64,000 nucleotides of DNA, taken from contig NZ_JAIVAH010000012.1 in the NCBI RefSeq assembly GCF_020171745.1, positions 62,001-126,000 of the forward strand, read 5' to 3'. Shown here piece by piece: positions 1 through 64,000 of the stretch. This DNA is from Prescottella equi. GTDB taxonomy: Bacteria; Actinomycetota; Actinomycetes; Mycobacteriales; Mycobacteriaceae. Made by a program: the position numbers and the translations under genes. The notes under the pieces were generated by a model, which did not search any database, had not been told where the DNA came from, and saw only the letters and a program-made list of their open reading frames with translations. Position 1 is the first letter of the stretch. Each line of letters starts with the position of its first letter.

Positions 1-2696
1 CCGATGATCCCTTGGCGCACGTGCGCGGCGGCGGCTTCGACGTTCGCGAGATTCATCTGCGTCATACTCGCGACCGTGTGCACGATGACGTTGTCGACCC
101 GCGACTGCTGGTGCGGCAGTTCGAGAAGCTCGGTCAGCAGGTCGAGCGATTCCCGACCGTGCCGCGCCACCCCGGAGAAGAGGAGGATCCGGCCCAGCAG
201 TGCGTCGGCGATCACGTCCGGATCACCCTGGGCGCGAGCCAGTTGGAGCGCGCGCCGGCTCATGTCGTCGGGTACCGCGGAATCCGGGTGGTAGCAGCTG
301 CCGACCGCGAGCGCGGACAGGACCCGAGAGTGCGCGACGGGGTCCGAAGCGACGAACGGCTCCAGTGCCACGAGGCGTTCGAGCAGCGGCCCGGGATCAC
401 GACCGTACGACACCCACGGCCACCCGCCGGCGGCCCGCAGAAGTGCCGCTGCCAGTCGCCCGGCACCCGAGGTACGTTCTTCGCGCACCGCGTCGAGCAG
501 ACCGGCGCACACGACGTCGAGAACGGTCTGTCCGCGACCGGCGCGGGCCAGTGCCTCCACCCGGGCCACCAGCAGGTCGTCACGCTCGTCGGGCGAGCGT
601 TCCGACGCGGGTAGCCGATCGAAGATCTGCACTGCGGTCTCCCACCAGTGCGCGGCGGTCTCCGAACTCCATCGCTCCGTCGCCTCCCGGGCCGCGACGG
701 TGCACGCGTCGACTACCTCGCGTGGATCCACCAGCGGCAGTGCGGCACACAGGTGTTGCGCACGTCGGCTGGCGCGGTCCGCGTCGGAGGACTCCGCCAG
801 GATCTCGGCGACCCGGGCGTGCATGCGCTGACGCCGCAACGCGGGCATGTCCTCGAGGACCTCGTGCCGCAGCAGTCCATGCGCGAAGACGTACCCGCGG
901 GCCCCGGGCGCGGTCACGATGATCCGTTCGTCCGCTGCCTCGTCCAGACAGTCGGCGAGTGTGTCCAGGTCGAGACGGGACGCCGCGGCCAGGAGGTCGA
1001 TCTCGATGGCGTCGCCGAGCACGGCCGCAACTCGAAGTACTTGCAACACCGCCGGTTTCACGGCTGCGAGTCGTCTGCCCAGCACAGACCGGACGGCCAT
1101 CGGTATCTCGTCGCCGAGTCGCTCGTCGCGCGGCAACCGCGCGTATTCCGAGACGAACAGCGGGTTTCCCCCGGTCCGGTCAGTCAGGACCTGGACCTGG
1201 GCCGGACCGATCCGCTCACCGGCGACGTGGCTGGCCAGCTCCTCGACCTCGGCTGGTTCCAGCGGCGGCACCGTGACGTGCCGGTTGCCTTCCCCGCGCA
1301 GCACCGCATCGACGAGCGCGCCGACCGTTCCGATTCCGGTGTCACGCAGCGTCAACACGAAACACACCGGGCGGTGGACGAGCGCGCCCACCAGGTACGA
1401 CAGGCACCGCAGCGAAGTCGGGTCGGCCCACTGTATGTCGTCGACGACGACAGTCAGAGCGGGTTTGCCCGCGACCGCTGCCTCGATCACTTCCCGCACC
1501 CGTTCGTACACGGCGAACCGCGCCTCGTCCGAGTCGACGCCGGTCGGCGGAATCAACACAGCGTCCGCGTCGCCGCCGAGTTCACGCACCAGTCGGCGGA
1601 TCGGCCACCAGGCCGGTGCGCCGTCGTCCTCCGGACACCGCGCCCACACCGCCGTCCCACCGGCAGCCACCGTCCGCGCAGCACACTCCTCGGCCAACCG
1701 TGTCTTCCCGATCCCGGCGGGGCCGGTGAGTGCAAGCCACCGCGTCGACCCGTCGAGGACGTCGTCGAGCATCTGCTCGATCACGAGGGTTTCGCTTCGG
1801 CGCCCGACGAACACGCGGCCCGGTTTCACCTCGCCGACCGCGTCGGCCGCCCCGGGTGCTGCGACGCCCGACGCCGGGGAGTCGGGTAGTGGAACCTGCT
1901 CCGCACCAGTCCATCCCGGTGTTCGGGGCCAGGCTGCGAGACCTGGATCGTGGCGCAGGATCGCGCTCTGGAGTGCGCGCAGCTCGGTCCCGGGCTCGAG
2001 CCCCAACTCGGCGTCGAGCCGATCGACGTGCATCCGGAATCCATCCAGCGCCTCCGACGACCTGCCTGCCCGGTGCAGCGCGAGCATCCGGAGCCAGCAG
2101 GTTCGGTCCCGGTACGGGAATTCGCTGCACAACTGGGCTGTCTCCACGAGGGCGGGCGGGATCCGCCCCAACGCGAGCAGCGCGGTGATCCGAGTCTCCC
2201 TGCATTCGGTCCGTACCTCGTCGAATCCCGCGGCCTCCAGCTGAACCCACGGTTCGTCGGCCAGGTCCTCGAGCAACGGCCCCCGGACTGCCGCGAGCGC
2301 TCGGTCGGCGGTCTTCAGCGCTGGTTCCCACGCCCCGTCCTCAGCGAGACTCCGCGCGTCCTCGGCGTCGTCGAGGAAACTCACCAGATCGACCTCGTCG
2401 GCCGAGATGTCGAGGACGTAACCCGGCGGTTGCCGCACGATCGGCGACGTGGCTCCGGTCTCGCCGCGGAGCACCCGGCGCAGGTTCGAGATGTACGCCT
2501 GGATGCTCGCCATGGCACTCGTGGGTGCATCGTCGCCCCAGAGGGCGTCGACGAGGCGGGCGATGGACACCACCCGCCCCCGACCGAGCAGCAGGACAGC
2601 CAGGACCGCGCGTTGCTTGCGCGGCCCCAGATCGAGGATCTCGTCACCGGAGTCGGTGTGGGCCACCTCCAGCGGTCCCAGCAGCCGATAGATCAT
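1..2696 (-). CDS. SARP-type transcriptional regulator with AAA ATPase domain (3' end outside window)
   Basis: The reading frame opens at ATG (2696, protein start MIYRLLGPLEV) and stays open to the window edge: at least 898 codons with no stop seen. Residues about 1-95 form an OmpR-like winged-helix domain (PRKQRAVLAVLLL, then a GYVLDI segment). About 100-245 is a BTAD domain (LLEDLADEPWVQLEA; AELGLEPGTELRALQ). An ATPase domain follows, with Walker A GPAGIGKT near residue 323 and a Walker B-like VVVDDIQWAD. This is the large SARP/AfsR-like architecture: an ATP-responsive activator, often of secondary metabolism or export genes. It lies 77 bp downstream of an MFS exporter on the same strand, so the pair may be co-transcribed. 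The C-terminal effector region (TPR- or LuxR-like in relatives) is cut off. The inducer and target genes cannot be read from the sequence. Confidence 0.9.
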   Translation of the reverse strand, partial: MIYRLLGPLEVAHTDSGDEILDLGPRKQRAVLAVLLLGRGRVVSIARLVDALWGDDAPTSAMASIQAYISNLRRVLRGETGATSPIVRQPPGYVLDISADEVDLVSFLDDAEDARSLAEDGAWEPALKTADRALAAVRGPLLEDLADEPWVQLEAAGFDEVRTECRETRITALLALGRIPPALVETAQLCSEFPYRDRTCWLRMLALHRAGRSSEALDGFRMHVDRLDAELGLEPGTELRALQSAILRHDPGLAAWPRTPGWTGAEQVPLPDSPASGVAAPGAADAVGEVKPGRVFVGRRSETLVIEQMLDDVLDGSTRWLALTGPAGIGKTRLAEECAARTVAAGGTAVWARCPEDDGAPAWWPIRRLVRELGGDADAVLIPPTGVDSDEARFAVYERVREVIEAAVAGKPALTVVVDDIQWADPTSLRCLSYLVGALVHRPVCFVLTLRDTGIGTVGALVDAVLRGEGNRHVTVPPLEPAEVEELASHVAGERIGPAQVQVLTDRTGGNPLFVSEYARLPRDERLGDEIPMAVRSVLGRRLAAVKPAVLQVLRVAAVLGDAIEIDLLAAASRLDLDTLADCLDEAADERIIVTAPGARGYVFAHGLLRHEVLEDMPALRRQRMHARVAEILAESSDADRASRRAQHLCAALPLVDPREVVDACTVAAREATERWSSETAAHWWETAVQIFDRLPASERSPDERDDLLVARVEALARAGRGQTVLDVVCAGLLDAVREERTSGAGRLAAALLRAAGGWPWVSYGRDPGPLLERLVALEPFVASDPVAHSRVLSALAVGSCYHPDSAVPDDMSRRALQLARAQGDPDVIADALLGRILLFSGVARHGRESLDLLTELLELPHQQSRVDNVIVHTVASMTQMNLANVEAAAAHVRQGII

Positions 2697-2773
2697 CCGT
2701 GGACTCCTCGTGCCTGGTGACTGAGGACGGCACGAGTGTAAGGACCGAGAGGCGTCGATGTACGACGAACCGA

Positions 2774-4222
2774 TCATCGCAGTGCCGACACGACCTCACC
2801 GGCACCGTCGACGGTCCGGCGCACAGAACGTCGCGCGGGCAAGGTTGCCGCGCAGACCAGCGCCCCCAGCGCCGCGACGAGTGCGGCGACCATCAGCGCG
2901 GCGCGCAGGCCGGCGACGAAGTCCTCCGGTGATCCTCCCGGCAGCATCGATTGCGCGGGCAGGAGGGCGCCGAGAGCGGCGACGCCCACCGCGATCCCGG
3001 TCTGGCGGAACGCGTCGTTGATGCCGGCGGCCAACCCGACGTGGTCGGCAGTGCTCTCCCCGAGTACGAGCCCGCTCATGACCGGATTGAACACTCCGGC
3101 GCCGATCAGAGCGACGGCGAACCCGGGCAGGATCGCGTACTTCGAGCTGGAAACGTCCACCACGGTCATCATCACCAGCCCCGCAGCCACCAACGCCAGT
3201 GACGCGGTCAGCGTGACCGACACCGGGATTCGGCCGTCGAGCTTCGCGGTGGCGCCCGCGACGACGAACATGGCGACCGTTGCGGGCAGATACACCAACC
3301 CCGCCGAGGTGGGCGACAGGTGCAGGATGTTCTGCAGGTAGATCGTGGTGTAGACGAACACCGCGAACAAGGACGCCGAGATCGCGAAGGCCGCGACCTG
3401 TGCGCCCGCGAATGCCCGGTTCTTCAGCAGCTGGGGCGGCAGCATCGGCTCCCGCGTCCGCAGTTCGCATCCGATGAATCCGATCAGCGCGACGGCGCCG
3501 ACCACGAGGGCGGCGACCGTCGCCGGCGACGTCCATCCGACCTCGTTGCCGCGCAACAGTCCGAAGACGAGCGCACCCAACCCGACACAGACGAGGATCT
3601 GTCCGATCACGTCGGTGCCGCGAGGGTTCGGGTCCCGCGATTCCGGCACCCACCGGACGGTGACGGCGAGCGTGATCAGTCCGATCGGGACGTTGATCAG
3701 GAAGATGGCCCGCCAGTGCAGCAGCTCGGTCAGCAGCCCGCCGACCAGCGGACCGATCGCGAACGCTCCGCCGATCGTGGCTCCGTACGCGGCCAGCGCG
3801 GTCGCCCGCGCGGGTCCCTTCTCGAACACGTCCGCGAGAAGGGCGAGCGAGCACGCGAACAGGACGGCGGCACCGACTCCCTGCACGGTGCGTGCGAGGT
3901 CGAGCACCCAGATGCCCGGTGCCACCGTGCAGATCAGCGAGGCGACGGTGAACAGTACGATGCCGACCTCGAACACGTAGCGCCGCCCTCGCCGGTCAGC
4001 CCAGGATCCGGCGCTGAGGACCACGGTCGCCAACGCCAGCGTGTAGGCGTCGACGACCCACTGCAGTCCGCCCACGCCGGTGTCGAGATCGACCGCGATG
4101 GAGGGCAGGGCGGTGTTGACCACGGCGATGTCGAGCATCAACATCGCCGTGGTCACGCAGACGACGATCAGGGTTGCGCGTCGCGTTGCGGCGCTCTTCG
4201 GGGGACTTGTCTCGACCGGCAT
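2774..4222 (-). CDS. MFS drug exporter, DHA2 (EmrB/QacA) family
   Basis: A 482-residue integral membrane protein, predicted to be a proton-driven multidrug exporter with about 14 helices. Family signs: helix 1 TAMLMLDIAVVNTALPSI (the DHA2 pattern with an acidic residue followed by VNTALP), the loop 2-3 motif SWADRRGRRYVFEVG, and motif C-like GPLVGGLLTELLHWRAIFLINVPIG. I chose ATG 4222 (MPVETSPPK); the frame is open for 85 more codons upstream, but that part is Arg/Ser-rich and unlike a transporter. It is divergent from the hydrolase at 4476 across a 253-bp gap holding both promoters, and it sits upstream of the SARP regulator on the same strand. Substrate unknown. Confidence 0.93.
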   Translation of the reverse strand: MPVETSPPKSAATRRATLIVVCVTTAMLMLDIAVVNTALPSIAVDLDTGVGGLQWVVDAYTLALATVVLSAGSWADRRGRRYVFEVGIVLFTVASLICTVAPGIWVLDLARTVQGVGAAVLFACSLALLADVFEKGPARATALAAYGATIGGAFAIGPLVGGLLTELLHWRAIFLINVPIGLITLAVTVRWVPESRDPNPRGTDVIGQILVCVGLGALVFGLLRGNEVGWTSPATVAALVVGAVALIGFIGCELRTREPMLPPQLLKNRAFAGAQVAAFAISASLFAVFVYTTIYLQNILHLSPTSAGLVYLPATVAMFVVAGATAKLDGRIPVSVTLTASLALVAAGLVMMTVVDVSSSKYAILPGFAVALIGAGVFNPVMSGLVLGESTADHVGLAAGINDAFRQTGIAVGVAALGALLPAQSMLPGGSPEDFVAGLRAALMVAALVAALGALVCAATLPARRSVRRTVDGAGEVVSALR

Positions 4223-4475
4223 CGGGTGTCCTCGGTGTCTCGTGGGACGGCACGAGGGCTCTCGCGCCGTCCTCACCCTGTTCCCGCGGCCTTGGCTCAC
4301 ACCGGGTGAAATCCTTGGAGGCGTCTCCCCGACGCTCGAGGTACGAGTCGTCGACCCGATGCCGCCGCGCACCACGCATTCTGGGCTCGATCGGGAGAAC
4401 CGGCGCAGCACACGCGGGGTGCGTCCTAGCCTGGCAACCGGGACCGCAGTGGGGCGCGACCGATTAGAGGCATTC

Positions 4476-5615
4476 ATGGCATCTGTTCAGGGTCAATGTG
4501 ATTCGGCGTTCGACAGTGTCCGCGAAGTGTTCGAGGAGAGCTTCGCAAACGGGCAGAATCTGGGCGCCGCGGTGGCCGTGTACGCCGACGGCCGGCCCGT
4601 CGTGGACCTGTGGGGCGGCATCGCCGATCGGCGGACCGGTCGGGAGTGGTCGTGGGATACCCCGTGCGTGGTGTTCTCGTGCACCAAGGCGGTGACGTCG
4701 GCGGCGGCGCTGCTGCTCGTCGATCGCGGCTACATGAGCCTCGACGACCCCGTCGCCGACTGGTGGCCGGAGTTCGCGCAGCACGGCAAGGGCGGCGCCA
4801 CCGTCGAACATCTGTTGACCCACCGGGCCGGGCTGCCGGCCTTCGACGGGCACGTGACAGTGGCGCAGGCTTCGGACCCGGTCGCGATGGCGGACCGGCT
4901 GGCCCGGCAGCGCCCGGAATGGGAACCCGGTACCGACTTCGGCTACCACGCGCTCACGTTCGGGTGGCTGCTCGGCGAACTGGTCCGACGGCACACCGGC
5001 GGGTCGGTGGGGCAGTTCGTGCACGAGGAGTTCGGCTCGGACCTGTGGATCGGGGCCCCGGCGGGGACCATCGCGCGGGCCGCGCGGATCAGCGTCCCGA
5101 AGCGCGGCGAACCGAAATCGGCGCTGACCGACATCGCGACGCAGACTCGGATCGGCGCGGCGTACGCGGAACCGGGTTCGCTCATCTTCCGGGCCACCGC
5201 CAATCCTGCCGCGTCGTACAACGACCCGGCACTGCTGGGCGGCGGCTGGCCCGCGGCGGGAATGGTCACCACGGCGCGCGCACTCGCGCGGTTCTACCGC
5301 GACCTCGTGCACGGGGTGACACTGAGCCACCGGACGCTGGACGACGCGATCCGGGTGCGGGTGCGCGGCCGGGACCGGGTGCTCCTCACCGACAGTGCGT
5401 ACGGGCTCGGTTTCATGCGGCCCGCCCAGAGTTTCGAGCTTCCGGATGTGGCCGTCGGCGCGTTCGGGCACCCGGGTGCGGGCGGCGCCGTCGGGCTGGG
5501 TGATCCCGACAGCGGCCTCGCGATCGCGTTCGTCCCGAATCTCAAGCGCGACTACTTCGCCGGCGACCGTCGGGCGCACCGGCTCGTCGACGCCGCCTAC
5601 GCGGCGATCGCGTGA
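4476..5615 (+). CDS. Serine hydrolase, beta-lactamase/class VIII esterase fold
   Basis: A 379-residue enzyme of the class C beta-lactamase superfamily, matching actinobacterial EstB/LipP-like esterases. The nucleophile motif is S68-C-T-K71 (SxxK), and Tyr157 in FGYHALTFGWLLGELV is the likely second catalytic residue. Also visible: the WGGIADRRTGREW strand, LLTHRAGLPAF, and a GHPGAGGAVGLGDP segment near the end. No signal peptide is seen, so it is probably cytoplasmic. Start ATG 4476 has an AGAGG site about 7 nt upstream; longer in-frame starts upstream run antisense through the MFS gene. It ends 10 bp from the convergent HAD gene. The natural ester substrate is unknown; true beta-lactamase activity is unlikely. 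Confidence 0.92.
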   Translation: MASVQGQCDSAFDSVREVFEESFANGQNLGAAVAVYADGRPVVDLWGGIADRRTGREWSWDTPCVVFSCTKAVTSAAALLLVDRGYMSLDDPVADWWPEFAQHGKGGATVEHLLTHRAGLPAFDGHVTVAQASDPVAMADRLARQRPEWEPGTDFGYHALTFGWLLGELVRRHTGGSVGQFVHEEFGSDLWIGAPAGTIARAARISVPKRGEPKSALTDIATQTRIGAAYAEPGSLIFRATANPAASYNDPALLGGGWPAAGMVTTARALARFYRDLVHGVTLSHRTLDDAIRVRVRGRDRVLLTDSAYGLGFMRPAQSFELPDVAVGAFGHPGAGGAVGLGDPDSGLAIAFVPNLKRDYFAGDRRAHRLVDAAYAAIA

Positions 5616-5625
5616 GACGCCGGGT

Positions 5626-6441
5626 TCAGAACGGGTCCGCCGTGCGCCCCACCAGGTCGGCGACCGACTCGAGCACCAGCGTCGGGCGGTAGGGGAACGT
5701 CCCGACGGATGCTCGGGTGGAGATGCCGCTGAGCACCAGGATGGTCTGCAGGCCGGCCTCGAGGCCCGACACGACGTCGGTGTCCATCCGGTCGCCGATC
5801 ATCAGCGTGTTCTCCGAGTGCGCCCCGATCGCGCGCAGCGCCGAGCGCATCATCAGCGGGTTCGGCTTGCCCACGTAGTACGGTTCGCGGCCGGTCGCGC
5901 GAGTGATCAGCGCCGCGACCGAACCCGTTGCGGGAAGGGAACCTTCGCGGGAAGGTCCGGTGGCGTCCGGGTTGGTCGCGATGAACCGCGCGCCGCGTTC
6001 GACGAGCCGGATCGCGGTGGTGATCGCCTCGAACGAGTAGGTGCGGGTCTCACCGAGCACGACGTAGTCCGGGTCGTTGTCGGTGAGCACGTAGCCGATC
6101 TCGTGCAGCGCGGTGGTGAGCCCGGATTCGCCCACCACGTAGGCACTTCCGCCGGGTCGCTGGTTCTTCAGGAACGTCGCCGTCGCCAGCGCCGAGGTCC
6201 AGATCGACTTCTCGGGGATGTCGAGTCCGCTGCGCAACAGCCGCGCCCGCAGGTCGCGGGGTGTCCGAATCGAGTTGTTGGTCAGCACGATGAAGGGCGT
6301 GCCGGCCTCCTGGAGTTCGGCGAGGAAGTCGTCGGCGCCGGGAATGATGTGTTCTTCGTGGACGAGAACCCCGTCCATGTCCATGAGGTACGTCCAGCCG
6401 GGGTTCCGCTCTTCGGTGCTCACGGCTCCAGTATCCGTCAT
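5626..6441 (-). CDS. HAD-IIA family sugar phosphatase (NagD-like)
   Basis: A 271-residue haloacid dehalogenase superfamily hydrolase. Motif I is MDMDGVLVHE (two catalytic Asp), motif II IVLTNNS, and motifs III/IV are the Lys in YYVGKPNPLMM and the acidic pair in MIGDRMDTDVVSGLEAG. The C2-type cap between motifs II and III places it in subfamily IIA (NagD, 4-nitrophenyl phosphatase), usually small-metabolite phosphatases. Its ATG overlaps the stop of the upstream mycolyltransferase-fold gene (ATGA, 4 nt), so the two are translationally coupled. The physiological substrate is not evident. Confidence 0.92.
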   Translation of the reverse strand: MTDTGAVSTEERNPGWTYLMDMDGVLVHEEHIIPGADDFLAELQEAGTPFIVLTNNSIRTPRDLRARLLRSGLDIPEKSIWTSALATATFLKNQRPGGSAYVVGESGLTTALHEIGYVLTDNDPDYVVLGETRTYSFEAITTAIRLVERGARFIATNPDATGPSREGSLPATGSVAALITRATGREPYYVGKPNPLMMRSALRAIGAHSENTLMIGDRMDTDVVSGLEAGLQTILVLSGISTRASVGTFPYRPTLVLESVADLVGRTADPF

Positions 6442-7442
6442 GCTCCGATGGCCGGACCGATCACCGCCCACGAATCGCGCATCTCGGCCTCGAACACGCC
6501 CCACGTGTGGCTGCCGACGTCGCGGTAGACGACGGTCGCGGGGATGCCGAGCGACCGCAGCCGGGCGTCCATCACCGCGGTGCAGCGCATCGTGATCGAT
6601 TCGAGCAGACCGCCCACGAAGCCCTGCGGGATCGCGATCAGCGGATCGAGGCGGTCGATGGCGCCGGGCATTCCGGATGCGGCGGACAGGAACAACACCT
6701 TGCCGCGCAACCGTTCTGCCTGCACCACCGGGTCGTGCTCGATCCACTGTGGCCCGCCGCCGGGACCCCACATGTTGTTGACGTTGCCGCCGCCGCGCAC
6801 TTCGACCATCGAGCGGACCATCGCCTGCCCGTTGAAGTCGCTGGTCCCCGCGCACCCGCTGTACGAGCCGATGGCGCGGTAGACGTCGGGTGCCTGGATC
6901 GCGAGGTCCAGCACCGGGCCGGCCGCCATGGACACCCCGCCCAGTGCATTGACACCGGTGGTCCCGAACTGACGATCGATCACCGGCGGCAGCTCCCGCG
7001 TGAGGAACGTCTGCCACTTGTTGCGGCCCAGCACGGGGTCGTCGTTGTCCCAGTCGGTGTACATCGAGTACTTGCCACCCACCGGCAGCACCACGTTGAC
7101 GTGCTTGTCCGCGAAGAAGTTCGTGACGTCGGTGTTGTTGTACCAGGAGACGCCGTCCTCGCCGCCGGTGATGCCGGTGAGCAGATAGAACGTGGGCGCC
7201 GGGCCGCCTCCGGTCGGGTGGATGACGTCACTGGTGACCACCCGGTCCATCGACGGTGAGTACACCGAGATGCGGGTCACCCGGTCGCTCACCTGGACCA
7301 TGCCGGCCACGTAGGCGGCGCCCGACGGGGCCGCACGCGCGGTGAGTGTCCCGCCGAGCAGCGAGGCAACCAGTATCCCGACGAGGGTGAGTGAGTGGAG
7401 GATCCGGTGCCGGGCACCGGCCGTCGCCCCAGAGCTTCGCAT
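6438..7442 (-). CDS. Secreted mycolyltransferase-fold (antigen 85-like) esterase family protein
   Basis: A 334-residue exported protein with the antigen 85 alpha/beta-hydrolase fold. Residues 1-37 are a signal peptide (Arg-rich start, LTLVGILVASLLGGTLTARA). The VVLPVGG, YTDW and KWQTFLTREL segments are close to Ag85. The nucleophile is Ser171 in GGVSMAAGP; the catalytic His is probably in VGSHTWGVFEAEM near the C-terminus, where Ag85 has HSWEYW. Mycolyltransferases move mycolic acids between trehalose mycolates and arabinogalactan outside the membrane; this could be one, or a related esterase. It is coupled by a 4-nt overlap to the HAD phosphatase. ATG 7442 is the only start that gives a clean signal peptide. 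Confidence 0.9.
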   Translation of the reverse strand: MRSSGATAGARHRILHSLTLVGILVASLLGGTLTARAAPSGAAYVAGMVQVSDRVTRISVYSPSMDRVVTSDVIHPTGGGPAPTFYLLTGITGGEDGVSWYNNTDVTNFFADKHVNVVLPVGGKYSMYTDWDNDDPVLGRNKWQTFLTRELPPVIDRQFGTTGVNALGGVSMAAGPVLDLAIQAPDVYRAIGSYSGCAGTSDFNGQAMVRSMVEVRGGGNVNNMWGPGGGPQWIEHDPVVQAERLRGKVLFLSAASGMPGAIDRLDPLIAIPQGFVGGLLESITMRCTAVMDARLRSLGIPATVVYRDVGSHTWGVFEAEMRDSWAVIGPAIGA

Positions 7443-7593
7443 CGCGCACCTCCGGCCTGATGGCCTGAATTGCTTTCTGGCTGAATGAAGCTCACGCCAG
7501 CATATCCGCGGCGGAGGTGCTGGGGTGGCGCTTCCGAGCGCCGTCGGGACCCGGTGCGTGCATTTTGCGCCCGTTCGGTCTTGGATGTTCTGT

Positions 7594-8304
7594 ATGGACG
7601 GCAACCGAACACCCGATCCGGCCCGCGTCGTGGCCGGATCCGTCGCATTCCTCGGCGACGCACTGCGCTTCGCGGCGGGCACCACGCTGGATCTCGCGCG
7701 CCGCGTGCCCGGGGTGGATGCCGGTCTGGCGGCGCTCGAGTCGCGCGGTGCGGAGACGTTGCGGGCGGCGGACGCCCTTACCGAACGCGTGCTGCGGGAG
7801 GTCGTGCGACGCGTGGTGGCGGCCGCGCTCGCGGAAGTGGACATCACGGCCGTGGTCCGGGATCACGTCGACCTCGACGCGATCGCCGAGGGCATCGACA
7901 TCGAGCGGATCATCGACCGCGTCGACGTCGACGCGATCGCCGCGAAGGTGGACATCGCGCCGATTCTGGACCGGGTGGATGTCGACGACGTGGCCGCGCG
8001 CGTGGACATCGAGCGGATCATCGACCGGGTCGACGTGAACGCGATCGCCGCGAAGGTGGATGTGGACAAGATCGCCGCGGAGGTGGACGTGGACGCCGTG
8101 ATCGGACGCGTCGACCTGGTCGGGCTGTCCAACGAGGTCATCGAGGGCGTCGACCTGCCCCGGATCATCCGGGAATCGACCAGCACGATGTCGACCGAGG
8201 CGGTGCGCGGTGCCCGGTCGCAGGGCATGGCGGCCGACGACGCCGTCGCCGGTTTCGTCGGTCGTCTGTTCGGTCGCGAGGGTCGCGAAGGCGGTGAGGC
8301 ATGA
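7594..8304 (+). CDS. Nonapeptide-repeat protein of unknown function
   Basis: A 236-residue acidic protein that I do not recognise as a named family. Residues about 81-190 are a tandem 9-residue repeat of the type V-D-(V/I/L)-x-x-I-x-x-(R/K), for example VDVDAIAAK, VDIAPILDR, VDVDDVAAR, VDIERIIDR; I count about 11 units. The spacing of Val-Asp and Ile suggests a regular solenoid or amphipathic array. The N-terminal 70 residues are helical and Ala/Arg-rich; the C-terminus is a Gly/Arg/Glu tail. There is no signal peptide or membrane segment. The stop overlaps the start of the RDD gene (ATGA), so the two are made together and may interact at the membrane. ATG 7594 starts the conserved part; an in-frame ATG at 7585 is possible. 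Confidence 0.8.
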   Translation: MDGNRTPDPARVVAGSVAFLGDALRFAAGTTLDLARRVPGVDAGLAALESRGAETLRAADALTERVLREVVRRVVAAALAEVDITAVVRDHVDLDAIAEGIDIERIIDRVDVDAIAAKVDIAPILDRVDVDDVAARVDIERIIDRVDVNAIAAKVDVDKIAAEVDVDAVIGRVDLVGLSNEVIEGVDLPRIIRESTSTMSTEAVRGARSQGMAADDAVAGFVGRLFGREGREGGEA

Positions 8305-8801
8305 CCGATGTCCGGCACGCGGATCCCGAGCATCGCCCGGCCGGGATCGTCACGCGTGGTCTGGCCGCGCTGATCGACATCGGCGTCGTGCTGTTCCTGA
8401 TGTGCATGATCTACCTGGGGCTCATGTTCACCCGGTTGTTGTTCTCGCCGCAGGAGTTTCGGTTCCCGCAGGCGCAGTTCCTGCTGTCCGCCACGACGTT
8501 CGTCGCGCTGTCCGTCCTGTATCTCACGGTGTGCTGGTCCACCAGCGGCCGCACCGTCGGGGCGGTCGCGATGGGGTTGCGTCTCGTCAGCCGCAACGGC
8601 CGCCTCGTCCGGTTCCCCCGGTGCGCGGCCCGTGCGGTGCTGTGTGTGCTGTTCGGGTTCGGCCTGTTCTGGGCGGCGTTCGACGGGCGCCGGCGCTCGC
8701 TGCAGGACATCCTGCTGCGGACGTCGGTCGTCTACGACTGGACGCCGTCCCCGGACCTCGTCGAACACGAAATCGGACGCCCCACCGACGTCGACGGGTG
8801 A
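8301..8801 (+). CDS. RDD family membrane protein
   Basis: A 166-residue protein with the RDD domain: GLAALIDIGVVLFLMCM begins helix 1 with an Asp as in the family, helix 2 is about residues 55-75, and the third segment is ARAVLCVLFGFGLFWAAFDGRRRSLQDILLRTSVVYDW, containing the family's DGRRRSLQD-type motif. RDD proteins are small integral membrane proteins; some are linked to ion exchange, most are uncharacterised. Its ATG overlaps the stop of the nonapeptide-repeat gene by 4 nt. The function is therefore best studied together with that partner. Confidence 0.9.
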   Translation: MTDVRHADPEHRPAGIVTRGLAALIDIGVVLFLMCMIYLGLMFTRLLFSPQEFRFPQAQFLLSATTFVALSVLYLTVCWSTSGRTVGAVAMGLRLVSRNGRLVRFPRCAARAVLCVLFGFGLFWAAFDGRRRSLQDILLRTSVVYDWTPSPDLVEHEIGRPTDVDG

Positions 8802-8875
8802 GACAGGGCTACAGCGCGAGGGTGACGCGGGGCATACTCGAACCCAATCGAATCAGGTAGACGATCGGAGAACCG

Positions 8876-9889
8876 GTGGCACAGGGACTGAAGTTGGGAT
8901 TGAAGGCGTCCGCGGAGCAGTTCGGGCCGCGCGATCTGGTCGAGCTGGGCGTGATGGCCGAGGAACACGGCCTCGACAGCGTCACCGTCAGCGACCACTT
9001 CCAGCCCTGGCGGCACAACGGCGGACACGCGCCGTTCTCGATCGCGTGGATGACGGCGGTCGGTGAGCGCACCCAGCGGCTGCAGCTCGGTACGTCGGTG
9101 CTGACCCCGACGTTCCGCTACAACCCGGCGGTCGTGGCGCAGGCGTTCGCGACGATGGGCTGCCTGTACCCGGGACGCGTCATGCTCGGTGTCGGCACCG
9201 GTGAGGCGCTCAACGAGATCGCGACCGGTTTCACGGGTGAATGGCCGGAGTTCAAGGAGCGTTTCGCGCGGCTGCGCGAGTCGGTGCAGCTGATGCGCGA
9301 CCTGTGGACCGGCGACCGCGTCGACTTCGAGGGCGAGTACTACCGCACCAAGGGCGCGTCGATCTACGACGTCCCCGAGGGCGGCATCCCGGTCTACATC
9401 GCGGCCGGCGGCCCGGTCGTCGCGCGCTACGCGGGCCGCGCGGGTGACGGCTTCATCTGCACGTCCGGCAAGGGCATGGACCTGTACACCGAGAAGCTGA
9501 TCCCGGCGGTGAAGGAGGGTGCGGAGAAGACGGCGCGCAACTTCGCCGACATCGACCGGATGATCGAGATCAAGATCTCGTACGACACCGATCCTGCGGC
9601 GGCGCTGGAGAACACCCGCTTCTGGGCGCCGCTGTCGCTGACGCCGGAGCAGAAGCACAGCATCGAGGATCCGATCGAGATGGAGGCGGCGGCCGACGCC
9701 CTGCCGATCGAGCAGGTCGCCAAGCGCTGGATCGTCGCGTCCGATCCGGACGAGGCCGTCGCGCAGATCAAGCCGTACCTCGACGCGGGCCTCAACCACC
9801 TGGTGTTCCACGCGCCGGGCCATGATCAGAAGCGATTCCTCGACCTGTTCGAGCGCGACCTCGCACCGCGTCTGCGCGCACTGGCCTGA
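8876..9889 (+). CDS. fgd1: F420-dependent glucose-6-phosphate dehydrogenase
   Basis: A 337-residue TIM-barrel enzyme of the luciferase-like F420 family, almost the length of mycobacterial Fgd1 (336). It oxidises glucose 6-phosphate to 6-phosphogluconolactone and reduces cofactor F420. The residues matching the mycobacterial active site are present: His41 and Trp45 in SDHFQPW, and Glu110 in [10 protein letters not shown]. The GTG start at 8876 follows a CGGAG site. In mycobacteria fgd1 precedes pta-ackA as it does here, although two genes intervene in this window. It supplies reduced F420 for enzymes such as the deazaflavin-dependent protein at 10612-11133. Confidence 0.97.
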
Positions 9890-9927
9890 CGCGGGTTCCA
9901 CGGCAATGGGCCTCTAGGCTCGTTCCC

Positions 9928-10530
9928 ATGGAAGCGAGTGAAGAAGTCCGGGCGGCGGCACACCGAATCGGTGAAGTTTTCGGTGTGTCGCCGCAGGTGT
10001 TGCGGTTCCGCGCGCCCGTGGACGAGGACGGTGACGGCGAGGAGCCGGCGGAGGTGTCGATCGCGGTCGGCGACGGCTGCCCCGGCCCGGGCTACGCGTC
10101 CTACGCGACCCTCGACATGTCCCGGTTCCCGACGAACGTCACCACCGAGGACGGCCGCCCGATCCGCACCGAACTGATCACCGTCGGCCGCGCCGACTAC
10201 CGCCTGCTGTCCGACGTCCTGGCGCAGTGTGCTTTCCAGGTGGCGTCCGGCTCGCTGCACGTCACCCCGAACACCGTCGTTCCCAACGCCGTTCACGCGG
10301 CGGACCCGGGTCGGTCGACCCGGCACGTGCTGCTCGTGGTCCCGTTCATCTGGGCCACGCTCGAGATCCTCGTCGACCGCGACGAGGACGTGACCACGTG
10401 GCTGCAGGCGGTACCGATCACCGACTCGGAACTGCAGTTCGCCTCGAAGTACGGCACCGACGAGTTGTTCAAGCGACTCGAATCGGCGGGCGCCGACGTG
10501 TCCGACATCGACCGCGCGTCGGTGGTCTGA
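9928..10530 (+). CDS. Suppressor of fused (SUFU) domain protein
   Basis: A 200-residue cytoplasmic protein covered by one SUFU-like domain: a GYASYATLDMS motif, RTELITVGRADY, a VPFIWATLEIL segment and an ITDSELQFASKYGTDELFKRLE C-terminal stretch. Bacterial SUFU proteins are common in actinobacteria, sometimes as immunity proteins for polymorphic toxins, but no toxin gene is adjacent here. It sits alone between fgd1 (38 bp upstream) and a strong hairpin. ATG 9928 is the first start of the frame. Role unknown. Confidence 0.85.
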   Translation: MEASEEVRAAAHRIGEVFGVSPQVLRFRAPVDEDGDGEEPAEVSIAVGDGCPGPGYASYATLDMSRFPTNVTTEDGRPIRTELITVGRADYRLLSDVLAQCAFQVASGSLHVTPNTVVPNAVHAADPGRSTRHVLLVVPFIWATLEILVDRDEDVTTWLQAVPITDSELQFASKYGTDELFKRLESAGADVSDIDRASVV

Positions 10531-10544
10531 CCGCCCGTCTGCTC

Positions 10545-10597
10545 TGGCCGAATGTCACATACGTTCAGTTGGAGTGGACGTGTGTGACATTCGGCCA
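10545..10597. terminator. Large imperfect inverted repeat between convergent genes
   Basis: Two 20-nt arms (10545-10564 and 10578-10597) pair with one G:T-type mismatch around a 13-nt loop; each arm contains GGCCGAATGTCACA or its complement. It fills the gap between the convergent SUFU and nitroreductase-like genes, with no U-tract on either side. Position fits a bidirectional terminator; the unusually long arms also fit a dispersed palindromic repeat or a protein-binding site. Confidence 0.6.
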
Positions 10598-10611
10598 TCA
10601 AGGGGGGACGA

Positions 10612-11133
10612 TCAGCGGCGGGTGAGCGCGAACATCCGGATGTCGCGGTCCGTGCGACCCTGGTAAACGGCGTAGACGCCGGCCAGCTCGATGAACTGCT
10701 TGTACAACCGGTCCTTCTCGTCGCCGGTGACCCGGGTCGCCAGCACGGGGATGTCGCGTCCGGCCATCGTCACGCTGGCCTCGGGCTGCGCGAGCAGGTT
10801 CGACGTCCACGCCGGGTGGTGCTCCTGCCCGAAGTTGCTACCGACCACCACCAGGCGGTCGGCGTCGCGGACGTAGAGCAGCGGGCTGGTGCGGCGCTGC
10901 CCGGACTTGCGGCCGATCGTGTTCAGCAGCACGGTGGGGGCGCCGATGGGACCGAGGGCCGTGAAGCGGCCCTTGCTGCGTTCGAGTAGCCGACGGTCCA
11001 ACGGGGCCATCCGACGGATGGTCCACGACCCCAGCTTGGTGGACGCGAAGGCGGTGGCCGGCCCGCGCAGCACGCTGTTCTCCGATCCCCACCGGACGTC
11101 CGGGAATCCCGTATCGCTCACTGAGTCGCTCAT
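10612..11133 (-). CDS. Deazaflavin (F420)-dependent nitroreductase family protein
   Basis: A 173-residue split beta-barrel protein of the Ddn family. Signature segments are LLNTIGRKSGQRRTSPLLYV, VVVGSNFGQEHHPAWTSNLLAQPEASV and a final ELAGVYAVYQGRTDRDIRMFAL. Family members reduce quinones or nitro compounds using reduced F420. The Fgd1 gene lies 0.7 kb away and would supply that cofactor, which supports an F420 role. Start ATG 11133 faces the pta promoter across 39 bp. The physiological substrate is not known. Confidence 0.9.
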   Translation of the reverse strand: MSDSVSDTGFPDVRWGSENSVLRGPATAFASTKLGSWTIRRMAPLDRRLLERSKGRFTALGPIGAPTVLLNTIGRKSGQRRTSPLLYVRDADRLVVVGSNFGQEHHPAWTSNLLAQPEASVTMAGRDIPVLATRVTGDEKDRLYKQFIELAGVYAVYQGRTDRDIRMFALTRR

Positions 11134-11172
11134 GGACGCCGATTATGCGCGATCGTCACTAGGCTGTGGCGC

Positions 11173-13254
11173 ATGGCTGTTTCGGGCACCGTGTCGAGCG
11201 TCTACATCGCCTCCCCGGAGGGGGACACCGGCAAGTCGACGGTTGCGCTGGGAGTGCTGCAGATGCTGTGCGCGTCGACGGCGAGGGTGGGCGTGTTCCG
11301 CCCCATCGCCCGCGCCGCCGACGAGACCGACCACATCCTCGAACTGCTGATCGACCACACGACGGCGGACCTCAGCTACGAGCAGTGCCTGGGCGTGACG
11401 TACGAGCAGGTGCACGCCGACCCGGACGGCGCGCTGAGCGACATCGTCTCCCGGTACCACGACGTGGCGGCCGAGTGCGATGCCGTGGTGATCGTCGGCA
11501 GCGACTACACCGACGTCGCGAGCCCCAGCGAACTCGGCTACAACGCCCGCATCGCCGCCAACCTCGAGGCGCCGGTGCTGCTGACCCTGCGCGGCCAGCA
11601 CCGCAGCCCCGACGAGGTGCGGCAGCTGGCGCAGATGTGCGCGGTGGAACTGGCGTCGCAGCACGCGCACCTGGTGGCGATCGTCGCGAACCGCTGCGCG
11701 CCGGAGATGCTCGACGAGTACGCCGCGGCCCTCGAACCGCTGGGGGTGCCGGCGTGGAGTCTGCCGGAGGTCCCGCTGCTGGTGGCGCCGACGATGGCGG
11801 AACTGCTGGTGGCCGTCGACGGTGAGCTGTACAGCGGGGACACGGCGCTGCTGCAGCGGGAGGCGCTGAAGGTGATGGTGGGCGGCATGACCGCCGAGCA
11901 CATCCTCGAACGGCTCGCCGAGGGCACCGTCGTCATCGTGCCGGGTGACCGCTCCGACGTCCTGCTCGCGATGGTGAGCGCACATGAGGCGCAGGGATTC
12001 CCGTCGCTGGCGGGCATCATCATGAACGGTGGGATCGCGCCGCACCCGGCGATCGCGAAGCTCATGGCGGGACTGAACCCGCGGCTGCCGATCCTCACCA
12101 CCGAGATGGGCACCTTCGACACCGCGCACACGGCGGCGCAGACCCGCGGCCGGGTCGCGGTGGGTTCGCTGCGCAAGGTCGATACCGCGCTGAGCCTGGT
12201 GGAGCGCCGGGTGGACGCGCCGACGCTGATCGAGCGCCTGCGCCTGCAGATCCCGTCGGTCACGACGCCGCAGATGTTCGAGTACCAGTTGATCGACCGG
12301 GCCCGCGCGGACCGCAAGCACATCGTGTTGCCCGAGGGCGAGGACGACCGGATCCTGCGGGCGGCCGGACGCCTGCTCCGCCGGCGGGTGGTGGACCTGA
12401 CGATCCTCGGCGACGAGGCGAAGGTGCGCGGGCGCGCCGCCGAACTGGGCGTGGACCTGTCGACGGCCGTGGTGCTGGACCCGCGCCGGTCGGACTACGT
12501 GACCGAGTTCGCGGTCGAGTACGCGAAACTGCGGGCGCACAAGGGCATGACCGTCGACCGAGCCCGCGAGATCATGACCGACATCTCGTACTTCGGAACC
12601 ATGATGGTGCACAGAGGGATTGCCGACGGCATGGTGTCCGGCGCCGCGCACACCACGGCGCACACCATCCGCCCGTCGCTCGAGATCATCAAGACCCGGC
12701 CGGGGGTGTCGACGGTGTCGAGCATCTTCCTGATGTGCCTGTCGGACCGGGTGCTCGCGTACGGCGACTGCGCCGTCGTGCCGGACCCGACCGCGGAGCA
12801 ACTCGCGGACATCGCGGTGTCGTCGGCCGAGACCGCGGCCCGGTTCGGCATCGAGCCGCGGGTGGCGATGCTGTCGTACTCGACGGGCGATTCCGGAACC
12901 GGCGCCGACGTCGACAAGGTCCGCACCGCGACCGCACTGGTCCGCGATCGGCGACCGGACCTGTTGGTGGAGGGTCCGATCCAGTACGACGCGGCGGTGG
13001 AGCCCTCGGTGGCGGACGCGAAGCTGCCCGGCTCGGAGGTGGCCGGCCGGGCCACGGTGTTCGTGTTCCCGGACCTCAACACCGGCAACAACACCTACAA
13101 GGCCGTGCAGCGCAGCGCCGGTGCGGTGGCGGTGGGGCCGGTGCTGCAGGGCCTGAACAAGCCGGTGAACGACCTGTCGCGCGGCGCGTTGGTCCAGGAC
13201 ATCGTCAACACCGTCGCGATCACTGCGATCCAGGCGCAGGAGGAGCTTCCGTGA
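11173..13254 (+). CDS. pta: Phosphate acetyltransferase
   Basis: A 693-residue long-form Pta (mycobacterial Pta is 690). It converts acetyl-CoA and phosphate to acetyl phosphate and CoA. The N-terminal 350 residues hold a P-loop-like domain ([18 protein letters not shown]) and a DRTGG-type regulatory domain ([16 protein letters not shown]). The C-terminal PTA_PTB catalytic domain starts near [16 protein letters not shown] and includes [23 protein letters not shown] and [12 protein letters not shown]. Its stop overlaps the ackA start (GTGA). The operon makes ATP from acetyl-CoA under overflow conditions, or activates acetate. Confidence 0.97.
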
Positions 13255-14441
13255 CCGAACCCGTTGTGCTGGTAATCAACTCGGGATCGTCGTCGATCAA
13301 GTTCCAGCTGGTGCACCCCGCGGCCGGGGAATCGGTGGGCACCGGCCTGGTGGAACGGATCGGCGAGGCCGCCGGGCGCATCGTGTACCGCTACCCGGGC
13401 GGGGAGATCGACCGCGAACTGCACATCGCCGACCACACCGCCGGACTGCACGCCGCCGAGGACGTGATCGCCGAGACCGGCCCGCCGCTGCGTGAGCGCG
13501 GCATCGTGGCCGTCGGGCACCGCGTGGTCCACGGCGGCGCGGTGTTCCACGAACCGACGATCATCGACGACGGCGTCCTGCGCGAACTGCGCCGGCTGTC
13601 GACGCTGGCGCCGCTGCACAACCCGCCGAACGTCGTGGGCATCGAGGTGGCGATGGCCCAGCTGCCCGACGTCCCGCACGTCGCGGTGTTCGACACGGCG
13701 TTCTTCCACACGCTGCCCGAGGCCGCGGCGACGTATGCGATCGATGCCGAGGTGGCGCGCGCGAACCGGGTGCGCCGCTACGGTTTCCACGGGACCTCGC
13801 ACGAGTACGTGAGCGGCCGGGCCGCCGCGTTCCTCGGCCGCGACCCCGGGGACCTGAACCAGATCGTGCTGCACCTGGGCAACGGGGCGTCGGCGTCGGC
13901 GATCCGCGGCGGCCGGGCGGTCGACACCTCGATGGGCATGACGCCACTCGAGGGGCTGGTGATGGGCACCCGCAGCGGTGACCTCGACCCGGGAATCCTG
14001 CTGTACCTCAACCGGAACGCGGGACTGGACGTCGACCAGATCGACGACCTGCTCAACCGGCACTCCGGGCTCAAGGGGCTGTGCGGGGAGAACGACTTCC
14101 GGTCGGTCCTGGGAATGGTCGCGGACGGCAACCCGGACGCGAAGCTCGCGTACGACGTGTACGTGCACCGGCTGCGCCGTTACATCGGTGCGTATCTCGT
14201 CGAACTCGGCGGCGTCGACGTCATCACCTTCACCGGCGGGGTGGGGGAGAACAACGTCGACGTCCGGCGCGATGCCCTTGCGGGACTGGGGAGTCTGGGT
14301 ATTGTGGTGGACGCCACCCGCAACGAGTCGCCGCAGCGGGGCGAGCGACGGATCAGCGCGGAGGGTTCCGCGGTCGAGGTGCTCGTCGTCCCCACCAACG
14401 AGGAACTCGCGATCGCGCGCAAGGCGGTGGCGCTGGCCTGA
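13251..14441 (+). CDS. ackA: Acetate kinase
   Basis: A 396-residue ASKHA-fold kinase: acetyl phosphate + ADP to acetate + ATP. Both acetokinase signatures are seen: [13 protein letters not shown] near the N-terminus and [16 protein letters not shown] at about residues 179-194. Also present are [22 protein letters not shown] and the [14 protein letters not shown] segment near the end. GTG 13251 overlaps the pta stop by 4 nt, and an AGGAGG-type site lies within the end of pta, so the two are translationally coupled. Length and motifs are standard. Confidence 0.97.
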
Positions 14442-14569
14442 CGGCCGCACGGGCGCAGCACACCGAGATCCGGCACGAGCCGGGATCGGGAGAATTGGTG
14501 TCCGTCGGCGGGAACTGTCGGGACCTTCGGCCCTCGCGACGGAACCCTCGGACGTCCGACCATGTCGGT

Positions 14570-16315
14570 ATGGTTGCCAACCCCGAGATCGAACTAGCTC
14601 CACCACGAACGCTGACAGCGTCGCGACCGGCCCCCGCCCGCACCGGGTCGAAAGGTTCGTTCATCTACAAGATGATCACGACCACCGACCCCAAGGTGCT
14701 CGGGATCATGTACCTGGTCACGGCGTTCGCGTTCTTCCTCATCGGTGGCCTCATGGCGCTGCTGATGCGTACCGAGCTGGCGATCCCGGGTCTGCAGTTC
14801 CTGTCGAACGAGCAGTTCAACCAGCTGTTCACGATGCACGGCACGATCATGCTGCTGCTGTACGCGACGCCGGTCGTGTTCGGCTTCGCCAACTACATCG
14901 TTCCGCTGCAGATCGGTGCGCCGGACGTGAGCTTCCCGCGTCTGAACGCGCTGAGCTACTGGTTCTACCTGTTCGGCGGTCTGATCGCGACGGCCGGCTT
15001 CATCACCCCGGGTGGCGCGGCCGACTTCGGTTGGACGGCGTACGTGCCGTTGTCGAACGGCCTGCACAGCCCGGGTGTCGGCGCGGACCTGTGGATCATC
15101 GGCCTGGCGCTCGGCGGTGTCGGCACGATCCTCGGCGCGGTCAACTTCATCACCACCATCGTGTGCCTGCGTGCCCCCGGCATGACCATGTTCCGGATGC
15201 CGATCTTCGTGTGGAACATCTTCATCACGTCGCTGCTGATCCTGCTGGTGTTCCCGCTGCTCGCCGCCGCGCTGATCGGTCTGTGGGTGGATCGGAACCT
15301 CGGTGCGCACATCTTCGACCCCGCGACCGGCGGAGTGATGTTGTGGCAGCACCTGTTCTGGTTCTTCGGCCATCCGGAGGTGTACGTCATCGCGCTGCCG
15401 TTCTTCGGCATCGTCTCGGAGATCTTCCCGGTCTTCTCGCGTAAGCCGATCTTCGGCTACAGCGGCCTGGTGTATGCCACCATGGGCATCGCGGCCCTGT
15501 CGATCGCCGTGTGGGCGCACCATATGTACGCGACCGGCGCGGTGCTGCTGCCGTTCTTCTCGTTCATGACGTTCCTCATCGCGGTCCCGACCGGCGTGAA
15601 GTTCTTCAACTGGATCGGCACCCTGTGGCGCGGCCAGCTGACGTTCGAGTCGCCGATGCTGTTCTCGGTCGGCTTCCTCGTGACCTTCCTCTTCGGCGGT
15701 CTGTCCGGCGTCCTCCTCGCGAGCCCGCCGCTCGACTTCCACGTCACCGACACCTATTTCGTGGTTGCGCACTTCCACTACGTGCTCTTCGGCACCATCG
15801 TGTTCGCCACCTACGCGGGTATCTACTTCTGGTTCCCGAAGATGACCGGCCGCATGATGGACGAGCGCCTCGCGAAGTGGCACTTCTGGACCACGCTGAT
15901 CGGCTTCCACGCCACCTTCCTGGTGCAGCACTGGCTCGGCGCCTCGGGCATGCCGCGTCGCTACGCGGACTACCTGCCCACCGACGGGTTCACCACGCTG
16001 AACACGATCTCGACGGTCGGCTCGTTCATCCTGGGCGCCTCGACGCTGCCGTTCCTGTGGAACGTCTTCAAGAGCTACCGCTACGGGCCCGTGGTCAAGG
16101 TCGACGACCCGTGGGGCTACGGCAACTCGCTCGAGTGGGCCACCTCCTGCCCGCCGCCGCGGCACAACTTCACCGAGCTGCCCCGGATCCGTTCGGAGCG
16201 TCCGGCATTCGAGCTGCACTACCCGCACATGGTGGAGCGCATGCGCGAGGAAGCGCACGTCGGGCTCGGCCACGGCAAGGACAAGGCCGCCGAACTCACC
16301 GAGACGAAGGTCTGA
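14570..16315 (+). CDS. ctaD: Cytochrome c oxidase subunit I (aa3 type)
   Basis: A 581-residue haem-copper oxidase subunit I with 12 helices. It carries the haem a/a3 and CuB sites of the terminal oxidase in the plasma membrane. Visible residues: [14 protein letters not shown] (haem a His), [17 protein letters not shown] (CuB His and cross-linked Tyr), WAHHMYATG (two CuB His) and [12 protein letters not shown] (haem a3 and haem a His). ATG 14570 (MVANPEIEL) suits the family; the frame is open far upstream into ackA, but that is shadow sequence. It stands apart from other oxidase genes, as ctaD often does in Corynebacteriales. In M. tuberculosis ctaD is not in this neighbourhood. Confidence 0.97.
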
Positions 16316-16317
16316 TC

Positions 16318-19798
<3,481 letters not shown>

Positions 19799-19802
<4 letters not shown>

Positions 19803-21157
19803 TGGTATTCCCGCAGCCTGGGCCACAGGCCGACCGGGATCCCTATGACGGCCAGCGTGGTGAGGACGGCGGCTCCGGGTCCGAGCGCGGACAGCACCCG
19901 CGACGACTGCGCGACGTCGTCCCGCAGCTCGGTCCGCGCAGTGTCCGCACCCGCGGCCAGTGCGGCGTCCACCGTGTCGAACTGGGCGGACGACCCGTCC
20001 GGGTCGGACCCGACGGTCGTCATCGCGGCTGCCATCCAGTCGCCGGTGGCGAGCGAGTCGAGCATCCGCTGGTGCGAGGTGGTCCAGTTGTCCATCGCCT
20101 GCGACGCCCGGGCGGTGTCGTCGCGGCCCACCTGGCCCGAATAGCCGGCCAGCAGTTGCCGCAGTTCGCCGGTGTCGTCCTGGTACAGCTGCGCGTGCTC
20201 GGCCTTCTCCTCGCGGCGCACCAACTGCAGGATCTCCTGGGTGCGGGCCTGCTGGGCGAGGATCCTCGCGGTCGCGAACGTCGACAGCGGTTCCGACCCG
20301 TCCCGGATCGCGCGGTGCGCGCTCGTGGCGGAGATGATTCCGGCGATCAGCATCCACACCAGCAGCGCCACCATCGCGGCCGTCGTGAACAGCAGGCCGG
20401 GGTTCAGCGTGCGCCGCGTTCGTCGCGACAGCACCACCTGCGTGGCGACCAGCCCCACGATCAGCGTCACGAGCAGTCCGATCGCGAGCCACGGCGGCCG
20501 GCCGAATCCCGACTGCGGGGCGAGCGCGGCCGCGGAACGTTCGGTGTGCAGCGCCTGCGCGGCCGGAAGGATATCGGTCTGCATCAGCGCCGACGCCTCG
20601 GCGAGATAGGCGGTGCCGACCGGATTGCCGACCCGGTTGTTGGTGCGCGCCGTCTCGACGAGTCCCGTGTACACGGGCAGCTTCGTCGCGATCTCGGTGA
20701 GCAGCCGTCGGCTGGGGTCGTCGCCGGGCAGCCCGTCCGACGTCGCGACCATCTCGGCCGACGCGGTCCCGATCGCCTGCGCGTACCGGTCGCGGGCCTC
20801 GCTGGGTTCGACACCTCCGGACAGGAACGCGGTGGCCGCGGCGGCGTCGGCGACCGACAGCGACGCGTAGAGGTTCTGGGACGATCGGGCCAGCGGTTCG
20901 GTGGTCGACAGCAGGGTGTCGATGTCCTGCTTGCGGTCGCCCGCCACCATCGAGGCGATCATGCCGACCGCGAGCGTGCCGAGCAGCAGCGCCACCCCGA
21001 TCGCGAGGAGCCGGGCCGGTGTGGAGCGCAGCAGGTCGTGACCGGTGATCTGGCGCGGCCGCGTACCGGCGCCGTTGGTCGCCAGGCCGCTCCAGATCCT
21101 GCGAGCGGTGGTGGTGGGCGTCGCCTCGCCTTCGTCCGCCGTTTTCGTTTCCGGCAT
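19799..21157 (-). CDS. glnX: GlnX-like transmembrane sensor of the PknG module
   Basis: A 452-residue membrane protein with four hydrophobic segments: about 47-70 (LLAIGVALLLGTLAVGMIASMVAG), 218-238 (AIGLLVTLIVGLVATQVVL), 250-270 (TTAAMVALLVWMLIAGI) and a last one near the C-terminus. Two large helical extracytoplasmic regions lie between them. This matches mycobacterial GlnX (439 residues), thought to relay GlnH ligand binding to PknG. The stop overlaps glnH. I chose ATG 21157 (MPETKTADEG); an in-frame ATG at 21220 would add 21 residues, and neither has a convincing ribosome site. It is divergent from the Nudix-NYN gene. Confidence 0.9.
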
Positions 21158-21322
21158 TGCCACGGGCTGGTACCTCGGTTCGCCGTCCGGAATGGTTCGC
21201 CGTTCCGCAGTTTCGAGCATATAAGCAGCACCGCGGGGATGTTCCGCCGTTTTGCGATGCCGCGGGGAATACTGTGGGGACAGGTGAGCGGCTCGGCGGA
21301 CAGGGCAGGTGAGAGGTACTCC

Positions 21323-22162
21323 ATGCGCGGTGACGGTGACGGCTGGGCGACGACGCCCGACGGGGTGCGGCATTGGGGCCGGCACGGCGCGGCGGGCCTG
21401 CTCCTGCGCGCCCCGCTCGAGGACGGGTCGCCGGCGGTCCTGCTGCAGCATCGCGCCGCGTGGAGCCACCAGGGTGGGACGTGGGCGCTGCCCGGCGGTG
21501 CCCGGGACAGCCACGAGACCACGATCCACGCCGCGGTCCGCGAGGCGCAGGAGGAGACCGGTATCGACGCCGGCGCCGTGCGGGTGCGGACCGAACGGGT
21601 CACGGCCAGCGTCGACGGCGGCTGGACGTACACGACCGTGGTCGCCGACGCCGAGAAGACCCTGGCCCTGGTGCCCAACGGGGAGAGCACCGAGCTGCGC
21701 TGGGTGCCGGAGTTCGAGGTGGAGCACATGCCGCTGCACCCGGGATTCGCGGACGCGTGGCCGGCGTTGCGCACGACCGAGATCCGCGTGCTGCTCGACA
21801 CCGCCAACGTGCTCGGCTCACGACCGACCGGTTGGTGGCGGGACCGCGCGGGCGCGACCGGAGAACTGCTCGACCGGATCGCCCAGGTGCTGCCGCGCAC
21901 CGTCGAACTGCCCGACGGCGGATTCGGCTGGTTGCCGCGGATCGAAGCCGTGCTCGAGGGTCAGGCACGGGCCGTCGACCACGCCGACGCGCGCGTGCCG
22001 GTGCACGTCGCCGACGGCAGCGGCGACGACGAGCTGGCCCGTCTGGCGTCCGCCGCCGACACGCTCACCGCGGTGGTGACCGCCGACCGCGGACTGCGCG
22101 GCCGGCTGCCGACGTCGGTGCTGGCGCTGTCGCCGTCGACCGTGCTGTCCTGGCTTGACTGA
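21323..22162 (+). CDS. MutT3-like Nudix hydrolase fused to a NYN/PIN-like domain
   Basis: A 279-residue two-domain protein. Residues 1-150 are a Nudix hydrolase with a full Nudix box (GGARDSHETTIHAAVREAQEETGI in pattern GX5EX7REXXEEXG); such enzymes hydrolyse nucleoside-diphosphate derivatives. From about residue 153 a second domain shows NYN/PIN nuclease-like marks: the strand VLLDTANVLGSRPTGWWRD with an early Asp, an acidic GSGDDELARLA and VVTADRGLRGRL. The position opposite glnX matches mutT3 in M. tuberculosis. ATG 21323 has a GAGAGG site 6-7 nt upstream. Nuclease activity of the second domain is inference from motifs. Confidence 0.88.
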   Translation: MRGDGDGWATTPDGVRHWGRHGAAGLLLRAPLEDGSPAVLLQHRAAWSHQGGTWALPGGARDSHETTIHAAVREAQEETGIDAGAVRVRTERVTASVDGGWTYTTVVADAEKTLALVPNGESTELRWVPEFEVEHMPLHPGFADAWPALRTTEIRVLLDTANVLGSRPTGWWRDRAGATGELLDRIAQVLPRTVELPDGGFGWLPRIEAVLEGQARAVDHADARVPVHVADGSGDDELARLASAADTLTAVVTADRGLRGRLPTSVLALSPSTVLSWLD

Positions 22163-22171
22163 CGGCCGCCG

Positions 22172-22582
22172 TCAGCCCCGATCGAGGACGAACCGCCGAC
22201 CGTGACTCTCGGTGGGCCGGATCTCCACGAAGTTGAACTTCTCCGTCGGAATCCAGGACTGCAGGTCCAGTTCCTCGGCGGCGTTGATCTCGTCGAACCT
22301 CGTGAGGGTGCGCGCGATGCCGCGGATCACGATGCTCCAGCCGGCGGTGGCGTCGGCGTGGTCGACCTGGAACGTCGTCATTGGCCGGAGCGTGAGTTCG
22401 GTGAGCTTGTCGCCCTCCGCGGAACGGAAGTAGATCTTGCCGTCGTGGACCACATAGTTGACGGGGTAGATGTCGGGGCGGTCGTCGACCACGAGGATCA
22501 GCCGTCCGAGGCGCTCGGTGGCCAGCAGGTCCAGGCATTCCTGTTCGGTGAGCGTCGTGACAGGTGCGGTCCGGTCCGGCAT
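22172..22582 (-). CDS. Pyridoxamine 5'-phosphate oxidase-family (FMN-binding split barrel) protein
   Basis: A 136-residue single-domain flavin-binding split barrel: LTEQECLDLLATERLGRLILVVDDRPDIYPVNYVVHDGKIYFRS is the usual N-terminal hairpin, followed by FQVDHADATAGWSIVIRGIARTL. Members bind FMN, F420 or haem, and most in actinobacteria are not vitamin B6 enzymes. It is convergent with the Nudix-NYN gene (9-bp gap). Upstream, a short palindrome-like ACACC-N3-GGTGT at about 22645-22657 could be an operator, but this is weak. Confidence 0.88.
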   Translation of the reverse strand: MPDRTAPVTTLTEQECLDLLATERLGRLILVVDDRPDIYPVNYVVHDGKIYFRSAEGDKLTELTLRPMTTFQVDHADATAGWSIVIRGIARTLTRFDEINAAEELDLQSWIPTEKFNFVEIRPTESHGRRFVLDRG

Positions 22583-22724
22583 GTCTCCTCCGATCCTCGG
22601 TGAGTGTCACCTCCGACTCTGCCCCTTGCCGGACGCTCGTGCCAGACACCAGTGGTGTGAGTTGCGCTGCACGGCTGTTCGGTTCGTCCCCGCGCGTCCG
22701 CGCGTCCCGCGTCCCCCCACCCCT

Positions 22725-22787
22725 CGCGTTTTGCGCACTTATCGCGCTCGGGAGGCCCCGATTTCCGCGATAAGTGCGCAAAACGCG
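22725..22787. repeat. Palindromic repeat cluster A (two 22-bp units, inverted)
   Basis: Two 22-bp copies of the unit (CGCG, AT, AAGTGCGCAAAACGCG) lie at 22725-22746 (reverse) and 22766-22787 (forward). They are perfect complements around a 19-nt loop that can itself pair (TCGGG with CCCCGA). Start-to-start distance is 41 bp. It lies upstream of the truncated HxlR fragment, and the fragment's only start codon (GTG 22774) is inside the second unit. Confidence 0.95.
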
Positions 22788-23058
22788 GGGGCGAAACTTA
22801 CTGCGCACGCGGCACGAGTACGTGCTCACCGAGAAGGGGCGTGACCTGTTGCCGGCGGTCCTCGCGCTGATGCAGTGGGGCGACAAGTATCTGCAGGGCG
22901 ACCGCGGTGGTCCGCTCGACCTCGCGGACGACACGTCGGGCGAACCCGTGCACGTCGAGGTGCGCAGCGAATCGGGACGTCAGGTGCCGCTGGAGGAGCT
23001 GCGGGTGATCCCGAACGTCACCGAGGAGCAGGCCCGCCGCGCCATGCGCCGGGCCTGA
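22774..23058 (+). pseudogene. 5'-truncated HxlR-family regulator fragment
   Basis: The readable part (from about 22798) encodes TRHEYVLTEKGRDLLPAVLALMQWGDKYL, the end of the HxlR/MarR-like winged helix, then a C-terminal tail with EPVHVEVRSESGRQVPLEELRVIP. Full HxlR regulators have about 60-70 more residues before this point, including the recognition helix; they are absent. Immediately upstream is repeat cluster A, so the truncation point coincides with the repeat. The only start (GTG 22774) lies inside the repeat and would add a short unrelated leader. A DNA-binding regulator cannot be made from this fragment. The open frame to a normal stop suggests recent loss. Confidence 0.75.
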
Positions 23059-23075
23059 CGCCCACCCCCCCCACT

Positions 23076-23138
23076 CGCGGTTTGCGCACTTATCGCGCTC
23101 CGAGGGCCTCGAATTCCGCGATAAGTGCGCAAAACGCG
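23076..23138. repeat. Palindromic repeat cluster B (two 22-bp units, inverted)
   Basis: Units lie at 23076-23097 (reverse, one base change) and 23117-23138 (forward) around a 19-nt loop containing CGAGGGCCTCG. Spacing is 41 bp, the same as cluster A, and the overall length is also 63 bp. It sits between the HxlR fragment and the convergent holin-like gene. A purine-only-like tract follows at 23136-23201. Confidence 0.95.
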
Positions 23139-23202
23139 GGGGAAGGGAGGGCGCGGGGGAAGGGGAGAAGAGGGGGAGAAGGGAGAGGGAGAGGCGAGAG
23201 GG

Positions 23203-23604
23203 TCAGGCGCCGGAGTTCTTCTTCTCCTTGCGGTCCGCGATCTCGTCCTTGAGGAGGAACATCGGCAGCAGCACCGTCGCGAGGGCGGTCACGAGCCACA
23301 CGACGAGCGACGCGAGAATCCAGGTCTGCCACCCGGTGATCGACAGCCCGGTGATGAGCGACGCGACGACGAGCGCGACGAACGTCGACACCAGGCCGAT
23401 GCCGCCGAGGAAGGCGGGGGCGTTGCGGGCCGCGACCTTCATGATGAACGGCGACAGCAGGCTCTGCGCGATCGCGAACACGATGGCCGCGGTGACGAAC
23501 CCGGTGGCGGTGACGTGCACGTCCGGCAGCAACCACACGGCGGCCAGGATCCCGATCGCGGCAGACCCGAGGAAGATTGCCGTCCGGATGAGGAAACGAA
23601 TCAT
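23203..23604 (-). CDS. Phage-holin-superfamily IV-like membrane protein
   Basis: A 133-residue protein with four hydrophobic helices: IRFLIRTAIFLGSAAIGILAAVWLLP, GFVTAAIVFAIAQSLL, FLGGIGLVSTFVALVVASLITG and WILASLVVWLVTALATVLLP, then a charged tail (KDEIADRKEKKN). This matches the small chromosomal holin-like family (DUF360-type) widespread in actinobacteria. It is not evidence of a prophage: no lysin or phage gene is nearby. ATG 23604. Function unknown. Confidence 0.8.
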   Translation of the reverse strand: MIRFLIRTAIFLGSAAIGILAAVWLLPDVHVTATGFVTAAIVFAIAQSLLSPFIMKVAARNAPAFLGGIGLVSTFVALVVASLITGLSITGWQTWILASLVVWLVTALATVLLPMFLLKDEIADRKEKKNSGA

Positions 23605-23876
23605 GTTCGGGGCCTTTCGTGTCGACCGCGGGGCGCGATCTCGGGGAGTCGGATCGTCGACCTCGGCGGAGTCTAACCAGCGAGGCGCCCGCGGACGTGC
23701 AGGCGCGATTCCGGCCGTGTTGCGGGGTCGCGGTAACGGGTGGGCGGTACGCCGACGACACCACGTGGGGAGTCTCGGTGAGCGGGTGCTGGGTTCGTCC
23801 GAACCGGCGAAATTGCTTAGGCTGGGTATCGAGGCTGCGAGGTTCTGGGGTGGGACCGCGATCGGGAGGGCTGGCC

Positions 23877-25139
23877 GTGCTGAGGAACATTCTTGTCCGC
23901 GGACGCGAGATGCCGCGTCGGACAGGGTTTTTGGTGATCCTTGCGCTGTGGGCTGTCGCATCCGTGGTGCTGCTCTTCACGACTGTGCGGCCGTGGATGC
24001 CGACGATCGGGCTGTTCGCGGGCGGGGCGGACCTCGATGTGTACCGAGATGGCGCTCGCCACGTCATGGCGGATCTTCCGCTCTACACCGAGCCGGTGAT
24101 CCACGGTCTGCTCTACACGTACACGCCGTTCTCGACGTTGACCTTCATCCCGTTCGGACTGCTGCCCGGCGGCGTCGACAAGTATCTGTGGATGGCGGTC
24201 AACGTCGCGCTGCTGATCGCGATCGTCGCACTGTGCTGGCGGATCCTCGGTTACCGCATCACGCCGTACGTGGTCGGGGTGTCGGCGCTGGTGGCCGCGT
24301 CGTGCACGTTCCTCGAGCCGGTCCGGACCACACTGTTCTACGGACAGATCAATCTGGTGCTGATGGCGCTGGTGCTGTGGGACGCCTCGCGCGGTGACGC
24401 GAGCCGGCTCAAGGGCATCGGCGTCGGCATCGCGGCGGGTATCAAGCTCACGCCCGCCTACTTCGTCCTCTACTACCTGGTGCTGCGGAAGTGGCGCGCG
24501 GCCGCCGTCGCGGTCGGCACCGGCGTCGCCACGATCGCCGTCAGTTGGCTGGTGCTGCCGGACGATTCGTGGCAGTACTGGACCGAGACGTTCTTCGAGT
24601 CCACTCGCATCGCGCTGGATTCGCACCCGTCGAACCAGTCGATCCGCGGAGTGATCGCGCACCTCGGCGGCGATCCCGCGCCGACGGCGCTGTGGCTGAT
24701 GCTCGCGCTGTGCGCGGTCGCGGTGAGCATGTGGATCGTCGTGCGCCTGCACCGGCGCGGGGAGAAACTGCTCGCCATCACGGTCGCCGGGCTCACCGCC
24801 GCCGCGGTCTCGCCCTTCTCGTGGAGCCACCACTGGGTGTGGTTCGTCCCGCTGCTCGTCTACATCGTGCACCGCGCGATGACCAACCGGTGGTGGTGGC
24901 TCGCCGCGGCCGTCGTCTACCTCGCGGCCGGGGCGTGGCCCTACCGCTGGGACGAGGAGGTCGTCGTCGTGGGGCTGTTCCTGTTCCCGCCGTGGTGGAC
25001 GATCGCGGACGTCCTCATGAACATCTATCTGCTCGTCTACGTCGCCGTTCTCGCCGGGGCGGCGGTGATCGCCTTCCGCGGCGCACCCGGGCCGGCGATC
25101 GAGGAGTCGACACCCGTGCGCGAGCCCGAACCGGTGTGA
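23877..25139 (+). CDS. GT87-family membrane glycosyltransferase (probable mannosyltransferase)
   Basis: A 420-residue polytopic enzyme of the GT-C, DUF2029/GT87 type, related to mycobacterial alpha-1,2-mannosyltransferases of PIM and lipoarabinomannan synthesis. It has about ten helices. Asp residues in the first extracytoplasmic loop (GGADLDVYRDGARHV, near residue 52) are where these polyprenyl-phosphomannose enzymes carry the catalytic acid. PLYTEPVIHGLLYTYTPFSTLTFIPFG and SFSWSHHWVWFVPLLVY are further family segments. GTG 23877 has a GGGAGGG site 6 nt upstream; ATG 23910 is an alternative. The exact acceptor (PIM, LM or another glycan) cannot be told. Confidence 0.85.
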   Translation: MLRNILVRGREMPRRTGFLVILALWAVASVVLLFTTVRPWMPTIGLFAGGADLDVYRDGARHVMADLPLYTEPVIHGLLYTYTPFSTLTFIPFGLLPGGVDKYLWMAVNVALLIAIVALCWRILGYRITPYVVGVSALVAASCTFLEPVRTTLFYGQINLVLMALVLWDASRGDASRLKGIGVGIAAGIKLTPAYFVLYYLVLRKWRAAAVAVGTGVATIAVSWLVLPDDSWQYWTETFFESTRIALDSHPSNQSIRGVIAHLGGDPAPTALWLMLALCAVAVSMWIVVRLHRRGEKLLAITVAGLTAAAVSPFSWSHHWVWFVPLLVYIVHRAMTNRWWWLAAAVVYLAAGAWPYRWDEEVVVVGLFLFPPWWTIADVLMNIYLLVYVAVLAGAAVIAFRGAPGPAIEESTPVREPEPV

Positions 25140-25154
25140 TGCCACCATCGGGGC

Positions 25155-25586
25155 ATGCGCATTCGACATCTGATCGCCGCCGTCCCCGTCGCCCTGCTGG
25201 TTCTCACCGGTTGCAGTGACGGTGGCGACTCCGACTCGAAGGACACGAAGGACGCGGGCAAGACGACCATCACCGCCGAGGCCGGCGCCGACGCGCAGGA
25301 CACCGCGGTCTCGGTGATGTGCGCGCAGGTGGTCGCCTACCTCGACGCCACCGCGCAGCAGGCCGAAATGGCCGGTCAGCCGTTCGACCGGGAGGCGAAG
25401 GGCGCGGAGTTCCTCGACACGCTGAAGGCGAACGGCGGAACCGTCGTGGCGGCGTACAACGAGCAGGCCGCGGCGGCCGGTGAGCCGACGCTCGACCCGG
25501 CGACCGCGACGTGGGAGGACGTGCCGGCCGAGGCCCGTGAGCTCATCGAGCAGTCGGTGGAGTCCGGTATCGCCGGGAGCTGCTGA
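25155..25586 (+). CDS. Small lipoprotein of unknown function
   Basis: A 143-residue secreted protein with a lipoprotein signal: MRIRHLIAAVPVALLVLTGC gives lipobox LTGC with Cys20. A Ser/Asp/Lys-rich linker follows (residues 21-40), then a helical domain with one internal Cys (SVMCAQVVAYLDAT) and a C-terminal Cys, which could form a disulfide. It starts 15 bp after the GT87 gene and may be co-transcribed. I do not recognise the family. Confidence 0.8.
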   Translation: MRIRHLIAAVPVALLVLTGCSDGGDSDSKDTKDAGKTTITAEAGADAQDTAVSVMCAQVVAYLDATAQQAEMAGQPFDREAKGAEFLDTLKANGGTVVAAYNEQAAAAGEPTLDPATATWEDVPAEARELIEQSVESGIAGSC

Positions 25587-25592
25587 CGGCTC

Positions 25593-26285
25593 TCAGCCGC
25601 GCAGGGCGTCGGACAGCGCCCGCGCGGCGGCCTCCGGGTCGTCGGCCGCGGTGATGGCGCGGACCACGACGATGCGGGTGGCCCCGGCCTCGAGGATCTG
25701 CGGCAGCCGCTCCTGGTCGACGCCACCGATCGCGAACCACGGGCGGGACGGCTGCGCCTCGGCCGTGCTGCGGACCAGTTCGATGCCCGACGCGGCCCGG
25801 CCCGGCTTGGTGGGGGTGGCCCACACCGGACCGGTGCAGAAGTAGTCGACGTCCTCTTCGATCGCGGCGAGGCTGGCCTGCGCGCGGTTGTTCGTGGAGC
25901 GGCCGATCACGACGTCGGGTCCGACGATCTGCCGCGCGTAGTGCACGGGCAGGTCGTTCTGGCCCAGGTGCAGGACGTCGGCGCCCGCGGCGAGCGCGAG
26001 GTCGGCGCGGTCGTTGACGGCGAGCAGCGCACCGTGCCGGCGGGCCGCGGCGCCGATCACAGCCAGCGCCGCAAGCTCCTCCTTGACCTCCATCGGCCCG
26101 AGCGCGCGCTCGCCGGCCGAGCCCTTGTCGCGGAGCTGGACGATGTCGACACCCCCGGCGAGGGCGGCGTCGACGAACTGGGCCAGATCGCCCTTGTCGC
26201 GGCGGGCGTCGGTGCACAGGTACAGGCGCGCGTCGGCGAGGCGTTCGCGCGGGGTGAGGTGCTTGACGGACTGGGAAGCATGCAC
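25593..26285 (-). CDS. thiE: Thiamine-phosphate synthase
   Basis: A 230-residue TIM-barrel enzyme joining HMP-pyrophosphate and the thiazole phosphate to thiamine phosphate. Family motifs: [71 protein letters not shown] and [13 protein letters not shown]. The GTG start at 26285 sits directly after GAGG with no proper spacing, so translation may be leaderless. It is divergent from the riboswitch-controlled thiO-thiS-thiG; the riboswitch is on the other strand, so thiE is not directly under it. Confidence 0.95.
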
Positions 26286-26321
26286 ACCTCGAACGGTAGT
26301 CTCTAATGCGGACGAATCAAC

Positions 26322-26410
26322 ACGGGAGTCCCGAGGGATACGGGGCTGAGAGGGGGCCTGCCGGCCCCGACCGTCATACCTGACCCGGATCATGCCGGCG
26401 CAGGGAGTGA
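26322..26410 (+). promoter_or_regulatory. TPP riboswitch (THI element)
   Basis: The leader of thiO carries the conserved thiamine-pyrophosphate aptamer parts: GGGGCTGAGA at 26342-26351 (pyrimidine sensor helix) and ACCTGACCCGGAT then CATGCCGGCGCAGGGAG to 26406 (pyrophosphate sensor helix). A GC-rich optional stem (GGGGCCTGCCGGCCCC) lies between. The element ends 12 nt before the GTG of thiO and overlaps its ribosome-site region, so TPP probably blocks translation initiation of thiO-thiS-thiG. Confidence 0.95.
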
Positions 26411-26421
26411 GGTGGAGAGAA

Positions 26422-27489
26422 GTGACCCGATCGGTTTCCGTCGTCGGAGGCGGTGTCATCGGCCTGTCCGTCGCGTGGCGTGCCGCGCAGAGCGGCTGGG
26501 CGGTGCGGCTGTACGACCCGGCGCCCGGCAGCGGTGCGTCGTGGGTGGCCGGCGGCATGCTGGCCCCGCTGTCCGAGGGCTGGCCCGGTGAGGAGAAGGC
26601 GCTCGCGCTGGGCGCGGCGTCGTTGCAGCGGTGGCCGGGCTTCGGCGCCGAACTCGAGCGCATCGCGGACCTGGAGCTGTTCACCTCCGACGACTCGCTG
26701 ACCGTCGCGCTCGACGCCGCCGACGCCGCCGACCTGCACACGATCGCGGACTGGGTGGCCGAGCAGGGCCACGAGCTGCGCATCCTGAACCGGGCGCAGA
26801 TCCGCGAGCTCGAGCCGTCGCTGGGCCGCGGCATCCGGCTGGCGTTGCAGGCGCCCACCGAACTGGCCGTCGACAACCGGCTGCTGGTGCAGGCATTGCG
26901 GACCGCGGCGGTGGCGGCCGGCGTCGAGCTGATCGAACGCGCCGTGACCGACCTCGGCGAGCTCACCACCGATCAGGTGGTGCTGGCGGCCGGATCGAAC
27001 TCGGCGCAGCTGTGGCCGGACCTGCCGGTGCGCCCGGTGAAGGGCGAGATCCTGCGGCTGCGGGCCCGGCCGGGTGTGACGCCGGCGCCGCTGCGCACCA
27101 TCCGTGGCAGCGTGCACGGGCGGCCGTCGTACCTGGTGCCGCGCGCCGACGGCATCGTCGTGGGCGCCACGCAGTACGAGTCCGGACACGACACCCAGGT
27201 CACCGTCGCCGGGGTGCGCGACCTCATCGCCGACGCCGAGGCTCTGATGCCCGCGATCGGCGAGTACGAGCTGTACGAGGCGAAAGCCGGTCTGCGCCCG
27301 ATGAGTCCGGACAACCTGCCGATCATCGGACGCGTCTCGGACCGCGTGGTGCTGGCGACCGGGCACGGCCGCAACGGCATCCTGATGACCCCGGTCACCG
27401 CGGACGCGACGGTCGCGATCCTGGACGGCAACCCCCTGGCGGAGGCGGAAAGTGCCACCGCCGAACGATTTTCACCCGCGAAGGCATGA
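26422..27489 (+). CDS. thiO: Glycine oxidase for thiazole synthesis
   Basis: A 355-residue FAD-dependent amine oxidase (DAO family). It oxidises glycine to dehydroglycine for thiazole formation. The N-terminal FAD motif is [21 protein letters not shown], followed by [19 protein letters not shown]; near the end [16 protein letters not shown] and [12 protein letters not shown] are typical of ThiO. GTG 26422 follows a GGAG site within the riboswitch expression platform. First gene of thiO-thiS-thiG. Confidence 0.95.
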
Positions 27490-27500
27490 GTGAGGTTTGG

Positions 27501-28461
<961 letters not shown>

Positions 28462-28571
28462 GTGCGGCACGCCGCGGGTCACGGGTTGATCGAAATCCCA
28501 GGCCCGGCGCGGATTCAGGCTAGGCTCGAGAACAACTTGCTCCGTTGGTTCGAGTGCCTGGAGGGCATGCC

Positions 28572-29111
28572 ATGACGACGTTGAGTACCGACCTTCTGGA
28601 TCTGCTCCGCTCGGACGTCGTGGCGTGGAACGCCCGACGCGACCAACTGCCCGATGCGCCCGACCTCCACGGCCTCGATCTGTCGGGTGCGGACCTCGCT
28701 GGGGCCAATCTCACAGGTGCCAACATGGAGGGCACGGATCTCTCCGGGGCGGACCTGACGTTCGCGGAGCTCGGCGGCGCGAACCTCACGGGTGCGAACC
28801 TCTCCGGCGCCGTCGCCGCGGACGCCGACTTCAGCAAGGCGTACCTCACCAACGCCAAGCTCAACGGGGCGGTGCTCACGCTGTCGTTCCTGACGTCGAC
28901 GTACCTGGCGCATGCCAACCTGACCGGCGCGGATCTGTCCGGCGCGTACATGACCGGCGCGCATCTCGAGGACGCCGATCTCACCGGGGCGCGGCTCACG
29001 GGCGCGTACCTCGCGCACGCCGATCTGACCGGGGCGCGGCTGTCCACCGCCGACGTCAGCGGCGCGGATATGACCGACGTGACGATGCCGGACGGCGCCG
29101 TCAGGGACTGA
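28572..29111 (+). CDS. Pentapeptide-repeat protein
   Basis: A 179-residue protein. After a 35-residue leader, almost the whole sequence is A-(D/N)-L-x-x pentapeptides (DLSGADLAGANLTGANMEG onward), about 25 units, predicted to form a right-handed quadrilateral beta-helix. The family includes the DNA-mimic gyrase protector MfpA, but the leader and the lack of its other features give no reason to call it that. ATG 28572 has a GGAGGG site 6 nt upstream. It stands alone between thiG and an ABC transporter. Role unknown. Confidence 0.88.
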   Translation: MTTLSTDLLDLLRSDVVAWNARRDQLPDAPDLHGLDLSGADLAGANLTGANMEGTDLSGADLTFAELGGANLTGANLSGAVAADADFSKAYLTNAKLNGAVLTLSFLTSTYLAHANLTGADLSGAYMTGAHLEDADLTGARLTGAYLAHADLTGARLSTADVSGADMTDVTMPDGAVRD

Positions 29112-29221
29112 CTCCGGGTGATCCCCCACACGCCTCGGGGTGCGTGTCATCCCTGGGTATGACACGCGAGTAGACCCGAGACCGATGCGCAGGTAGGGAC
29201 GTTTCGGGCAGAGTGGTGCCC

Positions 29222-30187
29222 ATGATTGAAGTGAGGGGACTGACGAAGACCTACGGGTCGACGAGAGCGGTGGACGATCTCACGTTCTCCGTGAAGCCGG
29301 GAATCGTCACCGGCTTCCTCGGCCCGAACGGTGCCGGCAAGTCGACGACCATGCGAATGATCCTCGGCCTCGACGCACCGACGTCGGGAACCGCACTGGT
29401 CGAGGGTGTGCCGTACCACCAGCTCAAGCAGCCGCTGCGCACGGTCGGCGCGCTGCTCGACGCCAAGTGGGTGCACCCCAACCGCTCCGCGAAGGCGCAC
29501 CTGCAGTGGATGGCCGCGGCCAACTCGCTGCCGATGTCGCGCGTCGACGAGGTGCTGCGCCTGGTGGGCCTGTCCGAGGTTGCCGGCAAGAAGGCCGGTG
29601 GCTTCTCGCTCGGCATGTCGCAGCGACTCGGTCTGGCCGGCGCGCTGCTCGGTGACCCGAAGGTGCTGCTGTTCGACGAGCCGGTCAACGGCCTCGACCC
29701 CGAGGGCATCGTCTGGATCCGCAAGTTCATGCAGAGCCTGGCCGCCGAAGGCCGCACGGTCCTCGTGTCGAGCCACCTGCTGTCGGAGATGGCGCAGACC
29801 GCCGAGCACCTCGTCGTGATCGGCCGCGGTCGCCTCATCGCCGACACCAGCGTCAAGGACTTCGTCGACCGCGCCTCGGGTGCGTCGGTGCGGGTGCGCA
29901 GCCCGCAGCTCGACGCGCTGCGCGGCGTGCTCACCGCGCAGGGTTTCGCGGTCCAGGAGGACCCGGGCACCGATCATCAGCCGGCGCTGCTGGTCGCGGG
30001 CGTCCGCACCGACGACGTCGGCGCCCTCGCCGGTGCCAACGGCATCGTGCTGCACGAGCTGGCGTCGAAGCAGGGCTCGCTCGAGGAAGCGTTCATGAAG
30101 CTCACCGGCCACGACGTGCAGTACCAGGCGCAGATCGGCGGACAGCCGGCCGACGCCGCGCAGAACATGGGAGGTGCGCTCCGATGA
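29222..30187 (+). CDS. ABC transporter ATP-binding protein (DrrA/BcrA type)
   Basis: A 321-residue ATPase: Walker A GPNGAGKST at 34-42, signature SLGMSQR, Walker B VLLFDEPVNGLD and H-loop VLVSSHLL. It is an exporter-type nucleotide-binding subunit with a roughly 90-residue C-terminal extension, as in drug-resistance ABC-2 systems. ATG 29222 is taken over GTG 29213. The stop overlaps the permease ATG by 4 nt, so the two make one exporter. Substrate unknown. Confidence 0.94.
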   Translation: MIEVRGLTKTYGSTRAVDDLTFSVKPGIVTGFLGPNGAGKSTTMRMILGLDAPTSGTALVEGVPYHQLKQPLRTVGALLDAKWVHPNRSAKAHLQWMAAANSLPMSRVDEVLRLVGLSEVAGKKAGGFSLGMSQRLGLAGALLGDPKVLLFDEPVNGLDPEGIVWIRKFMQSLAAEGRTVLVSSHLLSEMAQTAEHLVVIGRGRLIADTSVKDFVDRASGASVRVRSPQLDALRGVLTAQGFAVQEDPGTDHQPALLVAGVRTDDVGALAGANGIVLHELASKQGSLEEAFMKLTGHDVQYQAQIGGQPADAAQNMGGALR

Positions 30188-30933
30188 GCGTGTTGAATGC
30201 CGAGCGCATCAAGCTCACGTCCACCAAGTCGCCGATGTGGTGCAGTCTCATCGCTGTCGTGGTCAGCGTCGGGTTCGCTGCCATCATCGGTGCCGCGTAC
30301 AAGGCCGCCGAGTCGTCGGGTGACAACTCGTTCGGCGAGTTCTCGATGTCCCTGACCCAGGCGGGCGCCGCCCAGTTCGGCGCGATGCTGGTCATGATCA
30401 TGTCGGCGCTCGCGGTCACCACCGAGTACCGGTTCGGCGTCATCCGCACCACGTTCCAGGCCATCCCCAATCGCACGCAGGTGATCGGTGGCAAGGCGCT
30501 GCTGCTCGCGGTGGTCGCGGCCGTCCTCGGCCTCGTAATCGCACTCGCGTCCTTCCTCGTGGCACAGGCGATGTCGGGGGTGTCGTTGTCGATCAGTGGT
30601 GACAACGCGCGCATCCTGTTCGGCATCCCGATCTACTTCGCGCTTCTGGCCGTGCTCGCGGTCGGTGTGGGTACGCTGATCCGTCAGTCGGCGGGTGCTA
30701 TCTCGCTGCTGCTGCTGTGGCCGCTGGTGATCGAGAGCCTCGCGACGATGATCCCCAAGGTGGGCAAGTACATCGGCGAGTTCGGTCCGTTCAACAACGT
30801 GACGTACTTCCTCGGCAACAATGGCATGTACGACTTCCACTGGGGTCCGTGGGGCGCGCTGCTCTACTTCGCGGCGTTCGTCGCGATCGTGTTCGGCGCC
30901 AGCCTGTTCGTGGTGAACAAGCGCGACGCCTGA
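30184..30933 (+). CDS. ABC-2 type transporter permease
   Basis: A 249-residue membrane protein with six hydrophobic segments (for example WCSLIAVVVSVGFAAIIGAA, FGAMLVMIMSALAVTTEYRFG, LLLAVVAAVLGLVIALASFLVA, and a final LLYFAAFVAIVFGASLFVV). The EYRFGVIRTTFQAIPNR loop is typical of ABC-2 permeases. It is translationally coupled to the ATPase upstream and followed at once by a strong terminator. Confidence 0.92.
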   Translation: MSVLNAERIKLTSTKSPMWCSLIAVVVSVGFAAIIGAAYKAAESSGDNSFGEFSMSLTQAGAAQFGAMLVMIMSALAVTTEYRFGVIRTTFQAIPNRTQVIGGKALLLAVVAAVLGLVIALASFLVAQAMSGVSLSISGDNARILFGIPIYFALLAVLAVGVGTLIRQSAGAISLLLLWPLVIESLATMIPKVGKYIGEFGPFNNVTYFLGNNGMYDFHWGPWGALLYFAAFVAIVFGASLFVVNKRDA

Positions 30934-30943
30934 GTACCGCTCT

Positions 30944-30981
30944 CGAAGCGCCCGGTCGAAGTTTTTCGGCCGGGCGCTTCG
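30944..30981 (+). terminator. Hairpin after the ABC exporter operon
   Basis: Perfect 12-nt arms (CGAAGCGCCCGG and its complement) around a 14-nt loop, 10 bp after the permease stop. A T-run lies in the loop, not after the stem. It is placed as a terminator, separating the operon from the GlxA-type gene. Confidence 0.75.
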
Positions 30982-31016
30982 GCTATCTTCGGCCCTGACG
31001 ACAGAAGGGTGACGCG

Positions 31017-32009
31017 ATGCGGATCGGGGTGCTGGCGTACGAGGGCTGTCTGGCGGCGGAGATCTTCGTGTTCACCGATCTGCTACGGATCGCCAATCGC
31101 GTTGCGCGGGAGACGGGTGCGGCCACCGAGGATCCGTTCCGGGTGTCGGTGATCGCGGCGTCCGCCGAACCGGTCGCGGCAGCGGGCGGCTTTCCGATCG
31201 GTGCGAAGCGCTGGCACCACCGGTTCGATCGGGTGATCGTCCCCGGCTTCGAACTGGTGCCGTCCGAGGATGTCGCCGTGCGGTTGGACTCTCTTCGGCG
31301 GGAGACGACGTTCCTGCGGGCGGCGGAAGACCGGGGAAGCCGCGTCGCGTCGGTGTGCGTCGGCGCGTTCCTGCTGGGGGAGGCCGGTCTGCTCGACGGG
31401 CGGCGGGCGACTACGTCGTGGCTGTTCGCGTCCCGCCTGGCCCGGCGCTATCCGCGGACGACCGTGTGCCCCGAGGCGCTGATCGTCACCGACGGGACGA
31501 TCACGACGACGGCCGCCTTCAGTGCCGCGCTGGACCTTGCGACCGCACTGGTCCGGGAACACCTCGGCGACGACATCGCCCGCGCCACGGCGCGGATCAC
31601 GCTGGCGGCCGAGAACCGGACCAGCCAGGCGCCGTACGTCGTCGACGCCATGTTGCCGTCGGCGCGCGGTCCGTTCGCGGACGACGTGGCGGCATGGCTC
31701 GTGGAGCGACTCGCCGAACCCTACGACCTGGGCCGCCTCGCCGACGCGTTCCACGTGAGCACCCGGACGCTACTGCGACGGTTCCGAGCCGAGACGGGGG
31801 AGTCGCCGCTCGACTTCCTCCGCCGGGCCCGGGTGCGGGCGGCGCGGAACCTGCTCGAGACCACCGACCTGCCGCTGGCCCGGGTCATCGAACGCGTCGG
31901 GTACCGGGACGCCGGCACGTTCCGGCGCCTGTTCGTCGAGCAGGTGGGGATGAATCCGGCCGACTACCGCCGGAAGTTCCATGGCGACGCAAGCTCCGTG
32001 GCGATGTAG
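31017..32009 (+). CDS. GlxA-family transcriptional regulator (DJ-1/PfpI plus AraC HTH)
   Basis: A 330-residue regulator. Residues 1-190 are a DJ-1/PfpI-like domain with the nucleophile-elbow segment ASVCVGAFLLGEAGLLDGRRATTSW. Residues about 225-320 are an AraC-type double HTH: YDLGRLADAFHVSTRTLLRRFRAETGESPLDFLRRARVRAARNLLETTDLPLARVIERVGYRDAGTFRRLFVEQVG. These proteins usually activate catabolic or stress genes. The dienelactone hydrolase 90 bp downstream is a possible target. ATG 31017. Confidence 0.93.
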   Translation: MRIGVLAYEGCLAAEIFVFTDLLRIANRVARETGAATEDPFRVSVIAASAEPVAAAGGFPIGAKRWHHRFDRVIVPGFELVPSEDVAVRLDSLRRETTFLRAAEDRGSRVASVCVGAFLLGEAGLLDGRRATTSWLFASRLARRYPRTTVCPEALIVTDGTITTTAAFSAALDLATALVREHLGDDIARATARITLAAENRTSQAPYVVDAMLPSARGPFADDVAAWLVERLAEPYDLGRLADAFHVSTRTLLRRFRAETGESPLDFLRRARVRAARNLLETTDLPLARVIERVGYRDAGTFRRLFVEQVGMNPADYRRKFHGDASSVAM

Positions 32010-32099
32010 CCACCAATGGTGGCGATGTCGCCTCTCCCCGACGTGGCGGGGCCCGGACAGACTGACCGGACCACCATCGATCGGTCACGGAGGACACAA

Positions 32100-32918
32100 G
32101 TGCCCCAACGCAGCCTGCACGAGGACGATCCGCTCGACGACTTCGAGCGGCGCAGCATCGAGGAGAACGGCGTCACCAAGACCGTGTACGTCGCGGGCGC
32201 CGGCTCGGCGGTGATCGTCATGCCGGAGATGCCGGGGATCAGCCCGCACGTCGCCCGGTTCGGGCGGTGGGTGCGCGACGCCGGATTCACCGTGTACCTG
32301 CCGTCGTTGTTCGGCCGGGACGGCGCTGTGCCCGGCGTCGAGGAGGGGGTGGCGGTGCTCCGCCGGGCGTGTGTGAGCGCGGAGTTCCGGGCGCTCGGCG
32401 CCGACGGCACCACCCCGGCCGTCGCGTGGCTGCGCGCGCTCGCCCGCCGCGCACACGGGGAGTGCGGCGGACCGGGCGTCGGGGCGATCGGCATGTGTTT
32501 CACGGGCAACTTCGCGCTGTCGATGATGCTCGAGCCCGCGATGCTGGCGCCGGTGCTCTCGCAGCCGTCGCTGCCGCTCGACGATCCGGACGGAATCGAC
32601 AGCGGCCCCGAGGAACTCGCGTCGGTGCGCAAACGTCTCGAGAAGGACGACCTGACGGTGCTGGCCTACCGGTTCCAGGGCGACAAGTTCTGCCGCGCAC
32701 AGCGGTTCGCGGCGTACGAGCAGGCGCTCGGCGACCGGTTCGAGGCGCGGGTGTTGCCCGACAGCGCCGCCAACCCGGAGACGTCGCCGTTCTTCGAGCA
32801 CGCGATCGCGAGTCCGCACAGCGTCGTCACGGCGCACCTGATCGACGAGGCCGGCCAGCCCACCGTCGCGGCGCGGGACGAGATCCTCACCTTCCTCGCC
32901 ATGCGGCTGAGGGACTGA
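32100..32918 (+). CDS. Dienelactone hydrolase family protein
   Basis: A 272-residue alpha/beta hydrolase. The Cys nucleophile lies in GAIGMCFTGNFALSMM, which replaces the usual GxCxGG; FVMPEMPG-like VIVMPEMPGISPHVARFGRWV and a late Ser/His segment (FFEHAIASPHSVVTAHL) complete the fold. The substrate may be a dienelactone or another ester. GTG 32100 has a GGAGG site 7 nt upstream; the in-frame ATG at 32016 lacks one. It follows the GlxA-type regulator and may be under its control. Confidence 0.88.
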   Translation: MPQRSLHEDDPLDDFERRSIEENGVTKTVYVAGAGSAVIVMPEMPGISPHVARFGRWVRDAGFTVYLPSLFGRDGAVPGVEEGVAVLRRACVSAEFRALGADGTTPAVAWLRALARRAHGECGGPGVGAIGMCFTGNFALSMMLEPAMLAPVLSQPSLPLDDPDGIDSGPEELASVRKRLEKDDLTVLAYRFQGDKFCRAQRFAAYEQALGDRFEARVLPDSAANPETSPFFEHAIASPHSVVTAHLIDEAGQPTVAARDEILTFLAMRLRD

Positions 32919-32950
32919 GGAGCCGGGTCCGATCGGGGTACTCTGCCCGC

Positions 32951-34408
32951 ATGCGGGTGAGGGTGGGGTTGGTCGCGGGTCTGTCCGGTGCGCTGCTGCT
33001 CGCGGGATGCAGCGATCCCGACGAGGGCAGCCCACCCGTGGACGGTCCGGGCCTGGCCGCGGCGATCGACGCCGACGCGGTGATGGGCGATCTCGAGCAA
33101 TTGCAGCGGATCGCGGACGCGAACGGCGGTAACCGCTCCGTCGGCACCCCCGGCTACGACGCCAGCGTCGACTACGTCGTCGGACAGCTCGAGGGCGCCG
33201 GATTCGACGTCGAGACACCGGAATTCGACGTCGACAGATTCGACGCGCACACCCAGACACTCGCGTTCGGTGGCCGCGACGTGCCGGTCGAGGCTCTCAC
33301 GTATTCGCCGGCGACACCGCAGGGCGGGCTCACCGCCCGGCTGGTTCCGGCGCCGTCGGACGACACCCCGGGTTGCGAGGCCACCGACTACGACGGCCTG
33401 GACGTCACGGGGGCGGTGGTACTGGTCGATCGCGGCGCGTGCCCCTTCGCGCAGAAGCAGCAGGTCGCGGCCGATCGGGGCGCGGTGGCCGTGCTCGTCG
33501 CCGACAACGAGGACGAAGGCCTTCCCGGCGGCACACTGGGAGCGAAGGCGGACGCGCGAATCCCCACCGGCGGCGTCAGCAAGGCCGACGGCGTCGCGCT
33601 GCGACAGGGCGGCGACGTGACCCTCACACTCGACACCACCGTCGAAACGGTCAAGTCCCGCAACGTGATCGCGCAGACCAAGACCGGCGATTCCGGCAAC
33701 GTGGTGATGGCGGGTGCGCACCTGGACTCGGTGCCGGACGGCCCCGGCATCAACGACGACGGCTCGGGTGTCGCGTCGCTGCTCGAAACGGCCCGGCAGC
33801 TCGGCGCGAAGCCGAACACGGCGAACGCGGTGCGGTTCGCCTTCTGGGGTGCCGAGGAGGAGGGGCTGAACGGATCGACGGCGTACGTCGACGGCCTCGA
33901 CGACGCGGCCCGCGCCGACATCGCGCTGTACCTCAACTTCGACATGGTGGGCTCGCACAACGCCGGCTACTTCGTCTACGACGGCGACAACTCCGACAAC
34001 GTGGGCGAAGGGCCGGGGCCGGAGGGGTCGGCCGGGATCGAGCGCACGTTCGCGGCGATCGTGTTGCAGTTGGGGGTGACGCCAGGGGGAACGGACTTCG
34101 ATGGGCGCTCGGACTACGGCCCGTTCATCGCGGCCGGCATCCCGGCGGGCGGCCTGTTCACCGGGGCCGAGGAGAAGAAGACACCTGCTCAGGCGGGGCA
34201 GTGGGGTGGCGAGGCCGACGCGATGCTGGACCCGAACTACCACACCGCGCAGGACACCGTCGGCAACGTCGACCGCACCGCGCTGGCCCTGAATGCAGAA
34301 GCGATCGGGTACGGCATCGGGCACTACGCGCAGTCGACCGACGGCGTGAACGGGGTGCCGCCCGCGGGCGACGCCCGGAGCGCGGCGCGGGCCGATGTGG
34401 GGAAGTAG
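32951..34408 (+). CDS. Secreted M28 aminopeptidase lipoprotein (LpqL-like)
   Basis: A 485-residue exported zinc peptidase. The signal ends at lipobox LAGC (Cys20). A PA domain lies at about 130-220 (GAVVLVDRGACPFAQKQQVAADRGAVAVLVADNE). The M28 catalytic domain follows, with zinc and catalytic residues in AGAHLDSVPDGPGINDDGSG (His, Asp), WGAEEEGLNGS (Glu pair), LNFDMVGSHN and DPNYHTAQDTV (His). It matches M. tuberculosis LpqL, which also follows thiG there. It acts on peptides at the cell surface. ATG 32951. Confidence 0.94.
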   Translation: MRVRVGLVAGLSGALLLAGCSDPDEGSPPVDGPGLAAAIDADAVMGDLEQLQRIADANGGNRSVGTPGYDASVDYVVGQLEGAGFDVETPEFDVDRFDAHTQTLAFGGRDVPVEALTYSPATPQGGLTARLVPAPSDDTPGCEATDYDGLDVTGAVVLVDRGACPFAQKQQVAADRGAVAVLVADNEDEGLPGGTLGAKADARIPTGGVSKADGVALRQGGDVTLTLDTTVETVKSRNVIAQTKTGDSGNVVMAGAHLDSVPDGPGINDDGSGVASLLETARQLGAKPNTANAVRFAFWGAEEEGLNGSTAYVDGLDDAARADIALYLNFDMVGSHNAGYFVYDGDNSDNVGEGPGPEGSAGIERTFAAIVLQLGVTPGGTDFDGRSDYGPFIAAGIPAGGLFTGAEEKKTPAQAGQWGGEADAMLDPNYHTAQDTVGNVDRTALALNAEAIGYGIGHYAQSTDGVNGVPPAGDARSAARADVGK

Positions 34409-34472
34409 GCGCCGAAACCGGCGTCACGCGGCACTTCTGCGAGACGACCCGGCCACGATTACTCTTGCCGGG

Positions 34473-35348
34473 GTGAGTGACGACCCGGAGGGCGACGCCA
34501 CACCGGAACCGGCCCCCACGGATTCCGGCACGGAGGGCGGCTACGCCAAGGTCACCGGTTCGGTGGCGAAGTGGGTACGCGACGCGGACCGGCAACCCCA
34601 GTTGGTCGACGCCGTGCGGCGGATCAGGCGCTCACTGCCCGGTGATCCCGCGTTCGGTGACCCCCTCTCGACCACCGGTCCCGGCGGCGCCCGGGCCGCG
34701 GCGCGCATGATCGACACCGGATCAACCGGTTCGGGGGCGTCGCGCGAGGTGAGCATGGCGGCGCTGCAGGTGCTGCAGGCGGTGCTCGAGAAGACGTGGG
34801 GCAGCCCCGCGGACGGCGAGGTCACCATCGTGTTCACAGACTTGGTCGGCTTCTCCAGCTGGTCGCTGCAGGTGGGCGACGGCGCGACGCTGTCGCTGCT
34901 GCGGGAGGTCGCGGCCACGATCGAGCCGCCGATGATCGAGCGCGGCGGCCAGGTGGTCAAACGTCTGGGCGACGGGCTGATGGTGGTGTTCGATCACCCG
35001 GACCGGGCCGTCGAGGCGGTGTTCGCGGCGCGTGCGGCGCTCGCGACCCTCGACCACACCGGCTACCGCCCCCGGATGCGCGTCGGCCTGCACACCGGCG
35101 CCCCGCAGCCCATCGGTGCGGACTGGTTCGGCGTCGACGTCAACGTGGCCGCGCGCATGATGGAGCTCGGCGGGAACGGCAACGTCGTCGTCTCCGGCAA
35201 CACGCACGACGCGATCGGCGAGGAGCGCCTCGCCGAACTGGGCCTGGTCGCGCGGCGCTACCGGCGCGGGCTGCTGGCGGCGCCGCAGCGCGGGGTGCCC
35301 GAGGACCTGCGGGTCTACGTGCTGCGCCCGGCGCCGGCACCGCGGTGA
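34473..35348 (+). CDS. Class III adenylate/guanylate cyclase
   Basis: A 291-residue soluble cyclase. The catalytic domain (about residues 115-280) shows VTIVFTDLVGFSSWSLQVGD (metal Asp), VVKRLGDGLMVVFD (second Asp), RVGLHTGAPQPIGADWFGVDVNVAARMM and a VVVSGNTHDAI strand. The N-terminal 100 residues are unlike known sensors but include a helical linker (SREVSMAALQVLQAVLEK). It likely makes cAMP. GTG 34473 starts the conserved part; ATG 34395 overlaps the upstream peptidase. Confidence 0.9.
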   Translation: MSDDPEGDATPEPAPTDSGTEGGYAKVTGSVAKWVRDADRQPQLVDAVRRIRRSLPGDPAFGDPLSTTGPGGARAAARMIDTGSTGSGASREVSMAALQVLQAVLEKTWGSPADGEVTIVFTDLVGFSSWSLQVGDGATLSLLREVAATIEPPMIERGGQVVKRLGDGLMVVFDHPDRAVEAVFAARAALATLDHTGYRPRMRVGLHTGAPQPIGADWFGVDVNVAARMMELGGNGNVVVSGNTHDAIGEERLAELGLVARRYRRGLLAAPQRGVPEDLRVYVLRPAPAPR

Positions 35349-35418
35349 GCTCGGACCTCTCGGTCCCCGGGCCGCCTATCGCAGTCGAACTCCCGTGCAG
35401 GCATGCCATCTCGAGATA

Positions 35419-35461
35419 AAGTATGTGTTTCGTAGGTTACAAGCCTACGGAACGCATACTT
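35419..35461. promoter_or_regulatory. Long inverted repeat, likely AbiEi operator
   Basis: Arms of 18 nt (35419-35436 and 35444-35461) pair with only two G:T-type mismatches around a 7-nt loop (TTACAAG). It lies 17 bp before the ATG of the antitoxin. AbiEi antitoxins are known to bind inverted repeats in their own promoters, so this is the likely autoregulatory site. Confidence 0.8.
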
Positions 35462-35478
35462 GACGCCTCGGGGGTGGG

Positions 35479-36126
35479 ATGTCGGACAGTCGGACTACCG
35501 CATTGCCGGCGAGCCTCGCGCGTCGACCACTGCGTACCGTACGCCCACAGGACGCCGCGGACACCTACGCGCATCCGCGCCCCGAATTCGCACGCCTCAC
35601 CGAGCGAGGCGTGCTGCACCGTGTCGCCAACGGCTACTACGTGGCTGTGCCGCAGGAACACGTCGGCCGGCCATGGCTGCCGAATCTCGAAGCCGCCGCC
35701 TGTGGAATTGCTTCCGCCATCTACGGGCCTGACAACGCCATTCTGATGGGGGTCAGCGCTGCCCGAGTTCATCACGCGATTCCTCGTGCGCTGGCCACAG
35801 CCGTGGTCGCGGTGCCCCGGCAGCATCAACCGATCGAACTGGCGGATCGGACCGCCGTCGTGCAGTTCGTGAAACGTGACACCGCGCGTCTCGACGCCGA
35901 GAGGATCGAGACACCATTGGGTCCTGCCCTGGTCACGACACCGGAGCAGACCCTTCTCGACCTTGCGCGCCGCCCGTCGTTGGGCCGGGCCGAAGGCGAC
36001 GTGCCGTCCGCTGTCGAGGTGCTCTATCGGCACAGCGATCCCGAGCGTCTGGCAGAGATCGCCGCTGAGCAACGACTCGTCGCAGCACTGCACCGCGCGG
36101 AGGCTTGGGTGGGAGTGCGGACGTGA
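35479..36126 (+). CDS. AbiEi-family antitoxin
   Basis: A 215-residue protein of the type IV toxin-antitoxin family AbiEi. The N-terminal winged-helix part includes RLTERGVLHRVANGYYVAVPQE; the C-terminal AbiEi domain includes ILMGVSAARVHHAIPRALATAVVAVPRQ and TTPEQTLLDLARRP. It should neutralise the neighbouring nucleotidyltransferase toxin and repress the operon through the 35419-35461 repeat. The stop overlaps the toxin start (GTGA). The pair is a likely horizontally acquired cassette: its GC is visibly lower than its neighbours, and the M. tuberculosis order lacks it here. Confidence 0.9.
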   Translation: MSDSRTTALPASLARRPLRTVRPQDAADTYAHPRPEFARLTERGVLHRVANGYYVAVPQEHVGRPWLPNLEAAACGIASAIYGPDNAILMGVSAARVHHAIPRALATAVVAVPRQHQPIELADRTAVVQFVKRDTARLDAERIETPLGPALVTTPEQTLLDLARRPSLGRAEGDVPSAVEVLYRHSDPERLAEIAAEQRLVAALHRAEAWVGVRT

Positions 36127-36923
36127 ACGCTGACGAGCTCGCTGCCATTGCGGAGCGTTTCGGCGTCGCCGATTCCCAGGTGGAGCGTGATCACCTGATC
36201 TCCTATCTGCTCGCCCTTCTCAGCGAGAACTTTCGTGAGCGGGTGGTGTTCATCGGCGGTACCGCGCTCGCACGTACTCATCTGCCTGAAGGCAGGTTGA
36301 GCGAAGACATCGACCTCATTGCGCTCGACAGGCGAAACGCTGTCGCGGCGGATCTCGACCGTCTGATTCCACGTGCGTTGCAGCGCACTCACGGCCGCCT
36401 CACATGGGTCGACGCGCTCAGCGACGTGCCCGACACGACGGCCGCGTACCTCACAACCGGTGAGGGCCTGGCGATCAAGATCCAGTTGCTCGCCTCCAAT
36501 GGATATCCGCGGTGGCCGACAGAGTTGCGCGAACTCGAACAGCGCTACGGCGATGCGCCACCAGCCCGGCTACATGTGCCCATTCGCGCAGCTTTCGCCG
36601 CATCCAAGACAGCGACGTGGCAGAACAGGCGTGCACCGCGAGACTTGTGGGACCTGTGGGCGCTCAATCGAATCGGCGCTATCGACACCGACGCGGCCGC
36701 GCTGTATCGGCGTCACGGACCGACAAACAAGCTTCCTGCGGCGCATGACTTCGCGGCCGCACCCGGAGAGGATGAGTGGCGGTCCCAGCTCGCCGGTCAA
36801 ACCCGACTCGGTGACGTCACTGCGGCGAGCGCGCTCGGGGAAGTACGCGCGGCGTGGGCGCGACTCCGCGATGGCGACGTGCCCGACGACCGAGGGCGCA
36901 TCGCGAGTTCCGGAGCGCCGTAG
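36123..36923 (+). CDS. AbiEii-family nucleotidyltransferase toxin
   Basis: A 266-residue toxin. The nucleotidyltransferase motif is FIGGTALARTHLPEGRLSEDIDLIAL (Gly45-Gly46, then acidic Asp62 and Asp64), followed by the family's APRDLWDLWALNRIGAI. AbiEii toxins transfer nucleotides to tRNA or other targets and arrest growth, sometimes against phage. It is coupled to its antitoxin by a 4-nt overlap; GTG 36123 is required by this geometry. All key residues appear intact, so it should be active. Confidence 0.9.
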   Translation: MNADELAAIAERFGVADSQVERDHLISYLLALLSENFRERVVFIGGTALARTHLPEGRLSEDIDLIALDRRNAVAADLDRLIPRALQRTHGRLTWVDALSDVPDTTAAYLTTGEGLAIKIQLLASNGYPRWPTELRELEQRYGDAPPARLHVPIRAAFAASKTATWQNRRAPRDLWDLWALNRIGAIDTDAAALYRRHGPTNKLPAAHDFAAAPGEDEWRSQLAGQTRLGDVTAASALGEVRAAWARLRDGDVPDDRGRIASSGAP

Positions 36924-36989
36924 CGGACCATTCGGACGACTTCGGGAAACCGTTGCCGCCCCCGATGCCCGGCGCGCACACTGGGGACC

Positions 36990-37175
36990 ATGACCGAGTC
37001 CGGGCATCCGCAGCGCACACCCTTCTACGGGGTGCTGATGATCATCGCGGCGCTGGCGGCCGCGATCGCGGTGAGCTACTACGGGCCCACGTGGTTCCGG
37101 ATTACCGTCTACATCCTCGCGGTGCCGGTGGTGGCGGTCGGTTTCGTCATGACCCTGCGCGACTATTCGCGCTGA
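36990..37175 (+). CDS. Small two-helix membrane protein
   Basis: A 61-residue protein with two hydrophobic segments (FYGVLMIIAALAAAIAVSYYG and ITVYILAVPVVAVGFVM) and a basic end. It lies between the AbiEii gene and convergent thiD, whose stop begins at the next base. No family is recognised. ATG 36990. Confidence 0.6.
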   Translation: MTESGHPQRTPFYGVLMIIAALAAAIAVSYYGPTWFRITVYILAVPVVAVGFVMTLRDYSR

Positions 37176-38027
<852 letters not shown>

Positions 38028-38116
38028 GGCCTCGAGCCTACCCATGTGATCGGGTGCGACGGACGGTGGTGTGAGGGGCGCGGTGAGCTCGAGTGCTGGG
38101 ACGTCACGGCGTGACT

Positions 38117-38151
38117 CGTCCCGGTGCCGGCGGGATACCGGCACCGGGACG
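38117..38151 (-). terminator. Strong hairpin after the first secreted paralogue
   Basis: Perfect 14-nt GC-rich arms around a 7-nt loop (CGGGATA), 14 bp past the stop of the minus-strand gene at 38166. Placement fits a factor-independent type terminator, though no U-tract follows. Confidence 0.75.
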
Positions 38152-38165
38152 AGGTCAGCGGTGGA

Positions 38166-39071
38166 TCAGGGGGTGGGGGTGTTCAGGTACTCGTCCAGCT
38201 CCCAGCCGGCGACGTTGTAGACGGCGCTGGTGGTGGACAGGGAGTTACCGGCGCCGGCGGAGGGCAGGCCCGCCCGCAGGTTGACGGCCCAGTTCAGCGA
38301 TCCGAGCGGGCCGCAACCGGAGGCTCCGGGGACGGCGAAGTCGGTGGCCGTGTGGGGTGCCTGGGTCCAGACGCCACCCGGGACATCGGGTCCGTTGGTC
38401 GAGATCCATTCGGCCGGTCCGGCGCTGCCCACGAGTGCGAGGGACAGGTTGATCGGGGTGGCGGCGGAGCCGATGTAGCAGTTGTCGCCGAGGAGCGGAT
38501 TGGAGAGCTTGAGCCGCACGGGAAGCTGCACGGCGAGGTTGTAGGGATCGACGTCGGGCAGGGCGACGGCCTCCACGGTCGCCTGGATGGCGGTGGGGCC
38601 GAAGTTCTCCGCCGACGCGGCGCCGAATGCTCCGCCGGGAACGGTGATCGGGTTGGCGTATACGCCGAACTTGCCGTCGTCGGCGGCGGGGACGAAGACC
38701 TGCTCGCCCGTCACGCCGCCGGCGATCATCAGGCTGCCGTCGGGGACTGCGACGTCGAGGTTTCCGATGCGCATGTTGCCGTCCCGGATGATCACCGTCA
38801 TACAGGTGCCGCCGATTTCGACGTCGTAGACCAGATCGAGCTGGCAGGTGTCCCAGTTCTCGAACTCGTACGGCGTGCCGGGTGCGGCCGACGATCCGGT
38901 CGAGGAGCCGCTGCTGCCGGACGAGCCGCTGCTGCCTTCGGAGCTGGACAGGCTGCCGCTGCTACCGGAGCTGCCTTCGGCCGATCCGGCGGCGTTCGCG
39001 ACGCCGCCGCCGACCAGGGCCAGCGCGGCGGTGGCCGCCAGCACGGCGGAGCGGGTGGTGTTCTTTCGCAC
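38166..39071 (-). CDS. Secreted protein, paralogue 1, with Ser/Gly-rich linker
   Basis: A 301-residue exported protein. The signal is TTRSAVLAATAALALVGGGVANA. Residues about 36-66 are a low-complexity Ser/Gly/Glu linker (repeats of GSSGSS type). The remaining domain is closely similar to the protein at 39909-40694: shared WDTCQLD, TCMTV, PDGSLMIAGGV, FGPTAIQATVEAVALP, DPYNL, QLPVRLKLSN, NCYIGSA and GSLNWAVN. Four conserved Cys in DTC, GTC, NCY and SGC could form two disulfides. I do not recognise the family. GTG 39071 is preceded by an ATGGGGGT leader, shared with the other copy. The two copies are divergent. Confidence 0.85.
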   Translation of the reverse strand: MRKNTTRSAVLAATAALALVGGGVANAAGSAEGSSGSSGSLSSSEGSSGSSGSSGSSTGSSAAPGTPYEFENWDTCQLDLVYDVEIGGTCMTVIIRDGNMRIGNLDVAVPDGSLMIAGGVTGEQVFVPAADDGKFGVYANPITVPGGAFGAASAENFGPTAIQATVEAVALPDVDPYNLAVQLPVRLKLSNPLLGDNCYIGSAATPINLSLALVGSAGPAEWISTNGPDVPGGVWTQAPHTATDFAVPGASGCGPLGSLNWAVNLRAGLPSAGAGNSLSTTSAVYNVAGWELDEYLNTPTP

Positions 39072-39908
39072 GTAATACCCCCATATGGATTTCGACTCGG
39101 CCAGGAGGTTCGGTCGAACCCAGCTGTGACTGCCCGAGTGCACGACTGACAGAGTGGCGCCGCCCTGGCATGGGCCTATGCGACGCCTGGCGTCGGGGTG
39201 AGTCGGGCGTGCCCCGGATCGAGATGGGGCGCAGATGCGCTCATCCGAATCCCCCGATTTTCCCCGTCCAGAGCCGGACCTTGTTGCAGTCCGACTGCGA
39301 GCGTGTAACAGATCGTCACACACACAGCGGATGTCGTGTGCCGGTTTCGGGAGGATCGGCGAAATCTATCTGCGGTACACCGAAACTGTACTGCAGTACA
39401 AACTTTGGCATTGACCCAAGAGGTGACCTGAACGGCCGGGTGTCGTCACGGCCAGGGCCAGACCCCAGCGGGAAGTCGTGCGCCCGGTCGAATATCGGCT
39501 GACCGGTATCTCGGACTGTCGACCCGTGTGAACCCGGAAATGGTAAGGGACGCAACATATACTGAACGACCGTCCAGCTGGGGCCGTACTTGGCGACGGC
39601 CGTGGGAATCGTCGAAACTGTCACGCAAGGGCATCGTGCGTGTGACGATCTGTTACGCGCACGCAGTCGGGCCGACATCAGGTCCGGCTCAGGATGGGGA
39701 ATCTCGGGGGAGATCAGGAACGGGCACAACCCCGCTCGTTCCGGACTTACGCCAGCAGCGCACCCGACTCACCCCAACGTCATGCATCGTGCTCGAGGTG
39801 CAGTGCATATCGAGCCGATGCGCTTCCGTGAGAAATGCACTCGACCGGCGATGTCGAGTCCTGCTCGAATCGAATCTGGCCGGGTGAGTACCCGAATGGG
39901 GGTTCTAC
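39072..39908. other. 837-bp divergent intergenic region with duplicated promoter arms
   Basis: No gene is supported here. The outer parts (about 39072-39320, reversed, and 39641-39908) are similar to each other; both begin with TGTGACGATCTGTTAC, share GTCCGGCTC and a CGCCCGACTCACCCC-type block, and end in an ATGGGGGT leader before the GTG start. So the duplication includes about 250 bp of upstream DNA. The middle holds a perfect 14-bp palindrome, TGTACTGCAGTACA, at 39387-39400, and a less GC-rich segment about 39540-39575. Confidence 0.8.
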
Positions 39909-40694
39909 GTGAGAAAACTCATGACCCGCTCCGTGATCCTTGGCGCGGCAACAACTTTGGCTCTGGTGGGGGGTGGTGTGGCGAACGCGGCCGCCCCGGT
40001 ATCGGGGGCGAAGTATGACTTCAAGAATTGGGACACCTGTCAGCTGGACAAGGTTTACGACCCCGATACCGGCGTGGGTACCTGTATGACGGTCGTGATT
40101 CGGGATGGCACGATGCGAGTGGGCAGCCTCAACGTCCAGATTCCGGACGGAAGCCTGATGATTGCCGGCGGTGTCGCGCAGGATCAGGTCTTTGTTCCCG
40201 CTGCCAATGATGGCAAGTTCGGTGTGTATTCGAAGTCGCTCAGCGTCCCCGGCGGCGCACTCGGGACCAGTTCGGCCGAGGACTTCGGCCCGACCGCCAT
40301 CCAGGCGACCGTGGAGGCTGTGGCGCTGCCTGTGGTCGATCCCTACAACCTCGGTGTGCAACTTCCGGTTCGGTTGAAGCTCTCCAACTCGTTGCTGGGG
40401 AACAACTGCTACATCGGTTCTGCCTCCAATCCGATTCGGCTTTCGCTGGCGCTCCAAGATGCTGGTGCTGCGCAGTGGATTTCGGATACGGTTCCCGGCG
40501 TTCCGGGCGGGGTCTGGCCCCAGGCAACACACAAGGCCACCAACTTTTCGGTGCCCGGAGCCACCGGATGTGGGCTCTTCGGCTCGCTGAACTGGGCCGT
40601 CAATCAACGGGCCGGCCTGCCGTCGGGTGGTGCGGGCAATTCCCTCTCCACCACCAGTTCCGTCTACAACGCCGCGGGATGGGAGCTGTCGTAG
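39909..40694 (+). CDS. Secreted protein, paralogue 2
   Basis: A 261-residue exported protein, the paralogue of the gene at 38166-39071 but without the Ser/Gly-rich linker. The signal is MTRSVILGAATTLALVGGGVANA. The mature domain keeps the four Cys, the PDGSLMIAGGV, FGPTAIQATVEAVALP, NCYIGSA and NSLSTTSSVYN segments, and ends three residues after WELS. It may form an extracellular or envelope structure, but no function can be assigned. GTG 39909 is fixed by the signal peptide and the shared leader. A hairpin follows at once. Confidence 0.85.
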   Translation: MRKLMTRSVILGAATTLALVGGGVANAAAPVSGAKYDFKNWDTCQLDKVYDPDTGVGTCMTVVIRDGTMRVGSLNVQIPDGSLMIAGGVAQDQVFVPAANDGKFGVYSKSLSVPGGALGTSSAEDFGPTAIQATVEAVALPVVDPYNLGVQLPVRLKLSNSLLGNNCYIGSASNPIRLSLALQDAGAAQWISDTVPGVPGGVWPQATHKATNFSVPGATGCGLFGSLNWAVNQRAGLPSGGAGNSLSTTSSVYNAAGWELS

Positions 40695-40695
40695 T

Positions 40696-40725
40696 TCGAA
40701 AAGTATTCAGCTGAAGGCTTTTCGA
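40696..40725 (+). terminator. Hairpin just after the second secreted paralogue
   Basis: Arms TCGAAAAG and CTTTTCGA (8 nt) enclose a 14-nt loop that itself contains the palindrome TTCAGCTGAA. It begins 2 bp after the stop. A nested terminator is plausible. The following 40726-40989 (264 bp) holds no gene that I can support. Confidence 0.55.
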
Positions 40726-40989
40726 GAAGCGACCGTTCGGTGGTGCGCTTTGGTGGTGCAGGGGATCGGCCGGGTGGCTCTGATGTGTTTGCCTATCTGT
40801 ATCGGATGGCCGGGTGAATCGATTGTGCCGACTGCAAGAAGAACCGGTCGGGTGGTATTGGATTCCGCGCTGTATCCGGGATGCGTCTCCGGTGCTTATG
40901 TATGCGATCTGAAGGGGCCCGGAATTCGCGTCGAACGGATTCGGTCAAATGCCTGACAGGTTGCCCCGAACGCCTGTACTAATAGTGGC

Positions 40990-41391
40990 GTGGATCACAT
41001 TGTTGCATCGAAAGCGTCCCGAGGAGGTGTCGTGTTCGCCGATTCGCCCAGTGCCGACGTGACCGACAATACCGACCAGAACCGCTTCGAGTTGCGGCTC
41101 AACGGAGACCTGGTGGGAATCGTCGGCTACTACGACACCTCACCGGCCCGTCGTCGCGGCGCGCGGAAACCCACTCCGGTCGTGTCGTTCATGCACACCG
41201 TCGTCGTCGAGGACTTCGGCCACCGTGGGCTCGCCGCCGTCATGGTGCGGCGCTCCCTGGACCGGGCCCGGGACTACGGTTGGCGCGTGCGCCCGGTGTG
41301 CACGTACGTGCAGCGGTTCGTGGAGGCCAATCCGGAGTACCTGGATCTCATGGCGCCGCCCGAGGCGTCCGACGCGATCTCGCTGAACTGA
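40990..41391 (+). CDS. Small GNAT-fold acetyltransferase (YjdJ/COG2388 type), copy 1
   Basis: A 133-residue single-domain acetyltransferase: RFELRLNGDLVGIVGYYDT, VVSFMHTVVVEDFGHRGLAAVMVRRSLDRARDYGWRVRPVCTYVQRFVEANPEYLDLM. The pattern RGLAA is the acetyl-CoA loop and VCTYV holds the family's Cys. Related proteins acetylate small or protein targets that are mostly unknown. GTG 40990. The next gene is a similar copy. Confidence 0.85.
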   Translation: MDHIVASKASRGGVVFADSPSADVTDNTDQNRFELRLNGDLVGIVGYYDTSPARRRGARKPTPVVSFMHTVVVEDFGHRGLAAVMVRRSLDRARDYGWRVRPVCTYVQRFVEANPEYLDLMAPPEASDAISLN

Positions 41392-41482
41392 TCGCCGCGC
41401 GGCCACGCCGCGGTCAAGGATCGGCATCGAACCGCCCCACCCGTCCCGAAACGGACCCGGTGCCGGCGGTTCGGCCGGTTTC

Positions 41483-41836
41483 ATGGGGAACGTGAACACC
41501 GAATCGCCCCGGACCGCGGGCGCCGTCGCCGATGCCGTCCGTATCGTCGACAGCCCGCCGCACGAGCGCTACGAACTGTGGGTGCGCGACGACCTCGTCG
41601 GCATCCTCGGCTACCGCCGCGACAGTGCCGGGCCGTCCGGGGACGTGCTCACCCTGCTGCACACCGTCGTCCGTGAGGATCGAAGCGGCCGCGGCTGGGC
41701 AGCGGTACTGGTCCGGGCCGTGCTCGACCGGGCCCGCAGCGAGGGCACCCGGATCCGCCCGGTGTGCACCTACGTCACGCGGTTCCTCGGCGCGCACACC
41801 GAGTGCCTGGACCTGCTCGACGAGCAGCGACCCTGA
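41483..41836 (+). CDS. Small GNAT-fold acetyltransferase, copy 2
   Basis: A 117-residue protein similar to copy 1: RYELWVRDDLVGILGYRRD, LTLLHTVVREDRSGRGWAAVLVRAVLDRARSEGTRIRPVCTYVTRFLGAHTECLDLL. The acetyl-CoA loop (RSGRGWAAV) is closer to the canonical Q/RxxGxG/A than in copy 1. The copies are in tandem on the same strand, 91 bp apart. ATG 41483 or GTG 41492 are possible starts. It ends one base before the convergent xthA. Confidence 0.85.
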   Translation: MGNVNTESPRTAGAVADAVRIVDSPPHERYELWVRDDLVGILGYRRDSAGPSGDVLTLLHTVVREDRSGRGWAAVLVRAVLDRARSEGTRIRPVCTYVTRFLGAHTECLDLLDEQRP

Positions 41837-42637
41837 TCAGGCCAGATCCACCACGACCGGCGCGTGATCGCTTGCGCCCTTGCCCTTGCGCTCGTCCCGG
41901 TCGATGTGCGCGCCGGTGACCCGCGCCGCAAGCGCGGGGGAGCCCAGCACGTAGTCGATGCGCATGCCCTGCCGCTTGGGGAACCGCAGCTGCGTGTAGT
42001 CCCAGTAGGTGTAGACGCCGGGGCCCGGCGCGAGCGGGCGCACCACATCTGCGAAACCGGCGTCGGCGAACGCGTCGAACGCGTCCCGCTCCGGCTGCGA
42101 CGTGTGCGTCTTGCCCTCGAAGAACGCCGGATCCCACACGTCCTCGTCGGTGGGGGCCACATTCCAGTCGCCCATCAGTGCGATCTGTGCGTCCGGGTTG
42201 CCGGCCAGCCAGCCCTCCGCGTCCGCGCGCAGCTTCGCGAGCCATTCCAGCTTGTAGACGTAGTGCGGATCCGTCAGCTCACGGCCGTTGGGCACGTACA
42301 GGCTCCACACCCGAACCGCGCCCACCGTCGCGCCGATCGCGCGGGCCTCCCGCGTGGCCTCCGCCTCCGGATCCTTGTTGAACCCGGGCTGGTCCGCGAA
42401 CCCGACCTGCACGTCCTCGAGCCCGATGCGCGACGCGATCGCGACGCCGTTCCACTGGCTCAGGCCCACGTGCGCCACCTCGTAGCCGGCCTCGGTGAAC
42501 CGTTCGTACGGGAACTGCTCGTCCTTGCACTTGGTTTCCTGCATCGCCAACACATCGGTGTCGGTGCGGGCCAGCCAGTCCACGATCCGGTCGGTTCGGG
42601 CACGGACCGAGTTCACATTCCACGTCGCGATACGCAC
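41837..42637 (-). CDS. xthA: Exodeoxyribonuclease III
   Basis: A 266-residue AP endonuclease/3'-5' exonuclease of base excision repair (EEP fold). Motifs: MRIATWNVNSVRARTDRIVDWL (Asn), LAMQETKCKDEQFP (metal Glu), YVPNGRE, LMGDWNVAPTDEDVWDP (Asp/Asn), MRIDYVLGSP and GASDHAPVVVDL (Asp-His). Length and motifs are standard. It lies 30 bp downstream of the small SH3-like gene, in the def-Rv0428c-xthA order of M. tuberculosis. Confidence 0.96.
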   Translation of the reverse strand: MRIATWNVNSVRARTDRIVDWLARTDTDVLAMQETKCKDEQFPYERFTEAGYEVAHVGLSQWNGVAIASRIGLEDVQVGFADQPGFNKDPEAEATREARAIGATVGAVRVWSLYVPNGRELTDPHYVYKLEWLAKLRADAEGWLAGNPDAQIALMGDWNVAPTDEDVWDPAFFEGKTHTSQPERDAFDAFADAGFADVVRPLAPGPGVYTYWDYTQLRFPKRQGMRIDYVLGSPALAARVTGAHIDRDERKGKGASDHAPVVVDLA

Positions 42638-42667
42638 ACCGGAGAGGGTAGTCAGCTACTCCGACAG

Positions 42668-42913
42668 TCACCGAACCCGGCCGTCGGACCGGCGCACCGG
42701 CTTGGGGCCCAGCGCCTTGAGCCGCACCACGTCGGCGCGCCCGATCTCCACCACGCGGTCGTCGGCGGTGCGGACCACCACCGTCGGCTCGAGCTGCTCG
42801 AGCGTTCCGATCACGTCGGTGAGCGGATGCGAGCCCCCGGGTGGCAGGCGATACCGCACCACCACCCGGCCGCCGATCACCGGCGGACCCGGCGGTGGGT
42901 CAGTCCTCGTCAT
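42668..42913 (-). CDS. Stand-alone Rv0428c-type N-terminal (SH3-like) domain
   Basis: An 81-residue protein: [57 protein letters not shown]. It resembles the N-terminal SH3-like domain of the roughly 300-residue acetyltransferase (Rv0428c) that occupies this place, between def and xthA, in M. tuberculosis. The GNAT domain is absent: the ORF ends and xthA follows 30 bp later. The ATG lies inside the end of def (14-nt overlap). It may be a remnant kept as a domain, or a shortened functional protein. Confidence 0.75.
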
Positions 42914-43505
42914 CGTCCTCGTCGTGACCGAACGGGTCGTCCATGGTGCCCGGCGTCCAGCTCAGGCCCGGCACGCCCCAACCCTCGCGCTTGATCGTCT
43001 TCTTCGCCGCGCGCTTGTTGCGGCCGATCAGCACGTCCACGTACAGGAAGCCGTCCAGGTGACCGGTCTCGTGCTGCAGCATCCGTGCGAAGAAGCCGTG
43101 GCCCTCGATCTCGACCGGATTGCCGTCCTCGTCGGTGCCGGTGACCTTGGCCCAGTCGGCGCGGCCGGTGGGGAACTGCTCACCGGGAACCGACAGGCAG
43201 CCCTCGACGTCGTCGTCCTCGTCCGGCATGGTCTCCGGGATCTCCGACGTCTCGAGCACCGGGTTGACCACGCAGCCGCGGCGGCGGGCAGACTTGCCGT
43301 TCTCGTCGACGTCGGGGCAGTCGTACACGAACAGGCGCTTGGCGACGCCCACCTGGTTCGCGGCCAGACCCACACCGTTCGCGGCGTCCATCGTCTCGTA
43401 CATGTCGCGGATCAGATCGGCGAGTTCGGCGGGCGACTCGGTCACGGGCTTGGTCGGCTCGTGCAGGACGGGATCGCCGACGATGCGGATCGGAAGAATT
43501 GCCAT
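42900..43505 (-). CDS. def: Peptide deformylase
   Basis: A 201-residue metalloenzyme removing the N-formyl group from new proteins. The three motifs are [19 protein letters not shown] (metal Cys) and [14 protein letters not shown] (HExxH-like HETGH). A charged C-terminal tail ([13 protein letters not shown]) extends the protein. ATG 43505 ([10 protein letters not shown]) aligns with mycobacterial Def; the in-frame GTG at 43514 adds three residues. The 236-bp upstream region separates it from the divergent DUF3263 gene. Confidence 0.96.
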
Positions 43506-43742
43506 GGTCACCAAGGATAGTGGGCGTGATATCCGCGGCGCGTCCCCCCGGAAGCCCGACGGTGCAGTCGTGACCGTGGTTCAATTGACCAGGAAGAACA
43601 CAGATGTAATTCGTGACCGGTCTCCAGCGATGTCTCAGTGGCCGGGCACGCCGCTCGGCCTGATCCTGCCGGGTCCAACGGGGCGCGGAGGGTGCGCTGA
43701 CGTCGGGCGGAACCGGAAGTCATCGAGCAGTCGAGGAGTGAG

Positions 43743-44069
43743 ATGGACGGCGCAGTAGCGCGGAACCAATCTGAGCGGCCCGACAGCACGTCGGGGAACG
43801 AAGTGGGCGAGGACGGTCTGTCTCGCCGCGAGCACGACATCCTGTCCTTCGAGCGGCAGTGGTGGAAGTACGCCGGGGCCAAGGAAGAGGCCATCAAGGA
43901 ACTCTTCGCGATGTCGGCCACTCGCTACTACCAGGTTCTCAACGCGCTCGTCGATCGCCCCGAGGCGCTGGCGGCCGACCCCATGCTGGTCAAGCGCCTG
44001 CGCCGCCTGCGTGCCAGCCGCCAGAAGGCCCGCGCGGCCCGCCGTCTGGGCTTCGATCTCAGCACGTAG
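43743..44069 (+). CDS. DUF3263 protein (Rv0430-like)
   Basis: A 108-residue basic protein. The DUF3263 core is LSRREHDILSFERQWWKYAGAKEEAIKELFAMSATRYYQVLNALVDRPEAL, a helical domain that looks like a sigma-region-like HTH, with an Arg/Lys-rich end (RLRRLRASRQKARAARR). It matches Rv0430, which precedes the LytR_C and sodC genes in M. tuberculosis. A possible promoter (TTGACC at 43585 with TAATTC at 43607) lies upstream. DNA binding is inference. Confidence 0.88.
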   Translation: MDGAVARNQSERPDSTSGNEVGEDGLSRREHDILSFERQWWKYAGAKEEAIKELFAMSATRYYQVLNALVDRPEALAADPMLVKRLRRLRASRQKARAARRLGFDLST

Positions 44070-44118
44070 CCCTCACCTCCTAGCCCCGCGCCCGGCGCGC
44101 CGATTAAGGTCGTGAGTC

Positions 44119-44676
44119 GTGACCACCCCGAATCCAGAGTCGTCAGGCCCCCCGCTGCGCGCGATCGCGATGGTGCTGATCGCCCTCGCGATCCTGTTCG
44201 CAGGCCTCGGCGCGGCCTCCCTGGGGGGCTCCGATTCGGACGAGACGGCCACCGAGGCGTCCGCCACCACGACCACGTCGGCGGCCGCCGCGCCCGCGGC
44301 AGCGCGCACGACGACGGCTCCGGCGCCCACGACCACCACGGCCGCGACCAGCACCCCGTCGACCACCAGTGCCTCGGCCACCACGTCCGCACGCGTCGAC
44401 AAGTCCGTCCCGGTGCGGGTGTTCAACAACAGCACCGTCTCGGGCCTGGCCGCGCAGACCGCCAACGAGCTGACGTCCGGCGGCTGGAACGTCTCCGAGA
44501 CCGGCAACTACAGCTACGGGCAGATCCAGACCACCACGGTCTACTACGGCAGTAGCGCATCCGAGAAGGCCGCCGCGCAGGCCATCGCCGCCGAACTCGG
44601 CGTCAAGGCCGAACCCCGTTTCGCCGGCATCGACAGTGCGTCGCCCGGCGTGATCGTGATCGTCACCTCCGGATAG
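44119..44676 (+). CDS. LytR_C-domain membrane-anchored protein (Rv0431/VirR-like)
   Basis: A 185-residue protein: cytoplasmic start, one transmembrane helix ([23 protein letters not shown]), a 60-residue Thr/Ala/Ser-rich low-complexity stretch, then an extracytoplasmic LytR_C domain ([50 protein letters not shown]). Rv0431 (VirR) controls vesicle release and envelope integrity in M. tuberculosis and has the same neighbours. GTG 44119. Confidence 0.9.
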
Positions 44677-44738
44677 TTCCGCGGGACCCGCTGGTTATGA
44701 TCATCAGCAGATTTCAACCACCTCGAAGGAGCGGTTCG

Positions 44739-45449
44739 ATGGCCTCGCAATTCTCCCGTCGCAAGTCCTGGCGTGTCGTGACCCCGTTGGTCGCGATCGC
44801 CGCGCTGGGCCTGACCGCGTGCTCGAACAACGAGGAGCCCACCGACGTCCCCGGCACCACCCCGCCGGTGTGGACCGGTGCCCCCGCTCCCGCAGGCGAG
44901 CACGGTGAGAGCGGCTCCGAGCACGCCACCACCACCGCATCCGCCGACAACGTCTCGGTGACGCTGAAGGACGCCAAGGGCGCCCAGGTCGGCACCGCGA
45001 CCCTCGCCGAGAACGGTGGCTTCGTCCAGATCACCGTCGACGCGCAGGGCCTGAAGCCCGGCTTCCACGGCCTGCACGTGCACTCGGTCGGCAAGTGCGA
45101 GCCCAACTCCGTCGCCCCCACCGGCGGCGAGCCCGGCAACTTCCTCTCCGCCGGCGGCCACTTCCAGGTCCAGGGCCATACCGGTCACCCGGCCAGCGGC
45201 GACCTCACCTCGCTCGAGGTCCGCGAGGACGGCAAGGGCTACCTCGTCACCACCACCGACGCCTTCACCCTCGAGGATCTGAAGAACGGTGGCAAGGGCA
45301 CCGCGCTGATGATCCACGCGGACGCCGACAACTTCGGCAACATCCCCACCCGCTACACGCTGCCCGACAACGCGGCCGTGCCGGACCAGCAGACGCTGTC
45401 CACCGGTGATGCGGGCGGACGCGTCGCCTGCGGCGTCATCGGCGGCTGA
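44739..45449 (+). CDS. sodC: Cu-type superoxide dismutase lipoprotein
   Basis: A 236-residue exported superoxide dismutase. Lipobox LTAC with Cys28 anchors it; a 40-residue Pro/Thr/Gly linker follows. The SOD domain has [14 protein letters not shown] (Cu His), [36 protein letters not shown] and [12 protein letters not shown] (disulfide Cys). As in mycobacterial SodC, the usual zinc loop looks altered, so a Cu-only enzyme is likely. ATG 44739 has a GAAGGAG site. It protects the cell surface from superoxide. A strong terminator follows. Confidence 0.96.
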
Positions 45450-45468
45450 CGCCAACACGAGAACCACC

Positions 45469-45501
45469 GGAACGGCGGGGCCATCACGGCCCCGCCGTTC
45501 C
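45469..45501 (+). terminator. Strong hairpin after sodC
   Basis: Perfect 14-nt GC-rich arms (GGAACGGCGGGGCC and its complement) with a 5-nt loop, 19 bp past the sodC stop. The stem is the strongest terminator-like hairpin in the window. Confidence 0.85.
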
Positions 45502-45563
45502 GCGTCTGCCAGGCCTTTTCCGGAGTCGTGCGGGCTCCAGATCGCTGTGGTTGGATCGGTTCT

Positions 45564-46682
45564 GTGGGAGTACCCTTCGCAGGTTCACCGCGTCCGACCA
45601 TCGGGGTGGAATGGGAGATCGCGCTGGTCGACCGGACCACCCGCGATCTGTCCAACACCGCCGCCGAGGTGCTCGACGCCGTCGGTGGTCTGGCCGACAA
45701 ACCCCGAGTCACCAAGGAGTTGCTGCGCAACACCGTCGAACTCGTGACGGGCATCTGCGACAACGTCGGCGAGGCGATGGACGACCTGTCGGAGACCATG
45801 TCGCTGGTGCGCCGGGCCGCCGATCCGCTCGGCGTCGACCTCATGTGCGCGGGCACCCATCCGTTCGCGCAGTGGTCCACCCAGTTGATCACCCGTACCC
45901 CGCACTACGACGAACTCATCGAACGCACCCAGTGGTGGGGGCGGCAGATGCTGATCTGGGGCGTGCACGTGCACGTCGGGATCTCGTCGAAGGAGAGAGT
46001 CTTCCCGATCCTCAACGCGTTGCTGCTGAAATATCCTCACCTGCTTGCACTTTCGGCGTCGTCGCCGATGTGGACCGGGGTCGACACCGGATACGCCAGC
46101 AACCGGGCACTGATGTTCCAGCAGCTGCCCACCGCAGGGCTGCCGTTCCAGTTCGAGAACTGGACGCAGTTCGAGGGCTACGTCGACGACCAGCTCACCA
46201 CCGGCGTCATCGACAACCTCGGCGGCCTGCACTGGGACATCCGGCCCGCGCCGCGCTGGGGCACCATCGAGGTGCGGGTGTGCGACGGCATCTCCTCCCG
46301 CACCGAACTGTCCGCGCTCGTCGCCCTCATCCACTGCCTCATCGTGCACCTCGACGAGCGGCTCGAGGCGGGGGAGACGCTGCCGTCGATGCCGCCGTGG
46401 CACGTGCAGGAAAACAAGTGGCGCGCCGCCCGCTACGGCATCGACGCCGAGGTGATCCTGGGCGCCGACAACCGCGAACGGCTCGTCACCGACGACCTCC
46501 ACGACCTCCTCGAGAAGCTCACCCCCACCGCCGTCCGGTTGGGTTGCGCCGACGAACTGGCCCGCGTCGCCGACATCCCGCGCCGCGGGGCGTCGTATCA
46601 GCGTCAGCGCAAGGTGGCCGCCGCGACCGGCGGCGACCTGCGCGCCGTCGTCGGCTCCCTCGTCGACGAACTGGACACGTAA
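45564..46682 (+). CDS. YbdK-family carboxylate-amine ligase (glutamate-cysteine ligase-like)
   Basis: A 372-residue enzyme of the GCS2 family, close to M. tuberculosis Rv0433 (376). Motifs: AGSPRPTIGVEWEIALVD, RNTVELVTGICDNVGEAM, CAGTHPFAQWSTQL, WWGRQMLIWGVHVHVGI, PTAGLPFQFENW and MPPWHVQENKWRAARYG. It forms a peptide bond between an acidic and an amine substrate; weak glutamate-cysteine ligase activity is known for the E. coli relative, but the true product is unclear, because mycothiol rather than glutathione is the usual thiol here. GTG 45564; ATG 45528 is possible. Confidence 0.9.
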   Translation: MGVPFAGSPRPTIGVEWEIALVDRTTRDLSNTAAEVLDAVGGLADKPRVTKELLRNTVELVTGICDNVGEAMDDLSETMSLVRRAADPLGVDLMCAGTHPFAQWSTQLITRTPHYDELIERTQWWGRQMLIWGVHVHVGISSKERVFPILNALLLKYPHLLALSASSPMWTGVDTGYASNRALMFQQLPTAGLPFQFENWTQFEGYVDDQLTTGVIDNLGGLHWDIRPAPRWGTIEVRVCDGISSRTELSALVALIHCLIVHLDERLEAGETLPSMPPWHVQENKWRAARYGIDAEVILGADNRERLVTDDLHDLLEKLTPTAVRLGCADELARVADIPRRGASYQRQRKVAAATGGDLRAVVGSLVDELDT

Positions 46683-46706
46683 GTTCGAATTCACCCGCCG
46701 TTTACT

Positions 46707-48038
46707 ATGAACGGCGTGTTGGTGGACGGTGGTGCGCGGACGGAGCCGGTGCGGCTCTCCGACCGGACCCGCAATTACCTGATCGGCGGCGTCGTCGCGG
46801 CCGGTGTCGCAATCCTGATCGCGCTGCAGATGTTCGCGTCGTCCCACGGTTTCGAGGGACCTCTGACGAGTCTGCTCAACGATTTCGTCGGGACCCCCAA
46901 GTCGGCATCCGTGCCGTGGGCCGGGCTCGCGCTCGCGATGGTGGGGCTCACCAACCGGCAGCGGGTGCTGGCGCTGTCGAGCGCGGTGGGCATCGACGTC
47001 GTGATCGCCGCAATCCGCTACCTCGCGGGCGGGCCGCTCACCGTCGGCAACGGCGCGGTGATCGTGCTGACCGCGATCGGCGTCTGGGCCGGTTGGAAAT
47101 GGTCCGGCGAGCAGCGCCGCAACGCACTCATGGGCGTCGGACTGGGCGCGTTGCTCATCGTCGCCACCAAGTTCGGCGACGTGTGGCTGCACATCACCGT
47201 CCTCGCCGGCCCGGAGGTCCTCGACCAGTACGTCCAGCTCGCCGACCACGCGCTCGGCAACCCGTCGTGGGTGATGGGCAACATCGTCGACGCGACGGGG
47301 TCGGTCGGCTACGCCGTCCTGCACTGGGTGTACATCGAGCTGCCCGTGGCCGCGATCGTCGTCGCGCTGTACCAGCTGCGCAAGGGCTGGCCGTCGCACC
47401 ATCTGGTCCGCACGTTCCTGCTGATCGGGCTGATCGGGCCGGTGTTCTACATCCTGTTCCCCGTGGTGGGGCCGATCTTCGCGTTCGGCGCCGACGGCAA
47501 CGGCTTCCAAGTGGGCGACTTCTGGCCGTCCGTCGTGCCGTTCGACCTGACGCCGTCGGCCATGCCGTTCGACGACGCCACCCCCCGCAACTGCATGCCC
47601 AGCCTGCACACCGCGTGGGCGCTCGCGCTGTTCCTGCACTCGCGGCAGGGACCGCGCTGGCTGCGCTGGGGCGGCACGTTCTGGCTGGTGTGCACGCTCA
47701 GCGCGACCCTCGGCTTCGGCTACCACTACGGCGTCGACCTCATCGCCGGTGTCGTCCTGACGCTGACGCTCGAGTCCGCCCTGCGCGCCCCCGAGCGCGG
47801 CTGGGGTGCGTTCCGGGTGCGCCTTGTCGCCGGCGGCGCGGTGCTGCTGGCCGCACTGCTGCTGAGCTACCGGTTCCTGGCCGTGGAGATCGCCGAGTAC
47901 CCGATCGTCTCCGCGCCGCTGCTCCTCGGTGTCCCGGCCCTCTTCGCCTACGCGTACTGGCGCACGTTCTACCGTGCCCCGGCCTCCTCGCGTTTTGCGC
48001 ACTTAGCGCTCCCGGAGGACGCCCCGACCGCGCGCTAA
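46707..48038 (+). CDS. PAP2-family membrane phosphatase/inositolphosphotransferase-like protein
   Basis: A 443-residue membrane protein with about ten helices. The PAP2 motifs are NCMPSLHTAWALALFLHS and GFGYHYGVDLIAGVVL (catalytic His pairs); the arrangement is that of Aur1/Ipt1-like enzymes. The last 16 or so codons (from SSRFAHLALPED) come from the palindromic repeat of cluster C, which contains the stop, so the native C-terminus may have been replaced. ATG 46707 (GTG 46716 in frame). A role in envelope lipid or inositol-phosphate transfer is inference. Confidence 0.85.
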   Translation: MNGVLVDGGARTEPVRLSDRTRNYLIGGVVAAGVAILIALQMFASSHGFEGPLTSLLNDFVGTPKSASVPWAGLALAMVGLTNRQRVLALSSAVGIDVVIAAIRYLAGGPLTVGNGAVIVLTAIGVWAGWKWSGEQRRNALMGVGLGALLIVATKFGDVWLHITVLAGPEVLDQYVQLADHALGNPSWVMGNIVDATGSVGYAVLHWVYIELPVAAIVVALYQLRKGWPSHHLVRTFLLIGLIGPVFYILFPVVGPIFAFGADGNGFQVGDFWPSVVPFDLTPSAMPFDDATPRNCMPSLHTAWALALFLHSRQGPRWLRWGGTFWLVCTLSATLGFGYHYGVDLIAGVVLTLTLESALRAPERGWGAFRVRLVAGGAVLLAALLLSYRFLAVEIAEYPIVSAPLLLGVPALFAYAYWRTFYRAPASSRFAHLALPEDAPTAR

Positions 48039-48093
48039 GTGCGCAAAACGCGGGGGTGAGGGCCGCGTCGGCGCGCTAAGTGCGCAAAACGCG
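47989..48093. repeat. Palindromic repeat cluster C (three 22-bp units)
   Basis: Units lie at 47989-48010 (reverse), 48031-48052 and 48072-48093 (both forward), starting 42 and 41 bp apart. They carry CT at the variable positions (…CTAAGTGCGC), and the first unit has the matching change, so pairing is preserved. The cluster begins inside the PAP2 reading frame and ends 18 bp before the mnhG stop. Confidence 0.95.
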
Positions 48094-48110
48094 GGGGTGG
48101 GGAAGGCGGG

Positions 48111-48449
48111 TCAGCGGAAGGTGCCCGGATCGTCGTCGTGGTTCATCAGCAGCCCGTCGCGTCCGCGCTGCTCGCGGTAGGCGACGCGGCCGACGCTGTG
48201 CGCGATGACGGGCGCGGTCAGCAGCGTGAACAGGCCGACGAGCACGAGCATCCAGATGTCGACGTTGCCGTGCAGCCGGATCACTGCACCGATCAGCACC
48301 AGCACCAGGCCGACGACCTGCGGTTTGGTGGCCGCGTGCATGCGGGAGAGGGTGTCGGGGAAGCGGACGATGCCGATCGCGGCGGTGAGCGCGAGGAACG
48401 ATCCGACGAGGATGCAGATCGCGGCGAGGACGTCGAGGAAGGTGTTCAC
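48111..48449 (-). CDS. mnhG: Monovalent cation/proton antiporter subunit G
   Basis: A 112-residue membrane protein with three helices: FLDVLAAICILVGSFLALTAAIGIVRFPDTLSRMHAATKPQVVGLVLVLIG and IWMLVLVGLFTLLTAPVIAHSVGRVAYR. RFPDTLSRMHAATKP is the MnhG/PhaG signature. Last gene of the operon; its ATG overlaps the mnhF stop by 4 nt. Needed for assembly of the multi-subunit Na+(K+)/H+ antiporter. Confidence 0.94.
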   Translation of the reverse strand: MNTFLDVLAAICILVGSFLALTAAIGIVRFPDTLSRMHAATKPQVVGLVLVLIGAVIRLHGNVDIWMLVLVGLFTLLTAPVIAHSVGRVAYREQRGRDGLLMNHDDDPGTFR

Positions 48450-48706
48450 GAGTCGTCACTCACCCGGAATCGGGCCACACTCACCGAGCCGACGAAGCCG
48501 ACCAGGGCGAGCGCGACGATGGCGGGCACGATCGTGGTGTCGCCGCTGTAGGCCGCCCACACCGACAGCCCGCAGATCGCGGTGGCGATGAGGGTGTCCA
48601 TCGCGACCAGACGGTCGAGGCTGCCCGGCCCGGCCAGCAGCCGGTAGGTGGTGAGCAGCGCGGCCACCACCAGCATCACTCCGGCGATGATCAGCACGGC
48701 GGTCAT
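48446..48706 (-). CDS. mnhF: Monovalent cation/proton antiporter subunit F
   Basis: An 86-residue membrane protein with three helices (TAVLIIAGVMLVVAALLTTYRLLAGPGSLDRLVAMDTLIATAICGLSVWAA, then VPAIVALALVGFVGSVSVARF). The GPxxxDRxxAxD motif is the MnhF/PhaF signature. Both ends overlap neighbours by 4 nt. Longer ORFs in this frame are shadow extensions. Confidence 0.94.
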   Translation of the reverse strand: MTAVLIIAGVMLVVAALLTTYRLLAGPGSLDRLVAMDTLIATAICGLSVWAAYSGDTTIVPAIVALALVGFVGSVSVARFRVSDDS

Positions 48707-49275
48707 GCGCGATCCTCCCTGCCCTCTTCGTGGTACTCGTAGTCGCGCAGATGCCACGGCGCCGGCTGCCACTCCGAATCCCGTTCGAACGCCGCGATGA
48801 ACAATCGTTCGAGCTGTCGTGTGGTCCGGTAGAACTGGTCGACGGCCTTGGTGGTCCCGACGTCGAGGACGTGCACGTACACCGCGCGGCGTGCCTGGTC
48901 CACCTCGAGCACCATCGTGCCGGGGATCAGATTGAGGACGTCGACGCACAGCGTCAGCACCAGGTCGGACTTGATGCCGAGCTTGCAGCGCAGCACCCCG
49001 GTGACCGGCGGCGGCCCCGGCCGGACGGCCAGCCACGCCACCTGCGCACTGGACTGCGCGGCGTAGAAGATGATCATCCACACCAGCTTGACCATCGACA
49101 GCACGTGCACGCGGCCCTCGACGGGCACCCGCGGCAGCGGCAGCAGCCACATGATGAGCAGTCCGACGACGATGCCGCCCAACAGATTCGCGATGCTGAA
49201 CGTGCCCCACAGCAGGATCCACACCACCGTCAGCCACGCGAGGATGCCGACGCGGAGTACGCGTTCGCGGGTCAT
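48703..49275 (-). CDS. mnhE: Monovalent cation/proton antiporter subunit E
   Basis: A 190-residue protein with two N-terminal helices (VLRVGILAWLTVVWILLWGTFSIANLLGGIVVGLLIMWLLP) and a soluble C-terminal domain (LLTLCVDVLNLIPGTMVLEVDQARRAVYVHVLDV). This is the MnhE/PhaE pattern. The C-terminal tail EEGREDRA ends in a 4-nt overlap with mnhF. Start ATG 49275 overlaps mnhD. Confidence 0.93.
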   Translation of the reverse strand: MTRERVLRVGILAWLTVVWILLWGTFSIANLLGGIVVGLLIMWLLPLPRVPVEGRVHVLSMVKLVWMIIFYAAQSSAQVAWLAVRPGPPPVTGVLRCKLGIKSDLVLTLCVDVLNLIPGTMVLEVDQARRAVYVHVLDVGTTKAVDQFYRTTRQLERLFIAAFERDSEWQPAPWHLRDYEYHEEGREDRA

Positions 49276-50873
49276 CGGTCACCTCCCTCGCCGAGGACGG
49301 CAGTGATGTAGACGTCTCGATTCTGCAGGTCCTGCGCGGCGCGGTCACTGATCCCGATCATCGGTCCGGCGAAGATCGTCAGCGCCAGGCCGACGCCGAC
49401 CAGTCCGATCGTCGGCAGCAGCATGAACACCGGAATCCGTCCGACGTCCTTGCGGTCGACGAAGGCGATGTCCTCCTCGGACTCGTCGATGAGCGCCGAC
49501 GGGCTGACGTCGGCCAGGTCGCCCTCGGGGGCGTCGGCGCGGGCCCGCCAGAACGCCTTGGTCCACACGCGGGCCACCACGTACAGGGTCAGCAAGCTCG
49601 TGACGGTGCCGCCCGCGACCAGCATCCACGACAGCGCGCTCGGGTGCGCGACACCGGCCTGCAGCAGCGCGATCTTGCCGATGAACCCGGAGAACGGCGG
49701 GATGCCGCCCAGGTTGAGCGCCGGCACCAGGAACACGATCGCCAGCACCGGGCTGGCGGCCGCGAGACCACCGAGGCGACGCAGCGACGAGCTGCCGGCC
49801 TGCCGCTCGATGAGACCGACCACCAGGAACAGCGTCGTCTGCACGACGATGTGGTGCGCCACGTAGTAGACGGCGCCGGACAGGCCGGACTGCGTCGACA
49901 ACGCGACACCGAAGATCATGTAGCCGATGTGACTGACCAGCGTGAACGACAGCAGACGTTTGATGTCGCTCTGCGCAATGGCACCGAGGATGCCGACGAT
50001 CATCGTGAGCAGACCGCACACCATGAGGACGTTGTCGAGCTCGCCCTGCGGGAACAGCAGCGTGTGCGCGCGGATGATCGCGTACACACCGACCTTGGTG
50101 AGCAGGCCCGCGAACACGGCGGTGACCGGGGCGGGCGCGGTGGGGTAGGAGTCGGGCAGCCACGTCGACAGCGGGAACACCGCGGCCTTGATGCCGAACG
50201 CCACCAGCAGCACACCGAAGATCGCCATGCGGGTGCCGACGGGGATGTCGTCGAACCGCAGCGCCATCTGCGCGAGGTTGAGGGTGCCGGTCGCCGCGTA
50301 GGCGAACGCGATGCCGCACAGGAAGATCAGCGACGACACCATCGACACCATGACGTACGAGACGCCGGCCCGGACGCGGTCGGCGCTCGCGCCCAGGGTG
50401 AGCAGCACGAAGCTCGCGGCCAGCAACACCTCGAAGCCGACGTACAGGTTGAACAGGTCGCCCGCGAGGAACGCGTTGCACACGCCCGCGGTCAACACGA
50501 GGTACGTGGGCAGGAAGATCGATACCGGTTGGTGTTCGTGGCCGTCGCGGATGCCCTGGCCGATCGAATAGATCATGACGGCGAGCAGCACGATCGACGA
50601 CACCAGCAGCATCAGCGCCGACAGTCGGTCGACGACCAGCGTGATACCGATCGGGGTGTCCCAGCCGCCCACCTGGATGGCGGTGGTGCCGTGCCGGTCC
50701 GCGAGGTACAGCAGCATCGCCGAGACGCCGGTGACGCCGATGAGTGCAGCGAGGGTGATCCAGCGCTGCGCGGTGGGTCGGCGGCCGACGATCAGCGTGG
50801 CCGCCGCGGCGATCATCGGGATCAGGACCGGCAGCGGTGCCAGCGTGCCGATGAGGTCGGGGGAGAGCGTCAT
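49272..50873 (-). CDS. mnhD: Monovalent cation/proton antiporter subunit D
   Basis: A 533-residue polytopic protein with about 14 helices and the proton-translocating NuoL/M/N fold. Key segments are FEVLLAASFVLLTLG (the conserved Glu), GIKAAVFPLSTWLPDSYPTAPAPVTAVFAGLLTKVGVYAI (conserved Lys/His/Pro) and LLSFTLVSHIGYMIFG. It is homologous to subunit A and respiratory complex I subunits. The two ends overlap mnhC and mnhE by 4 nt each. Confidence 0.95.
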   Translation of the reverse strand: MTLSPDLIGTLAPLPVLIPMIAAAATLIVGRRPTAQRWITLAALIGVTGVSAMLLYLADRHGTTAIQVGGWDTPIGITLVVDRLSALMLLVSSIVLLAVMIYSIGQGIRDGHEHQPVSIFLPTYLVLTAGVCNAFLAGDLFNLYVGFEVLLAASFVLLTLGASADRVRAGVSYVMVSMVSSLIFLCGIAFAYAATGTLNLAQMALRFDDIPVGTRMAIFGVLLVAFGIKAAVFPLSTWLPDSYPTAPAPVTAVFAGLLTKVGVYAIIRAHTLLFPQGELDNVLMVCGLLTMIVGILGAIAQSDIKRLLSFTLVSHIGYMIFGVALSTQSGLSGAVYYVAHHIVVQTTLFLVVGLIERQAGSSSLRRLGGLAAASPVLAIVFLVPALNLGGIPPFSGFIGKIALLQAGVAHPSALSWMLVAGGTVTSLLTLYVVARVWTKAFWRARADAPEGDLADVSPSALIDESEEDIAFVDRKDVGRIPVFMLLPTIGLVGVGLALTIFAGPMIGISDRAAQDLQNRDVYITAVLGEGGDR

Positions 50874-51430
50874 CGCTTACCTCCCGGTGTCTCGGTCTCC
50901 AGTTCGTCGTCGTCCCCGTCGCGCAGATCCTCGTAGGATTCGTAGTCCTCCGGGTCCTCGAGTTGGTCGACGGGGATGGGGTTGCCCTCGGCATCGAAGG
51001 CGTCGCCGCCCTTGGACGGCGCTCCGGTGAGCGGGTCGTCGGAGCGGTCGCGGTCCGGCGCATCGGCCGGGGTGCGCCGCTTGGAGACCTTGGTGTCCTC
51101 GGGGTCGTCCTCGACCCGGTCCGCCGTGTTGATCTTGAACGATCGGTAGGCGAGGGCCAGCACGAACGCCGCGATGCCCATCGTGATGACGATCGCGGTG
51201 AGGATCATTCCCTGCGCCAACGGGTCGGCCATCTCCTCGTGTACCGATTCGCGGCCCACGATCGGAGGATTGCCGGACTCGCCGCCGACCGTGAGGATGA
51301 GCAGGTTGACGGCGTTGCCGACGAGCAGCAGGCCCAGCAGCATGCGGGTGATGCTGCGTTCGATCAGCAGGTACACGCCGGCGGCGGTGAGGACACCGAT
51401 GACGATCAGTGTCGCGAGGTCGGCGCTCAT
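50870..51430 (-). CDS. mnhC: Monovalent cation/proton antiporter subunit C, with long acidic tail
   Basis: A 186-residue protein. The first 110 residues are a NuoK-like MnhC with three helices (LATLIVIGVLTAAGVYLLIERSITRMLLGLLLVGNAVNLLILTVGG and LAQGMILTAIVITMGIAAFVLALAYRSF). The remaining 75 residues are a charged, Asp/Glu-rich cytoplasmic tail (RDGDDDELETETPGGKR) that is longer than in typical MnhC. Overlaps mnhA and mnhD by 4 nt each. Confidence 0.93.
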   Translation of the reverse strand: MSADLATLIVIGVLTAAGVYLLIERSITRMLLGLLLVGNAVNLLILTVGGESGNPPIVGRESVHEEMADPLAQGMILTAIVITMGIAAFVLALAYRSFKINTADRVEDDPEDTKVSKRRTPADAPDRDRSDDPLTGAPSKGGDAFDAEGNPIPVDQLEDPEDYESYEDLRDGDDDELETETPGGKR

Positions 51431-54264
51431 CGGGCGTTCACCTCCTCCTGGGCGTCGAGGCGGGCCCCGAGACTGCGGAGCACGTCGAGCACCAGGCCCA
51501 CCACGATCAGGTACACCCCCAGGTCGAAGAACAGCGCGGTGACGAGTTTGATGTGGCCGAGCAGCGGCAGCGTCACCTCGAACACCGCCGACGACAGCGG
51601 CGGCGCGCCGAGGAACAGCGATATCAGCGCGGTGCCGGCGGACAGTGCGAGACCGAGGCCGAGGATCTTGCCGGCGTCGATGGGCACCGTCTCGCCGAGT
51701 TCGTAGCGGCCGCCCGCGAGGTAGCGCAGCACCAGCGCGAGACCCGCGGTGAGACCGCCCGCGAAGCCGCCGCCGGGGGCGTTGTGTCCGGAGAAGAAGA
51801 AGTAGACCGACAGCACCATGATCGTCGGGAAGATCAGCCGCGTGGTCACCTCGAGCACCAGCGAGCGATGCCTGGGATCGATCAGGTCGCCGCCGCGCAG
51901 CCACGTCGTCTCCGTGCTCGCCGACGCCGCATCCTGCACGACGGACGGGGCGTCGGACACGCGCGGCGCGATCCCGAAGCGGCGGTGCCGGAACACCAGG
52001 CTCGCGACGCCCGTCGCGGCGACCAGCAGCACCGAGATCTCGCCGAGGGTGTCCCACGCGCGGATGTCGACGAGCAGCACGTTCACCACGTTGCGGCCGT
52101 TGCCGAGTTCGTATGCCGCCTGGGGGAGCTGGAGGTGGATGGGCGCCGAGTTGCGGGCGTTCATCGCGTACGCGGCGATCGTGGTGACGGCGACGCCCAC
52201 ACCGATCGCGAGCAGCGCCCGAGGCAGCTTGAAGCCGATGGCCTGCCGCTCGTCGATCTCGGCGGGCAGCTTCCGCAGCACCAGCACGAAGATCACCAGC
52301 GTCAGCGTCTCGACGAGGAACTGGGTGAGCGCCAGGTCGGGGGCGCCGTGCAGCGCGAAGATGACACCGCAGCCGTAGCCGCTGAGCCCGACGAGGATGA
52401 CCGCGGCCAGGCGGTTGCGCAGCACGGTCGCGGCCAGCGCGGCGGCGATCATCATCAGCCCGACAGTGAGCTGCAGCGGGGACTCCCACAGCCGGATCTC
52501 GGCCCACACGTCGGTGCGCAGCGCCAGCAGGATGATCGGTAGCAGCACCAGCGTCGCGAGGATCGTCGACTGCGTCAGCGGCAGTGAACCGCGCTGCGTG
52601 AAACCGGTGAGGCGCATCGACAGCGTGTCCATGCCACGCAGCGTCGCGTCGTACACGCGGTCGGCGTTGCCGAGCGGCGGATGCTGGAACCGCAGCCGCT
52701 GGACCGCCCAGCGGTGCGCGACGAACAGCACCGCACCGACGGCGACGATCGCGCCGGTGAGCAGCAGCGGCGTGTTGATGCCGTGCCACAGCGCCAGGTG
52801 ATAGTCGGCGTGCGGGCCGGCGGGCAGCGTCGTCGAATACGGCGTCAGCAGCTTCTCGAGCTGCGGTGACAGCGGTCCCGCGGCCAGACCGGCGACGGCG
52901 AGCAGGGCGGGCGGAGCCAGGAACAGGACGCTCGGGGCGTGCATGTTCGCCACCGGCGGGCTCGGCTGGCGCAGCCGCTTGCGGCCGAACGCGCCCCACA
53001 CGAACCGGATGCTGTACGCGACGGTGAGGATCGAGCCCAGCACCATTCCGACGAGGACCGCCGTCCGGGCCCACGGCTCGAGCATGTCCGCCTGCAGGAT
53101 CGACTCGAGCGCCGCCTCCTTGCCGACGAACCCGAGGAACGGCGGCAGGCCGGCCATCGACGCCGCCGCCAGGGCCGCGATCGCGGCCAGCCACGGCGCG
53201 CTCGGCCCGAGCCTCGCGAGTTTGCGGATGTCGCGGGTGCCGGTGGAGTGGTCGATGATGCCGACCACCATGAACAGCGCGGCTTTGAACATGGCGTGTG
53301 CGACGACCATCGTCATGCCGGCCAGCGCGGCGTCCCGTGAGCCGACGCCCACGAGCACCATGAGGAAACCGAGCTGGCTGACGGTGCCGAACGCGAGCAC
53401 GAGCTTGAGGTCGAACGAGCGGAGCGCACGCCAACCGGCGAGCAGCATCGACGCGAGTCCGAGCACGATGATCGTGACCCGCCACGGCGGCGAGTCGGCG
53501 TAGCCGGGGGCCAGGCGCGCGACCAGATAGATGCCGGCCTTGACCATCGCGGCGGCGTGCAGGTAGCCGCTGACCGGGGTGGGCGCGGCCATCGCACCGG
53601 GGAGCCAGAAGTGCAGCGGGACGATCGCCGACTTCGACAGCGCGCCGATCAGCACCAGCACGATCGCGACGCTCGCCAGCCATCCGCTGGCCGGGTTCGC
53701 GACGACGTCGGACAGGTTGTAGCTGCCCACCTGCTGGCCGAGCATGATGATGCCGACCAGCATCGCGAGGCCGCCGGCGGTGGTGACCAGCAGTGCCTGG
53801 GTGGCGGCGCGGCGGCTGGTGGCGCGTTCGGCGTAGTGACCCACGAGCAGGAACGACAGGACCGTCGTCAGTTCCCAGAAGGTGTAGAGGATCAGCATGT
53901 TGTCGCTGGTCACGAGGCCGAACATGGCGCCCGCGAACGCGACCATCTCGGCAGCGAAGATGCCGAGCCGGGGTTCGTCGTCCTTGAAGTAGCGGGCGCA
54001 GTAGACCAGGATCAGCGCGCCGACGCCGAGGACCAGCACCGACATGATCGCGGCGAGGGAGTCGAACCGCATGTCGATGTTCATCGACAGACCGGGCACC
54101 CACTGAAGACTCAGACTCTGTTCGGTGCCCCAGTTCGCGATCACCCAGCCGAGGCTCGCGAGCGGTACCAGTGCGAGCGGGAAGAACGCGTTGCGTCCTA
54201 TTGATCGCACGACGAGCGGAGCCAGAACGGCGGCTATCGCGTGGGCGATCAATATGACAAGCAA
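51427..54264 (-). CDS. mnhA: Fused monovalent cation/proton antiporter subunits A and B
   Basis: A 945-residue membrane protein. The first 600 residues are MnhA (NuoL-like): FTFWELTTVLSFLLVGHYAERATSRRAATQALLVTTAGG, KSAIVPLHFWLPGAMAAPTPVSGYLHAAAMVKAGIYLVARL. The last 140 or so are the MnhB domain (LVLEVTTRLIFPTIMVLSVYFFFSGHNAPGGGFAGGLTAGLALVLRYLAGG). This fusion is common in actinobacteria. The start is TTG 54264 with a GGAG site 6-7 nt upstream; no ATG/GTG fits the family start. First gene of the operon. Confidence 0.92.
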   Translation of the reverse strand: MLVILIAHAIAAVLAPLVVRSIGRNAFFPLALVPLASLGWVIANWGTEQSLSLQWVPGLSMNIDMRFDSLAAIMSVLVLGVGALILVYCARYFKDDEPRLGIFAAEMVAFAGAMFGLVTSDNMLILYTFWELTTVLSFLLVGHYAERATSRRAATQALLVTTAGGLAMLVGIIMLGQQVGSYNLSDVVANPASGWLASVAIVLVLIGALSKSAIVPLHFWLPGAMAAPTPVSGYLHAAAMVKAGIYLVARLAPGYADSPPWRVTIIVLGLASMLLAGWRALRSFDLKLVLAFGTVSQLGFLMVLVGVGSRDAALAGMTMVVAHAMFKAALFMVVGIIDHSTGTRDIRKLARLGPSAPWLAAIAALAAASMAGLPPFLGFVGKEAALESILQADMLEPWARTAVLVGMVLGSILTVAYSIRFVWGAFGRKRLRQPSPPVANMHAPSVLFLAPPALLAVAGLAAGPLSPQLEKLLTPYSTTLPAGPHADYHLALWHGINTPLLLTGAIVAVGAVLFVAHRWAVQRLRFQHPPLGNADRVYDATLRGMDTLSMRLTGFTQRGSLPLTQSTILATLVLLPIILLALRTDVWAEIRLWESPLQLTVGLMMIAAALAATVLRNRLAAVILVGLSGYGCGVIFALHGAPDLALTQFLVETLTLVIFVLVLRKLPAEIDERQAIGFKLPRALLAIGVGVAVTTIAAYAMNARNSAPIHLQLPQAAYELGNGRNVVNVLLVDIRAWDTLGEISVLLVAATGVASLVFRHRRFGIAPRVSDAPSVVQDAASASTETTWLRGGDLIDPRHRSLVLEVTTRLIFPTIMVLSVYFFFSGHNAPGGGFAGGLTAGLALVLRYLAGGRYELGETVPIDAGKILGLGLALSAGTALISLFLGAPPLSSAVFEVTLPLLGHIKLVTALFFDLGVYLIVVGLVLDVLRSLGARLDAQEEVNAR

Positions 54265-54461
54265 ATGGCACTCCGTCGGGTTGTGGTGCGGCGGGGTGAC
54301 GAATCGGCGTTAGCCGAGAGTCGGGCAGACCCTTCGCTAGCTAGCAAAGTGGACTACGGAGATCATCTTACTAAGTGCTCGAGTTGACGCCTCAATCGGT
54401 ATTAACCGGGCAAAACGGCCGAGGGCGGCGAGCGGGGCCCGACGGGAGTACGTTCCAACGG

Positions 54462-54884
54462 GTGTCAGACGAGAACCCCACCGTGATCCGGACCGCCGCC
54501 CTCGCCCACATCCGTGACCGCCGGTTGCTGCAGGCCCGCTCGGCCGGCAAGACTGCGTTCTACATGGCCGGCGGCAAGATCGACCCAGGTGAGACCCCCG
54601 AGCAGGCCCTGCACCGGGAGGTGCGCGAGGAGCTCGACGCCGGGATCGTGGACGGCTCCGTCGTCGAACTGGGCGTGTTCGAGGCGCCCGCGTTCGGTCA
54701 CCGCCCCGGCACCCACCTGCACATGACGTGCTTCCTCGCGGAGCTCACCGACGAGCCGAAGCCCACCAGCGAGGTCGCCGAGATCCGCTACTTCACCGAG
54801 GCCGAGTACGCCGCGATGCCCGAGACCGCGCCCGGTTCGCGCCTCGTCTTCGCACGGTTGCGAGAGCTGGATCTGGTCGACTGA
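54462..54884 (+). CDS. Nudix hydrolase
   Basis: A 140-residue Nudix protein. The Nudix box GGKIDPGETPEQALHREVREELDAGI is complete; VIRTAALAHIRDRRLLQARS is the first strand pair. It hydrolyses an unknown nucleoside-diphosphate derivative. GTG 54462 begins the conserved part; ATG 54375 adds 29 non-conserved residues. It is divergent from the mnh operon (196-bp gap including the palindrome GCTAGCTAGC at 54336-54345) and convergent with the membrane protein gene 3 bp away. Confidence 0.9.
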   Translation: MSDENPTVIRTAALAHIRDRRLLQARSAGKTAFYMAGGKIDPGETPEQALHREVREELDAGIVDGSVVELGVFEAPAFGHRPGTHLHMTCFLAELTDEPKPTSEVAEIRYFTEAEYAAMPETAPGSRLVFARLRELDLVD

Positions 54885-54887
54885 CGC

Positions 54888-56234
54888 TCACTCCGGGCGC
54901 GGGGCGGGCTGCTCCTTGCGTAGACCGCGGATCGCGAGCGCGCAGAACACGACGACGAGCAGCATCGCGACGGCGGCGGTGCGGTCGAGGGTGAAGAGGG
55001 GTGTCTGCGGAAGGGCGATCTCGACGTGGTTGCCGGTGTAGGCGTCGTGGCGCACGTAGTCGATGACGTCGACGCGGTCCGGGGTGAACGCGGTGAACGT
55101 CTCGAACACGGTCGTGACGCGGACGCCGGTCGTGAACACCAGCGCCAGCAGCGGTATGGCCAGCCCCAGTGCGGCGGTGGCGGCATGGTCGGGGAGCGTC
55201 GAGCCGAGGACGAGCCCGATGCCGAGTCCGAGGACTGCGAGCTGGACGAGGAACCAGACCCGGCTGTCGGGGGTCGGTTCGATCGCTGCGAAGAGCGGGA
55301 TCACGGCGAGCGCGGCCAGCCCGACCAGAGGTGAGACCCGCAGCAGGCTGATCGCGACGCCGGCCGCCACAGCCACGACGCCGATCGCGACCGGGATCCA
55401 CGGCGTCAGCCGCAGATGGCCCCACCACAGCGTCGTCGCGACGAACGGCGTGACGGCCGCGACCGCCGTGGCCGCGAGCAGGAACGGCGAGTCCAGGCGC
55501 CGCGCCCAGAACTCGGTGAGCGCGACCACCAGCACCAGGCACAAAGCGATGACGACCCACTGCCGGAACTGCGAACCGGTCTGCCGCTCGATCCACTCGG
55601 CGAGCAGTCGGTGCGCGAGCGCGAGGGTGACGACGGCGACGATCACCCCGATCACGGTTTCCCGATCGACGTTGCCGGGTGCCGCGTCGTCGACCACTGT
55701 GCACACCGCGGCGAGCACGAGCGCGGGGATCAGGATCCACCAGAACGGTTCGCCCAGCACCGACGTGCTCGGCTGCCAGCCCACGTGCGCGGTGTGCGCG
55801 ACGACGAACGTCGCGCCCACCGCGCCGACGAGCACGAGTCGCGCGATGGGACGTGACCACACCGCGGCGACGGTGGCGCCCAGCAGGACGCCGCCGGCGA
55901 GGCACTTGGCGTAGTACAGCAGCGTCAACTGATCCAGATCGCTGACGCCCGACACCGTCAGGCGGGCCGCGATCAGCACGGCCGTCGCGACGACCGTCGT
56001 GATCCAGGCGGGACGCGTCGACGCCGCCCGCAGCAGCACCGCGCACGCCGCGACGACGAGGACGCAGCCGACGGCCACCCCGGTCGCCTGGGTTTCGTTC
56101 CAACTGCTCAGCTGGCCTTCGGAGGCGCTGAAGTTCGCCTGCCACTGAGTCGGATTGACGAGCACGAACGTCGCGAGCACCCCGGCGAACAGGGCGGCGA
56201 CGGCGGACAAATACGCGCGGACGGTCGGAGTCAC
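54888..56234 (-). CDS. Polytopic membrane protein of unknown function
   Basis: A 448-residue protein with about 12 hydrophobic helices and one extracytoplasmic domain between the last two (VFETFTAFTPDRVDVIDYVRHDAYTGNHVEIALPQTPLFTLDRT). No catalytic motif or family is recognised. GTG 56234 (MTPTVRAYLSAV) gives a clean first helix; an in-frame ATG at 56279 would add 15 residues. It is 90 bp from the end of the MFS gene on the same strand. Confidence 0.78.
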   Translation of the reverse strand: MTPTVRAYLSAVAALFAGVLATFVLVNPTQWQANFSASEGQLSSWNETQATGVAVGCVLVVAACAVLLRAASTRPAWITTVVATAVLIAARLTVSGVSDLDQLTLLYYAKCLAGGVLLGATVAAVWSRPIARLVLVGAVGATFVVAHTAHVGWQPSTSVLGEPFWWILIPALVLAAVCTVVDDAAPGNVDRETVIGVIVAVVTLALAHRLLAEWIERQTGSQFRQWVVIALCLVLVVALTEFWARRLDSPFLLAATAVAAVTPFVATTLWWGHLRLTPWIPVAIGVVAVAAGVAISLLRVSPLVGLAALAVIPLFAAIEPTPDSRVWFLVQLAVLGLGIGLVLGSTLPDHAATAALGLAIPLLALVFTTGVRVTTVFETFTAFTPDRVDVIDYVRHDAYTGNHVEIALPQTPLFTLDRTAAVAMLLVVVFCALAIRGLRKEQPAPRPE

Positions 56235-56324
56235 CGGCCCGACGCTACCTGGCGCGCAACGCGTTCCGGCGGCGACCACGCAGTGCGTGATCGCCGCCGA
56301 ATCGGTCAGATGTACCGGTTGACG

Positions 56325-57827
56325 TCAGTGCGCCATCACGAGCTCAACCTCCTGGTCGCCCGCCGCCGCGGGCAGCTTGCCTCGGGGCAGCAGGAACGCC
56401 GAGATCACCGCTCCCGCAGCGAAGATCGCGGCCGACCACCAGAACGTGGTGGTGTAGCCGTGCACTGCCGCGAGCGCCTGGCCTTGCGGGGTCGGGGCCG
56501 CGTCGGACAGGTAGTTCGCGGCGGCGGTCGCCGCGATCGTGCTGAGCAGTGCGGTGCCGATCGAGCCACCGACCTGCTGCATGGTGTTCACCGTCGCGGA
56601 GGCCACGCCGGCGTCCTCCGGCCGGACGCCGGTGACCGCGCCCTGCATGCCGGGTGCGAACACCATGCCCATGCCGACGCCGAGCAGCACCAGGCCGGGC
56701 AGGATGTGCGGCGCGTAGGTGCTGTCCACGGTCAGTTGGGCGAGCAGGACCATGCCGATCGCCACCAGGGTCAGGCCGGTGGTCATCAGCGGCCGGGGAC
56801 CGAACCGGGGCAGTAGCACGCTGGTCGCGGTGGTTGCCGAGATGACCATGCCCGCGACCATCGGCAGGTAGGCGACACCGGTGATAATGGGGCTGTACTG
56901 CAGGACCGTCTGCATGTAGTAGGTCAGGAACAGGAACACCGCGAACATGCCGGTGCCGGCGATGAACATGGCCAGGTAGGCCCCGCCGCGGGTGCGGTCG
57001 AGCACGACCCGCAGCGGCAGCAGCGGATGCGCGACGCGGGTCTCGATGACGACGAATACCGCCAGCAGGACCGCGCCGGTCAGCAGCCACGCGATGGTGG
57101 CGCCGTTGGACCAGCCGTGCGACTCGGCGTGTGAGAAGCCGTAGACGATGCTGAACAGCCCGGCGGACACCGCGACCGTGCCGGGGATGTCGAGCCGAGG
57201 CCGGTGCTCGGCCTTGTGCGGCGCCATCATCAGCAACGCGCCGACCAGTGCGACGGCCGCGAAGATCAGGTTGACGTACAGGCTCCAGCGCCACGAGGCC
57301 CACTCGGTGAGCACGCCGCCGAGGAGCAGTCCGACGGCGCCGCCGGCGCCCGCGACGGCGCCGAAGACGCCGAATGCCTTGGCGCGCTCGTCGGGCTTGG
57401 TGAAGGTGACCGACAGCAGGGACAACGCCGCGGGGGCGAGCAGCGCGCCGAAGACGCCCTGTCCGGCGCGCGCGGCGACCAGCATCGGGAAGTTCACGGC
57501 GGCACCGCCGACCGCGGACATCGCGGCGAAGCCGACGAGGCCGATGACGAAGGTGTTGCGGCGGCCGAACAGGTCGCTCAGGCGTCCGCCGAGCAGCAGC
57601 AGGCTGCCGAAGGCCAGCGCGTAGGCGGTGACCACCCACTGCCGGTCGGCGTCGGAGAACTCGAGTGATTTCTGGGCGGCGGGGAGCGCGATGTTCACGA
57701 TGGTGGCGTCGAGCACGACCATCAGTTGGGCCAGTCCGATGACGGCCAGGACGAGCCAGCGAAGGCGGTGCTCTCGCGTCTGCTCTTCCGGCACGGTCTC
57801 CGGCGGATCGATTGTGGTGCTGCTCAT
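56325..57827 (-). CDS. MFS drug exporter, DHA2 family, under TetR control
   Basis: A 500-residue exporter with 14 helices. Marks: VIGLAQLMVVLDATIVNIALPAAQ (DHA2 helix 1), GGRLSDLFGRRNTFVIG (loop 2-3) and GPLLGG-like VGLLLGGVLTEWASWRWSLYVNLIF (motif C region). It is divergent from a TetR gene, and the gap holds two operator-like repeats. Inducible multidrug or metabolite export is the usual role of such pairs. ATG 57827. Confidence 0.94.
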   Translation of the reverse strand: MSSTTIDPPETVPEEQTREHRLRWLVLAVIGLAQLMVVLDATIVNIALPAAQKSLEFSDADRQWVVTAYALAFGSLLLLGGRLSDLFGRRNTFVIGLVGFAAMSAVGGAAVNFPMLVAARAGQGVFGALLAPAALSLLSVTFTKPDERAKAFGVFGAVAGAGGAVGLLLGGVLTEWASWRWSLYVNLIFAAVALVGALLMMAPHKAEHRPRLDIPGTVAVSAGLFSIVYGFSHAESHGWSNGATIAWLLTGAVLLAVFVVIETRVAHPLLPLRVVLDRTRGGAYLAMFIAGTGMFAVFLFLTYYMQTVLQYSPIITGVAYLPMVAGMVISATTATSVLLPRFGPRPLMTTGLTLVAIGMVLLAQLTVDSTYAPHILPGLVLLGVGMGMVFAPGMQGAVTGVRPEDAGVASATVNTMQQVGGSIGTALLSTIAATAAANYLSDAAPTPQGQALAAVHGYTTTFWWSAAIFAAGAVISAFLLPRGKLPAAAGDQEVELVMAH

Positions 57828-57877
57828 GAGGAACCCCTCTGGATGTGGGTCGTGGGTTGAGTCACCGAAGCGGATCG

Positions 57878-57939
57878 AAGTGGAGGAGTAAGCTCCACTT
57901 AGGTCACCGTACGCCTAAGTGGAGGAGATATCTCCACTT
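57878..57939. promoter_or_regulatory. Two matched 23-bp operator palindromes
   Basis: Both sites have the form AAGTGGAG-N7-CTCCACTT, at 57878-57900 and 57917-57939, with centres 39 bp apart. Together they form a higher-order mirror (CTCCACTTAGG facing CCTAAGTGGAG). They lie between the divergent MFS and TetR genes and are almost certainly the TetR binding sites, controlling both promoters. Confidence 0.9.
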
Positions 57940-57995
57940 GATTTTTCCGCGCGGTGCGGTTTGTCCGGGTATGTCGCAATTTCTGGGATGGCAGA

Positions 57996-58661
57996 ATGAA
58001 AATCGTGAGCACCGTCACAGAAGGTCGCCGACTGCGCGCCGACGCCGAGCGCAATCGCCGCAAGATCCTCGACGCCGCGGCGGAACTGTTCGCGACCCGT
58101 GGCATCGACATCACGCTCGACGACGTCGCGCGGCACGCAAAGGTCGGCGTCGGCACCGTCTACCGCCGCTTCACCTGCAAGCAGGAACTCGTCGACGGCG
58201 TGTTCCAGCAGCACATGGACGACCTGGCCGACAGCGCGACCGCCGCCCTCGAGTGTGAGGATCCGTGGGCGGGGCTTGTCGACTTCGTCGCCCTCACCTG
58301 CGAGAAGATGGCGCTCAACCGCGGCATGGCCGACGTCTTCTTCACCGGCGACGAGGGCCGGGAACAGGTCGCCTGCGCCCGCGAGCGCGTGACGCCGGTC
58401 GTCGAGGCGCTGATCGCCCGGGCCCGCGAAGCCGGCGCACTGCGACCGGACGTCACCGTCAACGACCTGTTCACTGTCAGTCGGATGGTCGAGTCCGTCA
58501 TCGACTTCGTCCGACCGGTCGCGCCCGAGGCCTGGCGCCGATACCTCGCGTTGGTGCTCGACGGAATGCGGGCGGAGGGGGCGGAGCGCACGCCGCTGCC
58601 CGCGCCGCCGTTGACCGACGATCAGGTCGAGCAGGCGAAGGCGTCCTGCATCCGGCGGTAG
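57996..58661 (+). CDS. TetR-family repressor of the MFS exporter
   Basis: A 221-residue regulator. The N-terminal TetR HTH is RRKILDAAAELFATRGIDITLDDVARHAKVGVGTVYRRFTCKQELVDGVF; the rest is a helical ligand-binding domain with several Cys (LECEDPW, VALTCEKM, VACARERV, ASCIRR) that could sense thiols or electrophiles. ATG 57996; GTG 57954 adds 14 residues across the promoter and is unlikely. It is expected to bind the two palindromes at 57878-57939. Confidence 0.93.
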   Translation: MKIVSTVTEGRRLRADAERNRRKILDAAAELFATRGIDITLDDVARHAKVGVGTVYRRFTCKQELVDGVFQQHMDDLADSATAALECEDPWAGLVDFVALTCEKMALNRGMADVFFTGDEGREQVACARERVTPVVEALIARAREAGALRPDVTVNDLFTVSRMVESVIDFVRPVAPEAWRRYLALVLDGMRAEGAERTPLPAPPLTDDQVEQAKASCIRR

Positions 58662-58708
58662 AGCGCGTCCGGCGAGGTACCCGACACTCCGCGAGGTAAG
58701 GAACACGC

Positions 58709-59461
58709 ATGGCACCGATCGTCGAGAAGGCAGCCACTCTGCTGGCACTGCACCAGCCCGGTAATCCCGTGATCCTCCCGACGGTCTGGGATGCATGGTC
58801 GGCCAACCTGGCCGCCGGGGCCGGATTCGCGGCATTGACCGTCGGAAGCCACCCGGTCGCCGACTCGGTGGGTCGGCCCGACAACGAGGGCATGTCGTTC
58901 GCGGAGCTGACGACGCGCGTCGCGCAGATCACCGCGGCGGTGGACCTGCCGGTCTCCGTCGACATCGAGGCGGGCTACGGCCTGCAGCCGCAGCAGCTGA
59001 TCGACGGTTTGGTCGAGGTCGGCGCGGTGGGCCTCAACATCGAGGACACGGTGCACAGCGAGGGCGGCCGGCTGCGCGAGCCGCAGGAGCACGCGGACTT
59101 CGTCGGCGGCCTGCGCAGTGCGGCGGACGCGGTCGGCGTGCACATGGTCGTCAACGCGCGCACCGACCTGTTCATCAAGCAGGTCGGCGACGAGGCGGAC
59201 CGGGTCGAGCGGGCCATCGCCCGGCTCACCCTGTGCGCCGAGGCCGGGGCCGACGTGCTGTACCCGGTCGGGTTCCACAGCGACGAGGTGTACCGGCAGC
59301 TCACGTCGGCACTGCCGTTGCCCGTCAACGCGATTGCCGACCCGGTGCGCGGCGGGAAGGCCGACTTCGCTGCCCTCGGGGTCGGCCGGGTCAGCTTCGG
59401 CCCGCTGCTGCAGGCCGCCCTGGCCGTCCGTGCGAACGAGCTCCTCGCCCGCTGGCAGTAG
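58709..59461 (+). CDS. Isocitrate lyase/PEP mutase superfamily protein
   Basis: A 250-residue TIM-barrel enzyme: NPVILPTVWDAWSANLAAGAGFAALTVGSHPVADSVG, LPVSVDIEAGYG (metal Asp/Glu), VGLNIEDTVHSEGGRLREP and HMVVNARTDLFI. It lacks the KKCGH-type motif of true isocitrate lyase and is closer to oxaloacetase/phosphonopyruvate hydrolase-like relatives. It cleaves or hydrolyses a 2-oxo or carboxy substrate that cannot be named. It follows TetR by 47 bp and may be co-transcribed. ATG 58709. Confidence 0.88.
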   Translation: MAPIVEKAATLLALHQPGNPVILPTVWDAWSANLAAGAGFAALTVGSHPVADSVGRPDNEGMSFAELTTRVAQITAAVDLPVSVDIEAGYGLQPQQLIDGLVEVGAVGLNIEDTVHSEGGRLREPQEHADFVGGLRSAADAVGVHMVVNARTDLFIKQVGDEADRVERAIARLTLCAEAGADVLYPVGFHSDEVYRQLTSALPLPVNAIADPVRGGKADFAALGVGRVSFGPLLQAALAVRANELLARWQ

Positions 59462-59483
59462 CGCGGCCGGAAGCTCTTACGCG

Positions 59484-61661
59484 TCAGCGGTTCTCGGCGT
59501 AGGCCTTGAGGTGCGCGACCTGGTCGGGATCCAGCGATGGGCGCACCTTCTCCCGTGCGGCCGCGACGTCGGCTGCCGTCACGTCGGCGGCGTCGACGTC
59601 GCGGCGCATCGCCGCGAGCGCGGCCTCGCGCAGCACTGCGGAGCAGTCGGCGGCGGAGTAGCCGTCGAGGTCCTCGGCCAGGTCCGTCAGGTCGACGTCG
59701 TCCGCGAGCGGCACCGACTTGCCCGACGTCCGCAGAATCTCCTTGCGCGCGTCCGCGTCCGGCGGCGGCACGAACACCAGGCGCTCGAGCCGGCCGGGGC
59801 GCAGCAGCGCGGGGTCGATGAGGTCGGGCCGGTTGGTGGCACCGAGCACCACGACGTCGCGCAGCGGTTCGACGCCGTCGAGTTCGGTGAGCAGCGCGGC
59901 CACGACGCGGTCGGAGACGCCGGAGTCGGAGCTCTGTCCGCGGCGCGGGGCGAGGGCGTCCACCTCGTCGAGGAAGATCAGCGACGGCGCCGAGTCGCGG
60001 GCCCGCTGGAACAATTCGCGCACCGCCTTCTCGGACGAGCCCACCCACTTGTCCATCAGCTCGGCGCCCTTGACGGCGTGCACGCTGAGTTGACCCGAAC
60101 TGGCCAGGGCGCGAACGAGATACGTCTTTCCGCAGCCGGGCGGCCCGTACAGCAGGACGCCGCGCGGCGGGTCGACGCCCAGACGGGCGAAGGAATCGGG
60201 GTGCTGCAGCGGCCACAGCACCGCCTCGGTGAGCGCCTGTTTGGTCTCGATCATGTCGCCGACGTCGTCGAGGGTGACGCTGCCGATCGCGAGTTCCTCG
60301 GTGCCCGAACGCGACAGCGGCCGGATCACGTCGAGCGCGCCCACCAGGTCGTCCTGTGTCAGCTTCGGTTCGGCCTTGTCGCTACTCGCGCGGGACGCGG
60401 CGCGCAGGGCCGCCTCCCGGCACAGCGCGGCCAGGTCGGCGACGACGAATCCCGGTGTTCGCGAGGCGATTGCGGGAAGATCGAGGTCGACGGTGGGGAC
60501 CTTGCGGAGCAGCAGTTCGAGGAACTGGCGGCGTCCGGCACCGTCGGGCAGCGACAGCGACAGTTCCCGGTCGCACAGGTCCTGGGCGCGCAGCCGGTCG
60601 TCGAGGCCCTCCGGGTGGGCGGTGGTCGCGACGAAGGCCACCGACTCGGTGTCGACGGCGCGGCGCAGCTGGTCGAGGATCAGCGTCGAGACGGGTTCGC
60701 GGGTGGCCGGCAGCAGCGCGTCGATGTCGGTGACGAGCAGCACGCCGCCGGAGCGGACGGCGTCCACGGCCGCGGTGACCCGCTCGAGCCGCGACTGTGC
60801 CTCGGACGCACCGACACCCGGACCGTCGAGTTCGACGACGCGGCGCTTGGCGAGCACCGAGCGCGCGAGCATCGACTTGCCGACACCGGCCGGACCGGTG
60901 ACGAGCACCCCGAGATGCGGTGAGGCGCCGAGCTTCTGCAGCAGTTCGGGTTCGTCGAGGGCGAGGGTCAGCCACTCCGACAGTTTCGCGGCCTGCGCGT
61001 GTGACCCGACGAGGTCCTCGACCGGCACGACGTCGGCCTCCCGCGGTTCGATCACCGTCGGTGCGGCAGTGGTCGTCGGGGCGGGGGTGGCGTGCGTGAC
61101 GCCGGCTCCCCAGCGCACCGCCGAGTTCGGTTGCACGCTCACCGGTCCGCCCGACGGGTCGACGCCGGTGACGGTCAGCAGCTCCGACGTCCAGGTGACG
61201 CCGAAGGTCCGCGAGAGGGCCTGTGTGGCAGACGTCGTGCTGGTGCCCGGGCCGAGGTCGCGCGGCAGCAGCGAGACCGCGTCGCCGACGGTGAGGACCT
61301 TGCCGAGCAGCGCCTGCCGCAGTGTCGCGTCGGAGATGGACTGTTGCGCCATCGCGGATCCGCTCACCGTGACCGTGCGCGCGCCGTACACCGCGACTGG
61401 TGCCACGACCACCGTCGCGTCCTCGCGCAGACCGGCATTCGAGAGCGTGACGTCGTCGAGCAGGGCCGTCCCGGTGGGGGTTCCGGCCGGCGCGATGGCG
61501 GCGACCGCGGCCGTGCGCCGCGCGCCGATCAGCGAGATCGCGTCCCACTCCCGCAGTCCGAGCGCCGCGAGCGCCTCCGGGTGCAGGCGCACCACCCCGC
61601 GTCGGGCGTCCGCGGCGGACGTGTTGAGCCGGACCGTGAGCGTCAGTTCGGGTGAGGTCAC
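59484..61661 (-). CDS. CDC48-type tandem AAA+ ATPase (Rv0435c-like)
   Basis: A 725-residue two-ring ATPase. An N-domain (residues 1-200) has a double-psi-barrel-like CDC48_N start (LRLNTSAADARRGVVRLHPEALAALGL). D1 has Walker A GPAGVGKS (256-263) but its Walker B is LLVTDIDAL, with Ile instead of the catalytic Glu. D2 has Walker A GPPGCGKT (506-513), Walker B LIFLDEVDAL with Glu566 and the Arg-finger region NRPDLIDPALLRPGRLERLVFV. So ATP hydrolysis is probably by D2. It matches Rv0435c, next to pssA in M. tuberculosis. Its target proteins are unknown. GTG 61661. Confidence 0.92.
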   Translation of the reverse strand: MTSPELTLTVRLNTSAADARRGVVRLHPEALAALGLREWDAISLIGARRTAAVAAIAPAGTPTGTALLDDVTLSNAGLREDATVVVAPVAVYGARTVTVSGSAMAQQSISDATLRQALLGKVLTVGDAVSLLPRDLGPGTSTTSATQALSRTFGVTWTSELLTVTGVDPSGGPVSVQPNSAVRWGAGVTHATPAPTTTAAPTVIEPREADVVPVEDLVGSHAQAAKLSEWLTLALDEPELLQKLGASPHLGVLVTGPAGVGKSMLARSVLAKRRVVELDGPGVGASEAQSRLERVTAAVDAVRSGGVLLVTDIDALLPATREPVSTLILDQLRRAVDTESVAFVATTAHPEGLDDRLRAQDLCDRELSLSLPDGAGRRQFLELLLRKVPTVDLDLPAIASRTPGFVVADLAALCREAALRAASRASSDKAEPKLTQDDLVGALDVIRPLSRSGTEELAIGSVTLDDVGDMIETKQALTEAVLWPLQHPDSFARLGVDPPRGVLLYGPPGCGKTYLVRALASSGQLSVHAVKGAELMDKWVGSSEKAVRELFQRARDSAPSLIFLDEVDALAPRRGQSSDSGVSDRVVAALLTELDGVEPLRDVVVLGATNRPDLIDPALLRPGRLERLVFVPPPDADARKEILRTSGKSVPLADDVDLTDLAEDLDGYSAADCSAVLREAALAAMRRDVDAADVTAADVAAAREKVRPSLDPDQVAHLKAYAENR

Positions 61662-61702
61662 GCCGTCCAGCCTAGTGCGACCCGTCGCGTCCCCTGTCTC
61701 CC

Positions 61703-61807
61703 CGCGTTTTGCGCACTTATCGCGCCCGCGCGCCCCTCACCCCCGCGTTTTGCGCACTTATCGCGAGTTCCGGGGTCGGGTTTCTCGCGATAAGTGCGCA
61801 AAACGCG
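61703..61807. repeat. Palindromic repeat cluster D (three 22-bp units)
   Basis: Units lie at 61703-61724 and 61744-61765 (both reverse) and 61786-61807 (forward), starting 41 and 42 bp apart. The second and third form a 64-bp hairpin with a 20-nt loop. All three have AT at the variable positions. The cluster is in the divergent gap between the AAA ATPase gene and the DUF559 gene. Confidence 0.95.
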
Positions 61808-61909
61808 AAGGGGGCGGGCTGTGGAGAAGCGTGGAGGCTGTGGATAACTCGGGGTTCGGGCCGGTTTCGGTGGGGGAGCGGTCGGCGCGGTAGGGCACCG
61901 TGATCGGTC

Positions 61910-62797
61910 ATGAGGAGGAAGAGACCCGAACTGCCCGAGGTGTTCGTCGGACGCGATGCCGTCCGTGAGGGAGCGCTGCGCCCGTCGGAGCTGCGGGGGC
62001 CGCGGGTGCGCCGACTGTTCCGCGGCGTCTACTGCCCGAACGGTGTGCGCGTCAGCCACGAACTGCGGTGCAGGGCGGCCGCGCTCACCGGAGAGGGGAC
62101 GCTGGTGCTCACCGGCAGGTCGGCGGCGGTGGTGCGGGGCGTCGATCTGGCGTCGGCGTCGGATCCGGTGGACGCCATCGCGCTCCCCGGATGCCGGGTC
62201 AACCGGCGTCCGGGATTGAACGTTCGACGCGTCGCGATCGACGCCGGCGACCACGAGCCGTGGGAGCAGATCGCGATCGCCCGCCCCGAACGCATGACGT
62301 TCGACGTGCTCTCGACGGGGCCGCTGATCCGCGCGGTCGCGGACGTCGACAGGATCCTGCGGGCGAAGCTGACGACCGAGGCGCGCATGGCGTCGTATCT
62401 CGAGGGCCGGCACGATCACGGCATCGTGCGGGCACGCGAGGCGCTGGCGCTGGTGGATCCGCGAGCGGAGTCCCCACCCGAGTCGGAGCTGCGGGTGCGC
62501 ATGCACTTCGCCGGACTGCACCCGGAGCCGCAGCTGCACATCTATGCGGACGGGGAGTTCGTCGCGCGCGTCGACTTCGCGTTCGAGGAGGAGCGCCTGG
62601 TCGTCGAGTACGACGGGGAGTGGCACGGGCAGCGCTCGGCGTTGGCGCGGGACCGGATCCGGCAGAACAAGCTCCGGAAGGCCGGCTGGCAGATCCACTT
62701 CGTCACCAAGGAAATGATGGTGAACCCGAACGCGGTGATCGACGAGATCTACGGCGCCTTCCTACAAGCCCGCAGTGGCCGGCCTCGACTCCTCTGA
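61910..62797 (+). CDS. DUF559/Vsr-like nuclease-fold protein with AbiEi-like N-terminus
   Basis: A 295-residue protein common in actinobacteria. The N-terminal half (VGRDAVREGALRPSELRGPRVRRLFRGVYCPNGV) resembles the AbiEi-type winged-helix region. The C-terminal 110 residues form a DUF559/Vsr-like PD-(D/E)xK domain: SELRVRMHFAGLHPEPQLHIYADGEFVARVDFAFEEERLVVEYDGEWHG, with the acidic residues of the nuclease core. No partner toxin is beside it. It is bracketed by repeat clusters D and E. ATG 61910. Nuclease activity is inference from the fold; target unknown. Confidence 0.82.
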   Translation: MRRKRPELPEVFVGRDAVREGALRPSELRGPRVRRLFRGVYCPNGVRVSHELRCRAAALTGEGTLVLTGRSAAVVRGVDLASASDPVDAIALPGCRVNRRPGLNVRRVAIDAGDHEPWEQIAIARPERMTFDVLSTGPLIRAVADVDRILRAKLTTEARMASYLEGRHDHGIVRAREALALVDPRAESPPESELRVRMHFAGLHPEPQLHIYADGEFVARVDFAFEEERLVVEYDGEWHGQRSALARDRIRQNKLRKAGWQIHFVTKEMMVNPNAVIDEIYGAFLQARSGRPRLL

Positions 62798-62802
62798 CCC
62801 GT

Positions 62803-62906
62803 CGCGACAAGTGCGCAAAACGCGAAAACCCGGCCCCGCCCCTCGCGTTAAGTGCGCAAAACGCGAGAAGGGGGCCGGGATTCCCGCGCTAAGTGCGCAA
62901 AACGCG
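62803..62906. repeat. Repeat cluster E (three 22-bp units, all direct)
   Basis: Units lie at 62803-62824, 62844-62865 and 62885-62906, all in the forward orientation and exactly 41 bp apart. The variable pair is AC, TT and CT in turn. The two 19-nt spacers are partly complementary to each other. The cluster fills the convergent gap between the DUF559 gene (5 bp away) and pssA (5 bp away). Confidence 0.95.
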
Positions 62907-62911
62907 GGAAG

Positions 62912-63751
62912 TCATCGCGGGCGGCGCAGGCCCAGGCGGGCGGCAGAGCGGCGGTTGCCGTTGGGGGAGCGGCGGATGGCGCGCCGCTCGGACGGCTTGA
63001 TGTCCCAGGTCTCGGGGCGGGCGGCGACCCAACGCTGCGAGTGGATCGCGAACGGGATGTGCGCGAGGTACGCGCCGACGAGCACCATCAGCAGGATGTA
63101 CGGGTAGGTGACGAGCGCGGCGGCGCCGAGCGCGACCAGCACCAAGAGCGCGGCAGCCATGTGCCCAGGCACCGACACCGACTTCATCGCGAGGGTGGGG
63201 ATACGGCTGACGATGAGCGCCGCCGACAGCAGCGTCCACACGGTGACGACGCCGATCGACGACCACCAGCCGTCGCCCCACTGGATGTAGACCGCGAGGG
63301 GCGTGAGCGCGATCAACGCGCCGGCCGGGGCGGGCACGCCGACGAAGAAGTCCTTCGTGTAGGCCGGCACGGTGTCGTCGTCGAGCAGGGTGTTGAACCG
63401 GGCCAGCCGCAGCACGATGCTCACCGCGAACAGCAGCGCGATGATCCAGCCGAAATTGTTGCCGTCGAGCAGCGTCACGTACAGCACGAGCGCGGGCGCG
63501 ACGCCGAACGAGATGGCGTCGGCCAGCGAGTCGAGTTCGGCGCCGAGCTTGCTGGTGGCGTCGAGCATGCGGGCGATGCGGCCGTCGAGCGAGTCGAGGA
63601 CGGCCGCGGCTCCGATCATGGCGAGCGCAGTCCCCAGTTCACCGTCGAGCGCGAACTTGACCGCCGACAGCCCGCTGCACAGCGCGAGGATCGTGATCAT
63701 GCTCGGCAGTAATCGGACGGCGTTGCGTCCGCTCGGGCGGGCCGGTCTCAC
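62912..63751 (-). CDS. pssA: CDP-diacylglycerol-serine O-phosphatidyltransferase
   Basis: A 279-residue membrane enzyme making phosphatidylserine from CDP-diacylglycerol and serine. The CDP-alcohol phosphatidyltransferase motif DGRIAR-x8-G-x3-D-x3-D is exact ([15 protein letters not shown], then AELDSLAD). About eight helices follow. The end [15 protein letters not shown] is basic, as in M. tuberculosis PssA. GTG 63751 overlaps the psd stop by 4 nt, so psd-pssA are translationally coupled. Confidence 0.94.
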
Positions 63752-64000
63752 GACAGCTGCGCGAGGACGGTCTCGGCGCCCACGGTGCGCTGGCCACGCT
63801 CGACGAGCAGCGTGGTTCCTGCGGGGAAGTACGTGTCGACCCGGGAGCCGAACCGGATGAGTCCGTACGTGTCGCCGATGGTGAGCTTGTCGCCCTCCTT
63901 GGCGTCGCACACGATGCGGCGGGCGAGCAGGCCGGCGATCTGCACGACGGCGATGTCGTGGCCGTCGGGCGTCTCGAGCAGCATGCTGTTGCGCTCGTTG
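63748..64000 (-). CDS. psd: Phosphatidylserine decarboxylase, C-terminal part (5' end outside window)
   Basis: The last 83 codons of psd, beginning mid-gene at the window edge with [13 protein letters not shown]. The self-cleavage motif is FGSRVD (Gly-Ser bond that yields the pyruvoyl group), preceded by [22 protein letters not shown]. The enzyme converts phosphatidylserine to phosphatidylethanolamine. It is upstream of and coupled to pssA. Confidence 0.92.

Follow-up and report, generated by a model that had tools for sequence, protein, structure and literature searches.

The 22-bp repeat units dispersed through the genome of Prescottella equi are probably cognate elements of a nuclease encoded at 61910-62797 of the window, by which we mean the whole stretch of 64,000 nucleotides analysed. 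To this explanation, read from sequence and taken together with its mechanism, we give a probability of about two in three. The association between the nuclease and the repeats is well supported, while the way in which the doublets spread is something we infer.

Repeat units and clusters

The sequence-only reading had described 13 units in five clusters. All 13 were found at the positions listed below, 11 of them exact and two with one mismatch (23076 and 47989), and the reported cluster orders (-+, -+, -++, --+ and +++) and start-to-start distances of 41-42 bp were reproduced in the window.

22725..22787, both strands: doublet -+ (22725-22746 minus, 22766-22787 plus)
23076..23138, both strands: doublet -+ (23076-23097 minus, one mismatch; 23117-23138 plus)
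47989..48093, both strands: triplet -++ (47989-48010 minus, one mismatch; 48031-48052 plus; 48072-48093 plus)
61703..61807, both strands: triplet --+, upstream of the nuclease gene (61703-61724 minus, 61744-61765 minus, 61786-61807 plus)
62803..62906, units on the plus strand: triplet +++, downstream of the nuclease gene (62803-62824, 62844-62865, 62885-62906)

A chance origin of the units was ruled out. In 100 dinucleotide shuffles of the window the mean number of unit matches was 0.02 and the maximum 1, and the genome-wide core search that had been proposed gave 111 matches with at most one mismatch, whereas the reversed pattern gave 6. The phasing was likewise expected to hold across the genome, and it does: in 50 clusters, 53 of 55 neighbour distances are 41 bp (42 times) or 42 bp (11 times), the other two being 40 bp and 9 bp, the latter an overlapping weak match. 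These clusters hold 105 units, which is most, not all, of the units in the genome (C4:8876 is among those left out). The consensus of the 105 units by position counts is CGCG(A/C)(T/C)AAGTGCGC(A/G)AAACGCG. Identity is 93% among the 22-bp units, 35% for the spacers, which are 19-20 bp long, and 38% for the flanks. The order -+ is found in 31 of the 50 clusters. The clusters are intergenic; one of the 50 lies inside a called gene, and that one is at a contig end.

The two units of one doublet pair with each other in the three doublets folded, because they are inverted copies. The remark that some spacers can pair was not borne out, as ungapped spacer self-complementarity in 30 -+ doublets was 0.198, compared with 0.266 (sd 0.024) in shuffles. 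Complementarity of the 8-nt flanks of doublets was no higher than after re-pairing (0.404 vs 0.431, sd 0.024). The doublet flanks are skewed, the 5' flank being rich in C/T and the 3' flank in A/G. A known RNA or riboswitch identity was dropped for the units, since an Rfam search of the window gave no match on them at the gathering score; its sole match was a TPP riboswitch.

The unit family fits a REP/BIME-like element, more exactly a REPIN-like one, made of dispersed doublets. The sequence-only reading had offered either this or an array of protein sites, and both fit: units that are conserved where spacers and flanks are not, at fixed spacing, carry the signature of a putative protein site. 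It overlooked the gene of the probable cognate protein between clusters 4 and 5.

The nuclease gene and its surroundings

61910..62797, plus strand: nuclease gene, 295 aa, AbiEi-like region fused to a Vsr-like nuclease domain
61820..61828, minus strand: TTCTCCACA, first of two DnaA-box-like motifs upstream of the nuclease gene
61839..61847, minus strand: TTATCCACA, the second such motif there, at a distance of 19 bp

The gene sits between clusters 4 and 5 and is bracketed by units. In brief, residues 3-183 approximately form the AbiEi-like region, with fold likeness to 6y8q and 1zel, and residues 187-290 approximately form the Vsr-like nuclease domain, which belongs to DUF559 / MTES_1575. Folds missing from the result list of this comparison carry no evidential weight. 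The nuclease half combines a Vsr-like / EDxHD fold with conserved E, D, H and D residues. In the nuclease core the acidic and histidine residues do not vary among the 80 sequences compared, which were retrieved with the motif VEYDGxWH and are thus biased towards sequences with intact residues there, so that retrieval partly favours this result. DnaA-box-like motifs also precede 53 of 77 distant homologue genes.

The downstream neighbour is a convergent 332-aa frame on the minus strand that ends at 62912 and is presumably phosphatidylserine synthase-like. The divergent upstream neighbour we take to be ATPase-like. An AbiEii nucleotidyltransferase (DUF1814) toxin gene is not found among the immediate neighbours; unlike in AbiE, the next downstream gene is convergent and there is no toxin gene in the same operon.

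Distribution in Prescottella and Mycobacteriaceae

Prescottella is the former Rhodococcus equi group. The core search in related genomes, also proposed earlier, found the pattern in 12 of the genus's 14 genomes; outside the genus, none of the 287 further genomes among the 301 of Mycobacteriaceae has more than one core match (17 of them have exactly one). In the genus, nuclease and units co-occur with one exception. Units adjoin all nine nuclease orthologues, and four congeners with a clean empty nuclease site have 3, 16, 0 and 0 core matches. The exception is genome G012, with 94 core matches and no nuclease orthologue at E<=1e-30. Its contigs break between two edge units, inside what we read from the translated ends as IS30-like ends, and the nuclease gene was therefore either lost or left unassembled. 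In G010 the gene is broken in the nuclease domain, yet 30 core matches are kept.

At the orthologous site of the 63-bp doublet at 23076, the doublet is either there in full or missing altogether: of eight scorable Prescottella genomes, four carry it and four have an empty site. The remaining 6 of the 14 were left unscored because the two neighbour genes were not found side by side.

Distant homologues and private repeats

Distant homologues are often bracketed by unrelated repeats of their own, in 36 of 77 loci as compared with 3 of 109 shifted controls. This count takes a shared flank string of at least 15 nt in 400-bp flanks, with gene bounds from match extents, and the 77 are 80 distant loci minus L075, L116 and L123, whose flanks are truncated. 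The other 41 loci have no shared 15-nt flank repeat; some of them have shorter or degenerate repeats. A first-pass count with 350-bp flanks and guessed start codons gave 26 of 75 loci at 15 nt or more vs 2 of 275 shifted windows, and the earliest, with 500-bp flanks, gave 37 of 74 loci at 14 nt or more vs 24 of 400 cross-locus pairs. We prefer the shifted control because the cross-locus background includes related species. It should be noted that the counts are not independent, since the Prescottella orthologues are syntenic and several distant loci come from one genus.

The private repeats are cognate in 149 of the 150 matches listed. Among these, copies beyond the nuclease locus were found in at least 9 of 17 genomes, G303 has at least 72 near-identical copies, and G309 and G312 have copies at their own nuclease locus only; G302, G304, G305, G308, G310 and G311 are not represented among the matches listed. 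Match totals per genome range from 5 to 170 at E<=1, chance matches included. The paralogues of G023 each have their own flank repeat, of 14 nt (L135), 18 nt (L137) and 19 nt (L138).

Some lineages again show a spacing of 41-43 bp; other spacings are 33 bp in G314, 21 bp in G306, and 44 and 57 bp in G317. The spacing count was made without the nuclease loci L221, L226 and L229, and a separate count without inverted pairs of non-palindromic seeds, as their offset depends on the seed cut point.

Alternative explanations and known systems

The units could be sites of the AbiEi-like domain for autoregulation and control of a gene set, dispersed by ordinary mutation and selection and not by the nuclease. 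According to the part of PMC7319586 available to us, AbiEi and Rv2827c each regulate their own promoter, where they bind paired inverted repeats of 23 bp, and the conservation of evenly spaced units alone agrees with such a role. We consider this operator or regulon unlikely, however, as units are present downstream of the nuclease gene as well, and as only 6 of 43 placed clusters lie between divergent genes (p 0.07 against background) and 15 of 43 between convergent genes (vs 7 of 43, p 0.08), although neither share departs significantly from background. The dozens of near-identical copies in some other lineages, such as G303, the presence or absence of a doublet as a whole at an orthologous site, and the retention of a nuclease half with invariant residues, some of them favoured by the retrieval motif, also argue against it.

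The likeness to AbiEi-type antitoxins and autorepressors (type IV toxin-antitoxin AbiE; Rv2827c) lies in the fold of the N-terminal region and in 22-23-bp units in inverted pairs adjoining the gene. The present system differs from them in its fused nuclease domain, in the dispersal of units over the genome and in its spacers of 19-20 bp, compared with 3 or 13 bp in the available text of PMC7319586. It differs from Vsr and from the EDxHD homing endonuclease I-Bth0305I in the AbiEi-like fusion and the association with dispersed repeats.

It is less likely still that the units are an element of chromosome architecture or replication, with the nuclease-like protein as a DnaA-regulated structural binder in nucleoid or replication control, its cutting activity unused. 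Helical phasing and the DnaA-box-like promoter motifs would suit such an element, but a patchy distribution in which the site is cleanly empty in four congeners would not, nor would the invariance of the nuclease-core residues, even if partly biased by retrieval.

We regard a MITE family of an unrelated transposon, with the nuclease gene as cargo or hitch-hiker caught between copies, as very improbable. Inverted doublets of 63 bp, presence/absence polymorphism and a copy-bracketed gene do resemble a MITE-bounded cassette. Against this, the private repeats that bracket this one gene family differ among many lineages and also among the G023 paralogues, and no target-site duplication was evident by eye in the cluster flanks of this genome.

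Ordinary REPINs moved by a RAYT (an HUH Y1 transposase), with the nuclease as bystander, are already largely refuted: the doublet form, the position between genes, the cognate private repeats and the flanking gene in single copy fit REPIN/RAYT as portrayed in the available parts of PMC3116915 and PMC8266576, and a search of 30 other genomes found Y1_Tnp in 8, but Y1_Tnp (PF01797) has no match in this genome, in the flanking gene, in the other 22 of those 30 genomes, in 7 of 10 Prescottella genomes with at least 30 core matches or in 13 of the 17 distant genomes with a private-repeat search, and G011 has Y1 but zero units.

REPINs and their RAYT/TnpAREP (REPtron) offer several parallels. In both, inverted doublets of short units are dispersed in intergenic DNA, cognate units stand on both sides of a single enzyme gene, each lineage has its own matching enzyme and repeat, and copies are few where the gene site is empty (G012, where the gene was not found, retains its copies). 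Unlike in a REPtron, the enzyme is AbiEi-like and Vsr-like with no HUH Y1 domain, the units lack the GTAG (or CTAC) foot tetranucleotide, and they are spaced 41-43 bp apart in several lineages. The available portion of PMC3733652 describes CGTC REPs as having no dedicated transposase and places TIRtron genes between private inverted repeats; the units here lack the CGTC end tag, and TIRtrons, unlike the present gene, carry tyrosine transposases according to the same text.

Proposed mechanism and significance

We read the association of nuclease and units as a REPIN/RAYT-like system that would be built on an unrelated enzyme. The AbiEi-like N-terminal half may bind the 22-bp unit, as AbiEi and Rv2827c do with their paired 23-bp inverted repeats, with two protomers on one face of the DNA, four helical turns apart. 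The Vsr/homing-endonuclease-like half would then nick or cut at or near the doublet, and repair or replication following this would copy the doublet into new intergenic sites. Given the DnaA-box-like motifs ahead of the gene, expression of the nuclease may be tied to replication initiation. More tentatively, at somewhat less than even odds, this could be a new class of self-spreading repeat in Actinobacteria, in which an AbiEi-type autorepressor joined to a Vsr/homing-type nuclease has made its paired operator a mobile, helically phased, DnaA-timed doublet, each gene co-evolving with its private repeat.

The finding that enzyme relatives from other actinobacteria also lie between private repeats hints at an unfamiliar spreading route for small DNA elements. 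The spread of REP elements is described as unresolved even for RAYTs in the part of PMC8266576 at hand. If the proposal is true, a second, unrelated enzyme class would be tied to REP-like doublets, and the question of REP spread could be tested directly by swapping partners among many natural enzyme/repeat pairs, which have different sequences and a partly shared geometry. Stand-alone proteins of DUF559 / MTES_1575, which Pfam still lists under the name 'unknown function', would gain a role, and one linked to replication control through the DnaA-like boxes. A nuclease-paired dispersed repeat system was not found described in the open PMC literature. Titles and abstract openings of open PMC papers on DUF559 show no dispersed-repeat topic, no open PMC paper has both 'very short patch repair' and 'repetitive extragenic palindromic', and RAYT, nuclease and Rhodococcus are words absent from the main text of the RepRanger survey (PMC12306157), as far as available.

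Other DUF559 genes of the genus

The idea that other DUF559 genes in Prescottella have no flanking repeats was rejected; they lack the 22-bp unit, and most have repeats of their own. Where DUF559 is part of a larger frame (L041, L042, L048 and L054), less than 15 nt is shared; in at least L041 and L042 the frame takes up most or the whole of the stretch examined, which leaves hardly any flank to compare. L032 is the second such gene of this genome, and its flanking repeats were not found elsewhere within the 286 kb searched. Among the 11 stand-alone genes (L032, L043-L047 and L049-L053), nine share at least 15 nt between their flanks, a count made without a shifted control; L032 shares 13 nt and L045 shares 10 nt. 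These genes are partly orthologous, the shared string being identical in L050 and L051 and in L052 and L053, and similar in L043 and L044.

Geometry and copy number of the 22-bp units

All 13 copies of the 22-bp unit were found at the positions and orientations claimed in the sequence-only reading, 11 of them exact and two with one mismatch, and window shuffles gave an average of 0.02. In the same reading, neighbouring units keep a 41-42 bp spacing whichever way they point. This extends to the genome of P. equi (G000; 5.49 Mb, 46 contigs), in which the core also recurs at other loci, and the check that this reading set for itself is passed. Genome-wide there are 111 core matches with at most one mismatch vs 6 for the reversed pattern. 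A survey of the window and 20 further stretches gave at least 50 clusters and at least 105 units, with a few units outside the sample. Start-to-start distances between neighbours (50 clusters, 105 units) are 41 bp in 42 cases, 42 bp in 11, and 40 and 9 bp once each, the last being an overlapping weak match. A distance of 41 bp is about four helical turns.

The most frequent element is an inverted doublet of 63-64 bp, with the order -+ in 31 of the 50 clusters. The remaining orders are +++ and + (four each), --+ (three), -, --- and -++ (two each), and ++ and -- (one each). Pairwise identity across 30 doublets is 93.4% for the units, 34.7% for the spacers and about 38% for the flanks. Judged by sequence, conserved units at a set spacing with variable spacers and flanks are the pattern of a putative sequence-specific protein site with fixed geometry.

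Using a simple codon-based gene caller, we placed 43 of the 50 clusters in gaps flanked by gene pairs, of which 22 are co-oriented, 15 convergent and 6 divergent; six clusters are at contig edges and one, at a contig end, is inside a called gene. Of 43 background gaps above 60 bp in the window and one further locus, L141, 7 were convergent, 14 divergent and the other 22 co-oriented. The shift of clusters towards convergent gaps is suggestive, the excess over background not being significant (p 0.08). An alternative is that the units are operator sites of a regulon; however, an operator role would be expected to give the opposite shift, away from convergent gaps.

Private repeats around distant nuclease homologues

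Two unit triplets flank the gene for the window nuclease, which has DnaA-box-like motifs upstream:

61820-61847: DnaA-box-like motifs
61910-62797, forward strand: 295-aa protein with an AbiEi-like region and a Vsr-like nuclease domain (DUF559 / MTES_1575)

The distant set comprises 80 loci outside Prescottella (L059-L138; 76 from one search and 4 from another), 33-49% identical to this protein, with usable flanks in 77. We searched the upstream and downstream 400 bp for an exact common string, direct or inverted, with shifted windows of the same geometry as control. A string of at least 15 nt is shared by the flanks of 36 of the 77 loci vs 3 of 109 shifted windows, and one of at least 18 nt by 28 of 77 vs 0 of 109. 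This is the key result. The strings are unlike between lineages and often palindromic.

Among 11 other stand-alone DUF559 genes in Prescottella, some of them orthologues, nine have at least 15 nt common to both flanks, and these repeats differ from the 22-bp unit. Genome G023 has three paralogous nucleases, each with its own flank string (L135, 14 nt; L137, 18; L138, 19). The second stand-alone DUF559 gene of G000 (L032, contig C6, 80168-80974) has a different repeat on both sides, with 13 nt shared; no further copy of it turned up in the 286 kb of sequence searched.

Repeats from 17 genomes with distant homologues (G301-G317) were joined as one query and run against the same genomes. Matches at E<=1 occur in all 17, 5 to 170 each, chance included. 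Among the 150 matches listed, 149 are to the genome's own repeat; the other is a match in Saccharopolyspora elongata to the S. oryzae repeat. S. elongata also carries L077, another homologue, whose string is similar. Eleven of the 17 genomes are represented among the matches listed. Nine of these (G301, G303, G306, G307, G313-G317) have matches outside the nuclease locus, indicating that the private repeat is dispersed there; G309 and G312 have, among the matches listed, their own nuclease locus only. Based on the flank test and the dispersal in nine genomes, the association between nuclease and repeat is well supported.

Around the nuclease genes of the distant set, neighbouring repeats that are palindromic or point the same way are spaced 41 bp 19 times, 42 three times, 43 twice, and 37, 38, 39, 40, 83 and 104 bp once each, so that 24 of 30 distances, in 9 loci, are 41-43 bp. 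Dispersed copies were taken from 20 stretches of 8 genomes, of which three nuclease loci were dropped, leaving 17 stretches from 6 genomes (distances below 90 bp). Here 19 of 25 distances, in 3 of the 6 genomes, are 41-43 bp: 41 (12, all G307), 42 (5, all G301) and 43 (2, G313). The others are 21 (2, G306), 44 (2) and 57 (1) in G317, and 33 (1, G314). Systems spaced 41-43 bp mostly have unlike unit sequences. On our reading the protein, and not descent of the DNA, sets this geometry; spacing differs in other systems.

Nuclease and units within Prescottella

Core matches in the 14 Prescottella genomes
Nuclease orthologue present (E<=1e-30; 9 genomes): G000 111, G001 58, G002 71, G004 98, G005 36, G006 90, G007 35, G008 40, G010 30
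Empty site: G003 3, G009 16, G011 0, G013 0
Gene not found: G012 94

All nine orthologues have units within 1.5 kb, on both sides in eight. The G010 orthologue (L040) is broken after H239, inside the nuclease domain; of the 30 core matches in that genome, just 5 are exact. At the empty sites the two neighbour genes lie no more than a few dozen bases apart and enclose neither the nuclease gene nor a unit. G003 and G005 are sisters in a tree built from these neighbour genes (3 vs 36 matches, nuclease present in G005), which suggests that loss of the nuclease gene goes with loss of the units, G003 being only 79% complete.

The exception to this co-occurrence is G012, whose locus has a single unit on either edge. 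On our reading, the contig ends at its nuclease locus (L162, L168), between the edge units, carry apparent IS30-like transposase ends. Either the gene was lost recently or the assembly has a gap here. The arrangement looks like that of a repeat-bounded cassette that an IS has entered and so removed or split. Orthologue presence goes with at least 30 core matches (p 0.005, G012 counted against, kinship ignored).

The 63-bp doublet at 23076, between two convergent genes, was scored in 8 of the 14 genomes. Four genomes have it (G000, G002, G004, G006) and four lack it (G003, G005, G007, G012). This shows that it is gained or lost as a block, direction and mechanism apart.

Promoter motif

The motif TTNTCCACA is the DnaA-box consensus (TTATCCACA, in actinobacterial form TTGTCCACA). 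It was scanned with at most one mismatch in 180 bp around and upstream of gene starts, where 53 of 77 distant homologues carry it, vs 2 of 77 on the downstream side and 12 of 509 other windows. Without a mismatch the figures are 30 of 77, 1 of 77 and 0 of 509. All nine Prescottella orthologues have it, seven with a neighbouring pair 19 bp apart. In other subfamilies only some of the stand-alone DUF559 genes have it.

Proposed mechanism and known systems

We suggest that the AbiEi-like halves of a nuclease dimer would hold two units on one DNA face, that the Vsr-like half would nick or cut, and that repair or replication would then copy the doublet to another place. DnaA-timed expression would put this activity at replication initiation. 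From homology and the site pattern, the nuclease likely binds the units; that it cuts, and that the doublet is copied, we infer. Alternatively, the nuclease-like protein may be a structural binder, or the units a MITE with a hitch-hiking nuclease gene. Movement by a RAYT is excluded for G000 at the level of PF01797, which has no match in the genome, nor in 22 of 30 other genomes searched.

Units and nuclease would work like REPIN and RAYT (PMC3116915; PMC8266576), but of the defining features of that system two that we tested fail here: an HUH Y1 enzyme and a GTAG tag. The nuclease borrows the AbiEi fold, and its operon contains no toxin gene. We found no description of an enzyme-repeat system of this kind in the open papers searched, and rate units and nuclease as new in kind in that sense. 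Granted, REP doublets served by a dedicated enzyme are a type of element with functional precedent; a stricter view may see less novelty.

Additional observations

At least 11 contig ends of G000, from 10 of its 46 contigs, have a unit no more than about 125 bp away, and the draft assembly thus seems to break at hairpin-forming doublets:

Contig ends near a unit: C6 (both ends), C7, C12, C14, C16, C20, C21, C29, C30, C38

The window also has a TPP riboswitch at 26312-26423.
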